Shown here one piece after another: positions 1 through 64,000 of a DNA stretch of 64,000 bases; within the stretch, counting starts at the first letter, position 1; each line of letters starts with the position of its first letter. Source of the DNA: Harmothoe impar (Eukaryota > Annelida > Polychaeta > Phyllodocida > Polynoidae). A model generated the notes under the pieces. That model did not search any database and was not told the origin of the DNA. It saw only the letters and a program-made list of their open reading frames with translations. The stretch lies in assembly GCA_947462335.1 (NCBI GenBank), contig OX381717.1, positions 47,969,523 through 48,033,522 of the forward strand, written 5' to 3'. Made by a program: the position numbers and the translations under genes.

Positions 1-54
1 CATAATACCTTGATAATCCGGCCTTCAATAATCCAGCAGCATTGACTAAGAGCT

Positions 55-128
55 AGTATGATGGATCAATGCAGCACTAGCAAGTTACTTTCTTGCACTG
101 CATTGACTCAATATGATGACAAATGAAT
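55..128. repeat. Fragment of a MITE family also present at 27390-27618
   Basis: The stretch around the core GCAGCACTAGCAAGTTACT and the following GATGACAAATG resembles 27521-27592, inside a better preserved element. Only an inner part is present here; no terminal repeats are visible. Homology is judged by eye. Confidence 0.4.
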
Positions 129-200
129 ATAAGGTGTAAGGCATAATACAATATTAGGGGGATGTATTTGGACATGTGGACCAGTTTAATGTCATGACAG

Positions 201-345
201 TACAGTCAACCCTGATTAGTCAGTCTTCAATAATCTGGCACCCTAGACTTTTTTTACAGGGACAATCCAATATAATGAATACAAATATCGTTCAATAATC
301 CATCCGATTCAACATCCAGTCATGTTTTACCTGGAATGGGAGTGG
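201..345. repeat. Possible pogo/Tigger-like terminal fragment
   Basis: The segment starts CAGTCAACCCTGATTAGTC and repeats the theme CAATAATCTGGC / CAATAATCCATCC, which resembles ends of pogo/Tigger DNA transposons. No transposase or opposite end is visible. Tentative family assignment. Confidence 0.3.
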
Positions 346-536
346 TTGGTTATCAAAGTTTGGTCTTGTACCCAGTTTTACAAAAAAAAATCCTCACACA
401 CCTCCCTGTATGTAAGAGGCGTAAGGAGGGAAAGTTTAACATTTAACCAATAATATATTGATATCGCCGACCGCGGGGTGTGTATCGATGAATAACGACC
501 CGAGGTGCGTAGCACATAAGCCGAGGCATATTCAGC

Positions 537-581
537 ATATCAGAACGATTCTGAATTCCCCATTCAGAATCGTTCTGATAT
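537..581. repeat. Perfect 20-bp inverted repeat (hairpin)
   Basis: Bases 537-556 and 562-581 are exact reverse complements around a 5-base loop. A partial third copy of the arm (ATATCAGAACGATT) follows at 587-600. It may be the core of a small foldback element. Confidence 0.75.
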
Positions 582-804
582 TCAGAATATCAGAACGATT
601 TCACCCCCCCCAAGTCTCTGGTATGCACCAATATCAGAACGGGAATATTACGTAAAAAGCACGGTGTAAGCCCATATCGTATAATAACAGTGTATGCCAG
701 GTTCTACACCATTCCCTCAGATGTCTGTCCATGAGAAAGACTAGTTGAATGACATGTCTGTATGTGTGTCTGCAGGTGTAAGAAGGGATAGTTAAATGAT
801 GAGT

Positions 805-1119
805 GTGTCTCATGAGATCAGGCCAATGGGAGCGTCTTTGACCGGGTGCCATCTTTCACTGGGTGCCATCTTTGACTGGGTGCTATCTTTGACCTCCTGA
901 CAGAAAACGGTTTATTTAGGGAAGGTGAAGTTATATATGGAGGTATAACCACCACCATTTTCTTTAGTTTATCCCTTACATATCAAACAAGAAATTAATT
1001 TCTTTTAAATCTCTTTTCTCATGGTGGCCGGTCAAAGAAGGCACCCAGTCTAAGATGGCACCAGGTCACAGATAGCACCCAATCAAAGACGTTCACATTG
1101 GCCCGATCTCATGAGACAT
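805..1119. mobile_element. Foldback/MITE-like element
   Basis: The left end (808-840) and right end (1084-1116) are imperfect reverse complements over about 33 bp, both carrying TCTCATGAGAT and CAAAGACG cores. Inside each end lie short repeats of the type GGGTGCCATCTTTGAC, in opposite orientation on the two sides. There is no coding capacity. It sits in what looks like the intron before the exon at 1187. Confidence 0.55.
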
Positions 1120-1186
1120 AGCCTGATATGACTGCTGTATCCTTTGTTCTACACCACTGCTTCCCATATCTCTCTGTGTATTACAG

Positions 1187-1462
1187 ATGTAAGGAGGATG
1201 TGTACGTGAACGTGACACATGGTGCAGACCTCAGGTTCACCATACTACAGACTGCAGGCAGCCCCACCCTCTCCAACATCAGCGGGCGGCTGGGGTTCTA
1301 CAAGGGCTGCCCCCGAACCGGGCAGACTGAGAGGGCGGGGTGCTGAGGTCCAGGTTCCTGTGCCGCTGTGAGGTCACGTGCCACCTGGTGCTAAGGCTGA
1401 GGTACCAGGACCTGCCACTAGAGGGAGACACCAGGATCTGTACACTTAAAGTGTATGATTAG
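1187..1462 (+). CDS. Terminal exon of an unrecognised gene, with a reading-frame break
   Basis: A splice acceptor (TCTCTGTGTATTACAG) ends at 1186. The exon then reads CKEDVYVNV..., with a Cys-rich tail. The frame that opens the exon stops at 1344-1346. A second frame takes over at about 1340 and continues with plausible protein (FLCRCEVTCHLVLRL, then DTRICTLKVYD) to a TAG at 1460-1462. The two halves look like one C-terminal domain separated by a one-base shift, so this is either a broken gene or a sequence error. I do not recognise the domain. Upstream exons lie outside the window or are not visible. The LTR element at 1818 begins 356 bp after the stop and may lie in the 3' UTR. Confidence 0.5.
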
Positions 1463-1817
1463 ATTAGTTTAACTATTTGAGGATATCATACATAGCTGAG
1501 TGGGATGCACCCCAGCCCCCACGAGTGAAATACGTCAGGGAAGTATCAATGTAGTTGGCATTTGCATTTTCTTTTAAATTGAAGCCATTTAATTAGGGAA
1601 AAATAACTTTTTCTTTGCTCATATACTTATATCTCTATAATTGTAGACAAAGATGTATTTGTGTGCATGGATTTTTACAACTTTGTTAAAAAGTACAATT
1701 ATAATCATGTATCTAAGAAATGTTTTAGTAGTGGTGTAACTATGCTGTGTAGATATTCACAAAAATCGCAAATACGTGGTAGCTCTCCCAGGTTTAAAGC
1801 GTTTAAAGCGTTATGTC
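1463..1817. other. Non-coding DNA between exon and LTR element
   Basis: AT-rich sequence, probably 3' UTR and flank of the preceding exon. I see no further feature. Confidence 0.4.
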
Positions 1818-2239
1818 GTTTTGGACTAGGGGATTATTGATATGCTATTCCATGATAATTCAGACGTCAGATGGCCAGAAGTTGCCCTTAGGGGGACTTA
1901 GTGCAGCCTGGAGGCTGAGGAGGAGTGAGGTCCTAAAATGGCTATAGTGTATATGTCAAGACAAAACCAGACACAGTAAATTATGATTAATAACTATATA
2001 TTCTTCAGAAACGGTACAAAACCTTGAATACAGTAATGGTCACAAGTCAGCAATATAAATCTAAAGGTCCCTGAAAATCACCCATCAAAACTGGAGCTCA
2101 AAGCTTACCTAGTGTTCTGGTGGAGGAAAAGTACAGGAATGGGGACTGGAGGAGTTGCCTCCAGTCTCCAGCACTGACCGTCACCCACGTGACCAGCGGC
2201 CGGAGGTGGCTGCATTCGGAAACGCCCTCTCCCGTTACA
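1818..2239 (-). repeat. Element 1, 3' LTR
   Basis: 422 bp, matching 18145-18566 base for base as far as I can read. On the minus strand it starts TGTAACGGGAG and ends CTAGTCCAAAAC. Confidence 0.92.
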
Positions 2240-2250
2240 CCCTCCCCCCC
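2240..2250 (-). other. Element 1, polypurine tract
   Basis: On the minus strand GGGGGGGAGGG lies directly against the TGTAAC start of the 3' LTR, the expected place for plus-strand DNA priming. Confidence 0.8.
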
Positions 2251-4252
2251 TTAATCTCTGCTCGCCCTCGAGCAACTACACCCAAAATCCCTAATCTGTT
2301 CTGCCGACGAGTAACCATGTCCAAAATACATCGAGATACTTTTAGGTACAACAATAGCGGTCCACATATCAGCAATCCTTGATCATCGCTGCATCAGCGT
2401 TCCGTTCTCGGTCCTCCATACGGTAAACGCTGCGTACTGGGAAACAGGTCCCACCGATCCTTTCCTCTCGCGTTGATGTCTTCTTAGCTGTAATCAACTT
2501 TATCATTACACATATCAAACATGCACAAATGAAATAACTAATATGATATGAAACTATAAAAGATTACAAGTGACTACAATGACACTAAACTAACATTGGC
2601 AATATGCTCTGAACATAACAATCAACTAGATTGATATAACAACAATAGTGGAAAACTGACAATTAACAGTGAACTTATAACTAGGACAGTTACAATATGA
2701 CTAGCCTACGGAATACTGGCGCTACAATCAGATTGGCTTAATGCAGCTTATTTTCACAGATCTAAACCCATGATGAAAATGAACAGTTAGAATCTTATAA
2801 ATGAAATTAATCAGTGACCAGGATCATACTGGCTAGCTGGTACAAGGCACTTTTCGTTCCCATGGAAGACTGAAGATTCCATACCCTTAGGAGTTATTGA
2901 TCTGCACAATGAACAACACTACCAGCTTGCAACAAGTTTGGAAGGCAAAACACTGTCAAGATGGCAGAATGCAATACAAATCATATTTTGATATTCAATA
3001 TTTGCATTGTGATCTCAAACAGAACCAAGAATACCCTCTTCAGGCCATTACACGGTAACTCTGAAAGAGAAATGTGACAGGCAGCCTATCCAAGAAATGT
3101 ATTATTAATACTGGTGATAGTGGGCATATCCCTAACACTATCATAACAATATCATAAGCGCTGGCAAACCTTTATGCAGGGTGCTGAAATGAGGTTGACA
3201 AGACACAAGCAACCATACCAACAAGACTGTTTAGCACTATATATGTTATCTGACTCTTTTCCGAGAACATTCCAGTAATCAGAGGTTTGGTTGAGTCAAA
3301 ACAAAAGCAGTAGGGTGTGCAGACAGTTATCCAGAGGGCTTGGGAGACCAAACAATAAACACCAGCTATAGGGCTCCCTTGGCCACTTAGCTCAATTTAT
3401 CTTGAGTACAAAGAGTCTAGACAAGCATATTCAAACTGCAACAACTGGGTCGCGCTGAATCATCTCTGTTATGGCTGTATAATGTGAACCATACTCAGTT
3501 CTATTTTTGCACAGGCAAGGTGACTATAATGTCCATGAATTAGTTGGATAGTACAATGAGGTGTTCACCTGGAGTCCAAATGCCTTTGATAATTATCATA
3601 CTATTGAAGGAGGCTAACTCGTACCAAGACAAAATGGTTACTCTGTTCACTTTAAAGCTTATCACTTGATTGATTCAATACTAACAAGGGAAATGATGTA
3701 TGACATCAATATGCCCAGTACACAAACATATAATATGCATACAACACTCTAAAAGAAATCTGATGACACTTGATCCAACAGTAATATATTGAACTTGGAT
3801 AATTTTACATCTAGATATGATCAATATATCTTGTTGAAATGATTACGCAGTGTCAGATGTAATGTTTAAATGGTAAAATGGCCATTTTCATTCAATCAAT
3901 CTCAGAACATACTCCAATTTCCAATAAATTCCAATAATTTCCAACCATAATTAGCAGGTGAGGCAAGGAACAATCAGATTTTTGTCAAAACACTAATAAT
4001 GATACACTCTAATGACTAATGACAACTCTAATTATTCCCAGTATATAGTTTAAGAACTTAACAATAGCTATCAGTAAAACCTCAATTTATTATTTTACCC
4101 ATCCCGACCTTCCCCCCTTCCATCCCTGTTCTACAATCCCAACAGTGGTAAACGTGGTGGTCACAACGATTCGGGCAGTTCACCGTAACAGTGTTTTAGC
4201 CGAAGTTCGTTCGCACTGTATTCGGGGCCATGTCCCGGCCCCGTTGTGGTTG
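2251..4252 (-). other. Element 1, 2-kb non-coding 3' region
   Basis: AT-rich sequence between the gag-pol stop and the polypurine tract. No ORF of note is present and there is no envelope-like gene. Confidence 0.6.
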
Positions 4253-7200
4253 CTAGACTATTGCACGGTGGGGGCTGGCCTTCAGCACCGCCTCCCTCCA
4301 GCTAGAGTCTATGTCTCCACGTACAGGTTGACATTTGTCAACATGAACGATTCGGAGGCGCGACCGGGGACCCTCGCGGATCTCAACGTTGAGGGTACCG
4401 ATAGTCTCCGTAATCACGAACGGTCCTGTCCACCCCAGCTGTAGTTTGGGGGAAAGGCCAATCCTTCGGACCGGATAATACACCCAGACTGCATCACCTC
4501 GCTTGAATCTTTGTTCTCTGGAGCCACGGTCGTGGTACTTCTTCTGCCGTTTGTGGGAAGCGCCCAGGTTGTCTCGGGTCAAGGCATGACAGCGACGCAT
4601 CTTTTCTGCCAGAAATTCCACGAACCGGGGGTATCCCGTCCCTTCTACTGCCCATCCCGGGGCTGCTTCCTGCAGATTGAAGGGTGCTGCACACTCTCTT
4701 CCCAGCATGAGCTGGTTTGGAGTGTACCCTGTGGAAGCGTGCACGCTTGAGCGGTATGCCATGCCTATGAGGGGGAGGTGCTCGTCCCAGTCAGTTTGTT
4801 GATCATTAACCAACTGTCGCAGCATCCTCCCGATGTCCCGGTTTAACCGCTCCACCTGTCCGTCACTTTGGGGTCTGTACGGAGAGGTCCGAATCTTGTC
4901 GGTTTTCAGGAGCTTGGACAACTCACGTACTACATCTGACGTAAAGTCTGGGCCTTGGTCCGTTAGCAGTTCAGCTGGCACTCCTAGCCGACATACTATG
5001 GTCTCCAAGAATGCTTCTGCTACTGTCACAGCTCTCTGGTCAGGTAATGGTATGAACTCAGACCACTTGGTGAAGTAGTCTGCCACGACCAAAATGACTG
5101 TGTTGTTGTATGAGGTAACTGGGAGTGGACCCAGTATGTCCATTGCTATCCTCTCCATGGGCGCACCTGTTGGCATACTCTTCAGTGGCGACTTTTGGGT
5201 GCGGTTTGGGGCCTTCGCCCTGAAGCAAGAGTCACAGCGCTTACACCATTCTGAGGTGTCATTACTCATTGATCTCCAGTAGTACCTAGACTGACGCACA
5301 CGTTGCAGCGTCTTTTCACGGCCCATGTGTCCGGCAGTGGGGTGGTCGTGAAGCAAGGTGAGAAGGGCCGGCACCCTCGACCTTGGCAATAATATTTTCT
5401 CGGTGTCGGTACCACCTTGTGCAAACAGGTAGGTCAGAAGCCCTTCCTGGTCTATCCGAAGTCGGTGAAATTGGGCACATAGATACTTTATTTCTGGGTC
5501 TTGTGCTGCCAGCTGGTCGGGGGTTGGCTTTGTTTTACCCCAAGCTCGAACGACACTAAGGACTGGGTCATTTTCCTGTGCATCTCTCAGCTCTTCAGCT
5601 GTCCAGCCTTCTGATGTGCCTACTATAACCGTCTCTCTGGCCGGGGCATTTCGACGTTTGCGGCCTCTGCCTCGACGGCCGACGGTTCGCCGGGTAGAGA
5701 CTGCCCGCAGCTGAACTGGGGGTAGTACTTCTGTTTGCACCTCCGTTGCTACTTTGTTAGGCACTTGCTCTTGTAAGCTCTTTGCCTGCTTAGAAGATGC
5801 CCTGTGCAATTTAGGATATGCAGGCGGGCTGGATTTGCTACGGGGCCTCCTTTTCATGGGCTCTGGGTTTTCATGCTCCCTGCCACACTGTGCGCAGGGG
5901 AACGGGCATGGTATTCGCGACAACGCATCAGCATTCCCGTGTAGGGTTCCCTTCCTGTGTTCTATATCAAAATGGAAGGGTGCCATACGCTCTATCCATC
6001 GTGCGATTTGATTTTCTGGCTCCTTTTTCTGTAGGAGCCAGCGTAGTGCTGCATGGTCAGTCCTGACAAGGAACTTCTTGCCATAGAGGTAGTGGCGATA
6101 CTTCTCCATGAATTCCACCACCGCCAGCAACTCCCTGCGGGTTACACAGTAGTTGCGTTCTGTAGGGGACAAGACACGACTGCCATAGGAAAGGACACGC
6201 TCTTCTCCCTTTTGATGCTGGGATAAGATGCCTCCGATGCCACAGTTACTGGCATCCGTGTCGAGTATGTACAGTCCCTCCATTTGAGGGTACCCCAGTA
6301 TGGGGGCTGAGACGAGAAGTGTCTTCAGAAGTGTAAAGGATTCCTCCTGTTCTTTCCCCCATTCAAATGGGACCTCAGGCCCTGTCAGGCTGTGCAGTGG
6401 GGCGGCTACTGTACCGTAATCCTTCACAAATTTGCGGTAGTAGCTGGTCAACCCCACGAAGGCGCGTATGTCCTTCTTGTTTTTGGGGGTCGGCCACTCA
6501 GTGACCTTCTCGATTTTTTCTTGGTCAGTCTTAATACCATCGCCAGAGACCACATGTCCCAAGAAGCTGACTTCCCGTTTGAACATGTGGCACTTCTTTG
6601 GTTTCAGTTTGAGACCTGCCTCTCGGAGTCGGCCAAAGACTATTTTTAGTCTCTCACAGAGTCCCTCGAAGGAGGCCCCAAAAACGATTATATCGTCTAG
6701 GTAGAGGAGTACACCGTCACCTCTCTCCTCCCGTAAAACATGCTCCATCAATCTCTCAAAGGTTGATGGAGCATTACAGAGGCCAAATGGCATGGCCGTC
6801 CATTCATACAGACCCATGGGAGTGGTAAAGGCAGTTTTGGGCTGGTCTTCTGCCCTCATGCGTACCTGCCAATATCCGCTTGCCAGATCGAGTGTTGCGA
6901 ACCACGTGCTGCCCCCGAGACGGGCCAGGCAGTCATCAATGTTGGGCAACGGATATGCATCTTTCTCAGTCACTCCGTTTAACTGTCGATAGTCGACACA
7001 GAACCTATGACTACCGTCCTTCTTTCGGACCATGACAATAGGGGCCGACCAAGCGCTATCTGAGGGTTGGATAACACCTTGGTTCACCATCTTACTCATT
7101 TCCTCACGCACAGTTTGCTCCATGTGGAGCGGCAGTCTGCGGGGAGGGACTCTTATTGGTCTCGCTTCCCCGGTTCGTATCTCATGTTCCACCAGCCCTG

Positions 7201-10200
7201 TGTGGCCTGGTGGGTCTCCCGCGCACATGAAGGTGTCACGGTTTTCCTGCAGTAGGTGTTTTACTTGTTCACCTTGTTCTGCTGTCAGGTCGGCATTTGT
7301 ATGCTCAAACAGGGTCAGCATTTCCTCATTTAGTTCCCGGGCCACTGACATCTGGCGGAATCGACATGCTTGCGCCTGCGATATTTGGGTGCCGCTTACT
7401 TCTGTAAGCCAGCCAACTTTGTCACCTAGTCTTATTGTCATTTCAAGGGTTGACCTGTTGTTTAGATGCACAGGGACTTGTCCGCCGGAGACCGAGACTA
7501 CTGCCTCCTCGACTAGCGGAGTTGAGTTCAAGTCTATATCACTCAGAGATCCAATCAGTCCCTTCTGGAATTCTGGTCTTTCCAGCAGGATACCACTTAT
7601 AGTGAGTGCATGATAGGGTGGTAGGACACATTCGCATCCGGCGTATATAGGTATCATGGTGCTGTTGGTTGCAGCTTGCAAGGGGATGCCCGCTCCTGCT
7701 GTATCGTTGCCAGGCAGTCTTATGTCTTCGTCCCTCCAGCTCCATTCCCACTTGTGCTTCCGCAAGAAGTCACAGCCCAGTACAAGTTCATACCCCATGT
7801 TCGAGACATAGAACTCATGGGTAGTTGCTCCCAGCTTGGTGAGTAGTGCTAGTTGTACTGAGCTGTCGGTATGGACCGAAGTGCCGTTTATTGCGAGCAC
7901 TTCAAGGTGAACCCGCTTCATTTTCAGGTCAGTACCCCTTTGGCGGAGGCGGGCTACTAAGTCATGCCCCACAAATGACCTCTCTGCTCCTGTGTCAAGA
8001 AGGGCAGCCACCTGCTCCTTCCCATTTTCAGTCTCTATCTCAACTATGACACGCATTTCCTTTGGAACTGGCTGAGGTTTGATCTGACTAGTCACTCGAG
8101 CTGAAACCTGGTTTGGGACAGTGTTGAGTGGCAGAGCTGGAGCTGATGGTTGGTATGGTGTACGCTGATTAGGATGGGGGCTGTCTTTACGCCCAGGTGG
8201 AGCCCAGGTTCGGGCACCTGCCGGTGAATGTGATCGGCCTCGGGTAGGAGGTACCGCACCACCCTCTCGAGAATGGGTGCTGGCATGACTGTTGCTCTGA
8301 ACCTTAGCATGTGGGCATTCACGCTGATAGTGACTAGAGTCGCCGCAGTTAAAACATGCTGGCGTTTGCGGACTGTGTCCGGGCGACCTCGGCCGATGCC
8401 TCGCTGGGCTTGGCGGTCGTGGGCACTCCCGCTGGTAGTGCCCGCTTGCGCCACAGTTGTAACAACTGCGGCCTGGCGACTGGTTGCGGTGTCTGTTAGG
8501 ACCTGGGCTTGGTGGCCTCGGGCACTCTCTTTTGTAGTGTCCCTCTACACCGCAGTTGTAGCAATTGGGGGGGCGACGAGGGCTTTGGCTGCGCCCTCTC
8601 GGACATCTCTGTTGCCAGTGGTTTGGGTCACCACAGGTGTAGCATCCACCTCGGCTGCTCTGAGTGCTGCCCGGCTGGTAACCTACAGTGGGTCGATCTC
8701 GCTGGACCTGTTCAACTTGTGCTTTGAGGGCTGCTACTTGTGCCTCAAGAGCCTTTTGGGTTGGATCGGTGGCGGGGCTTGTCCCGCGAAATCTCACCTT
8801 TCCAGTGGTTGTATTCTTTGTGTCAGTGCTGTGCCATGCTTCTTCACGGGCAGCTGCCTTCACTGCTCCATCAAGAGTAAGTGGCTCTGCATCGTACACT
8901 GCTTTCCCCAGAGAAGCGGAGCCCAGTGAATGTATGAACCTTTCTATGGCCATTACTTCAGCTGCTTCAGGTGGAAACTCCGGGTACGCTAGCTTGACTA
9001 GGTACCGTATGTCCTGCCCCAGTGCAGCCAGTGCTTCATTTTCTTTTCGTGTCCGGCTCTTCAAAGCAGCTTGATGAACAGCAGCTTGCTGCTGTGCACC
9101 AAACCGTCCTTGTAGCACTTTGCTCAGTGCTCGGAAAGACCTAGTAGAAGTCGGATCTCCCCCATCTATGAACCGTTGCGCTTCACCGGTAAGTTGCACC
9201 AGAAGCATGTCTAATTGTTCTTGAGCATCCCATTCGTTCAGTCGGGTCAGCCTTTTGAAGTAGTTCTTGTACTCTTCCCAGGGGGATGATCCATCATACA
9301 ATCTTGGCTTCACGTTGGTTCTACGCTGCTTTCGGTACCGGTCATTGTCGTACGTGATGGGGTCGCGACCATTTCTGGCGGGGGGTGCCCGTCTCTCTTC
9401 ATCTGAATCAGGACGCCGGCGGTCGGCAGGGCGATCATATGCTCCACGTTCCGGTACTGGTGATTGGCTGTCGCGGCGACCATTCCGGGTCCTCCTTCGT
9501 GCGGCTCGTGGGTCAACGTCATACCCATGCTGATTGCCTGCACCCCTGCGACGCCTATCATCATCCGATGAGCTAGAGGAGGAGGAACGTCTTCCACGGT
9601 CGTCTCCTCGTACCCGGCAGGCCATTCCACTCGTCCTTTGGGTTTCAGAGTATGGGGGCGCACCTTGGTGCCTATTGTATGGACTGACTGATCTTGATGA
9701 AGATTGTTCTCTCCGACGGTGGGGGCCACTCCAATTTATGTCCTCACGCTGACGGGTGGGTTCTGACACACTGCCGGGGCGGTATATTCCTGATGATACC
9801 TGGCCTCGAGCAACACTTGTCCCACTGTCTGTGGTGTTTGAGTGTGGAGTCTGTTGGCTTGAGGTGGAGTCGGCTCTTTTGCCTGCTATTTTTAGTTCCA
9901 TCAGCTCTTGGGTCAGCTGATCTACTCGGCCTCCAAGTGAGTCTGTCAGCAGTCGTACTATCTCGATCATTTTGTCGTCTGGGTGCTCTCTGTTATCCCC
10001 CTGATTAATATGTGGGTACCATGGGGACCGGCTGTGGGAGGGTCGGGCACTGGGCGACTGGTCTCGATGTGATTGGTGGTGGGGCTGCCCATGAGAGGAT
10101 CGGCCAAGGGGGGGTTGGCGATGGGGGGAGTGGCCACTAGGGAATCGGCCACGAGGGGACCAGCCATGAGGGGATCTGCCCCGAGGCAATCTGCTATGAG

Positions 10201-11302
10201 GGGATCGGCCATGAGGGGAATGGTCAAGAGGGAAGCGGCCACGAGGGGATCCAGCCCGGGGCACTCGACCACGAGGCGATGGACCACATTGGGATCGACC
10301 ATGCGGGGAGTGGTCTAGAGAAGAACGGCCACGAGGGGGTCCAGCCTGAGAAAATCGGTCATCAGGGGATCGACCACGAGGGGATCGGCCACGAGGGGAT
10401 CGGCCACGAGGGGATCGGCCACGAGGGGATCGGCCACGAGGGGATCGGCCACGAGGGGATCGGCCACGAGGGGATCGGCCACGAGGGGATCGGCCACGAG
10501 GGGATCGGCCACGAGGGGATCGGCCACGAGGGGATCGGCCACGAGGGGATCGGCCACGAGGGGATCGGCCACGAGGGGATCGGCCACGAGGGGATCGGCC
10601 ACGAGGGGATCGGCCACGAGGGGATCGGCCACGAGGGGATCGGCCACAAGGAGAGAAACCACGGGGAGAGAAACCATGGCGTGGTTCATCACGAGGTGAC
10701 GTGCCGTGAGACGTCCGGCTAAGAAGGGGTGGGCCAAGAGGAGAACTCCCTCGAGGGGGCTGGCCACGATGCGATGGACCGTTAGTCGATGGTCCATTTG
10801 GTGAACGATACTGCCGGAGTGTATCCCGCTGCTCATTCCCATTTACGTCCAATTCGGAGTCAGATTCGATGTTACGGCGTGCGGGGGGCTCGCGGCGCCC
10901 CGTATCAGAGGCTGCCTCGCTAGTGGACTCGGACCGGGTGTCCAATGGTACACCGGTAGACCGGTTCCCACTTATGCTTTGACGGGTGCCTTCATTATCG
11001 GAAGAAGTCCTCGGTTGGACAAAGCGGGGAACCCAACGGTCAGGCGAGTCGTGCCGGACCTGAGAGTCTCCTGTAGGAGCAGGCGCCGGTCCAGGTCGGA
11101 CGCGGAAATTCACGACCGAGTCGCCTCGGTCGCATGCCTGTTCGCCCGCCAAGGTAGATCGGGATGACGAATGCCGATCGTCCTGGCTCGGATCAGTCAT
11201 GCCCGGAGGGCGAGAGCGTAGAAGGTAGCCAGGGTAGAAATCAGATTGACGTTCTGGCGATGACGTGCGGGACGAATCCCTACTGACATCTCGGTTCGCC
11301 AT
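4253..11302 (-). CDS. Element 1 Gag-Pol polyprotein, 2349 aa, uninterrupted
   Basis: A single frame codes all enzymes for retrotransposition. Domains by approximate residue: 1-460, Ser/Pro/Arg-rich, with RGRSP repeats at about 217-324; 640-780, capsid-like Gag region ([13 protein letters not shown]); 885-1000, four CCHC zinc knuckles ([14 protein letters not shown] and three more); 1104, aspartic protease ([10 protein letters not shown]); 1380-1600, reverse transcriptase with YLDDIIVFG near 1537; about 1677, RNase H ([11 protein letters not shown]); 1987 onward, integrase with an HHCC finger ([10 protein letters not shown]) and a DDE core ([26 protein letters not shown]); near 2290, a GPF-type tail. 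All motifs are present and there is no stop or frameshift between Gag and Pol, so the ratio of the two is not set by frameshifting or readthrough here. Start at 11302 is the first ATG of the frame. Confidence 0.95.
10085..10650 (-). repeat. 15-bp coding minisatellite inside gag (RGRSP repeat)
   Basis: From 10381 to 10635 the unit GGGATCGGCCACGAG repeats 17 times without change. Degenerate units continue on both sides, especially 10085-10380. On the minus strand it codes R-G-R-S-P, an RS/RGG-like basic tract. Because 15 is a multiple of 3 and the unit has no stop in several frames, other frames are also open here but are by-products. Confidence 0.95.
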
Positions 11303-12419
11303 GACGGGCCCTTATTCTAATGGGTCTGGAGGGTAGGAGGGTCGGGGGCCAAATACAAGTCAAGTCACCAGGACAATGATCCTGTTTGTAATTTCTTTTT
11401 CTCTTTTTTTTCTTTTTTTTCTTTCTTTGTAAAAGGATATTCTGTAGTCAGCGGTCGGCTGAGACGACGTCCTTCCTGTCAAATGTGGGCACTGGAATAA
11501 ATTGCGTTATACACAAACAGTGGGGGGAGGGGAGGTGGTTGACACAAGGAGGGTTCTGTCTAAAAAAATCGCTCGCGAATACCTTCGCCGCAGTTGCCTA
11601 ATATGCACCAGTGTGAATTATACCCTATGAAATTCCCACAATTTTCACACAAATGTTTCTCAAAATACCAATTTGGACTACTCAGAATTTGTCAGAATGT
11701 TACTTTCACCAGTTACCTATTACCTTTAATCTGTGGCAGAGTGCACAGGGAATTTGTAGAATGTAATAGGTGCTGATTTATTTACTATCAGCACAGGAAA
11801 GCAATAATAATAGAATTAATTTGTACTACTGTGTGAGTGCTGGTTAAGTTACTACCAGCACAGTTGTCATATACTATATGTACACCAGTAGCCAGGAGGC
11901 AATACAATACAGGTGTTTTCCAGTGGTCAATTATTGTCATTAGACAACAATAGTCACAATTAGGAAAAGGTTCCAGACCTGACCAATGTCAGACCAACAG
12001 CTTCAAACAACAGTTTCAAGGGTGACTAATATTATCTAAGTGCTGACTGTGACCCTAAATAAGAAATATGTTTTTATAAAGAACAACTGGTTTTAATGAT
12101 TTTGCTCCTGTACTATATAACTGTAGCAGGAGGATATACCCACAGGAATGGGCTAGGGTATAGAACCCGGCTATTTTCGTTTTGGTTTCTGCACCCTGAG
12201 GTGCGAGGTATGATGATGATTATAGTTCTAAAACCAACACAGCCGAAGGCTGGTCAGCAGGTCCACAGGGCACATACCGACCGAACCTGGTGCGAGGTAC
12301 CTGCACTCACGGGCTGCGTCCGGTGATGCCGCAGCAGCGCGGACCTGGCAGTAAGCACCCTGTACACAATACAGTAACAACTCCACGTGGGGTGGTGGTG
12401 GGGGGGGGGGGGGGGGGCT

Positions 12420-12512
12420 GTCAGTGTGTCTCCTTACGGGGAGGGGAGCTGGGGATGCGAAAATGGCGCAAAAATGTCAGGAGGGCAGCCGTCAGTGCTC
12501 CGTAACATGTGG
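12420..12512. repeat. Leader repeat A, diverged copy 1
   Basis: Shares CTCCTTAC, GGGGAGGGG, GCGAAAATGGCGC and a GTGCTCCGTAAC-type end with copies at 13372 and 16088, in the same order, but with many changes and gaps. Confidence 0.6.
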
Positions 12513-12764
12513 AGTTACCCGGCGGGAATGCAGGGGTGGGTCCCTGGTAGGGGGGGGGGGGGGGGAGCGTCGTTTAAAACTCTTGGCTATCCAAAAGAAC
12601 AAAATGCCACGAGGGAGGGAGGGGGGTGAGAAAAAGCAGCATACACGTAATCCTTCCCACACTCAATGCCTATGCCAATTTAACAAAAGACACATAAAAA
12701 TCGGGATCTACATCAACAGTTGCAATAGGCAGGTCGTCAGTTAGTGAGTTAGTGTGTCTGCTGG

Positions 12765-12796
<32 letters not shown>

Positions 12797-13371
12797 CTCG
12801 ATTGTAACCCTATGTTCCAATGCAGGGACGAGGGGAGGGAGGGGTATCAGGGGATCTCCTACCTCCCCTTGGTGTGTGGACACGCTGGGGTAGAGGGTGG
12901 AGGGTATGTATATAATAATAGAGTCCGATAAGGATTTTATTAACAGAATGTGGACACCAATAAAAAAGGGTTTTGACAATCAACTATTAACGTATACTAT
13001 GAGGGTTCTACAAAGAGATCCAATGTCAAGTTTCCTCCCGTGGGAACACACCCACGAGGTGAGGGGGGTGCACGGCACTGACAATGTTGTGATGCATGAA
13101 ATATGGCCACCAACAACTGTCTGGACAATGAAATACCAGGCTAGGTGTACACTAACTGTTCAGTGGTTTAATGGTGAATATTGGACGTCGTTGTCCCGGG
13201 GCTACTCCTGTAGGAATGCAGGGTACCACTCGGGTGTAACCTGCAAGGGGAGGCGTTCTGCCACCACCACAGTTATGAACACTAAATAAATACTAAACAA
13301 TATAATCTTCAAGCCACTATACATAGACTTTGGTTAACACATTTATAAAGTGCAAGGTGTGTGTGTGGAAA

Positions 13372-13490
13372 TGAGGGGGGCGGCAATGCCTTTCCTTACA
13401 GGGAGGGGCAGGAGGTGCGAAAATGGCGCGAAAGATGTCCGCTACCCCTCCAGGGTCAGTAAGGAGGGCGGCCACCGGTGTTCCGTGACG
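13372..13490. repeat. Leader repeat A, copy 2
   Basis: About 118 bp, nearly identical to 16088-16204 from GAGGGGGGCGGCAATG through the end GGCCACCGGTGTTCCGT. Confidence 0.85.
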
Positions 13491-14964
13491 TGAGTGGGTG
13501 GGGCAGATCCTGGGGGTGGGGGGGGGGGGGGGGTCAATGGAAGAAGGGAATGGGTATAGAGGCTGCAGCAAATCACGTGAGGCGGCCGCTTTCGGTGATG
13601 CCTCACCAGCACGGACCTGGCAGTAAGCAGCCTCACGTGACGTGTGTGTGTGTGTGGGGGGGGGGGGGGGTCTCTTCCTTGCACAACGTGATCCTTCTAC
13701 TACCCTAGAGAGGCAGGGGGAGGGCTACGACCCTGTAGAACACAACTGTTCCCTCTCTCTCTTAATAAAACAGATAATCCAACTAGTAATCCACACTAGA
13801 TTTGGTTTGATTTTTTTAAGTATGTACCCAAAACAGGCGTTCCCTGTATCTTACCTTGTTCATCCAGTTACAGGGGAGGGGAGGAGGAGGGGGGCTGGAT
13901 GTGGCGTGACGCGTGAGTGTAGGGACAGATCGTGTTGTGGAGGGGGGGGGGGGTTAATAGGTGCTAAGTGGCGGTAAATTCCGCGTGACCTCCAGCGTCT
14001 GGAAAAGGGGGAGGGGGTGTTGGTGAGGAGAGATCCAAGACACCCTTTTGCACCGGTTCCCCAAGGGTCAATTTGGAGTAAACCCTAAAGTTCAGTGGGG
14101 TGATGGGGCGGGGGGGGGGTGAGGGTTACTTGGCAGATAGATGGCGCGAAATGTTCGCGTCCCCTCCTTGTTGTTTTACCAAGTTGGGCGCCTGGAGCAG
14201 GCTGGAGATTACGTCTTAGCTATAGCCAGATCAGTGATAGCGTAAACAAGGTGCTTGGGGAAGGGTGATGGCCGTGGGCAGCTAACGACCACTGGGATCT
14301 ATAAAGTGTACCATAAAATACTTTGAGGGTGGATATTAAACGTGATTATACTAGGTTCGATCCAGCCTCAGCCTGCCGTGATTTAAGATATCCCCAATAC
14401 ATGTTCATCGGAACTGTATTTACAAAATAAGTCTCAGTCTGTGTTAGGATTGACACTGGGTGTGACACCAGTGACAGGTGGTTATCAGACGTGGGAGGCA
14501 GCAGGAGGGGGGCTGGGAGCAGGTTTGGGTTGCTCCCGGTGCGGCGGCCGGGAGGTCGGCGTGTATCTACACACGTACCCTCCTTGATATACCAAGGCAG
14601 TATACAGATACCAGTACACAAATTTACGATTATATTTTCAACCACAATCATATACCCTGTTATATCACGTGTGCTTTGAGAGTTAATACCACACATATGA
14701 AATATGTATACATATACCCATATATTCTAAATGGTTTGTGGTGAAATGTATGGAGTAAGGGATGAGGACACAGGATGGATCCCCTGGCAGAGGGGACACG
14801 CACCTAGTGCTGGCCTGGTGCGGCGTTTTACCCACACACTTCTGAGTGGTTTTATACTCAAATAATCGGAATTATGGGCATCAATAAGAGTGCTTTTTAC
14901 AATCAAATATACACATCTATTACATGTATTCTATAAGGGTTAACACAGAGGGATCCAAGGTCAG

Positions 14965-15066
14965 GTTTCCTTCAGTGGGAACACAGGGTGCAACCCACGA
15001 GGGGTGGCAGTAGTGGGTGTCACTCCCGTGGTTTATAAAACGTCTATGTCGGAGATGTGAACTATT
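14965..15066. repeat. Leader repeat B, copy 1
   Basis: Shares CAGTGGGAACACAGGGTGCA, CACGAGGGGTGGCAGTA and CCGTGGTTTAT with copies at 15413 and 17226. A shorter relative lies near 13029. Confidence 0.75.
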
Positions 15067-15412
15067 AAATGCATTTAGATGTAATGTCCATTTTGGTGAA
15101 CAAAATATGCCTCAGTATGTGTTTAACACCAGGACGTGACATCAGCGGCAGATGGTTATCCGACGTCGGGAGCAGGAGGGGGGTGTAGGGGCAGGGTGTT
15201 GAAGGCAGGGAGGGCGGCAGCTGGGGGCCAGCCTAAAGCCGTGATGCGTCCATATACGGTATGTACTTTGGGCTTGTTAATCCGACCAACAACGATTGCT
15301 ACTCTAATGATAAAATGCTCTCCAAATATATATTCACAATTTGTGTGCTTGATTATCAGTTAGATCCCAAGTGGGCTCGTAACCACGTTTGGGGATGAGG
15401 GCGGCGTGTAGT

Positions 15413-15502
15413 CAGGTTTCCTCCAGTGGCAACACAGGGTGCAACCCCCGAGGGGCGCGTGGTTTATATAAACTTCTAGGTTGGAGATATGGATGTTAAA
15501 CG
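15413..15502. repeat. Leader repeat B, copy 2
   Basis: Same order of blocks as 14965-15066 but with an internal deletion between GAGGGG and GTGGTTTATA. Confidence 0.7.
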
Positions 15503-16087
15503 AATTTAGATGTATCAATCAAATAGTGCCGAATTTATGTGCGTAGTTTGGGTGAATGTAAGGAGAAGGGGGTGGGTGTTGGGGACACAGGGTGCGGTTC
15601 CAGCGGTGGGCGGCAGCCCGGAGGCGGCCTACAGCTATGGTACCGTCACCTCACTAAGTAGCAGTAAATTTCCCGTCACCTGAAACGGAGGGGGGGGGGG
15701 GGGTGGTCTATGGCTCCGGAATTTTGGCTAATCTGGCGGCAATTTAGGTGTCGCTCCTGGGCGATAGGGAGGGCGGCGCCCGCTACAGGACACCCCCGTA
15801 CATGGGCGTTATCAGACACGTGAGCGTTGGAGGCAGGGGGTCTGGGAGTGGGTCTCCTTGGCGGGGGGGGGGGGGGGGTGGGGGGTTACTTTCCTGCCAC
15901 CAACTCCCAATGTGACGGTGCAGCACTGGGTCGTGTGGTGCAGCCAAGAAGGTGGTAATTGGCGGCAAATTTGGCGTGGCCTCCAGTGGGTGGATGTGAT
16001 TGCGGGGGTGGTGGTCGCTACAGGACACCCCAGGACAGGGTGTATATCAGACACGTGACCCTGGCAGGGAGGGGTGTGTGTGGTGGT

Positions 16088-16204
16088 GAGGGGGGGCGGC
16101 AATGTGTCTCCTTACAGGGAGGGGCAGGAGGTGCGAAAATGGCGCGAAAATATCCGCTACCCCTCCAGGGTCAGTAAGGAGGGCGGCCACCGGTGTTCCG
16201 TAAA
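16088..16204. repeat. Leader repeat A, copy 3
   Basis: Nearly identical to 13372-13490, differing mainly near GCGAAAATATCC versus GCGAAAGATGTCC. Confidence 0.85.
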
Positions 16205-17225
16205 GGGTGGGTGGGTGAGGGGGGGGGGGGGGTGAGGGGTGGTTGGTGGTTGGAAGTAGTTGCTAAGAGGTGGCAAATTCCGCGTCACCTCCCGCGGTGT
16301 TGGGTGGCCGCTCCTCCGTTAGGGGCGGAGATAGGGCGCCCCAGAACACGATGCTTATCAGTCACGTGGTGTGGAGCTGGGTGGTGGCAGGGTCATTAAG
16401 TGCCAAATGGTGGCTAATTCCACAACATCTATAGTGTCCGGTAATTAATTGGTTGTCAAGCACCGGCAGCCACGTGGTGTTTGGTGAGACAGGACACCTC
16501 AGGACGCGGTGGTATATCCGGCCCTGGCAGGGAGGGTGGGGTGAGGGTATGAGGGTGAGGAAAGATCCAAGACACCCTCTTGTACCGGCATGCCCAAAGG
16601 TCAATATGGGGTGAATTCTAAAGGTCGGCGTGGGTGAGGGGGTGGATGGCGCCAAAATCCGCGTCCACCTGGAGGAAGGGGACGCGCACGTTGGTGCTGG
16701 TCGGTGGGGCGTCTGACGGCCGTCACCGTCGTGGTCTAAGGAGATGGCAATACTGACAATGACATATGACTACACAAATTCTGACCAGTGTAGATATGTG
16801 TGTACAAAATACATATAATACCATTTGAGCACTATAGGGGTGTCTGCGTTGTCGGGGTTGATGTAACACCAGCGTGACTGATCAGTACCAGACAGTGTGG
16901 TGCGTGGTACCACCCAGGGGAGGGTGATGCACACGGATTTTTTTTCTTTGCTATCTCAAACACCTACACATGTACCTGGACAGCTAGATACCAATGGGGC
17001 AAATTTAAAAAAATAAGGATTATGACAGGTCATCTGATCAGAGGGCTACCCAAGGTGTAGGGGGGGGGGGGTATCCCACGTGTGGTGACGGCCGGGAAGG
17101 GCGGTATCTAGCCACAGACGTCCCTGTCGTGCCCTACAAGGATACACGTGATATGACAGTACACATATAAACCAAATATACCCCAATATGTCACGTGTGC
17201 TTGGGGAGTGAGTAACAATGATGTG

Positions 17226-17332
17226 TCAGGTTTTCTCCAGTGGGTACACAGGGTGCAACCCACGAGGGGTGGCAGTATAGTGGGCGTCACTGCCGTGGTT
17301 TATTAACTCCTATGTCGACAATGTGGGTACTT
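17226..17332. repeat. Leader repeat B, copy 3
   Basis: Same blocks as 14965-15066 (GGGTGCAACCCACGAGG, GGGCGTCACTGCCGTGG, TATGTCGACAATGTG). Confidence 0.7.
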
Positions 17333-18118
17333 TATTATTCTCGATATAGAACCCTGATACTGCTAAATCTACACAAATCTGGTGTGGATGAGTGTACGGA
17401 GGAGGGGTATGGAGGTACTAGTATACAGGGTGGCCGCACTAGGTACCACCTGGAGGAGGGCCGAGTGTGAGTCACTTGCGTGATGTACCACCGCAACTAT
17501 TAATACACTTATATACAGTCCAATCTTCAAACACACATATACTAATGAATTTAGATAAGCAGCCAATACTGCCAAGTGTATACACGTGGTTTGGTGAATG
17601 TATGGGGGAGGGGTGAGGACACAGGGTGGACCTGGAGGCGCGTCTCCCGGGAGGGGAGGGCGGCGGCCGTAGGAGGCGGCCAACTCTTCCTGCCGTACTT
17701 ACCAACAATTTAATCAAGAATACCCTACTAGAACAATAGTGTCAAACATTTGAGTACACACATACAATAAACTTCTAATTGGGAATTCTAAATAGGGTCC
17801 TTAGCCAGGGAATCTCCAATCGTCTGGCAGTGTAAAATCCAGTGTGGGCACAGAGTGCCAAATTAAACAGGGAACACGTTTTTAGATGGACACAACTAAA
17901 TCTATCTCCATCCACACCAAGATACAACCTTTCTATACAAACTTTTCAGCAAACTGAACTGACTAAGGTGTCTTGACACTTTAAAGCCATTTTGGAGCAA
18001 TTTTGAGTAAGAAAATAACGATTTTGTGAGATGTAAAATTTGGGATGTGGGGTCTGTAGATAGGAGGCTGAGACCTAAGTCCCTGCCTCCTAAAATTAGC
18101 AGAATTTTGCTAATATAT

Positions 18119-18135
18119 CCTCACTTCGGACACCA
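18119..18135 (-). other. Element 1, primer binding site (tRNA-Leu-like)
   Basis: On the minus strand TGGTGTCCGAAGTGAGG begins 9 bases after the 5' LTR. It is complementary, with two mismatches in 16 by my recall, to the 3' end of a common animal tRNA-Leu. The primer identity is inference. Confidence 0.65.
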
Positions 18136-18144
18136 GTTGAAATA

Positions 18145-18566
18145 GTTTTGGACTAGGGGATTATTGATATGCTATTCCATGATAATTCAGACGTCAGATG
18201 GCCAGAAGTTGCCCTTAGGGGGACTTAGTGCAGCCTGGAGGCTGAGGAGGAGTGAGGTCCTAAAATGGCTATAGTGTATATGTCAAGACAAAACCAGACA
18301 CAGTAAATTATGATTAATAACTATATATTCTTCAGAAACGGTACAAAACCTTGAATACAGTAATGGTCACAAGTCAGCAATATAAATCTAAAGGTCCCTG
18401 AAAATCACCCATCAAAACTGGAGCTCAAAGCTTACCTAGTGTTCTGGTGGAGGAAAAGTACAGGAATGGGGACTGGAGGAGTTGCCTCCAGTCTCCAGCA
18501 CTGACCGTCACCCACGTGACCAGCGGCCGGAGGTGGCTGCATTCGGAAACGCCCTCTCCCGTTACA
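18145..18566 (-). repeat. Element 1, 5' LTR
   Basis: 422 bp, identical by eye to 1818-2239. On the minus strand this copy would carry promoter activity. Confidence 0.92.
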
Positions 18567-19633
18567 GTTATCTTAATCTTAAATCATAATATCTCAGTTC
18601 AGTGTCTTATTTTGGGGCAGTATCTTAAAATCGGGCAGTAATACTTTTTAAAATAGTCTACAATAAGTCTTAAAATGGGATTAAGATACTTTAAGGATTG
18701 AAATAGAAGAAAAAGAATTTCAGCTACTAGAAAAGTTAAGACAAGTAAGATCATCTTAATAGTCTGATTAAGATAACGCTCTTAACGTTTGTCCTCTCAC
18801 CTGGGAGAGCTATCCCATGCATGCACAAAAATCCCAGATTTCTTTCCCCGTGAAATTAAAAAAAAAAAGTACAGCCGGAAATGAAATAAGTTTAAAGCAT
18901 ATTATAGATATGAACCTAATAAGGTCTGTGTGATCTGTCAATGTAACAAGGGTAAGCCTTCGAGAAACGTTTGTCATCATGTTGCACCAGAGTCATAATA
19001 TCAACAACCCAACAATATCAATATGATGCATTCATATATCACTGCAACTTACACTCCAGTGCCTCATTTGTACATCATGATGACACTGTTTGTTTGAGAG
19101 AGAAGAGGTTTTTTTCAGCTTCTATCGGTAGTATATCTTATGTCATATTATCAACATTATCCATGGTATTACAACAGATTTTTCATTCAAATAAGAAGAA
19201 GAATCTCCTGATATTAAATATGTTGAAGCTATTTTGATACCAGCAAAGCATGTGGTCAGGCCACTCAAACACAAGCATGTAATTGCTACCAACGTTGGTC
19301 AAGAAGTGCACCTAGAATGCTTCATCCATAGTCATTATTATGAAATAAAGATGATAGTCAAATTTATATATATATATATAAAAATGAAGAAGTACAGGCC
19401 AACCTATACTACACTATTTTATTTTCTTAGTTATCTGAACATTGGTTTACTCTGAAGCCTTTTCATTTTTGTGCTTAAACTTACCATCCCCACAGCTAAG
19501 TCTGATTAATAATGTGTCTATGAGGAATTATCCTGCTCTACAGTCAGTCACAACTTATCACTTGCACATTTAAACAACACAGGTATCACCTTAGCTCACC
19601 GATATCAAAGAGGGACACACTTTCAGAGAGTTA
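18567..19633. other. Non-coding AT-rich DNA
   Basis: No ORF, splice-site pattern or terminal repeat that I can support. It contains many CTTAA/TTAAG motifs (18570-18780) and a short TA run at 19365-19380. Confidence 0.4.
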
Positions 19634-22600
19634 TAGTCAGGGCTGTTATGCATTGGCCAGGGCCATTTCAAGACAGATGTGACCAAAGCACCAACTTTTT
19701 TTTATGGATAGAAAAATATGTAATTAATGGTTTCAGAAGGGGTGCCAACAAAAACTATGGCCAGGGGGCCGAGGGGCCCCTTGTAAACTCAGATTTTTCA
19801 TGAAAAACTTAAAAGTCTGGAACTGGTATGACTAAAGTTATCACCATAAATATGTAGTATCTAGGTCTATAAACTCTCAGAGATACTAACAACATACATA
19901 TGTAGTTACTTATTCATGGGTATGTTCATTACTCAAGGTCAAGGTCATTTTTCAAGGTCATACTTTCCAAAAATGCCTCTTTTTCCAACAATGTCTTTAA
20001 AACATTAACTCCTGTGTCAAACAAATGACACATAGATCTTCAAAATGACATGGAGATGATAGCCCCGGGCATCAGCTTTGCAACGATATGCTAATCGTAG
20101 TAAAGTGTTAAGAAATGACATACTTGTTGTCACTTTAGTGAACTCTGTTAAAATTGCAAACTGCTCACAATGAACAGATCAATTCTTTATTCTGCTCACC
20201 ACAATCATATTTTTATGCACAATGAGTGATTCTTATTCAGTTTTTGCAAGAGAATCAGAATCTGCTTGGGGCCATTCTGGCATTTGCATACCTAGGCCTC
20301 TAATTAGTATATCTAATTTGATCAGGTAAATTACCCTATTTAGCATGGCAATGATGGCAAAACACCCATTTGTATCTTCAAAAAGGGTCAGTTCTTAAAG
20401 AAATAGCTCTTGTGAATAGAACTACACCAGAATTCAAAAAAAAATTTCACCTAATTAGCATAATTTATGCAAAACAATGATTAACTAGTTCTTTCCCCTT
20501 GTATTCTTGTAAATTGGGAAAACATAGGAACAAATAAAACTAGATCAATGAGACTCAGTAGACTTATGCTTACTAACATGAAAGAGGATTTGAAACTTGG
20601 GGCCAGTCAATTTCAAATTCCTATCAAATATGGCCGCCATATTCCTAAATGGCTTTTAACGAAAACTTGAAAGAGCTCTTTGTTTCTAGCTTAGGAAAAC
20701 AAATAACAATTTGAAGAGTGCAAGTTAGAGGTCAGGGAATTCAATCAAACCATTTTGTAGAGCCTATGTGGCAGCCATCTTGGATTTTGAGATACTTTTC
20801 CATACAAAACCTTAAGAAAATTAAGATTCCTGCCATGTATACTATATTATCTTTATGTCTTTCTGCTTCATACTGATGCTTATACTACTCAGCAATGTGT
20901 TTGACATCAGTATTACATTAAAGAGGGTATACGCCTACTGGCATAGATATGATTTATTTATGCTGTTGCTCCAGAATTGTCTTGAAAGGGCCTCAACCGC
21001 TCTGGCTGGCAATCTAGCATAAAGTCCAACCCTCCCCTCCTCTGAGACTGAGAGAATGAAAATATGCTGCCCTCCACAACAGCAAGCCCACACTGAACAA
21101 CTATTGACTAGAAAATACCAAGTGCTGCTAATTAATGCACCCAAGGTTGAATCATACTCTTCCTATCCAATTATGGACAAGCATGAAGTATGATCATCAG
21201 TTTTGAGCCATGCAGATGAGACAAGTCATACTCATCCGATCTAGGGACATATTGGCCTTGAAGCCTATATAGTTCCTACAAGCATGAAGCATGTGCCCCT
21301 ACTTAAGGTAATTTGAAAGTGACAGGTATGGGGTCTATGGTTTATTGCTACTTGGGGAACCTTATTTTGCATATTCAAACCGGAACCTTCATATATATTT
21401 CAAAACCTTTAGGAAATCTGTTCATTATTACCTATAATTTGCTTAAAATACCTGCAACTTAGTAACCTATTTTTGTTTCATTGTACTACTGGAAATAGAT
21501 CCTGGTTTGGATAAAATGTCTACATATTGTATAGTAAGGACCATCTAGTGTCATGTTCCAGAACTATCACATAAGTTTGACCTGTCCACACTCCACCTCA
21601 GCCCACACCAGGTAGCCGACTTCAAAACTGATCTGCACCCACATCAGGCAGCCCTCATGGGGGCCGCACCAAAACCCAATGACCCAAACCTATGGGCTCA
21701 AAACAGGCTATAATCGGTTTTCCTAATTTGGGCAACCTGTTTGGGCTGTGCCTGAATCCAAGCCACTAGCCCAGGTAAAACCCAGGTACTGAGATCTGCC
21801 CCAGAAAAGAACAATTTGGCCCTATGTGGGCTTGCTACTAGGGATATTCCAATGGCCTACTGCCTCCAACAGCAGCCTTTCTAGAGATCCAATTCATATA
21901 TATATGTGAACAAAGAGATAATTCTCTCCCAGTCAGTTGTTACATAGCCCTCTATAATTATTGTTTTAGTTATTGTAAGGCATCACAATAATAGGCAACA
22001 TTGAAACAATGCTAGTGTTTATCATGTGCAATGATGTCCATAGCTCTACCTATTGCCCTGATTAAGGAGGATTTATTCATATTTCTATACCAGAGGGAGA
22101 TGATTTGCATGCAAAAATTGTCAAAGATTACTGGACTTATGAATTAAAGGCAGGCTTTGAGCCTATATGGAGACCTTTAATCATTTTGAACATCTTTCTG
22201 ATCACCAGTAGTAAAAATATATGAATAATTATCTCATAATCTGCTCTGAATCTATGTGTGGGCTAGCGCTAAGTACAAAAGCACATACCTGAGTACCTAC
22301 CCTTTACTTTAACCAAAATACCCCACTTGTATGTACCATATCATAACTTAAAAGCAATCAATTATTCACATCGAAAGTCTCCAAATGGTGAAGATAGTTT
22401 TTGTGTTATTCAATCTATAACAAGTATGTCAAGGTCAAATGGCCAAAGAAATCTCAATAAAATCATGTAATGTAAGATATTTGTTGCTACTATGTGTCAT
22501 AGGGTGGCAATCACCAAGCATATTTGAGTATAACTAATTTTTAAAGGTTTCATATCTCTTCACATGTACCAATAATTTCCAATGTTTATGTCGAAATAAG

Positions 22601-23050
22601 TGTTACCAATACATTAGCACATTAAATAAGAAGTTCATCTTGTGAGGCAAAGCACCTAAAAGCATTCACTCACTTTTGACTTATAAGAAATAGTGTATAT
22701 AAGAAATGGTTGAACTATTCCCTGAAATCATAAAGTATCATGCATCAAGTGACCTTGATCTTGACCTTGGGACCTCAATAGCACTCAAACATTTTGAAGT
22801 ACATACTGTTGGGTGTAATCTTTTGATTTTTACGCATAACCATTGATAAAGTTGTTATATTTGCATCAATTATGAGAAATTCAACTAATTTTATGGACCA
22901 GGACCCCAAAAAGGGGTCATATGCCCCTCAAAGCCAACCCTCACTTTGGCACCCCTTATGATATCAAAATATATGTTATCTATGACAACTGGGCAAAATT
23001 TGGGCCCTTGGTCATCGATGTCTTGAAATTTACCATAACAGCCCTGACTA
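19634..23050. mobile_element. Non-autonomous DNA transposon, 3.4 kb, with TTA target duplication
   Basis: The ends are exact 17-bp inverted repeats (TAGTCAGGGCTGTTATG at 19634-19650; its complement at 23034-23050), flanked on both sides by TTA (19631-19633 and 23051-23053). Looser inverted similarity continues about 170 bp inward (ATTTCAAGACA and AGGGGTGCCAA on both sides). A 3-bp TTA/TAA duplication is typical of PIF/Harbinger elements, but no transposase is visible, so the superfamily is inferred. The interior is non-coding. Confidence 0.75.
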
Positions 23051-23053
23051 TTA

Positions 23054-25887
23054 GGCAAGCAAAGACATTGCCATCTCCCTAGATGGCAAAAGTTAAATGT
23101 GCAAGCAAAATGCAGGACAGATTGATACTCACTGCTAGATGAATGGCCGCAATCTCTGGATCTCTGCCTAAGTGTCAGTTTTCACAGCTTGGAAACCGGT
23201 CCACAATTAATGATTTTGAGAATTTATCATCTGAATATAATTATTACATAGTATAGGCCCTATAATATATGTCCAAATGAAATCTCATACTGAAGGCAAA
23301 CACATATATTCAAATTCCATTTCCCATAGAAAATGGAGATTGAAGTTGAGTTTCAAAACAGTTAGGCATAACAATTAGAGAAGAAAATATATTTTGTAGC
23401 CCTCGTTTTAAGATGCAGTCGTAACTTTCACTGTAGTAGCCTTTTGATTGGTTATACTGTTACTATGTAGGCTCAACTCGCTTAGTCAACATGATATTGA
23501 ATAGAACGCTTATCATGGCCATTAATTGCTTTATAAATACTTATATAGACGACTCACATCTTGTGGGGGACTGGACTGAATATAGGATTTCATATCATGT
23601 GACTTCTGACCTATACATAAGATGTCAACAATGTTCTAATAAAAAGTTGTAAATCAGTATCTGTTGCGAATTTTTCATTTCATTCAACTTACAAACGATT
23701 ACAAAAGAAATAATGCATCTACCGAGGTCATCAGCTCATTCATTCTTGTTCACACCCGCAAGAATAAAGCTAGCTAGCACGTTCTATGAAGCCACAACAA
23801 TTTACTAGCATGATATGAGGTCATATTTTGTATACTTAACCTCATGGCAGGTGACAAATTAAAGGGGAAGGTATTGTGCGGACTTTTAAAAAAAGTACTG
23901 CTCAACCGCTTTCTGGCCTAGAACAATTGATTTATTGATCGATTGATTGATTTTTGTTCAACATAACAGTTTTCATATTGCACTTCTGAGAGAGGAGTAG
24001 GGAAATAATAATGGATACATCATGATAAATGTAAGATTTGTGAATATTTTACAGGATTATTTGTATCCTCTTAGAATTAAAACAAATTAATGTGGACAAT
24101 GAGATGCATCACTTAGAAATGGGACAGTCAAGTAAAAATGGATTTGCTGATGACAACTAAGTGTTTATAATTGCGCTTTGGGGTCCAATAACTGATAATG
24201 ATATCATAATTATAAGATATGCAGAACTTTCAAACGCCTCTTTATGCTACAAAATTCGTGGAATCAGGTATATGTGGGCAGCTGAGGAGAAAGGTACATG
24301 CAGGAGGGATTTTTAGTACTGGGGCTTGGCCACTAGGGGACATCACAATGACCACAAATGTGAAAATGGGCCAAAAGTTGCTCTAATGTGGGTTTTTTAC
24401 ATAGAAAACGATGGTTTTCTCCAAAACATTCTATCGTGGGATAATCCTTCCATATTTGGAATGTAAATGGAACGTTCTAAATCCAGTATGAGGCCTTTCC
24501 TTCCAAATAGAAAAAGAATGAATTCCAATTGATAGAGAAATTCATAGGGATTATCACACTGAAAATAGAATGCAAATATCATTTCTATATCCAAATTTAT
24601 GATAACAAATATGAAAATTAGTGATCAAAATCTGATTAAAATCAATAGTAAAAAAGTTGTAACTTTATGTAATGAATTTTAAGATCATTTGCAAACTAGT
24701 AAGACTAAGTTTAACATAGGGTCCTGCGCATTATTTTGGTGTTTTGGGCCTTTGAAGTAAAAAAAAAGTACTTCAAAAGTATGTTAACTAAGATATTTGA
24801 AGTGTTACATTATGGGTAAAATGCTAATAATCATGTTATGAAATGGTCTCATTATATAGCCCAGGATGTAAGCAATATTTTCACCTTTATAGTCCAAATT
24901 ATATCATTTATTGGTTTATAAATATACCTGATAACAAAATGTCAGAAATGCAAAAAACACAGCACTTTAATTATTGTACAGAATATAATGTTTGATTAAA
25001 AGCTCAATTTTAATCGAAAAATTATGCATTTTGGGTGAATCTTGGATAATTGCAATGGATCACATATCGGATCACTTATTTTTTGCTTAAAGCTGGGCTG
25101 TCAGGGAATAAGTTCAGCATTTTCCATACATAGACTAAAAAAACAGTTCCGCCAGAGGGCAGCAGTGTTTGGACAGGGGACCTCGAGCATTGTCCTGCTA
25201 CAACATATTCACCCTATCTTGTGCCTGTAAGAGCTGAGCTCCCAGCCCTTAAGAGCCCTCTTGTGAATGAAAACTGAACTATATCCAAAAGTGCTTTTGG
25301 CCTCACTTCAGCCATGACAGGCAAGCTTTAAGTTTGAACTGTTGATCACATATACAATTCACAAATGACGGTCTCATTGAAGTTGTGAGGTCACGGGGCT
25401 TAATATGAGGGTAAAACTTTAAAAATCTACCCAATAGCAGTGTCTGTATGATCTTCTACTTTAACATGGTGGTATTCATGCCTAAAACTGCGCCAATTGG
25501 CGCGCTTGGGCACGTAAGGGTTAAGGTATTGTGCTGCCCTAAAAGGGTCAACATTGTTCCCTTTATAGTACATTAAAGCAATTTGTGGCCCTTAAATGAT
25601 TAGATGACAGCAGACCACTGGCAGGTTCATGCTCGGTTATCCCCTCATTGAGGTGTATTGCATGTTCATATTGCTTCTAGTGTGTATATGTGCAAGGGCC
25701 TTAGATCTATGGATGCAGACCTCCCTTCATTTGATTCATCAATAAGGATAAAAGTACCACCATACAGTACTATGTATACAGATCAACCATAATTAATAAC
25801 TTACAATACATAAGCTATAGCATACATGACTGAGTTAGGTGTCAAATACTGTTGATCAGTATAAGCACTAGATAACCTCCCGGGAGC
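23054..25887. other. Non-coding DNA
   Basis: No convincing gene, RNA gene or bounded element. Short open frames near 24397-24594 and 25042-25230 have no domain or splice support. Confidence 0.4.
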
Positions 25888-26110
25888 TTAACCATTTAAG
25901 ACCCGCATATATATCATATACTTTGTGTTTTAATGCATCACGCCCTTAATCATCATGTTTGAATACATCTTTGCTGAATGTACTTGCCAGTGCTGTATTC
26001 AAGCATAACGCAGATCCTATGAGGCTGATACACTCCCAGAGGGTTAGCCTGATATTTACATGTAACCCTGCCAATTTACTTGCCATGGCTACAGTCTTGC
26101 TGTGCTCCAC
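25888..26110. repeat. Degenerate relative of the 27390-27618 MITE
   Basis: Starts TTAACCATTTAAGACCCGCAT and shares the blocks ATGCATCACGCCCTT, ATCATCATG and CACTCCCAGAGGGTTAGCC with 27390-27618. The right end is unclear. Confidence 0.35.
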
Positions 26111-26629
26111 AAAGGAGATGGGCCAGTCAACCTTGTAAATACCTCGGTTCTCGCAGTGTAATTTACAAACTAATATCCCAATTATAGCCTCTTACATTAT
26201 TGCAAGCCTAACCATTTTGTGTTTCTATATCAATGAATACTCCTGCAGGATAAATATTGCACATCAAGTTCCAAGGCCCAAGGAGGCATTTCTTCAACAC
26301 ATAAGCAAGCATCGCACTGAGCTGCAATGTACTCAATGTTCAAGTAATCCATCTTCTGGCTATATACGATTTTGTTGAAATTCAAATTTTCACTTAAGTG
26401 TTGGTTCCGAATACCTTTGATAGTATAATAGTCAGAGGATTCTACAGTGTACTTTCAATGGGTCGAAAATTGTGAACGATTTTATACCCAATTGATCATG
26501 ATTATATTGGTCAATAATATCGGAATTAAGCAAAATGATAGGGAATGAAAAGCAATGGAATACACAGGAACAAAAGTATGGTGTCTGTACACATTCTGGC
26601 TCATTCTACCACAACATAAAGAGTCAGCC

Positions 26630-26740
26630 TAATGGGCACGTGCACATAACATTGAACCAACATTGATAAATGGTTGTCAATGTTGATTCAATGCTGATTC
26701 AACACTTAATCAATGTTGACCAATTTTGTGCCCACTGGGA
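26630..26740. mobile_element. Short TA-type MITE, old copy
   Basis: About 110 bp built from repeats of CAATGTTGATTCAATG type, ending GTGCCCACTGGG. It matches the element inserted at 57266-57373 but its left end is eroded (AATGGGCAC). Confidence 0.7.
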
Positions 26741-27389
26741 GGGAACATACATGTATGCTTACTGAAGTGCACAATATCCATCACTCCATTGGCTAGCATG
26801 GCTGAGTAAGGTGTGCAATCTCGGGCAACATTCGCTTTAATAATGGTTCCCATATGGGTTTTATCTGGTCTAGCTGGATCTGGGTTTTGGTCATTATTAT
26901 CCAGGGTTTTGGGCTCAGCCCAATTTTTCTTTTTAAATGTATTTCAAAAAGCTAAAATTAAACTCATCTGTGATTATTCTCAGAAATTCTCATTTAATTA
27001 TACCATTTCTGTGGTGTAGTGTCAATTTGGGTTGGATCTGAGCGAGCCAAATCTGGAAAAGAACATGGTTGTCCCATTATCAGATTATTGCAGCCCACCT
27101 AAGACCTAGAGGAAGCAATGCTGATGAGGGTTATGTTGCACTGGTTAACCTCATAGGGGCTGTATAGGGAGGGGGTATTCATGTTTATTAGATTGGACTT
27201 TTGTGCTACATTCCTTTCTGGTCTACCCTGTAGACTAAAGGGAATCCTCTCAAGGTGGAAATAATAAGTGTTTGTGTTTCTGTATCAATGTATACTTACG
27301 AGGCATAAATCATTTACACTTGGTTTAATGTAGCATGAGACATTTCTTCAGCACATCAAAGTGGACTCTACAGGGATCAATGTTCTTAT

Positions 27390-27618
27390 CCCTTTCAGGA
27401 CAGCATGATACCTTAATGCATCATGCCCTTGGTCATCATGATGCATGTATGCAGCCGTGGCGAGTAACTCGCTGCATCATGCCAACCTTATGACACTGAG
27501 ACACTCCCGAAGGGTCGGCATGATGTACTGATGCAGCACTGGCGAGTTACTCGCCGGGGCTGCATTGGTGCATCATGGTGACAAATGCCATCTTTTAGCG
27601 ACATCTGCCCTTAAAGGG
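27390..27618. mobile_element. piggyBac-like MITE (TTAA type)
   Basis: The right end CCCTTAAAGGG abuts TTAA (27619-27622). The left end CCCTTTCAGGAC abuts TTAT, an altered TTAA. Inside, GCATCATG repeats and the palindrome GGCGAGTTACTCGCC (27551-27565) could form hairpins. Ends with CCC next to TTAA are the piggyBac pattern. There is no coding capacity. It lies just upstream of the PAN/FReD gene start at 27691. Confidence 0.6.
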
Positions 27619-27690
27619 TTAAGTGTGTGGCATGCGCTGTGGGGCTGTACCAAGACAGTTTAGTAGAATCTGCTCCTTGTAGGTGTAAAC

Positions 27691-28000
27691 ATGAATATAA
27701 CAGCTAAGTTTTGTCTCCTGCACCTCCTGATGTGGCATCAGGTTAATGGATCATCCTTCTCATCTGTAACTTTTAAAAAGACTTCAGTTAACCTTTCACT
27801 ACTTAAAAACATTCAAAGTAGATTAATTCCAGATCCAGGAAGTCTTATTTCTTGTGCCGTGGAATGCAGCCTTGACAGGACTTGCGGGGGATTTGGTCAC
27901 CGAACACTACCTGACAAGGGGTGCTTTCTCTTTAGCATCATTAAAGCAGGAGAAACTCACCATTATAATTTTGATGGATTTGAATACTTTTTGATAAGAG
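27691..28000 (+). CDS. PAN/FReD gene, exon 1 (signal peptide and PAN-like domain)
   Basis: ATG at 27691 opens a hydrophobic leader, followed by a four-Cys PAN-like segment. The donor is AG|GTAGGG after 28000 and leaves phase 1. The 5' UTR is not defined. Confidence 0.82.
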
Positions 28001-29737
28001 GTAGGGCTATTGATTTTTCTTCAATTGTCATCATATTTCTTAAAACCTTTACATGAATGAGAGATAGTATTTGCTTTATCTTTTATACTCCATAAGCTAT
28101 CAAATCAAAGAGGAGACTGAAGGGAATGCACATAATCTAGATTTCATGCTACCTTTACTGATTTTCTAGATCTGCCGTCACACTGTGGTCAGGTACAAAA
28201 TAAAGAGTCAGGTCTGGCTCTGCTCCAATTAGGAGATGGGCAGTTAGTTGTAGGGTACTGTGAACAGAAGCTTGATGGAGGAGGGTGGCTGGTGAGTTGT
28301 GTTGTTTTATACTTATTCTTCAATTTAATTCAGTTCTGGTTTGAAACCCCAAGGCTTCATGTTCATTTGTTGCCCTGATGATTCAACATAGTACAATAAT
28401 TATGCAATGGTGAGCCACTCACTCCCACTTTACCATGCCAACATTATATCAGTACAATTAACCCATATCCCTTGTATTTGATGTTCCAAAGGTATTTCAA
28501 CGCCGTTTTGATGGAAGTGTCGACTTCTTTCGTTCATGGGTTGAATACAAGAATGGATTTGGCAACATCAACGCAGAATTCTGGTTTGGGAACGACTACA
28601 TTAATTTGATGACAAAAAATGAGGATCAAAAACTAAAAATTGAGCTGGAATGTGAGGGAGAGGTCCAGTATGCTGATTATGCAGCATTTTGGGTAGAGAA
28701 TGAAGTTAATAAGTATAGGTTACATGTGTTTGAGTATTCTGGACTCACACCTCCAGGTAAGACTATCCGGTATTTTTGATACCAGAGGGGGTGTTCCCTC
28801 CCCTCCCCCAGTGGGTTTCAAATTTATCACAGCTTGCCCATTTCAGCTATAAAATAGTAGTACTTTCATGGTCCCCTTCCTTTGAGAGGAATAGTTTTGG
28901 CCCTCCACCCTCACGGGACCGAGATTTCCCCCCACTCCCTGTCATAGGACACATGTGGAGTGACCTACAGTGCTAAAAGATACCTGTCACAAGCTGTTGT
29001 TCCCGAATTGACAGTTGACAGTTAGCGGCGACTGAAGTTGGAGTTTTCACTTTCAACTCTGACATTTGGATTGTTTTTGGTTTCATGTCGTGTTGAAAGA
29101 TAGCAGTCAGAAGTTGCTTTACTTGAAATTGACAGTTGACAGGAGACAGTAAATCGATGTAGTTGAAGTTGTTTGCTTTCAACTTGTTTTTTTGCAGGTT
29201 GAAATGAATTTGCAATTTCAATTTTACAAAAATAAATTGACCCTCCTGGGCCACTGTAGTAGAGTAACTTCGGAAATTGATGTACTGTCATCTTAGCTAC
29301 CCAATCAAATGCCCCATAAGCATATTTCTTATAATAGTAATGTAGATCAGGGGACCTACACTTCAAACCTGCAGTTGCAAATATTATATAACTCACTGCT
29401 GTCTCTATAGTATTTGATATATAATGGTGTCTCTCTTTTGCCAGGGGATTCTCTTGAAAACCCACCTACTGAACATCCTCACAATGGTCGGTTCTTCTCC
29501 ACCTGGGACAGAGATAACGATGAGTGGTCTGGTCACTGTGCCAGAGATAACAATCTAGGTGCCTGGTGGTATAGTAACTGTCACACCTCAGACCTAAATG
29601 GGCCTTATGGTAGTAGCCTGGTTGATGGCAGAGGTATTATCTGGGCCTCATGGAAAGGTTACAATGGTATTTTCATTAATGCCACAAGGATGATGTTCAA
29701 GGCAAGCACTACAAAAGCCCAAAGTCCTGAATGGTAG
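27691..29737 (+). CDS. Secreted PAN/apple-like plus fibrinogen-related domain protein, four exons, 329 aa
   Basis: Exons 27691-28000, 28170-28291, 28492-28756 and 29445-29737 join in frame with GT-AG introns and total 990 bp including the stop. Residues 1-20 look like a signal peptide (hydrophobic KFCLLHLLMW). Residues 40-103 resemble a PAN/apple domain (CAVECSLDRTCGGF, then GCFLF). From about 104 the FReD follows: a short first part ending [10 protein letters not shown], then VFQRRFDGSVDFFRSW, and the calcium-site-like DRDND and WWYSNCHTSDLNGPYG. Secreted FReD proteins usually act as lectins or innate immune recognition molecules; that role is inference. It is convergent with the multi-FReD gene at 36444-63735, and its intron phases at the FReD exons match that gene. 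The FReD start lacks the usual SGVYT motif. Confidence 0.87.
28170..28291 (+). CDS. PAN/FReD gene, exon 2 (start of FReD)
   Basis: The acceptor is GATTTTCTAG|ATCTGCC. It codes LPSHCGQV to DGGGWL and ends in phase 0 at CTG|GTGAGT. It corresponds to the 128-bp A exons of the tandem gene but is shorter and lacks their SGVYT motif. Confidence 0.82.
28492..28756 (+). CDS. PAN/FReD gene, exon 3 (middle of FReD)
   Basis: The acceptor is TTCCAAAG|GTATTTCAACG. It codes VFQRRF through EYSGLTPPG and ends in phase 1 at CCAG|GTAAGA. Length 265 bp, against 268 bp for the B exons of the tandem gene. Confidence 0.87.
29445..29737 (+). CDS. PAN/FReD gene, exon 4 (end of FReD and stop)
   Basis: The acceptor is CTCTCTTTTGCCAG. 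It codes GDSLENPP, then DRDND, GAWWY and DLNGPYG, ending with a short tail and TAG at 29735-29737. It corresponds to C exons of the tandem gene but carries its own stop. Confidence 0.87.
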
Positions 29738-29843
29738 TATTGCCATGCCGTTCCCACATCTAGTTTGGCTGATTGGTTGATTTGGCTGACAAGGGTATTT
29801 GGAGCAGACTATAGCAAGGGCTCTATAGGGCTGGACTACAAGG

Positions 29844-29849
29844 AATAAA
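29844..29849 (+). promoter_or_regulatory. Candidate polyadenylation signal of the PAN/FReD gene
   Basis: AATAAA 107 bases after the stop codon, followed by a T-rich stretch. Confidence 0.55.
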
Positions 29850-30551
29850 CTTTTATTATATCAAACGATCACGATGATTCTTTATTAGAGAGTAAATTGA
29901 CATTTCAAATTTTGAGACATTGGAAATAAAGAATTGAAACATAAATTACCCAATATGTCGGATCAACATCGTGGAGATAATGACATTGTGTGTGGTGTTT
30001 AAGCGACAGGGAAATGTTAATGGCACTTAGCCAGCCAGCACATGATATGGATATCATAAAACGGTAGGCCGAGCGTTGTTGCCTCAGAGTCCTGTGCCGT
30101 TTGTTATAGTGAAGCATTGCATGGCAAATTACTATATAAATGAACTATACAAAATATCAGACATTAAAGCATTGAGATACCTGAACTATAAAAAGTAATT
30201 TTTATTAAACTGATGCATTGCCTCATTGGCCTGTGTATGTCTATTGTTTTATTTGTACCTTTTTTCTTCTTCTTCTTTCTTTTTTTTTAGCTTTTTCATG
30301 TTGGTCAAATGCATTATTTAATATGTGACTATTTTACATTTTATCCTGTACCTTGCCTAGTGTACTTTGTTCTGAAAAGTCTGCCTTTCACAATGTTTCA
30401 GTCGAAAATAAAAGTGATATCACCTCTATGCATTTGGAAAGCCAATGTTGTACTTCAACCAATATGCCACCTTCGTCATATCATTATACAATTTTAAACT
30501 AGTTAGGGGTTCCCCGTAGAAGCATGAGTAGTATTTAAAATCAGGTGCATA
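29850..30551. other. Non-coding AT-rich DNA
   Basis: Nothing beyond a polypyrimidine run ending TTTTAG at 30281-30290, which has no exon-like sequence after it. Confidence 0.4.
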
Positions 30552-30831
30552 CCCTCCAAGCAGAGCTCATAATTGCCACGGGGAAAAGCCCGGGAAAAGC
30601 ACAAGCTGTATCTACACAAGATGGACAGAGGAGATTCTCGAGAATAGTGGACGTTCCTAGTGAAATGTTCGCAAGTTTTACTCGTGCAAATAACAAGAAA
30701 TTCCACAAGTTGAATGATGACATGAATTTCTCGAATTTCACTCTTTCAAGAAAGTGTCCAGAAAACGTTCAAGAAAAATTTAGAAACTCTCAAGAATGGC
30801 ATAAGTTCTGCTTGAGATTTAGTTTGCAGGG
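30552..30831. mobile_element. TA-type MITE, family of the 59331 insertion
   Basis: 280 bp starting CCCTCCAAGCAGAGCT and ending AGTTTGCAGGG, flanked by TA on both sides (30550-30551, 30832-30833). The ends are imperfect inverted repeats, and both ends match the insertion at 59331-59909. An open frame across it is incidental. Confidence 0.65.
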
Positions 30832-31130
30832 TATGTACAAGGCTGGTTCATAATTGTTTAATGGTCAAAAAGGAAGGGATTCTGTGTATAATCAATTTAG
30901 TGTGATACTACTTAACTCAAACCCAACTCAATGTGTCTACTGTTTGCAAGGAAACATAAGAAAACAACGTACACTTCAAATCTAAGTGTGAATTAAGCTA
31001 TTTACTGCCAAACTTGAAAATACCACAGGTTTGTAAGCGTCTAGCTGGCTATAACGTGTCATTAGGTGAAATTTGTAGAATTTCATTTAATGAAAAGACA
31101 ATGACCTACATAAATACTCATCGGGTAACT

Positions 31131-31264
31131 TATCTAAGGCGGCAAAGACTCACTACACCAGCGCCACCACCGGGACGCTGGGTAACTAACTCTCCAACAT
31201 ATTCCGCCATCTTTGAATTCTCCACGGCCCGGCCAACATGGGTAGGACTCATAAAATATATATT
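31131..31264 (+). repeat. Left 134-bp direct repeat
   Basis: Runs from TATCTAAGGCGGCAAAGACT to ACTCATAAAATATATATT, matching 33611-33744. Confidence 0.85.
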
Positions 31265-31298
31265 CAGTAGGGGCCTTTTCTTCTAAATTACAGTCGTC

Positions 31299-33455
31299 AT
31301 GCCTCCTAAAAAGACACGGAGTACCACGAAGGCGGCAGAGCCGCCGAAGCCGCCATCTCGGGTCTATACACGCCCTAAGAAACGGAAAGTTCCGTCAGAT
31401 CCGTCGGACCCGCCTCGTGTGAACAAGAAGACGCCACCACCATTGCCTCGCCTGGCCGCTGGCCCGTCTGCGGAGGAGCACCAGGCCCTCGTAGGTAGGG
31501 TTGGGGCATTAGAAAAGCAGGTGGGGGTGATCGATGGAAAGGTGACGAAGATAGATGATACGTCCGCGGAGATCCTTGGCACAGTTAAGTCGTTGAAGGA
31601 TTTGTTCCCGGGCGCCAACCCAGTCCCCCCCAGGGTGGCGACGCCGCCGGTCAGTGCTCCAGTGGTCGTTGTGACAGCCACAAGGCTGGCAGCCACTACA
31701 CTGCAAAAAAGGTGTTTAGATCCTAAACACAATCCTGCCCTGTATTTGTCCACACAATATGTTCCTAAACATGTTTAGATCAATAATATGTTTAGCTCAG
31801 TGCTTAGAAATTTATGTGTTTAAATCAATGTGTTTAGAAGAATGAAGTGTTTAGAATTCAAGAGTTTAGCATATTATTGTAGTTATACATCAAGTATTTA
31901 AGGAAGAAAGTGGTGTGTCTAGAGGCATGTAGATTATTATTATGTTTAGATACTGATATGTGTACAGGCAAGGGAAAAGGGTACTCCAAGTAAAAAGCCA
32001 ACTTTAAATTTCATGTCATAAGCTTTCCAATGATACATTACACTAGAAGACATTCATTCTAGTTGTTGCGAAATGGCTTCATGAACACGTGTGGGCATTC
32101 CCCCTTCCAAATTCCCGATAAGCTCCAAGTCTTATACTTTCCAATTTATCCTTATATAATTAGCATAATTAAGATGATTGGAAATTTATGATACATTTTC
32201 ATTCTTCAGGTCATAAAATCTGATTTAGAAATAATAATTTTATTTTGGTTTGACCATAGCAATCGTCATGAATCATCCTATCAATGGGGATCTTTTTTTC
32301 TTCGATTTGGAATAAAAATCTTGTTTCCATGGCAACACATATCAACAAAGGCACCCATTTAGGCTTCAAAACGTTCTTTTTGTGTTCCAAATATTGAAGC
32401 TTTTTAACAAAAATGGAATGTTTTGTATAATCTTATTGAATTCTTCAGAAAAAAGTACCCTAGAACAAATTTTAGCTTGTTTCATTCAAAAAAGGCCATA
32501 GTGGCGCCCACTGGTGGCTAAAATCGGAACTAATCCCGCGGGGAGCATCCTTTCTGCTTGCCTGCTCACATATTTGAATGAATTACTAATATATTTTATT
32601 TCAGACATATATGTGACACGATCTGCGAAAAGGGACCTTAGAGCAGGGACCTTAGTGCAGGGTACACTAAGGTTCCGATTCCCAGTTCATGTCACATATA
32701 TAGTGTCTCGAAGAGACTTCTAGCAGTCCCCCCCCCCCATGAGCCAATATACATGCATCACTATTTCACATAGGCCTCTACTTTAACATAGACACAACCT
32801 TGAGTCAATACAACAGACCTTTAGGGAAAATAATGCTTTATCCATTCTTAGAGTTCTTAAAACAGGTGTCTATGTAGCAGATGTAACTTTCTTGCATCGT
32901 GATCATCGTGAAGTAGCATTCTACCCTTGAATCCTACAATGTGTATTATTATCCTTTTGTATCCCATGAAATTTGAATTAATTTACTCACATTTAAGCAT
33001 TTTTAGAACAGCAATAATGTGGGTTGTGGTTGTAGAATCTACAGTCAACCACAGAGCTGCCATCTGGTATGTGTTTGATATACCATGATCTAAACACTAC
33101 ATGTTTACTTCCTAAACACCAATTCTCCATACTGTTTAAATACTAAACATCTAAACATATTCAACATAAATGTTTAGGTGTTTAGAATAAAAGTGTTTAA
33201 TTCCTAAACAGAAGGATTCAAAAACACAAACCTAGTAAAATGATTAGACTTTAAACATGTTTAGATCTAAACATGTTTGAAACCTAAGCACCTTTTTTGC
33301 AGTGTACGGCTGTCACCCCAGCGGCAGCCCAGGCGTCAGCGTCCGAACCCCCGCCAACAGATGCTGTCACCGCGACGGTTCCCCGGCTGTCAACCCTGCT
33401 CCTCGCCGGCATGCAGCCAGCTGCTCCCCCGCCAGCCAGCACAGGACCCCGCGGT
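31299..33455 (+). pseudogene. Element ORF (basic, Pro-rich protein with a coiled coil), split by a MITE
   Basis: ATG at 31299 begins MPPKKTRSTTKAAEPPKPP. The first ~50 residues are Lys/Arg/Pro-rich, with a nuclear-signal-like RPKKRK. Residues 55-105 are heptad-like (LVGRVGALEKQVGVIDGKV), then Pro/Val-rich. At 31697 a TA-flanked MITE interrupts the frame; it resumes in frame at 33307 (Ala/Pro-rich, with AAAQASASEPPP) and stops at the TGA near 33457. A Gag-like or ORF1-like nucleic acid-binding role is inferred from composition only. I do not recognise the family. Confidence 0.5.
31699..33304. mobile_element. TA-flanked MITE, 1.6 kb, nested in the element ORF
   Basis: Starts CACTGCAAAAAAGGTG and ends with the exact complement, flanked by TA (31697-31698 and 33305-33306), the duplication expected of Tc1/mariner-type elements. 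Both ends (31710-31960 and 33070-33290) contain many scattered copies of TGTTTAGA/TCTAAACA, like clustered transposase binding sites. The interior is non-coding. Confidence 0.85.
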
Positions 33456-33610
33456 GGATGAGTATGCTCTGCTGTCAGCTTCGGCCCCGACTGCCACGGA
33501 TTAGGTGCCCTGCCGTTGACTTTCACTGACGGAAATGACCCGGTACTCAACAAACAAGTTCAGGCACTACTATCCAGCTCGCAGCAAATATCCACGCTTA
33601 AAGGTAGGCC

Positions 33611-33744
33611 TATCTAAGGCGGCAAAGACTCACTACACCAGCGCCACCACCGGGACGCTGGGTAACTAACTCTCCAACAGACTCCGCCATCTTTGAATTC
33701 TCCGTGGCCCGGCAAACACGGGTAGGACTCATAAAATATATATT
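33611..33744 (+). repeat. Right 134-bp direct repeat
   Basis: Differs from the left repeat at a few positions, for example AACAGACTCC for AACATATTCC and TCCGTGG for TCCACGG. Confidence 0.85.
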
Positions 33745-34181
33745 TACCCACCCACCCACAACCAAAAAACTATCACATATATTCAAAATACTCTAAACAT
33801 AAATATACCATAAAATGTGGACTCATTCAAGGACTACTCACCTTATCGTTCATGACAATCAGTCAATGTTATTATCTATTTGTGTCATTTCTAAACACAC
33901 ATATCAACCCTACTGTTAAAAATGGATATACTCGTATTAATTTTATAAATATGTAACTGTTTAAAATTCCTGTTATATAAACTTCCAATATATGAATCTT
34001 AGATCTTTGTTGTTCATTACAGCTGTCGAGTATACAATGGATCTGATCTGATAACAAGAGCACAGTAGCTAGAGTTTACTGACATGATGTTTATGTGCAA
34101 TTATCACAGATAACTAGTTTTCACACACGAGTGGGGTCTCTCAGACAACACCTCCTATAGAATCAACCTGAGTAAGTAGAT

Positions 34182-34290
34182 AGGATCGGCAAAACTGACT
34201 TTGGGGGGTCCGTATCTGGTATCAATTTTTAAGTATCAGGCTGCAGGCCCTTATAGGGCCCCCCCCCCCAAAGTCAGTTTTGCCGATCCT
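34182..34290. mobile_element. Short hairpin element
   Basis: AGGATCGGCAAAACTGACTT at the left is repeated in inverted orientation at 34271-34290, enclosing a G run and a C run. AGTAAGTA and its near-complement lie just outside. About 109 bp, non-coding. Confidence 0.6.
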
Positions 34291-34656
34291 GTACTTATTA
34301 TTAAATGACTCCTCGGTCAGAAAATAGACATTTTGTGTATGTTTACTCCCTGAATTGAAGCAGACGATGGCCATAGCACCTCTAGTCTTCTTACTACACA
34401 GACAGAAAAGAGTTCCCCCTCTAGACATGTATATTACCTTTATTTATACAATTTGGGCTTGCTGCTCGATTCAAATATCTTTATTATTGAAGAATTAAGA
34501 AGATTAAACCATAATCTTCCCAGAATAGGGGAAATATATCCCTGTTTTTTTTCGAGGATTTCTGTATAAGCACTGAGAATACACCTAGTCCACTCTTTGC
34601 CTCAGTCAGGTTAGTAAGTAGCTGGTACCAAGACTCCGCTTTAGTGCAGCTAATTA

Positions 34657-34790
34657 CCCCCCCCCCCCACACACACACACCAACAGCTATACACTACAAG
34701 CGGAGTAGACTACACATCAGCAGTGACTGGGGGGGGGGGGGGGAGCCGTACACTACTACTGCAGGCACGTTGACCACCCACCCCCCCCCT
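34657..34790. repeat. Poly-C, CA and poly-G simple repeats
   Basis: A C run followed by (AC)n at 34657-34680, a G run at 34729-34743 and a C run near 34779-34788. Confidence 0.9.
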
Positions 34791-34799
34791 CTCCCTCTG

Positions 34800-35410
34800 A
34801 CACACGGGGCAGGGTGAGGGTGAGGGTTCCAGGTCGATCATAACATCAACAATTGCTATGTATACAACATATTCATGCGCTAGTGCTAAGGCAGGAAATC
34901 ATCTGATACAGACACCTTGATACGAGCCTCTTTTTGAGTAAGTGGACTGATACAGGACTGCTGCTTTAGGCCTATGGGATCCCTTATTTAACAAAAACCA
35001 TTTAATAATAAATCATTCTAACCTTTGTAGGATATATATGCCGGCTTAATATTTAACACATAATCCAGTCTGTAACTAATAACCTTACGCGATTGATTAT
35101 GACACATATATATATACATGGTATACATCTAAAATGCACACTGTATTTTAAAAGCCATCTATAAACATCTAAACCATCTAAATACATTTTACAGACAAGG
35201 AAAAAGTGCTGTTCTGCTTTTTAGAAAATTGTTGATTTTATCAAATCTATACTTAAAATAATGATAACAATAATATCATTATTATCATTATAGCTTATAG
35301 TTTGTTAAATTCTCTTCCAAATTCTCGACCAAATCTCCTACTATAGATTAGGAACAAGTGCCTTGTAGTGTAGATGTCATGACATGTAGACTAAATATCC
35401 TATTATCTTG
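34800..35410. other. Non-coding AT-rich DNA
   Basis: No feature that I can support. Short repeats of ATTATTATCATTAT type at 35255-35290. Confidence 0.4.
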
Positions 35411-35419
35411 ACCAAATTG

Positions 35420-36415
35420 TGGATGAGGCCAGCTGTATGGAAAAACTGCCGTGTGGACGGAATGCCCTGCTGTGCGGATAACATGTCATGATATGTAGAC
35501 TAAACTAAATATCCTACTATCTTGACCAAATTATAGTGCAATACGGACCAAATATGGTGCAGAATGGACCAAATTAATATGATGCAGTGTGGAGGAAATA
35601 TCCTTTTATATAGACCAAAATATGTCCTACTGTGTGTTAGGATAGCTGCTGTGTCTACCAAATGTCCTACCATGTACACCAGATTTTTTGCCATGTGAAC
35701 CAGATGCCCTGCCGTTTGGAATAATTGTTCTACTGTATGGAAAAAGGGCCTCCAAGGTGAACCAAATGTCCTGCGGTGTGGACCAAATGTCTTGCCGTGT
35801 GGACCAAATGTCCTGCCGTGTGGACCAAATGTCTTGCTGTGTGGACCCAATGTCCTGCCGTGTGGACCAAAATATTAATGTCCTGCGTGTGGACCAAATG
35901 TCCTGCCGTGTGGACCAAATCATATACCCTGCTGTGTGGTCTAAGTGCCCTGCATTGTTAACCAAATGCCCAGTTGGCCCAGTTGGCCTGTCATGTGAAC
36001 CAGATGCCCTGCCGTTTGGAATAATTGTTCTATTGTATGGAAAAAGGGCCTCCAAGGTGAACCAAATGTCCTGCGGTGTGGACCAAATGTCTTGCCGTGT
36101 GGACCAAATGTCTTGCTGTGTGGACCAAATGTCCTGTCATGCCAACCAAATGTACTTCTGTGTGGACCCAATGTCCTGCCGTGTGGACCAAAATTAATGT
36201 CCCGCTGTGTGGAACAAATGTCCTGCCGTGTGGACCAAATGTCCTGCTGTGTGGACCAAAATGTCCTGCGTGTGGACCAAATGTCCTGCCATGTGGACCA
36301 AATCATATGCCCTGCTGTGTGGTCTAAGTGCCCTGCATTGTTAACCAAATGCCCAGTTGGCCTGTCATTTGGACTAAATGTTGCGCTGTGTAGCACAAAA
36401 CCTGTGGAAATGTGG
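35420..36415. repeat. Minisatellite, ~21-bp unit with a 300-bp higher-order repeat
   Basis: The unit is close to TGTCCTGCCGTGTGGACCAAA, regular at 35765-35925 and 36065-36300 and looser outside. A larger period of exactly 300 bp is visible: CAGATGCCCTGCCGTTTGG at 35701 recurs at 36001. Open frames on both strands come from the repeat and are not genes. It ends about 30 bp from the stop of the multi-FReD gene, so it probably lies in that gene's 3' UTR. Confidence 0.92.
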
Positions 36416-36443
36416 ATTTTGATATTAGGACTAGAAACCCTAC

Positions 36444-36691
36444 TTATTTCCTCTTCACCATGATAGCCGTGTATATCATAGGGTCAGCTACTTTCCACTT
36501 CCACCAAACAGGAGCTCGGCTGCCAACTGTACTTCCATACAAGCCGTTCAGGTTTGAATATATACACCAAGGGTTACCATACCACCAGCCACCAAAGTAA
36601 TGTCCAGTACAGTCCTTGTTAGTGCTCCCATCATTATCCTGATCCTTTGTAGAAAACATCTGGTTGTGGTGACGCTCAATCATGGAATCTC
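36444..36691 (-). CDS. Multi-FReD gene, module 8 exon C (terminal, with stop)
   Basis: The acceptor is TTTCTGTAG|GAGATTCC. It codes [29 protein letters not shown] and SNLNGLYG and ends MVKRK then TAA at 36444-36446, where other modules have a splice donor. Confidence 0.87.
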
Positions 36692-39600
36692 CTACAGAAA
36701 GCAAACAATTTAGATCTCTTCTGCACCTCCAATAATAGCGTAAAATGACCTTGTATGCCCAACGATGTGGAAGAATATATATAAACCCTCAGTTACTTGA
36801 AATTTTTTTAGGGGGAAACCGCTAAAATCTTGATAGAAAATCATTACATGAGTGGACAAATATATATTGGCATATTTGGTATCAGATTAAAGCATACAGT
36901 GTTGCAAATGCAATAGATAGGTGCACCGATGAAAAACACATGATTTTGATTACACGTTTTAGTGCTCCTTAATCTCTTGATAACTAAACTGTGAATTCAT
37001 CTCACTGAGAGACAACATTCCCCCACCTATTTGGTCCTTAACTTAATATATTTGAAAAAATTAACTTTTAAAAGAAAAAGGCTTGGTCGTCATATTTTTT
37101 CATGGCTTGGTGATGAGAAGTAATTTTTGTTTTTGGTGTAGCATTACATACGTAAGTTGGGCCAGGCAGAGTGAAGGTGGGGGTTTAGTTGGGACGAGTC
37201 AGCCACGATCGGCTGTGTATACAAATGGCGGACTGATTATGTGAGGAGGACCTGTCGGGTATTGCTGACATTATTAGCTTTCATTTGATACCAAAACTGA
37301 CCAATTTTGTCCAATTTCATTAGGTTTTTCATCATTTTATGATGCGCGCGCTGATGAGAAACCATTTCATTTGTTTGACTGGCCTAAACAACTAACCTGG
37401 AGTAGCAGTGCCAGTGTACGCAGAGATGTGAAGCTTGTACTTCAAATTTTCTCCGTAGACCCAAAACTCAGAATAATCGGCAGAGGCCCATTGGCCATCT
37501 AAACTTCTAAGTTGGAACTTGACCTTTTGATTTTGGTCTTTTGTCAGGAGATGTATGTAGTCATTGCCAAGCCAATGTTCTCCTAATAGATCACCAAATC
37601 CATTTTTATACTCGGTCCATGTTCTGTAGAAATCCATATTTCCATTTTGTCTCCTCTGGAAAACCTGAATTGACAAGTCTGTGCATGAGCAAACTCTGTT
37701 CTTCTTAAGAAGTAAGTGCTTGACTTCTTTTGGGGAATAGTTAAGACAAATATGTGTGCTACAGTATGTAATAAATATCTGTGAAATTGCGAATTTCACG
37801 TTTGGAGAAAAAAGTTTGTGAATATAAAAACGTTCACAGTACAAGCCTGAAAATCTAAGAGCTGGACAGTGTTACTGGGCTTGAAGCAGTGGCCCTTGAT
37901 TTTTTTACCAGTTGGGCTGAATATAATCATTCTAAAATCTTTATATATCCTTCTCAAGATGACTATGGTCCACTATCGATGCATGATATTGTCACCATAC
38001 TTCTGGGGATATGTAATGGGAAAAAAGGCAAATCAATTGTAAAAATATACCGTCCAGCCTCCACCATCTAGCTGCTGGTCACAATAGACTCTAATCATGG
38101 TGATTCCATCAGGTTTGATTGTGTAGATACCAGATGTGTGCATACCCTTGTTGTAGGCATCAAGGCAATCCAGGAACACTTGTTAAAGTAATGAAATTGA
38201 AAGAAAGCTATTTAGTATTAACGTATTGGCCTTCTTTGTGCATTTATCATAATGATTGAATTGAATTGAATTCATTATTATTCATTTCATGAGAAGGAGA
38301 GGTTGAGAATGGTATTGATTATCTGATTAGAATATTACATCCATATTTCTCCGTCATCATTTTCTAACTTGATTTACGTGAAGATGCTTTGTAACATGTA
38401 GTGTCTACATTATTAGTGATCTTAGTTGATTATGTAATTTTGTATTTGTTTAATATCAATTCAATATGACAAAAGGCTTAATCTACCCAATCAGTGCTTC
38501 TAGTCCACATGTTAAGTTATTATTTCTCATTAATGATTGCATAGTAAATGCATTTATATCTTAGATCATGTAATTCTTCTAGTTATGAACCCTATTGCAT
38601 TGATAGACACTGACCTGTTTTCACCATTATAGCTGTGTAGGCCATAGAGTGTTCAAAGCCCTTCCATGTGTACCAATTTAGCCCTTTTGCATGCTCTGTA
38701 CTTCCATACAAACCATTCAGATTTGAGAAATGGCAAGCTCCATACCACCAGGCACCGTGAAAGTCTTGTGCACAGTTAGTTGAAGAAATATCATTGTCCT
38801 GATCCTTTGTTGTAAACATCTGACCGTTTTGCTTGACATTCATGGAATCCCCTGTATGCATGTGAATGAATACAGTATCCAATAATTGTAAAAGTAATGG
38901 TTACTGACTCCAATATTACCCTTTAAATAGGCTAAGATGCGAGCAGCCCTGATAGTGCAATAATTGTAATCATAATGGTCGCTGACTCCATTATTAGGCT
39001 TTACATAAGCTAAGATGTGACCGTTGTATGTTAAAACCATGTAATAGAAACCCCTTTTTATGTTTATTATGTTTATTATGTTTAATAAAGACCAATTCAA
39101 ACTTAACGAGCCTAATTTCTGATGATAGGCCTGCTTTACCTTATTCATCAAGTAGTATAACAATCAACATGAGAAGCACCTGTTCTAAGTAATGCATTGT
39201 CAAAGGACTGATGTAGATACTTTCAATATTATTCGAAAGCATCATCAGAAAGTAGAAAACTAACCTGCAATTATTTTCCCTGAATACCCATTGATATTAA
39301 GTCTATATTTCAGGCTCTCATCTTCCACCCAAAACTCGCCATAGTCAGCAGAGGCCCATTCACCATCAGAGCTCCCAAGACGGAACTTAACTTGCTGGTC
39401 ATGGTTCTTAGTTAGGAGATGTATGTAGTCATTGCCGAGCCAGTGGTCACCATGCAAATCCCCAAAACCTGATTTATACTCAGCCCAGGTTCTGTAGAAA
39501 TCCTCTTGTCCATTTTTTCTCCGTTGAAAAACCTTTAAAGAAAGTTGGATATAATTATATAAAAAACATATAGGCAAGTTACCTTCTAACATGTGCCCAT

Positions 39601-42600
39601 CCATTAAATTGAGGGAAGATGACTGCAGGTTCACAGGTTTGTTATGGCTTTAAAAAAGGTGTGCAAGCTTAACTTGGCTCTGACTGTTTGGCTGTCTATA
39701 TAAAACACAGCCAATCCTATGAGTATAATATTTGATTTTCAAAAAAATGAACTCAGGTCATATTGAGGGGTGATAAAATGATTATCAAGTACCAATAGAT
39801 ATTGCCAAGAATTTACATGATTATTATTCCTAGTAAATCCTAACATGTCGTAAAGAGTTACAGTCAGTTAATAGCGTACTCACTGTCCAACCTCCTCCAT
39901 CAAGTTCCTGCTCACAGTAAGCTCCTAGTTCTGTGGTTGCATCAGGTCTGAGAGTATAGACACCGGATGTATGCATGCCCTTATTGTATGCATCCTGACA
40001 GTCAACGAAAACTGAAAGATTTGGTAACTGCAATGTAGTTCATCTTTAATTATTTCATATTTGGTACATGTATAATGATTCTATTTATAGTGACAATTGA
40101 GGATTGAAGCTGTTAAAGTAAGAACTACACGTTACAATGTTGACTTATGGTTTGAATAGGGCTTTAGAGCTGTTAATAATCTGTTGTAGAAATAAATACA
40201 ATAATTGTCATATTCACCTTTTCTAATCATTATAGAGGTATATTTCATAGAGTGCCTATTTCCTTTCCATGTGTCCCAATTTAGCCCTACACCAGGTGCT
40301 TCGCTTGCATACAGACCATTGAGATTGGACTGGTGACGTGACAGGGGGAACCATACCACCAAGCACCTGTGGACTCTACTGCACAGTTTGAAGAACTTTC
40401 ATCATTGCCTGCATGTCCCGCGATTTGAAGTGCATAGTTCTCACTTTCACTTCCAACCTGAAACTTGGCATAATCTGCAGAGGCCCATTCACCATCTGAA
40501 CTACCAAGTCGAAACTTGACCTGCTGGTGATTGTTTTTAGTTAGCACATGTATGTTGTCATTGCCGAGCCAGTATTCTCCCGCTACATCACCGAATCCAG
40601 TCTTATAGGCATCCCAGTCCTTGTAAAAATCTACATCTCCATTCTGACGCCTTTGGAATACCTTTTAATGTGATGGTATAATTATATACATAAAACATAG
40701 TAAAGCCTGAGAATGTACATTTCAGTTATCGCGCTCATTATGTTACACCCTTACTACCATGATCGATACCAACAATTACTGGGTAAAAGAATTTTAAAAA
40801 CCATTTTCAACAGAGTGACCGACCTATAATCAAAGATGATTTTGTTTGGTCGCTGCAGTTTAACCCGATACTGTTCGTGAAGATGCTGATGCATAATTAA
40901 ATGCAACACAAACAGTGACAAAGAGCAAATATAGTGTAGCACATACTGTCCAACCTCCACCATCAATCTCCTGGTCACAGTAAACTGCAATTGGGGTGTT
41001 TCCGTCAGGTTTTATTGTGTAGACCCCAGACAACCTCCTGCCATTATTGAAGGCATCCAGACAGTCCAGATATACTGCCGGTGTGTAAAGTAACAACATA
41101 TTACATATGTGATGCTTAAATGTGTATCCAAGGTAAAGATCAAACCTATTAATAGTATGATTTTATGGATACTGAAAATATGATGTGTCCCCAGGGCATT
41201 ACGTTTTTGAGTTGTGTTTGATTCCATTATACTAACATTACTATTAGTGCATGAACTATTTGAAATTAAGAACATGACTTGTAGATTTTTACCTGATTTC
41301 ACCATGATAGCTGAGTATATCATAGGGTCAGCTACTTTCCAGGTCCACCAGACAGGAGCTCTACCAACCTCTGTACTTCCATACAAGCCGTTCAGGTTTG
41401 AATATATACACCAAGGGTTACCATACCACCAGCCCCCAAAGTAATGTCCAGCACAGTCCTTGTTAGTGCTCCCATCGTTATCCTGATCCTTTGTAGAAAA
41501 CATCTGTGCGTTATGGCGTTCAATCATGGAATCTACAACAAATGATAAACACTTACAGGGGATCAAACCTCACCATTTTTTTACCCATCTTTCATTGCAG
41601 ATTTTAATTCCAACATGACGTAAATAATGCACCAAATGAAACACAAATCAGAATTGTATGAAGAGCCAAACAGCACAAAAGGAGGAATAAACTCTTGAGA
41701 TGTGCATACCTCCTATGTTGTTGAAAAAACATACCACCCATATTCTTAAAGGTAAATGGGTTCGGTCATAGTTGTGTTGTCAGAGGAAAAAGCTGATTGG
41801 GGGGCATGGCCCTAATGAATATAATATTCAAAGTGTGTTTAGTGTACATGCAGAAAGTTTCAGAACCTTAGAAGATTGTTTGATGATACTGTAAGCACTC
41901 CTGTGATATCTGTAAAAGCGGAGTCTACAGGCATGAAAAACTAAATCTGTGATTTTTATTCCCATTTCCTTTTCTTGTGACCTGACCAGCTTAGCATTAC
42001 TCATTGGTGTTCATACAGTTTAAATCAGATAGAAAACATCTAAGCCCTGTGTAAAAGAGCCTCTGTGGTGGTGTGGTGGCATATTTTTGTATTTTGTATT
42101 TGCTGTGTCCAGGCAGCTCAAGAGTTTGTCCTTATTTGCAATGAGCGCCATGGGTACTCAGTATGTTATGATCGCTCACTCCAGCCGGCTGTGCAGACGG
42201 GGGACTCATACTACATTTGTATGTTCTTGTAGGATGGCTTACACTAGTATTGTTTCCACTCACTTTAAACAATGAGAGAACCCAGTCTAAATATAGAAAG
42301 GTTAAAAATGCCAGTAAATCTAGCTACAGATCCGTCTCTAGTTATGCAATCAACGTTCTCATCTAAAATGCCATACTTATGAAGAACCAGAACTTAATAA
42401 GGTTATACATGTACCAAAGAAAATAAAAACAGTGGAAGATCTCACCAGTTGACACACACCACATGAAGAACAGCATGAGAACAACAATGACAAACCTAGA
42501 TTGACAGGTCCCAAGTATTTGTCAACATGAAGACGGTATTTATCACTCTCATCTCCAATCCAAAATTCAGCATAATCAGCAGAGGCCCATTCACCATTCG

Positions 42601-45600
42601 AGCTTTGAAGTCTGAATTTGGTGTGTTGTGTGTGGTCTTTAGTTAAGATATGTATATAATCATTGCCCAGCCAGTGTTCTCCTGCTGCATCTCCAAACCC
42701 TACTCTGTACTCAGCCCAGCTCCTGTAGAAATCAGTGTCTCCACTCTGCCTCCTCTGGAAAACCTGTAACAGAAGGCTATTGTGTACATGTATGAGGTAT
42801 ATATGCAGATCTGTAAAATTCAGGATGAATTGATACATTTGAATGGGTACACCTGACCTACATCTAACATACAAAATAGCATAATTGCACATCAGCATTT
42901 CTATGCAGATCACATTAAATGGGAGTATATTGGAACAATTTTTACCCCCATTCCTCATCATTATGATTGGTACCTCACAAACTAGACAACCAACTATGTT
43001 GCCTTTAACATTCGGCACTCTTTCTGACTTCTACTCGCTCACACTATTGTTATATTCACCATCCAAAGCCATGGCCCTCATGGACTCAATGCAAGTGCAT
43101 TTTGAGGCTGAGATTTGTCTGTAGTGGTCAACTTTGGAAGTAGTGAGATGAGACTAATGAGGTTTTTATAAGAGTAATGCATACATGCATCATCATTGTC
43201 AAGTTTGTGACAGCAAAAAGTGAGGCATACCGTCCATCCTCCACCATCCAGCTCCTGTTCACAGTAGACTCTCATTGTGGTCAATCCATCGGGTTTGATT
43301 GTATAGACGCCAGATGTATGCATACCACTTTGGAAAGCATCCAGACAGTCAACGAAAACTTTAGGAGCAAGACAAGGTATATTTAAGAAAAAAAAGTATA
43401 GGAGTATGAATTAAGATTCAAATGGCAGAAAAAAAACAATGAATGAAGTTTAATCAACCAATGCATTCAACCTTTCAAACGATTACAGCTTTTAGATGTG
43501 TTTGAATCCTTTTACACATATGCTATTTAATTTCCTTTCCCACCAGATAAACCCTTTGAATGTGTAATCCTTTTCTTCTTCATTAAACTGATGAGCTCTA
43601 TAACATTGATAGGCACTGACCTGTTTTCACCATTATAGCTGTGTAGGCCATAGAGTGTTCAAAGCCCTTCCATGTGTACCAATTTAGCCCTTTTGCATAC
43701 TCTGTACTTCCATACAAACCATTCAGATTTGAGAAATGGCAAGCTCCATACCACCAGGCACCGTGAAAGTCTTGTGCACAGTTAGTTGTACCAATATCAT
43801 TGTCCTGATCCTTTGTTGTAAACATCTGACCGTTTTGTTTGACATTCATGGAATCCCCTGTATGCATGTGAATAAACTTACAATGTGGGTTCAAAATTGT
43901 AAAACCATGTGCACCGATCTGTAAATCATGCTTGCATCAAAAGACATATTCAGCCTATAGTCTAATGATAGGACTGCATTTTCTTTTTTTTATTAACTAG
44001 TATAACTATCAGTTTCATATGCATCTACTTTAAGCCTTTGAGGACAACCAAGGGCAAGATACGGGAAAGAGTTATGCTATCTATCGTCGAAAATGTTAAG
44101 TGACAATGAATCCATTCTGAAATGACTTCAGTTAGAAGCTAAAAAAAATCACCTGGAATTGCCTTCCCAGAATAGCCCTCAATTGTAAGCCGGTATTTCA
44201 GGCTTTCATCTTCAACCCAAAACTGGGAGTAATCAGCAGAAGCCCATTCCCCGTCAGAACTCTGAAGTCTAAACTTAACATGTTGGTTGTGCCTTTTGGT
44301 CAGGAGATGTAGATACTCATTGCCAAGCCAGTATTCATCCTCAGGATCCCCAAATCCTGCCTCGTACTCTGTCCAGGTTTGGTAAAAGTCGAGATGTCCA
44401 CTCTTTCTCCGTTGGAAAACCTGCAATCGCGATTATATATTTCTAAATAAAACAACATTTTGTCCGGAAGATGGGTTGATTTAAAGTTCACCTAATTTGT
44501 AAGCTAGCATAGTTATTAGTCCTTTATGAGTGGTTTGGGCATCCGGTAAATTCAATAACTTAATTACCAAAATGGGCAATTCCCTATTTTCATAATGGGT
44601 TTCTAAAATTAATGCACCCAGATCCTCCATATTTCCTCATAGCCAGCGGATCACTTTACTGCATCACTGTCTCAATGTTCTGGATTTTTTGTTGTACAGG
44701 ATAAATCTATACGTAGAGGTCAATAAACAATTTATTACGCACTGTCCAACCTCCACCATCTAACTTCTGCTCACAATAAGCTCTCAGCTCTGTGTTTGCA
44801 TCAGGTCTGAGAGTATAGACACCGGATGTATGCATGCCCTTATTGTATGCGTCCTGACAGTCAACGAAAACTGAAAGATTTGGTAACTGCAATGTAGTTC
44901 ATCTTTAATTATTTCATATTTGGTACATGTATAATGATTCTATTTATAGTGACAATCGAGGATTGAAGCTGTTAAAGTAAGAACTACACGTTACAATGTT
45001 GACTTATGGGTTGAATGAGGCTTTAGAGCTGTTAATAATCTGTTGTAGAAATAAATACAATAATTGTCATATTTACCTTTTCTAATCATTATAGAGGTAT
45101 ATTTCATAGAGTGCCTATTTCCTTTCCATGTGTCCCAATTTAGCCCTACACCAGGTGCTTCGCTTCCATACAGACCATTGAGATTGGACTGGTGACAGGG
45201 GGAACCATACCACCAAGCACCTGTGGACTCTACTGCACAGTTTGAAGAACTTTCATCATTGTCTTGATCCTTTGTTGTGAACATCCTTCCATTCTGATAT
45301 TCAATCATGGAATCTCCTATACACATTGAAAGAATCAACAAAGATGAATAAATACTCTTTTAGACAAATAACAATTTAATTACAATGGCCATGAGAGTGA
45401 CACATCCAATCATAATTTAATATGAACGATATAAGTTGCAAACGGATATAGATTCCTGAAAAAAAGTGTAGGGTGCAGGGTATTGATTGATACTTATAAC
45501 TTTATTTCCATGCCATAAATTACCAAAAATTGACCATACTTGTGAGAAGTGATCAAAGGTATCAGAACAGTGTATAAATCAAGTAAAGGTTGAATAAAGA

Positions 45601-48600
45601 TCAAGCCATAGATCGCTATAACCCAAATGTATCATAATGGTTTGGTCCTAGGCCCCTCTAGCAGACCCATAGTTATATGCATTGCTAACCATACTATGTA
45701 TGATTAAGAAAATAGATAACTTACCCGGAATTGCAGAACCTGCATGTCCCGCGATTTGAAGTGCATAGTTCTCACTTTCACTTCCAACCTGAAACTTGGC
45801 ATAATCTGCAGAGGCCCATTCACCATCTGAACTACCAAGTCGAAACTTGACCTGCTGGTGATTGTTTTTAGTTAGCACATGTATGTTTTCATTGCCGAGC
45901 CAGTATTCTCCCGCTACATCACCGAATCCAGTCTTATAGGCATCCCAGTCCTTGTAAAAATCTACATCTCCATTCTGACGCCTTTGGAATACCTTTAAAT
46001 GTGATGGTATTATTATATACATAAAACATAGTAAAGCCTGAGAATGTACATTTCAGTTATTGTGCTCATTATGTTACACCCTTACTACTGTAATAAACGA
46101 TACTTTGCTCCTCTATGATATTGTTATAGTATCAAATAAAAGAACAAAGTCCACACAGTTCAGATCAAGTGTTACAGGTTGCGAATCAATAGGTTTATTC
46201 AGTAACCTAGACAGGCAAAGCTCTAATCGTGCGAACTCCCTATAGAGTTCGGAACGGGTCAGTAGGCTAATATAGCCGCAGTGATCTCAGGGTCTCTTCA
46301 CCAGCGTGGCTCAGAGTAACCGACGGAAGCCTATAGCGACCTCTGTCCATACCCCAAGCCTGAAGCAGGTGTCGCCACCTGCCGTCGGACTGAAGGGTTC
46401 GGACGGAGTTCGCAACACAGCATCCAACAGAACCCGTCATATAAAACCCCGTATAACCCTAGCCCCTACACTACCCCCTACCAGATAATAACCGGGAGGT
46501 AAATAATTAAGGTTAAAGTCCGAAAACACTTCGGACTGGCATTATCTTATAAATACCACCTTAGGGGCTCTATTAAAGCTACACTTTTAAACAATAAGAC
46601 GCATTCTGATGAACACAATAAGTTATTATTTACACACATTAATATATATAGCGACTGTAATGAAAATTACACTCTATTCCCTTGGATAAATAGAGTTAAC
46701 CTATATATATAGTACATGAACACTTGAAAAGTATGGTATCACAAACAAAAATTTCGTCCCTTCAGGACCCCGAGCTATTTAAACTCGTACTGAATATTAC
46801 TATAAGTGATAAACACTATCACTTTTCTTATTAATTAAGAATTAATGATATTATAATATTAAAAAGGACATCATACGCGTTCCTCGGTGAAGATCCGGAT
46901 CCTCCTGGAAGGGGTTGTAGCATTCTGCCCGGCTTTCGGAACCTACTTCATTCAGTTCCTACTCACCGGAACAAGAAAGTTCATCGCTCTTACTCAGGAG
47001 CGTAGTAGTATAAAAAAAAATTCAGTCCTGCCTCCAGGCGATCTTCAGACTGTTTATAAGGAGCACTCTGTCCTGATATGAAATGTCAATCATATACATA
47101 AAAAAACGGATGTATCAGATCCTAGGTGTTAAGGTGCTCCCGTCCAGAGTTCTGCTTTCCTCCTCCGGATCTCCTCCCATGCCTCCGTCAGTGTTCCTGG
47201 ACAGACTGGATCCTTGCGTAGCCAGCCTGTCTCGTCCTGCTGTCCGGATACTTATACACCCTCATATAGAGTGTTCTACTGTTGGGGCAGTATTTTTCCA
47301 ATACCCCCCCTTCTATTTCGGATCCGCTATAGGCTAATCCTATGCGGATTCCGAGTCACCAGTTGCGCCGGGTTTAGATACCGGTGCATCCTCCTCATCG
47401 GAGTCATCTTGGAGCCAGGACTCGATCATAGCCCTGGTGCCATCCCATTCGTGCATCTCGTGCGCGAAACAATCTCTGAACCTGGCGCGTTCAGCGTCCA
47501 GTTTCTCCTCGGCGTTCTTAGTCGCCTTCTTTTGCTTCTTCCTTTCGGATTTAGCGATTGCCTGTTCAGCCCGAGCCCTTTCCCTCTCGTCCTGAACAGT
47601 ATCCACGGCCGCTGCCTTCTGGAGAGCGACCTCTCTCTGATATAGATGATGCACGGTGTTTAGTGACATCATCGCCAGCTCCTGACTCAGGTCAGTAAGT
47701 AGCCGGTGGAAATTGTCCTGCCACTTATCCAGAGCCTGTTGTCCGGCTTCGTAAGAAGCGAAGTCGACGCGAGGGAACGATGGTGGAGCTCGGAGTTGCA
47801 ACACTAGAGCATCCTTGTCTGGAGTCTCCGGAGTGTCTGGGTGGGTTTCGGTGTTGGTTTCACCGAAGCCTTTGTTTTTCCAGTCTGGCTAAAGACTTGA
47901 GACTCTTTCCCCGGGACCAGGCTATCACCTGGGAAAGCATCGTCAAAGCCTTCCCCCGTTCCGGTGTTTGGATCCTCGGGGACGGACCGAGTTGGTCCGC
48001 CCTGGGGACCCGACTTCCAGTCAGTCCGGTTAGATGTGAAGGCGGGCCCTCTGTAGGTAGGATCCACCTTCTTCATAACGGATGGTCTTTCGTCCGTTTT
48101 AGCTCTTTTGGCGTCGGTAGGCTCCGAAGACTGGTTTTGTCTTTTTGGAGCTTTCCGGGCCTTCTTCGTGCTAGTCTGCGTCCGGTAGTTGTCGAACTCA
48201 TCAAAGAGATCACCTTCCGGGATGTGGAGGAAGTTACCATCCGGGTTCACCTTGTAGAAAACCCGGACTTTCCCTTTCTCGTTGGTACCAAAGTCCACCT
48301 CGAGATTATCCATTTTGCCTAGCTCCCCGAACCGGGAGTAGACTTCTTCATGGGCGAGCTGGATACGCTCCGCCGCAGTTTCCAAGGACAAGTTATGCTT
48401 CTTGGCCATGTGTCGGATGATGTCCGCTCTATTGTAGAACATCCCTCCATCAGGGCAAGCCTTGCTCCCCCTTGAACCCGCACTCAGGCAGTCATATCAC
48501 ATGAAATGACGCACATGGAATCTTGTGACATCCTTCAACCCCTGCAACACGGCTGCTACCTCATTGGGGGATTGACCCGCCTCCAGAGACGTCAGCCGGA

Positions 48601-51600
48601 TGGTCTCCATCAGGAACTGGTCCCGATGGTTGGCCTTCTCTAATCGGTTAGTGTCAGCACTCCTAACCGCTGCTGTTGTTTGTTGGACGATTTCATCCTC
48701 CAGGGTGGCATCCAGGATGGACTCTTTCGTCTTCTGGTGGACTCCCCGAGCCAGCTTCATGGCTGGAGTCAGGAATCGCCTCTATTCCCGTCGGCTGTGG
48801 ACGGTCTTGAATTCGGAATATGTTTGCATATCCAAATCCAAGGCCTCAATAGCCTCGGGACGACCCTCCAAGATGGCGACTAGACGTGCCTTACGGGACG
48901 TCTCTCCGACATTCTCCATGGCCGCTGTCAAACGGTCCGGGAACCATACAGGGAACCTAGCAGACAGACTGTCTAGACCCCTGAACGTCTTCAGTTGGGA
49001 TAAGTCAAACGCCTTAACCTCCTCGCGGCTCAACTGGTCGATGATGCCCCCTCTTAGGATAAGTGGGACATCAGTGTCATCCTTGTCCCAGTCATCATGC
49101 TCGTGCGGGGCTAGGACGTGTACTCCTGACCCCGACGGACCACCACCCGCAGCCTGATCCAGCTTGCCGGCCTCGTCCGAAGTATCCATTGCTGGTGTCT
49201 CTGGACTAGGCTTGGTAGTCTGATGAGGTGGTTCCACTGGGGTGGGTACCTCTCTCCGGGGCTCAGGGGTAGCCGGGGCCTTGAAGCTCGGTCCTATGTG
49301 GGACAGAGCTTCCTGTATCCGACATACGGCTTCCGCACCAGTCGTTACATCCATAGCCTCGTCTATCCGAGGCTCCTGTGAGGTTACCGTCGTCTTTGGA
49401 CAAGCTCCCCCGTGTCCTGACCCACCAGCGAGAGCCGCGGCTGAAGCCGCCACGGCCGCGCTGTTGTCCAACCCCTGCGCGAAAGACAACAAGTCTATCT
49501 TCGGAGCCGGAGGGGACGAGGTCCCAGTCTTCTTGGTACTATCCTTTACCTTTGTAGGGATCGGGATAGTAGATTTCTTTGTGACCGGAGCCTTTGCAGC
49601 ACTACTGCTGGTAGACGTCGGGCCCTTCTTAGGCTGATCCTTAGCTGCCGTGCTAGCGGTTGCCTTCGGATCCACCGTTGTCACGTCCTTAACAGACGTG
49701 GGCTTCTTTTTCGGATCCTTTGGCCCCGTAGTACTGGCAGCCTTAGGATCCGTCTTCTTGGTACTCGGAGTACCACTCTTCTTGGGGTCGGGCTTCTTAG
49801 GCTCGACCTTCTTTGAAGGCTTCTTACCAACACTTGCGTGTTTGGTAGCCTTCGTGCTGACCTGAGAAACGGACGGCTTCGACCGATCCCGGGTGGGCGC
49901 CTTTCCACCACGCGCCCACTATCCATAGACAGCTTCCTGCTCACTGTCTTGACGATGGTAGGGGAGATGCTCAAACTGCACAACCGCGAGGGTCGGACAG
50001 TGCTTTCAGAAGATTCGGGCTCCATTCCGGAGTGCTCGATACCTTCCAGCAGGTGGGAATCCTCACTGCCCACGGGCGATGGAGACTTCCTGATCGGGGA
50101 GACGACAGGATCCACAGCCAGACTCGCACTGAGCTCATCGCCGCTGAGGCTTTGAGCATCTACTAGACCCTTGATGGCCGAAGTCTCCGGTAAGTTCGGA
50201 CTGGCGGAGCTGCTGCTCTGCCATCCTTACTTTCGTTGGGGTGTCCTTCCAATTATCGCTTAATCAGGTCACGACCTCTCCCGCCCGCCGCTCGGGCTGT
50301 AGGGATCACCATGCCACTAGGGCGGCTCCCAAAAATCAAATTTACTTCCAATAAAGAGCTCATCGGGAGTATCAGTGGATTTATATGGGAAATCGAAGAT
50401 TATCCCACCGGATTATCCGTCCACCACCCTCGGGGAACACTCTTACATTCTTTTCCATTGACTCTGAGCGCCCCTGTCGGTAGCACACATATAACATATA
50501 TAGACAACACAGGACACCACACTCGTTGTGTAAACAAGCTAGGTTACGGCCCCCCTAGCCACAAGCCTAGGGCTCCTCCGAGCGGGTTTACCATCAGCAT
50601 CTAGTAACCTGGCCGAAGGACACTCGTTCTTAACTAAAACTCTAGCCCTGATTTTAGTTTTCCGTGCCCTACTTCCTTCGCCTGCCGAGACTTTCTTTTT
50701 CACAGTCTTCCGGAGTTTTCTTTGTACCGGCCTCTTGGGAGTGTCCACTGACACCCCTTCCAAAGGTACAAATTTCATCTCCGAACTCCCCTCCTTCACC
50801 TCCGTTTCCGGGGTGAGCTCTCTCCCAGCCCAAGCACGCAATCGAGCCACATGGCTCGTCCAGATGCGTCCCGCTGCAGACTGATACATTTGACCACGGT
50901 GTGTGGTCCGTCCCAGTTATTCGCCAGCTTGACATTACAGAGCGGTTCATGCAGTCGGATCACTACCCTACTACGAACCGCCGCAATTTCAACCCGGTGT
51001 CATAACCCACCTTCTGCCAATTCGCAGCTTTGAGCAAGTGTGCTCTAACTGTTTCATACTCATAGGCGAATTTGAATCTCTCCCTGAGAGATTCCACGAA
51101 CAGCACCAAACAAGGCGCCTCAGGACTTATCCCTACCACCCCGAACACTAAGTCCGCGGGCATGATTAAGTCCTCCCCGAACACCAATAAGTTCGGAGTG
51201 CAGTTTGTCGAAGTGTCTACCGTATTGTTATACGCATGTACCACAAATTCGCACTGATCATCCCAATCATCCATATGGGAGTTCACTAATGGCTTCAGAA
51301 CCTGGATCAAGGTCCGATTAAACCGCTCCACCTGTCCATCGGACTGTGGTCTGTACGGATTGGTCCGAGTTTTGCATATAGCCAACTGATGGCACATAGC
51401 AGCCCATAACTTTGATTCAAATTCCCTCCCTTGATCGCTATGTAACATCAAGGGAGCCCCCAGATGGAGGATCCACCCCTTTACCAATGCTTCCGCACAA
51501 GTAGCAGCAGTGTGATCCTCGAGTGGGTACACGCGGGTGTATTTTGTATAGTAGTCCGAGACTACCATCATACACGTATTTCCCTTCGGAGTGGGTTTTA

Positions 51601-54600
51601 CCCCGCTGATGATGTCTACAGCTATCCGAGCAAACCTTACTCCGAACAGCTCCTGTTGTAATGGCAATTTTCCCAGTCCAGGACCAGGTTTGCCCAAACA
51701 ACAGGCCGGACATGTCTCGATCCACCTCAAAAGGTCCCCAGACATCCCTGGCCAATAATATCTTCTACTCAGCCGTTCTAGAGAGCGTTTCTTTCCGAAA
51801 TGCACACTCGTAGAATGGCCGTGGCAATAGTACAGGATATCTTTCCGCATAGCAGCCGGGATTACCATCTGTAACACCCTCCGCTTTCCTGGACAAGACT
51901 TCCACCTGCACAACAACGAATCCCGCATCTCCAGTTCATGGAACTGAGCCAGGAAACGTCGCATTTCACGGTTTTCCAGTGATATTTCGGGTCGCACTGG
52001 ACAGACCCCGGTAGGGATCAGCTCCCTCCGTCATGCTATGGTAGGATCGGCTATCTGGTACGTCCTTATAGTGTCGGTGGACCAATCCAACAGGTTCTGC
52101 AACAACCCGTCATAAGGCAAACGCACACTCGCTACCACGGCATTGTGAGCACCACAATCCCCACACTCCGGACGCACACAACGGCGTACCGGACGTCGAC
52201 TTAGGCAGTCAGCATTAATATGCTTCGTGCCCGCTCGGTGCTGGATATGAGAGTTCTCCAGCCCGAACTCACTGAGGTGACTCAACCACCGACCAATCAT
52301 CCCCTCCGCGTCCTTAAAATTAAGGAGCCACCTCAAGGCTGAATGATCAGTACGGAGTGTGAAGTTCCCTCCATACAAGAAGTGCCGAAACTTCTTCGTG
52401 TACACCACTACTGCGAGCAACTCCCGCTTGGTAGTACAATAATTTCTCTGTGCCTTGTTCATACTGTTACTAGCGAACGCCAGCGGGACCTCTACTCCGT
52501 CCTGGATTTGGGACAATGCGGCCCCGATGCTCTCATTGCTCGCATCAGTGTCAAGGATGAAATGCCCCTTCTCCGTAGGGTATCTCAGCACGGGGGTGGT
52601 TCGGAACAATGCCTTAATCTCTTTGAAGGCATCATTCTGTTCCCTCCCCCAGGGGAAGGGTTCTTTCTTCCTCCCCGGAGTCAAATGGCTCAACTTTTGC
52701 AAGGGTTGAGACACTCTAGAGAATCCGGGAATGAAGTCCCTATAATAGGAACAGAACCCCAAGAAGGATCTCACCTCCTTCGGTCCTTTTGGAACTTCCC
52801 AAGTCTCCACAGTCTCCAGTTTAGCCGGATCAGCCTGCACACCCTCGCCGGAGATGATCCGGCCCAAATAGACCATGGACTTCCGAAAAAGCTCACATTT
52901 CTTCGGCTTCAAAGTCAATCCATTGGACAGAATTCGCTCCAACACCTCTCCGAGGTTCAATGCACATTCCTCGAACGTCTTGCCAAAAACAATGACGTCG
53001 TCCAAGTATACCAAGCACTTCCGCCATAACAGATCGCTCAACAGAGTTTCCATCATGGCCTCAAAAGTAGCAGGGGCGTTGCATAACCCGAAAGGCATCA
53101 GCTCAAACTGATACAGTCCAATATGACTAGTAAAAGCCGTCTTCTCCTTATCCTCCTCCTTCATCCCGATTTGCCAATACCCGGACTGCAAATCCAGGGT
53201 GCAGAACCATTGGTTCCCACCCAACGAGTCCAGGGTCTCATCAATTCAGGGTAGAGGATACGCGTTCTTCTTGGTTACCCCATTCAGACGTCTATAATCG
53301 ATACAAAATCGGATAGATCCGTCTTTCTTAGTAACCATCTGAACCGGACTAGACCAGGGGCTAGTGCTAGGCACAATCACCTTCTGTTCCAGCATGGTTT
53401 TCACTTGTTCTTCAACAACTCTCTTCTTAGCCAACGGCAAGCGTCGGTAAGGCATTTTGAACAGCTGTGCATCTCCGGTATTGATAGAATGCAGCACCTT
53501 GTCGGTTTGGCCCAAAGGCTCCCCCTCCACCTGCCATGCATCCGGATACTTCTCTACCAGCCTTCTCAAGGAATCGAGATCCCTCCGATCCATCAGATCC
53601 GTTTCGGAGATCATTTTCTCGAGTCCATCACTCAAGATAGTCGGAGAAGGGTCACCCTTCATGCTCACATGACCAGCAGGCATCACTGCCTCACTGGTGA
53701 ACACATTCCCCAGCACAGTATCCTTTCTCAGATACTTAGCTTCTAACCCGGGGTTAGAAACCGGCACCACGGTCCAAGCACCATCACCCACCAGGGTGTC
53801 CATGCCTATCAGACCAATGCTTCCCAACATAGCCACATCCGGCTCCACAACTGCCTCTTCCTCTCTCCTAAGCCCCTTGCTTCGGACCAGCACGTCACAC
53901 GTCTGTCCGGGAGGAATCTTTGGACCACCGTTGCCACTGTTGATACTTGTCGGAGCACACACTGCTCCACCGCACGGTACGGGTGCTCTATCTGGAGTAC
54001 CCCTGTACCAGGATTCAGGACCGCGTCATACAACGCCGCAAAGTCCAACCCTAGTATACCGTCGTCAGCAATTTCCGCGATGGTGGGAGAAGCCACATAC
54101 TCCTTCCCTCCGATCCGGAGCGGTATGAACGCGCGCGTCTGTGACAGCCGCAACTTCCTCGTTCCTATCCATAATGGGCCTCCCTGTCTCATTGCCGGGC
54201 AACTGTTGGACTGGAATGTTAACCAAGCCAGCATCCAAACTCCTCAAGTTCGAAGCCACTCCTGGTTCCCTTTCTGTCTTTTGAACTCCACTAGGCTCTA
54301 CCTCTCTGGTATGTTGGCGTACTTCATCACCAGGGGCCGTCCGCTCGCCAGCTCGGACCACCCCCTCTAGTTTCCCTCCTTTCCAGGAACTTTCGGACAC
54401 GGAGCTGTACACTCCGCAGCAAAATGACCGATCTCCAAGCACCTATAGCACTTGGCGGTCCTCCGGTTGATCTTCCTCCTGTTGGGCTGGGTAGCCCCCT
54501 GAATGGAAGTCGTCATCTTCTCAAACAGTGCCGTGAAGAACGCGGCATCCATCATCGGAGCCTTCTTGTCCGATGATTCCTTCTTCTTCGGAGGGTTTCC

Positions 54601-57600
54601 ACCCCCTTCCGGCTTCCTATTCTTCCACGGCGGTTTAGAGGAATTTCCATTCCTCTTGAACTGAGCCGCAGAAGCCGTTGCCTCCTCATCGCTGCCTTCA
54701 TCCTCAGACTGTTCCGGAGAACATTCTATGATGGCAGAGGCCCGGGTCGGTACCCGGTCTCCGAGCAGCGACTTCTTGAGGGCGTGTATATCGATGGCCT
54801 TAAAAAGGTCATCCAATGATGTATCTGCCCTCCACGTATCATACACTGTTTGTTGTACGTCGGGGTCTCTCAATCCGGCGACGAATTGAGAGAACAATTC
54901 CTTAGAAAATAAGGCATCGTGGATCCCTGAAGCAGGATGTACCTTCTTCAGGAGTCTCATCAACGCAAGTCCGAACACCCTCGGGGCCTCGTTCTTGCCT
55001 TGCACCCGTTTTTTAAAAGCAACCATCGGATCTATCCGGGCGGAGCCTCCAAACAATATAGTCCCGATCTCCACCAGCTGTTTGAAAGTACCATGCGGTC
55101 CGCATTCGTCTTTCCACTGCTCGACAGCCATCATGCCATCTCCTATGCGCAATCCCTTACAGATATAAGGAATAGCATCTTGTTGGTCCCAGCCACTGAG
55201 GTTGATGTCCTCCACGGTGGCCATCAGCCAGTCCTCCCACGAGTTTTTCTGCCAGTACGGACTAGGTTCACTAGCAATCCGTCGGGCCGCATTGGACGAT
55301 CCCCTAATCTTAGAGATGATCGACAAGCATTTGGAAATGGCAGTCGAGGCGTCTTGTTCCGCGCCTACGTTGTGCAATCCTATCCCTGCTATAGCCGGGT
55401 TAGTATCGTACAACTCTTGTAACTCCGTACTCAGAATTGTTCGTCTCGGAGCCTTCTTTGGACTCTTTCTTCCTGGAGTCGCCCCCGGAGTAGCCCCTGG
55501 TGTCGGCACACTATTTTGTCTCTCCAGATAGGCCTGGTAAGTACCGTACGCCACCAACTCTGTCGTGGGGTCAATCCCTTGACTGAACCACCAATTCTTT
55601 TCCAGATCTGTCATATACTGGCACTGTTGGGCCAGAGCAAGCAACCGTTGATGCTCCGCCTTCTCCTTCACCAAGTGTTTGGCTTGCTTGTCAGCCTCCT
55701 CCTCTTGCTGAGCTTGTTCCAGTTTGGCCTTCGCAGCCTCGCCGGCAGCCCTCAGTCCCTCTTTTCGGGCTCTCAGGACGGCCGCCTCCTGCTCCGCTAG
55801 CTCTTCCGCCATCGCAGCGTTTTCTCTCATACGCTTCTTTTGTTGTTCCAGAAGAGCTTTCTGCGGGCGGTACACTTCCCGCCTCTCAGTTTCTAGGGCT
55901 TTCTGTTCCTGAAACATCTTGTTGGTTTGGCAAGTTTGCCACTGGGCCAAGCTTCTAGGGGTTAGGTAGCTTTTGGCTGCCTCCTCCTGAACGGCTGCCT
56001 TCTTCCGGCGTTCCGAATCAAGACGTTGCAACTGTCCCTGAGGGGTAAGTACCCGCTCCGACAATGGCCTTCCTCTTCCCGCCGGGGTAATCCCCGGAGC
56101 CATCGAAACGTCCTCTTTCGGTATTGGACGGATGCCCATGATACCCACTCTTGGTGAGTATTCACTTGCCAATCCTTTGCCCCTTGCTCTGCCAAACCTA
56201 AGGGGTCGACCTGGCGTTGAGGCAGACAAAGCCGACTCTATAGTCACTCCGCGCCCACTTGGTAGGTTCGGAGTGTCTGTAAAACTCATGTAATGACCAG
56301 CCCTCGGGCTCTCATTATCAGCTGAAGCATACGAGGTACTGCTGTCCTGCATACTATGTCGAGCCTCCAATAAGAATTGCTGTAGAGCATTCTTCTTGGT
56401 TCTCAAGATGTCACACTCCGTATTTAGAGTCTGACGAGTCTCCCTTAGGTCTTCCGTATCCCGAACAAGTTCGGAACGTACTCCCTCTGCTTCTGCTACC
56501 ACGGCATCCCTGGCAACACAAATTTGGTTCAGCTCCGTGTTTGCAGAAACAAACTCGGCTCGGACCTCGTCCAGGTCAGCCGTCTTCTGGTTGAACTCCG
56601 ACCGAACCAAACTTAGAGACTGTGCCAGCTTCTCGTTTTCTTCCAACAAGGTGGATAACCTCGCATCCTTCTCCTTGATTTTGGAAGCTCGGTGTGTGAC
56701 TGCGCCTTCCAACGCAATCAAGTTGTTTTTCCATTCGTTGGACTGGGCCTGAATGGTCAACAATTCCCTTTGGGCTACTTGCAGACGTTCCTGCACCCTG
56801 GCTTCTCTCATATCGTTGAAGCGACGCTCCTCCGAAATGTCAAACCTCTGAGGTGTCGGAGCGGCTTCTCGTGATCCGCCGACGTTAAACATCGACAGAC
56901 TCATCTCCTCTAATGAACGACTCATTATTTCCGGACCCATTAGCACGCCTGCTCCGGGCAGAACATTCGCGCTTCGTGTGGGGGTATCTGCCTCATCTCC
57001 GGCATCTAACCCCACCATTGACAAGGCTAACGCCTCATCGGGAGACCTCGCTGCTCCGGCCAGAGCACGAGGTCTGTGCTTTTGCACAGGCTAACCTGCT
57101 TTTCACTCAGAACTGGTCACGGCACCAGTGTAATAAACGATACTTTGCTCCTCTATGATATTGTTATAGTATCAAATAAAAGAACAAAGTCCACACAGTT
57201 CGGATCAAGTGTTACAGGTTGCGAATCAATAGGTTTATTCAGTAACCTAGACAGGCAAAGCTCTACCCAGTGGGCACAGAACATTGAATCAACATTGATA
57301 AGTGGTTGACAATGTTGATACAATGTTGATTCAATGTTGAATCAACGCTAAACTGGATTTCGTGCCCACTGGGTAATCGTGCGAACTCCCTATAGAGTTC
57401 GGAACGGGTCAGTAGGCTAATATAGCCGCAGTGATCTCGGGGTCTCTTCACCAGCGTGGCTCAGAGTAACCGACGAGTCCCATTGGATGCTGGGTATATA
57501 TAGGCAGCCAGCCTGCGCGCGCACACGCAGACCAGAAGCCTATAGCGACCTCTGTCCATACCCCAAGCCCGAAGCAGGTGTCGCCACCTGCCGTCGGACT

Positions 57601-60600
57601 GAAGGGTTCGGACGGAGTTCGCAACACAGCATCCAACAGAACCCGTCATATAAAACCCCGTATAACCCTAGCCCCTACACTTCCATGATCGATACCAACA
57701 ATTACTGGGTAAAAGAATTTTGAAAACCATTTTCAACAGAGTGACCGACCTATAATCAAAGATGATTTTGTTTGGTCGCTGCAGTTTAACCCGATACTGT
57801 TCGTGACAATGCTGATGCATAATTAAATGCAACACAAACAGTGACAAAGAGCAAATATAGTGTAGCACATACTGTCCAACCTCCACCATCAATCTCCTGG
57901 TCACAGTAAACTGCAATTGGGGTGTTTCCGTCAGGTTTTATTGTGTAGACCCCAGACAACCTCCTGCCATTATTGAAGGCATCCAGACAGTCCAGATATA
58001 CTGCCGGTGTGTAAAGTAACAACATATTACATATGTGATGCTTAAATGTGTATCCAAGGTAAAGATCAAACCTATTAATAGTATGATTTTATGGATACTG
58101 AAAATATGATGTGTCCCCAGGGCATTACGTTTTTGAGTTGTGTTTGATTCCATTATACTAACATTACTATTAGTGCATGAACTATTTGAAATTAAGAACA
58201 TGACTTGTAGATTTTTACCTGATTTCACCATGATAGCTGAGTATATCATAGGGTCAGCTACTTTCCAGGTCCACCAGACAGGAGCTCTACCAACCTCTGT
58301 ACTTCCATACAAGCCGTTCAGGTTTGAATATATACACCAAGGGTTACCATACCACCAGCCCCCAAAGTAATGTCCAGCACAGTCCTTGTTAGTGCTCCCA
58401 TCGTTATCCTGATCCTTTGTAGAAAACATCTGTGCGTTATGGCGTTCAATCATGGAATCTACAACAAATGATAAACACTTACAGGGGATCAAACCTCACC
58501 ATTTTATTACCCATCTTTCATTGCAGATTTTAATTCCAACATGACGTAAATAATGCACCAAATGAAACACAAATCAGAATTGTATGAAGAGCCAAACAGC
58601 ACAAAAGGAGGAATAAACTCTTGAGATGTGCATACCTCCTATGTTGTTGAAAAAACATACCACCCATATTCTTAAAGGTAAATGGGTTCGGTCATAGTTG
58701 TGTTGTCAGAGGAAAAAGCTGATTGGGGGGCATGGCCCTAATGAATATAATATTCAAAGTGTGTTTAGTGTACATGCAGAAAGTTTCAGAACCTTAGAAG
58801 ATTGTTTGATGATACTGTAAGCACTCCTGTGATATCTGTAAAAGCGGAGTCTACAGGCATGAAAAACTAAATCTGTGATTTTTATTCCCATTTCCTTTTC
58901 TTGTGACCTGACCAGCTTAGCATTACTCATTGGTGTTCATACAGTTTAAATCAGATAGAAAACATGTAAGCCCTGTGTAAAAGAGCCTCTGTGGTGGTGT
59001 GGTGGCATATTTTTGTATTTTGTATTTGCTGTGTCCAGGCAGCTCGAGAGTTTGTCCTTATTTGCAATGAGCGCCATGGGTACTCAGGATGTTATGATCG
59101 CTCACTCCAGCCGGCTGTGCAGACGGGGGACTCATACTACATTTGTATGTTCTTGTAGGATGGCTTACACTAGTATTGTTTCCACTCACTTTAAACAATG
59201 AGAGAACCCAGTCTAAATATAGAAAGGTTAAAAATGCCAGTAAATCTAGCTACAGATCCGTCTCTAGTTATGCAATCAACGTTCTCATCTAAATTGCCAT
59301 ACTTATGAAGAACCAGAACTTAATAAGGTAACCCTCCAAACAGAACTTGGGAATTGAACGTTCGCAACTGGGTAGAATCTGGATAGGTCACAATGACACA
59401 AGAAAGGCACGGGAATTGAACGTTCGCAACTGGGTAGAATCCGGGTAGGTCACAATAACACAAGAAAGGCACGAGATATTCCCAAGAATTGTGAACATGT
59501 CCTTGTTACAATCAGAGCTTGGGAATTAAACGTTTGCAACCGGGTAGAATTCTACCCAGTTGCGAACGTTCAATTCCCGTGCCTTTCTTGGGTCATTGTG
59601 ACCTATCCGGATTCTACTCAGTTGTGAACGTTCAATTCCGAAGTTCTGATTGTAATAAGGAATGTTCACAATTCTTGGGAATATCTCGTGCCTTTCTTGT
59701 GTCATTGTGACCTACCCGGATTCTACCCAGTTGCGAACGTTCAATTCCCAAGTTCTGTTCGATATAAATAAGGTGAAATTCCACAGAATATGACACAGTC
59801 AAAAGCTGTTCACATATTCTCGTGCCAGATACGTGCACAATTCTCGCAGGGATCCCGAGTTGTGACTCAAGAACTGCACGAGTTCTGCCCGAGATCTTGT
59901 TTGCAGGGAATACATGTACCAAAGAAAATAAAAACAGTCGAAGATCTCACTAGTTGACACACACCACATGAAGAACAGCATGAGAACAATAATGACAAAC
60001 CTAGATTGACAGGTCCCAAGTATTTATCAACATGAAGACGGTATTTATCACTCTCATCTCCAATCCAAAATTCAGCATAATCAGCAGAGGCCCATTCACC
60101 ATTCGAGCTTTGAAGTCTGAACTTGGTGTGTTGTGTGTGGTCTTTAGTTAAGATATGTATATAGTCATTGCCCAGCCAATGTTCTCCTGCTACATCTCCA
60201 AACCCTACTCTGTACTCAGCCCAGCTCCTGTAGAAATCAGTGTCTCCACTCTGCCTCCTCTGGAAAACCTGTAACAGAAGGCTATTGTGTACAATGTATA
60301 AGAAAGCCATTCAGCTCTGAACATGATGAATACATGCAGCTTAACCCTTTAGGGCCGAGCATCGACTATAGTTGATACCATGGCTGGCCGAGCATCGACT
60401 ATAGTCGACACCATGGCTGGCCGAGCATCGACTATAGTCGACATAACTCTATGGGAATCAGCAAAGGCTCGGCCCTAGGAGAAGTTCCTGTGAAAATGTC
60501 TCGCCCCCCATCACCAGAATTTTTTTTTGGTCGGCCCTAAAGGGTTAAGAAGTACTACTGTTGCCAGAACAACAGATTAATGACCTTGATTTAGCATACA

Positions 60601-63600
60601 GAATATTATAATTGCACATCACTATAACTGTGCAGAGCATATTAAATAGTAAGGTATTGGAGGGCTTTTTTTTTTACATTCATTCCACATCACTGGTACC
60701 TCAGGAATCTAGGTAAGGAAGGTATTGCACCCACATAGGTAACCAGCTGTGTTGTCTTTGATACCCAATACATTTGCTGACTTCAACTTGAACTTCAACC
60801 AAACCCTCAACGTCTAACATAAACTATGACCAGTAGCTGCGTCTTCTTAGACCAAACACTTTCCCTCGCCTTTATGCTTGTGATAACCCACAATTGTTAT
60901 TCATGCATATCAACCATCCTAATCACTGCCCTATATGGACTAATCACACTTAATAGGTACTGTAAATTCCTGCATATTACCTGCATCTCGCGTATAACCC
61001 ACACCCCCAACTCAGGAGAATCCTATGACCCGTTTTTGGATCTGAAAACCTCAATTTTAGTGCTGTTCTATAGTAATAAAAACCCTCGTATAACCCACAG
61101 CCTATATACTGTAAACATACTTTATTTCGCGCTGTACATATTTTCGCGGATTTAAAAATATGTACAGAGCGAAAATTTATCCAATGTAACTACAGTACTA
61201 CCACCTGTCAAAATCCGCGAATTTAAATCAGCGCGAAATTGTCCTTTTTAACAAATCCGCGAAAATTTATACCAGCAAAAATAAGTACGTTTACAGTATA
61301 GGCATGTTTGGTATCAAATAAAAGCTGGTAGTACGCAGGAATTTACAGTACTAGATGCACAGGTTCATGAATTGACACATACCGTCCATCCGCCACCATC
61401 CAGCTCCTGTTCACAGTAGACTCTCATTGTGGTCAATCCATCGGGTTTGATTGTACAGACGCCAGACGTACGCATACCATTATTGAAAGCATCCAGACAG
61501 TCAACAGGAACTTAAGGAGCAAAATATGGTATAATAGTTAAAAAGCTGTATAGAAGTATTTATCAAGCTTTATTTAAATTAAATCACTGCTTGTGAATGT
61601 GCATGATAGACATTGACCATTGACTTTGATTTACATAATGCTATTGGATTTGGCATAGCTTTCCCCCAAGGGGCCATCCATTAATTATGTACGCACATTT
61701 TTGGCCAAAAGAGACCCCCCAACCGCCCTGTTGCACCATGTACGCATTTGGACTACTCCCCCCCCCCTTCCATGCGTGCATATGCATTTAACTTTTACCC
61801 CCCCCCCCCCCCCACACACTGATAAAATAAAGGAATCCTATCAAATTTACTGAGGAACTTTAGTGTTAATAGGTGCATATGTAGGGGGAGGAACCTGGTC
61901 CTTGTACTGTGCTTGATATAATCATGTACACAACCTGCATTCCCTCTGCTCAAAAACGTCCCAATTTCCATGGATTTCTAGACAGAATAGTACCGCTTTT
62001 TTTTTAAAGCCTTAAAAATACCACGGACTGATCTAGGAAAAATACCCCTTTTTCTAAATGCCAGGGACATTGGCAGGGATAAGGAAAAAAATACCCTTTT
62101 CTTGTGTTTTTAGGAAATGAAGGTTGTGTGCATGTACCATGGAGAGTGCAGGGACCGGAGGAAGGAACTCCTTTTTGATGATCTGTATCTTAGGAGAGAG
62201 TGGGGCGGAAGATTTTCCAAGTACATTAGTTTTCTCCTTACCATCCCCACTACCAATAGGCTACTTATGGCTAATTGGTAGGTTGGTAGGGGGATCAAAA
62301 ATTATTTGGCATGTTTGCAAAATCCAAAAGAAAATTTGTTTGGATATCAAAAAGGTACCAATTTTAGTCTAAAATGACCAAAATCGGCCCTATGCGTGTA
62401 CACACAATGCGTATGCCAAAATGGGCCTAGACCCTCCCCCCCCCACCCCCCTGTATGCATCTGTACGCATTTGGCCTGACCCCCCCCCCCCACCCCCCTT
62501 CATACATACATAATTAATAATGGACAGCCGCCAAGGAAGAAATCCTTAAGGTTGTCCCACCTCTATAGCTATCACTAAATTTCTAAAATTCTTAGATCGC
62601 CTTTGGTTTCATTTAGTGAAAAGAAATTGGATAAATGCAGTGAATTCAACTAATAAGCACTCACCCTTTCTAACCATTATAGCTGTATAGACCATAGAGT
62701 GTGTAGTTCCTTTCCATGAATACCAAACAAGCCCTTCCGCTTCCACTGTACTGCATTCAGGTTGGACTGATGGCAAGCTCCATATACCACAAGGCACCGT
62801 GAAAGTCTTGTGCACAATTAGTTGAAGAAATATCATTGTCCTGATCCTTTGTTGTAAACATCTGACCGTTTTGTTTGACATTCATGGAATCTCCTATATA
62901 AGTTAATGTTGGCGAAGTACATTAATTACAAGTACCAGTAATAAATTGACCATTAATATGAGAATACTAGTATTAGCTGCATAGCTGTACAATGGCGGTA
63001 CAGAAACATATACTGATTATGTAATAAACAGACAAGACATTGGGTTTGGTGGACTGAGATAATTCCCAGCAATATGGCATTATTAATTAGCACATATAAA
63101 AACAGTCAATAGTCCTAAGTTACAAACAGCACCTATATCTAAGCTTAGCTATAACAATAAAAGTAAAATTTGAAATTAGTCACAGGAGCTCCGTTCACAC
63201 CGGGGTTTGCCGTCCAACTGACGCGCAACTCAAACAAGTGGCCTTTTATAGTGCGGTGTAACTTTGTCATGACAACGTGACGTCACAGGTATTCATACGC
63301 CGGGGACGGACTACAGTGGTTAGGTTCACTTTGTATTAATTATATCCATATACGCAGGGTTATATAGTGCCATATGTAAATAACCAGAGAGTTGTTACAT
63401 TGATAAATTATAATAAATCTAACTAGGGTTTACCTCTGCATAAGATATAGTGAATGATGAAGCATTGTGTAATAAATTAGACTAACCTGGAGTTGGATGA
63501 CCTGAATGCTTGTCAATATGTAATCTGTATTTCAGGCTCTCATCTTCCACCCAAAATTCGCCATAATCAGCAGAGGCCCATTCACCATCTTAACTTGCTG

Positions 63601-63735
63601 GTCATGGTTCTTAGTTAGGAGATGTATATTTTCATTGCCGAGCCAGTATTCTCCAGTCACCTGACCAAATCCTATTTTATATTCAGCCCAGGTTCCATAG
63701 AAGTCCACTTGTCCATTTTGTCTCCTCTGCAAAAT
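36444..63735 (-). CDS. Tandem multi-FReD gene (5' end outside the window)
   Basis: Eight consecutive FReD modules in one direction, each on exons A (128 bp, phase 1 to 0), B (268 bp, 0 to 1) and C (237-240 bp, 1 to 1). Exon A carries DCxDAxNx[11 protein letters not shown] and [13 protein letters not shown] carries VFQRRxNGxxDFYxxWxEY and GEWASADY; C carries KDQDND and [14 protein letters not shown] exons of all but the last module end at a donor (for example ACAG|GTCAGT), and the next A exon begins in the matching phase, so modules splice in frame to each other. In the compact half the gaps between modules are 206-437 bp, too short for separate promoters and leaders. The final C exon ends MVKRK and stop. 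Six modules are intact, about 212 residues each. FReDs are usually secreted lectin-like domains; the function of this chain is unknown. Start and signal peptide lie beyond 64000. Confidence 0.8.
37397..37664 (-). CDS. Multi-FReD gene, module 8 exon B
   Basis: 268 bp with acceptor AATTCAG|GTTTTCCAG and donor CCAG|GTTAGT. It codes [19 protein letters not shown] to YTGTATPG. Confidence 0.87.
38051..38178 (-). CDS. Multi-FReD gene, module 8 exon A
   Basis: 128 bp with acceptor TTTAACAAG|TGTTCCTGG and donor GGACG|GTATAT. It codes [16 protein letters not shown] to DGGGWT. Confidence 0.85.
38615..38851 (-). CDS. Multi-FReD gene, module 7 exon C
   Basis: 237 bp with acceptor ATACAG|GGGATTCC and donor ACAG|GTCAGT. 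It codes [15 protein letters not shown] and [18 protein letters not shown]. Nearly identical to 43621-43857. Confidence 0.87.
38879..39020. repeat. Tandem ~75-bp duplication in module 7 B-C intron
   Basis: CAATAATTGTAA, TAATGGT, CTGACTCCA, ATTA and GGCTAAGATG recur in the same order at 38879-38945 and 38958-39020 with scattered differences. Confidence 0.6.
39265..39532 (-). CDS. Multi-FReD gene, module 7 exon B
   Basis: 268 bp with acceptor CTTTAAAG|GTTTTTCAACGG and donor GCAG|GTTAGT. It codes [19 protein letters not shown] and [16 protein letters not shown]. Clearly diverged from its counterpart at 44153-44420. Confidence 0.87.
39884..40011 (-). CDS. Multi-FReD gene, module 7 exon A
   Basis: 128 bp with acceptor ATCTTTCAG|TTTTCGTTG and donor GGACA|GTGAGT. 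It codes [16 protein letters not shown] and [12 protein letters not shown]. Nearly identical to 44743-44870. Confidence 0.87.
40218..40661 (-). pseudogene. Multi-FReD gene, module 6 exons B and C fused by deletion, frame broken
   Basis: Compared with the intact copy (45725-45992 and 45077-45316), a deletion of about 490 bp removed the end of B, the intron and the start of C. The join keeps the reading frame (AGHAG followed by [11 protein letters not shown]). A 5-bp duplication (GTGACGTGAC at about 40333-40342) then shifts the frame after WWYGSPCH and leads to a stop. The calcium-site part of C (KDQD) is lost. Acceptor and donor at the outer edges are preserved. Without the 5-bp duplication the fused exon would still be phase-compatible. 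Confidence 0.85.
40947..41074 (-). CDS. Multi-FReD gene, module 6 exon A
   Basis: 128 bp with acceptor CCGGCAG|TATATCTGG and donor GGACA|GTATGT. It codes [16 protein letters not shown] and [11 protein letters not shown]. Matches 57873-58000 exactly by eye. It leads into a broken B/C exon. Confidence 0.82.
41293..41532 (-). CDS. Multi-FReD gene, module 5 exon C
   Basis: 240 bp with acceptor TTGTTGTAG|ATTCCATG and donor TCAG|GTAAAA. It codes [18 protein letters not shown] and [10 protein letters not shown]. Matches 58219-58458. The acceptor is shifted by one codon compared with other C exons but phase is kept. Confidence 0.87.
42496..42763 (-). CDS. Multi-FReD gene, module 5 exon B
   Basis: 268 bp with acceptor TGTTACAG|GTTTTCCAGAGG and donor CTAG|GTTTGT. 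It codes [19 protein letters not shown] and [16 protein letters not shown]. Nearly identical to 60001-60268. Confidence 0.87.
43231..43358 (-). CDS. Multi-FReD gene, module 5 exon A
   Basis: 128 bp with acceptor CTCCTAAAG|TTTTCGTTG and donor GGACG|GTATGC. It codes [16 protein letters not shown] and [12 protein letters not shown]. Only 262 bp separate it from the C exon of module 4. Confidence 0.87.
43621..43857 (-). CDS. Multi-FReD gene, module 4 exon C
   Basis: 237 bp with acceptor ATACAG|GGGATTCC and donor ACAG|GTCAGT. It codes [15 protein letters not shown] and [18 protein letters not shown]. Confidence 0.87.
44153..44420 (-). CDS. Multi-FReD gene, module 4 exon B
   Basis: 268 bp with acceptor GATTGCAG|GTTTTCCAACGG and donor CCAG|GTGATT. 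It codes [19 protein letters not shown] and [16 protein letters not shown]. Confidence 0.87.
44743..44870 (-). CDS. Multi-FReD gene, module 4 exon A
   Basis: 128 bp with acceptor ATCTTTCAG|TTTTCGTTG and donor GGACA|GTGCGT. It codes [16 protein letters not shown] and [12 protein letters not shown]. Confidence 0.87.
45077..45316 (-). CDS. Multi-FReD gene, module 3 exon C
   Basis: 240 bp with acceptor TGTATAG|GAGATTCC and donor AAAG|GTAAAT. It codes [37 protein letters not shown]. This is the intact counterpart of the broken exon at 40218. Confidence 0.87.
45725..45992 (-). CDS. Multi-FReD gene, module 3 exon B
   Basis: 268 bp with acceptor TTTAAAG|GTATTCCAAAGG and donor CCGG|GTAAGT. It codes [16 protein letters not shown] to [10 protein letters not shown]. 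The upstream intron now holds the 11.6-kb LTR element. Confidence 0.87.
46089..46470 (-). repeat. Element 2, 3' LTR (382 bp)
   Basis: TG...CA-bounded on both strands (TGTAATAAAC to CCCCTACA on plus). It lacks the two extra segments present in the other LTR. Confidence 0.92.
46471..46482 (-). other. Element 2, polypurine tract
   Basis: On the minus strand GGTAGGGGGTAG sits directly before the 3' LTR. Confidence 0.6.
46483..47339 (-). other. Element 2, non-coding 3' region
   Basis: AT-rich sequence between the last coding region and the polypurine tract. No ORF worth reporting. Confidence 0.5.
47340..50235 (-). pseudogene. Element 2, third coding region after pol (not an envelope), broken
   Basis: About 2.9 kb with coding character, spread over frames by shifts near 49870-49990 and 47804 and in-frame stops at 48782 (TAG) and 48497 (TGA). 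In order: a Ser/Pro/acidic N-terminal part ([12 protein letters not shown] near 50150); a Lys/Pro/Thr-rich part like a histone H1 tail ([12 protein letters not shown], near 49790); a Pro/Ser/Ala-rich stretch (49684-49200); a more ordered part with [13 protein letters not shown] (48720); a stretch with CPDGG and HMAKKH (48400-48460) that might bind metal; and a C-terminal coiled coil, Lys/Glu-rich, with an acidic DDSDEED tail (47340-47804). I see no signal peptide or membrane segment, so it is not a retroviral-type envelope. Function unknown; a DNA- or chromatin-binding role is speculation from composition. Confidence 0.65.
50236..50538 (-). other. Element 2, spacer between pol and third coding region
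   Basis: No open minus-strand frame with coding character. Confidence 0.4.
50539..51997 (-). pseudogene. Element 2 integrase region of pol, frameshifted at the C-terminus
   Basis: 51997-50963 reads an HHCC-type finger ([23 protein letters not shown]) and the catalytic core with [20 protein letters not shown] and [17 protein letters not shown], so D, D and E are all visible. Near 51000 the frame shifts by one base; the next frame continues with [11 protein letters not shown] and [10 protein letters not shown]. Another shift leads to a basic Lys/Arg-rich tail ending at 50539. Confidence 0.82.
52031..54366 (-). pseudogene. Element 2 protease-RT-RNase H region of pol, broken
   Basis: The N-terminal part (54234-53830) resembles the flap and ILGLDF end of a retroviral-type aspartic protease, but I see no DTG catalytic motif and the frame shifts on both sides of it. 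From 53962 the RT reads [17 protein letters not shown] and [11 protein letters not shown] to YPLP, then an in-frame TGA at 53246. It resumes with [16 protein letters not shown] and YLDDVIVFG (near 52990). RNase H ([22 protein letters not shown]) is intact. A second TGA at 52031 separates it from the integrase in the same frame. Confidence 0.87.
54367..57087 (-). CDS. Element 2 Gag, 906 aa, open
   Basis: Starts 41 bases after the 5' LTR. Residues 90-250 and 360-480 are long coiled coils ([15 protein letters not shown]; then Glu/Ala/Lys-rich). Residues 560-780 resemble a retrotransposon capsid ([31 protein letters not shown]). One CCHC zinc knuckle ([14 protein letters not shown]) lies near 887-900. 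It stops with TAG at 54367. At 906 residues and with such large coiled coils it is longer than most gypsy Gag proteins. Pol lies in another frame, so a programmed shift may once have linked them, but decay hides the site. Confidence 0.87.
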   Translation of the reverse strand: MQKHRPRALAGAARSPDEALALSMVGLDAGDEADTPTRSANVLPGAGVLMGPEIMSRSLEEMSLSMFNVGGSREAAPTPQRFDISEERRFNDMREARVQERLQVAQRELLTIQAQSNEWKNNLIALEGAVTHRASKIKEKDARLSTLLEENEKLAQSLSLVRSEFNQKTADLDEVRAEFVSANTELNQICVARDAVVAEAEGVRSELVRDTEDLRETRQTLNTECDILRTKKNALQQFLLEARHSMQDSSTSYASADNESPRAGHYMSFTDTPNLPSGRGVTIESALSASTPGRPLRFGRARGKGLASEYSPRVGIMGIRPIPKEDVSMAPGITPAGRGRPLSERVLTPQGQLQRLDSERRKKAAVQEEAAKSYLTPRSLAQWQTCQTNKMFQEQKALETERREVYRPQKALLEQQKKRMRENAAMAEELAEQEAAVLRARKEGLRAAGEAAKAKLEQAQQEEEADKQAKHLVKEKAEHQRLLALAQQCQYMTDLEKNWWFSQGIDPTTELVAYGTYQAYLERQNSVPTPGATPGATPGRKSPKKAPRRTILSTELQELYDTNPAIAGIGLHNVGAEQDASTAISKCLSIISKIRGSSNAARRIASEPSPYWQKNSWEDWLMATVEDINLSGWDQQDAIPYICKGLRIGDGMMAVEQWKDECGPHGTFKQLVEIGTILFGGSARIDPMVAFKKRVQGKNEAPRVFGLALMRLLKKVHPASGIHDALFSKELFSQFVAGLRDPDVQQTVYDTWRADTSLDDLFKAIDIHALKKSLLGDRVPTRASAIIECSPEQSEDEGSDEEATASAAQFKRNGNSSKPPWKNRKPEGGGNPPKKKESSDKKAPMMDAAFFTALFEKMTTSIQGATQPNRRKINRRTAKCYRCLEIGHFAAECTAPCPKVPGKEGN
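57114..57127 (-). other. Element 2, primer binding site (tRNA-His-like)
   Basis: On the minus strand TGGTGCCGTGACC starts one base after the 5' LTR. It complements the 3' end of animal tRNA-His (acceptor GTCACGGCACCA) over 12 bases, by my recall of that tRNA. Confidence 0.7.
57129..57679 (-). repeat. Element 2, 5' LTR (551 bp, with two extra segments)
   Basis: Collinear with 46089-46470 except for the TA-flanked MITE at 57266-57373 and an extra ~59 bp at about 57475-57533. The latter contains TATATATA (57495-57502) and a CCAAT-type box (CCCATTGG). Few point differences from the 3' LTR otherwise. Confidence 0.9.
57266..57373. mobile_element. TA-type MITE inserted in the element 2 LTR
   Basis: 108 bp with ends CCCAGTGGGCAC and its complement, flanked by TA (57264-57265, 57374-57375). 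The other LTR keeps the empty site (CTCTAATCG). Related to 26630-26740. Confidence 0.9.
57873..58000 (-). CDS. Multi-FReD gene, module 3 exon A
   Basis: 128 bp with acceptor CCGGCAG|TATATCTGG and donor GGACA|GTATGT. It is separated from its B exon by an 11.9-kb intron created by the LTR element insertion; the equivalent intron at 40662-40946 is 285 bp. Confidence 0.87.
58219..58458 (-). CDS. Multi-FReD gene, module 2 exon C
   Basis: 240 bp with acceptor TTGTTGTAG|ATTCCATG and donor TCAG|GTAAAA. Same coding sequence as 41293-41532. Confidence 0.87.
59331..59909. mobile_element. MITE inserted in the module 2 B-C intron
   Basis: Present here but absent from the matching site at about 42402-42406. 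It starts ACCCTCCAAACAGAACTT and ends CTTGTTTGCAGGG, the same ends as 30552-30831. The interior holds several direct and inverted copies of GAATTGAACGTTCGCAACTG and AAGGCACG blocks. Confidence 0.8.
60001..60268 (-). CDS. Multi-FReD gene, module 2 exon B
   Basis: 268 bp with acceptor TGTTACAG|GTTTTCCAGAGG and donor CTAG|GTTTGT. It codes [19 protein letters not shown] with [13 protein letters not shown]. Confidence 0.87.
60345..60544. mobile_element. piggyBac-like MITE (TTAA type) with internal palindromic repeats
   Basis: 200 bp with ends CCCTTTAGGGCCGA and its near-complement, flanked by TTAA (60341-60344 and 60545-60548). Three tandem ~34-bp copies of GGCCGAGCATCGACTATAGT follow the left end; each contains the palindrome GACTATAGTC. 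Confidence 0.87.
60958..61350. mobile_element. MITE with 16-bp inverted repeats, outer of a nested pair
   Basis: TACTGTAAATTCCTGC at 60958-60973 and its exact complement at 61335-61350. It ends 33 bp before exon A of module 2 and contains the inner element. Confidence 0.75.
61107..61298. mobile_element. MITE, inner of the nested pair
   Basis: TACTGTAAACATACTT at the left and its near-complement AAGTACGTTTACAGTA at the right. The interior has repeated ATCCGCGAA and GCGCGAAAT motifs in both orientations. Confidence 0.7.
61383..61510 (-). CDS. Multi-FReD gene, module 2 exon A
   Basis: 128 bp with acceptor CTCCTTAAG|TTCCTGTTG and donor GGACG|GTATGT. It codes [19 protein letters not shown] and [12 protein letters not shown]; too short for the usual ORF size cut-off because it has no stop-to-stop span. 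The CT in SGVCT replaces the usual Tyr with Cys, an extra unpaired cysteine. Confidence 0.82.
61670..62532. mobile_element. Foldback element with C-run interior
   Basis: Left GGGGCCATCCATTAATTATG and right end (CATAATTAATAATGGACAGC) are imperfect inverted repeats. CAAG occurs just outside on both sides. Inner parts repeat TGTACGCATTTGG and long C runs (61760-61812, 62430-62497). No coding capacity. It lies between modules 1 and 2. Confidence 0.55.
62665..62893 (-). pseudogene. Multi-FReD gene, module 1 exon C, frameshifted
   Basis: The acceptor (TATATAG|GAGATTCC) and donor (AAAGG|GTGAGT) are kept, and the start matches other C exons ([19 protein letters not shown]). A 2-base insertion within the WWYGA codons then shifts the frame, a TGA follows, and a stretch coding NGLYG is deleted. 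The end ([19 protein letters not shown]) is recognisable in another frame. Length is 229 bp, against 237-240 in intact copies. Confidence 0.82.
62894..63486 (-). other. Intron between module 1 exons B and C
   Basis: No bounded element or other feature seen. Confidence 0.5.
63487..63735 (-). pseudogene. Multi-FReD gene, module 1 exon B, frameshifted by a 19-bp deletion
   Basis: It starts [17 protein letters not shown] after an acceptor CTCATAG|ATTTTGCAG and matches other B exons to NHDQQVK. Compared with module 7, 19 bases coding FRLGSSD are missing at about 63589-63591, shifting the frame. The donor CCAG|GTTAGT is kept. Its A exon lies beyond 64000. Confidence 0.82.
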
Positions 63736-64000
63736 CTATGAGAGGGAGCATATACATAAATTGTTATGTTTTATACTGATTGTATACAATCCAGATTACA
63801 TAGCCTCCTCCAGAAATAGTCTCTATAAATGTGAATGCACACATTTTATTTACATGCCAAGTATAGAGCTTGAAGTCATGTATAATACTTGATTTTTCCC
63901 TGAATGCTAACAATTAATAACTGTGTAAGCAGCCTTAAAGATCATTTAGATGGCATTGAGCATCTTTCATCCAAGTAGTGCATTAGCCTGGGGCATGCCC
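63736..64000. other. Intron sequence upstream of module 1 exon B
   Basis: No A exon within the remaining 265 bases. It must lie beyond the window if present. Confidence 0.4.

Follow-up and report, generated by a model that had tools for sequence, protein, structure and literature searches.

A probable poly-FReD gene, damaged in this copy, in the polynoid annelid Harmothoe impar

Introduction

Lectins that bear fibrinogen-related domains (FReDs) gain avidity by oligomerising through collagen, coiled coils or other parts. Ficolin-1 and tenascin-R each possess a single C-terminal FReD and are oligomerised via other domains, and ficolins have an N-terminal collagen-like region. A chain of domains encoded by tandem exons would be another route to lectin avidity.

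Proteins in which the domain is repeated have been described in insects. The accessible parts of two reports give two to three FBG domains per protein for FREPs of Anopheles gambiae and Drosophila (PMC1242226, PMC2429915), and clusters of FReD genes are reported there and in the accessible part of a third paper (PMC6321704). These multi-FBG FREPs resemble the locus described here in having more than one FBG domain or FReD per polypeptide and in forming clusters by tandem duplication (PMC1242226, PMC2429915). As far as the same partial texts go, the repeated FBG domains of A. gambiae are mostly not full domains, and some are joined by hinges of about 20 or about 150 residues, whereas the modules of our array would be joined without a linker.

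Here we analyse a stretch of 64,000 nucleotides from the polynoid annelid Harmothoe impar (GenBank assembly GCA_947462335.1, contig OX381717.1, positions 47,969,523 to 48,033,522 of the forward strand; hereafter the window), in which eight FReD modules lie head-to-tail on the minus strand. We think it probable, on the evidence of the genomic sequence, that the locus is a poly-FReD gene, transcribed as a unit and damaged in this copy.

Results

Eight modules in an array

The modules, which were located by motifs and profile scans, run from position 63735 to 36444, that is, from M1 (63.7k) through M8 (36.4k) (Table 1). Scans of the minus strand returned 7 A, 8 B and 8 C exons, those of M1 B, M1 C and M6 C in pieces, and exon ends were placed by inspecting the flanking sequence; together they confirm the eight modules of a preliminary description, at the coordinates it gave. 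Six modules (M2, M3, M4, M5, M7 and M8) are intact, and the longest intact run is four. In these six, exon A is 128 nt long, passes from phase 1 to phase 0 and ends after GGGWT, exon B is 268 nt long and passes from phase 0 to phase 1, and exon C, phase 1 to 1 in the non-terminal modules, is 237 or 240 nt long there and 248 nt long in M8. All of their exons have GT/AG ends. The C exon of M8, which terminates in ...AIMVKRK and a stop codon, is the only C exon with a stop. When the exons are joined, the frame is open for 847 codons from M2 to M5 and for 425 codons plus the stop from M7 to M8. The earlier statement that every module repeats the same three exons with the same phases thus holds for the six intact modules; M6 has two exons, and no A exon of M1 is present within the window.

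Table 1. Modules of the array and other features of the window, with exon coordinates given in the direction of reading
Feature	Position (strand)	Type and state	Exon A	Exon B	Exon C	End of exon C, or content
M1	62665..63735 (-)	Z, broken	not in window	63735-63487	62893-62665	donor GTGAGT
M2	58219..61510 (-)	X, open	61510-61383	60268-60001	58458-58219	donor GTAAAA
M3	45077..58000 (-)	Y, open	58000-57873	45992-45725	45316-45077	donor GTAAAT
M4	43621..44870 (-)	Z, open	44870-44743	44420-44153	43857-43621	donor GTCAGT
M5	41293..43358 (-)	X, open	43358-43231	42763-42496	41532-41293	donor GTAAAA
M6	40218..41074 (-)	Y, broken	41074-40947	40661-40218 (fused B-C)		donor GTGAAT
M7	38615..40011 (-)	Z, open	40011-39884	39532-39265	38851-38615	donor GTCAGT
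M8	36444..38178 (-)	X, open and terminal	38178-38051	37664-37397	36691-36444	ends MVKRK-stop
LTR retroelement	46089..57682 (-)					RT, RNase H, integrase, zinc knuckle (Pfam)
Single-FReD comparison gene	27691..29737 (+)		28170-28291	28492-28756	from 29445	leader exon, PAN-like segment

By protein identity the intact modules fall into three types, X (M2, M5 and M8), Y (M3) and Z (M4 and M7), and at the DNA level M6 groups with Y and M1 with Z. The order is Z X Y Z X Y Z X, a three-module higher-order repeat.

Each intact module would encode a complete domain of the ficolin and tenascin kind. All six match Pfam PF00147, M7 over residues 4-210 (profile positions 4-219 of 221), and C5, C33, C159, C172, D149, D151 and D153 are invariant among them; we take the cysteines to be paired and the aspartates to form the calcium site. 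The best PDB matches are tenascin-R and ficolin-1 for M7 and ficolin-1 for M5. The FReDs of ficolin-1 and tenascin-R (PDB 2d39, 2wnp and 8fn9) are matched by M7 over their full length (E 3e-54 to 7e-57), and M7 has the same TKDQDND segment as ficolin-1. The two residues before SNLNG are CH in M3, M4 and M7 and CI in the X-type modules M2, M5 and M8, and Cys-His at this position presumably marks the ligand pocket of ficolin and tachylectin-type acetyl-binding lectins. The array would likely encode an extracellular, multivalent lectin in which the ligand pocket varies with module type.

Joining of consecutive modules

Because the outer phases of a module are both 1, a C exon could splice to the next A exon and the domains would follow each other without a linker (...IMVKT-VFVDC...). 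A phase-1 GT donor is present at all seven non-terminal C ends, so that the preliminary account of a stop in the last module and a donor at every other C end was accurate, as were the coordinates of the three junctions that it named (43621/43358, 41293/41074 and 38615/38178). All seven A exons within the window start after AG in phase 1. Across the C donor, mean identity falls from 72% on the exon side to 34% on the intron side (M5, M3, M7 and M1), and across the A acceptor from 73% to 29% (M5, M3, M7 and M8), each set consisting of four representatives, two of which are of the same type but diverged; the boundaries therefore look constrained and unlike accidental GTs. When donors were scored with a model built from the 14 A and B donors against a background of all minus-strand GTs of 36-64k, the C donors of M1, M3, M4, M6 and M7 were among the best 0.9-2.4%; those of M2 and M5 were weak, falling only within the best 13%.

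The modules are 206, 262, 218, 206 and 436 bp apart in the compact half of the array, and in the wider half 218 bp separate M2 from M3 and 1154 bp separate M1 from M2. Five of the seven gaps (206-262 bp) thus leave little room for a terminator, a promoter and a leader exon. No usable leader exon was seen among the ATG ORFs of at least 15 codons in the gaps, the 1154-bp gap included, when these were judged by eye, which agrees with the earlier observation that no leader lies between the modules of the compact half. AATAAA or ATTAAA occurs in five of the seven gaps, as expected of AT-rich DNA.

A useful comparison is provided by the single-FReD gene on the plus strand of the same window, which shares the FReD intron positions and phases of the array but has a leader exon, one FReD and a stop codon in its C exon, whereas the non-terminal C exons of the array have no stop. 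AATAAA lies at 29844, 107 bp downstream of this gene. Its cysteine-rich, PAN-like segment is weak (Pfam PAN_1 E 0.095, 13 bits compared with a cut-off of 21.4).

Single-FReD genes side by side are the usual layout of FReD clusters, for which the accessible parts of the literature give precedents (PMC1242226, PMC2429915, PMC6321704), and the array could in principle be eight such genes. However, seven of the eight C ends lack a stop, most of the gaps are as short as described above, and the tails obtained by reading through the C exons, of 7, 18, 28 and 93 residues, differ by type while the donor is kept. We regard eight separate genes as extremely improbable, and rejected this arrangement on gap length, absent leaders and kept donors. 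Read-through of the C exons into ordinary C-termini was also rejected, the tails being unlike between types.

Consecutive modules were very probably spliced together: the exon phases, boundaries and open frames, all read from genomic DNA, fit at least two FReDs per polypeptide. The broader proposal of the preliminary description, that a single transcript joins all the modules, is favoured by the phases, the kept boundaries, the absence of stops at the non-terminal C ends and the short gaps, and is weakened by the breaks in M1 and M6 and by an LTR element with AATAAA, to which we return below. The weak donors of M2 and M5, the AATAAA or ATTAAA motifs in the gaps, the lack of either motif soon after the M8 stop and the high omega of three recent exon pairs (see below) also count against it. 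No first exon of the array is present within the window, and the 5' end lies beyond it. After the stop of M8, neither AATAAA nor ATTAAA occurs within 1 kb; ATTAAA is found at 35006 and AATAAA at 34485. The place expected for the 3' untranslated region, shortly past this stop (35646-36351), is occupied by a degenerate 21-bp tandem array of about 31 copies, which can also be read with a 110-bp period.

The X-type gap (41292-41075 and 58218-58001, minus strand) has a peculiarity of its own. The C frame remains open there for 93 residues, with a hydrophobic stretch, and runs into the next A exon out of frame and ends in it. Among 5000 dinucleotide shuffles of the gap, 48 were open and 8 were both open and as hydrophobic. 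Since M2 and M5 are recent copies, the two open gaps count as a single event, which was singled out post hoc and is kept as a curiosity. If this intron were retained, the resulting FReD would end in a hydrophobic tail.

Damage and selection

M1 carries three frameshifting indels, a 19-nt deletion in B and, in C, changes of +2 and -10 nt. In M6 the entire B-C intron is missing, which leaves it with two exons, and with it 69 nt of coding sequence, some of them from the calcium segment; M6 also carries an insertion of 5 nt. Neither lesion was mentioned in the preliminary description, nor were the three-type repeat and the LTR element described below. Both frames are broken, and the window therefore does not hold eight intact FReDs in one open frame; the claim that one gene encodes at least eight FReDs fails for this copy. 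M3 and M6 are 100% identical in their A exons and 98% identical in their B and C exons, and because the near-identical M3 is intact, the damage to M6 looks recent and younger than the M3/M6 duplication.

The A-B intron of M3 measures 11880 bp because an LTR retroelement sits in it. The two LTRs (about 46089-46473 and 57129-57682) are approximately 99% identical where alignable and differ by insertions; the element is oriented in the sense of the FReD modules, with AATAAA in both LTRs. Its insertion is recent, as judged by the difference of about 1% between aligned LTR stretches, and postdates the M3/M6 duplication, since M6 has the empty site. An LTR element in sense orientation may end transcription early. 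Elsewhere in the window, a single open frame of 2352 codons (4253-11311, minus strand) resembles, by eye, a retroelement polyprotein, and a 15-bp repeat recurs in it about 35 times (10132-10651).

Selection ratios were computed on the exon calls made in this analysis. In comparisons between types, dS is at least about 0.8, with saturation in several pairs, and omega, where computable, is 0.10-0.28; selection between types is purifying. For seven recent exon pairs (A2/A5, A3/A6, A4/A7, B2/B5, B3/B6, C2/C5 and C4/C7), summed by hand, omega is about 0.3, with 16 synonymous changes over about 280 sites against 19 nonsynonymous ones over about 1103. Three of these pairs, A2/A5, B3/B6 and C4/C7, have omega values of 0.66-0.93, with few changes.

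Alternatively, the array might be decaying, having once been a poly-FReD gene but no longer functioning in this genome or haplotype. The two broken modules of eight, the recent sense insertion of the LTR element and the high ratios of the last three pairs speak for such decay, but six modules remain fully open with GT/AG ends, the pooled recent pairs still give an omega of about 0.3, and the lesions of M6 look younger than the duplication that gave rise to it, M3 being intact. We consider complete loss of the gene unlikely. If the array is not expressed, the locus is a FReD array in decay.

It is a less likely possibility still, and in our opinion a slim one, that several shorter genes of two to four FReDs each stand in a row, for example with one ending before M2 or with a split at the LTR element or at M6. 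In its favour, the M1-M2 gap measures 1154 bp, the LTR element could have split a gene, and predicted proteins elsewhere have at most four FReDs (among 216 listed); against this, the terminal stop in a C exon is confined to M8, and the inspection of gaps by eye, that between M1 and M2 included, yielded no leader-like ATG ORF. A poly-FReD gene damaged in this copy remains the reading that we prefer.

Growth of the array

The tract from exon B of M2 to exon A of M4 can be aligned with that from exon B of M5 to exon A of M7 in pieces that are 95.5-99.5% identical, exons and introns alike. The two differ by a 580-bp insertion in the former and the M6 deletion in the latter. The insertion, of about 580 bp at 59330-59909 in the B-C intron of M2, contains inverted repeats (59337-59759) and a 62-bp tandem pair, and is absent from the M5 copy. 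Beyond the tract, M4 (44870-43621) and M7 (40011-38615, both minus strand) are 91% identical in exon A, 98% in exon C and only 74% in exon B, with 50-60% in the introns by B. Such a mosaic on the scale of exons is what unequal exchange and conversion would leave, and in M4 and M7 it perhaps reflects conversion. M8 and M1 are diverged from the other modules of their types.

Identity as high as that of the repeated tract is also possible for alleles, introns included, and two haplotypes assembled end to end would cause one locus to be counted twice. We think this very unlikely, because the identity becomes mosaic past the tract and because of the divergence of M8 and M1 just described; moreover, even without one of the copies the chain layout would still comprise at least five modules.

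The relationships of the domains were examined in a midpoint-rooted tree of 68 FReDs, comprising the six intact modules, the FReD of the plus strand and 61 domains from at most 33 hand-picked proteins. The six modules formed one clade (support 0.863). Domains of the same protein were monophyletic in 13 of the 22 multi-domain proteins and not in the other 9, which suggests more than one origin of tandem FReDs.

Discussion

We propose that a three-type unit was multiplied through unequal exchange and conversion, which would have led to the arrangement Z X Y Z X Y Z X-stop, and that the exons of successive modules were joined into one message. The original product would likely have been a secreted and multivalent protein, probably an immune or adhesive lectin, with secretion and ligand binding both predicted. 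With two dead modules, M1 and M6, and an LTR element at which transcription may stop, the product of this copy is probably shorter or truncated. It might consist of M2-M5 and M7-M8 if splicing passes over M6 as a 1-1 unit; with modules of this kind, the frame would be kept when dead or extra copies are left out or inserted.

A bolder version, which we offer tentatively and hold to be doubtful, is that the locus encodes an extensible heterotypic lectin polymer. Such a protein would have at least six linkerless FReDs of three types, one without Cys-His before SNLNG; its length would vary between individuals by unequal exchange of the three-module unit, dead 1-1 modules being skipped, and a choice in splicing could add a form with a hydrophobic tail from the X-type gap.

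The individual modules have relatives in many animals. Their top eight matches are about 43-50% identical and the best in a single-module search about 53% (best 120 of 1959), and matches are spread over amphioxus, brachiopod, mollusc, cnidarian, sponge, echinoderm and vertebrate proteins alike. A scan of viral contigs for two peptide patterns produced 41 pattern matches, none of them a relative.

Multi-FReD proteins were sought with three and with six joined modules, and the best 120 of 4671 and the best 120 of 702 matches were considered, the latter search taking its query words from the first 500 residues and being confined to proteins of about 700-2226 residues. FReDs were counted with our own profile, fragments being merged and stretches of more than 100 profile positions being counted, so that some domains are partial. 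Among the 216 homologs listed, 60 had one FReD, 130 two, 16 three and 10 four; four is thus the maximum among the best matches listed from each search. The preliminary description had held that FReDs are normally present singly, which is overstated given the listed polypeptides with two to four, some of whose domains are partial, and the insect FREPs with two to three. If the modules form one gene, its product falls outside the class defined by a single FReD alongside IgSF. Chains of more than three FBG domains were not found in the literature searched, from which subscription journals were mostly absent, so that one may have been published.

Tight spacing also has parallels. From a late tryptophan to the first cysteine of the next domain, 33 junctions in 32 of 334 proteins span at most 50 residues, and 23 of the 33 at most 29. 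The corresponding distance in the array, 21 residues, compares with 24 in a predicted spider protein (P0050), 22 in a nematode protein (P0099), 25 and 26 in two starfish proteins (P0066 and P0041), 29 in a Branchiostoma protein (P0063) and 19 in an oyster protein (P0017). A structure model of P0050, which has three tight FReDs, predicts the same secondary-structure pattern three times (mean pLDDT 76.9, pTM 0.51); the relative placement of its domains is uncertain, and it says little about the protein of the array itself.

Predicted proteins with two to four FReDs, some as tightly linked as the modules described here, therefore occur in several phyla, and those of other animals are predicted gene models. 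The tight proteins have at most four FReDs (among the 216 listed), whereas the array has six intact and two broken modules. If it is expressed with six domains, the chain would be longer than any among those listed, and the locus would be well suited to following how unequal exchange extends a lectin array. Since multi-FReD proteins exist elsewhere, the kind is already known; what would be new in Harmothoe is the length of the chain and its three-type repeat, subject to the two dead modules.
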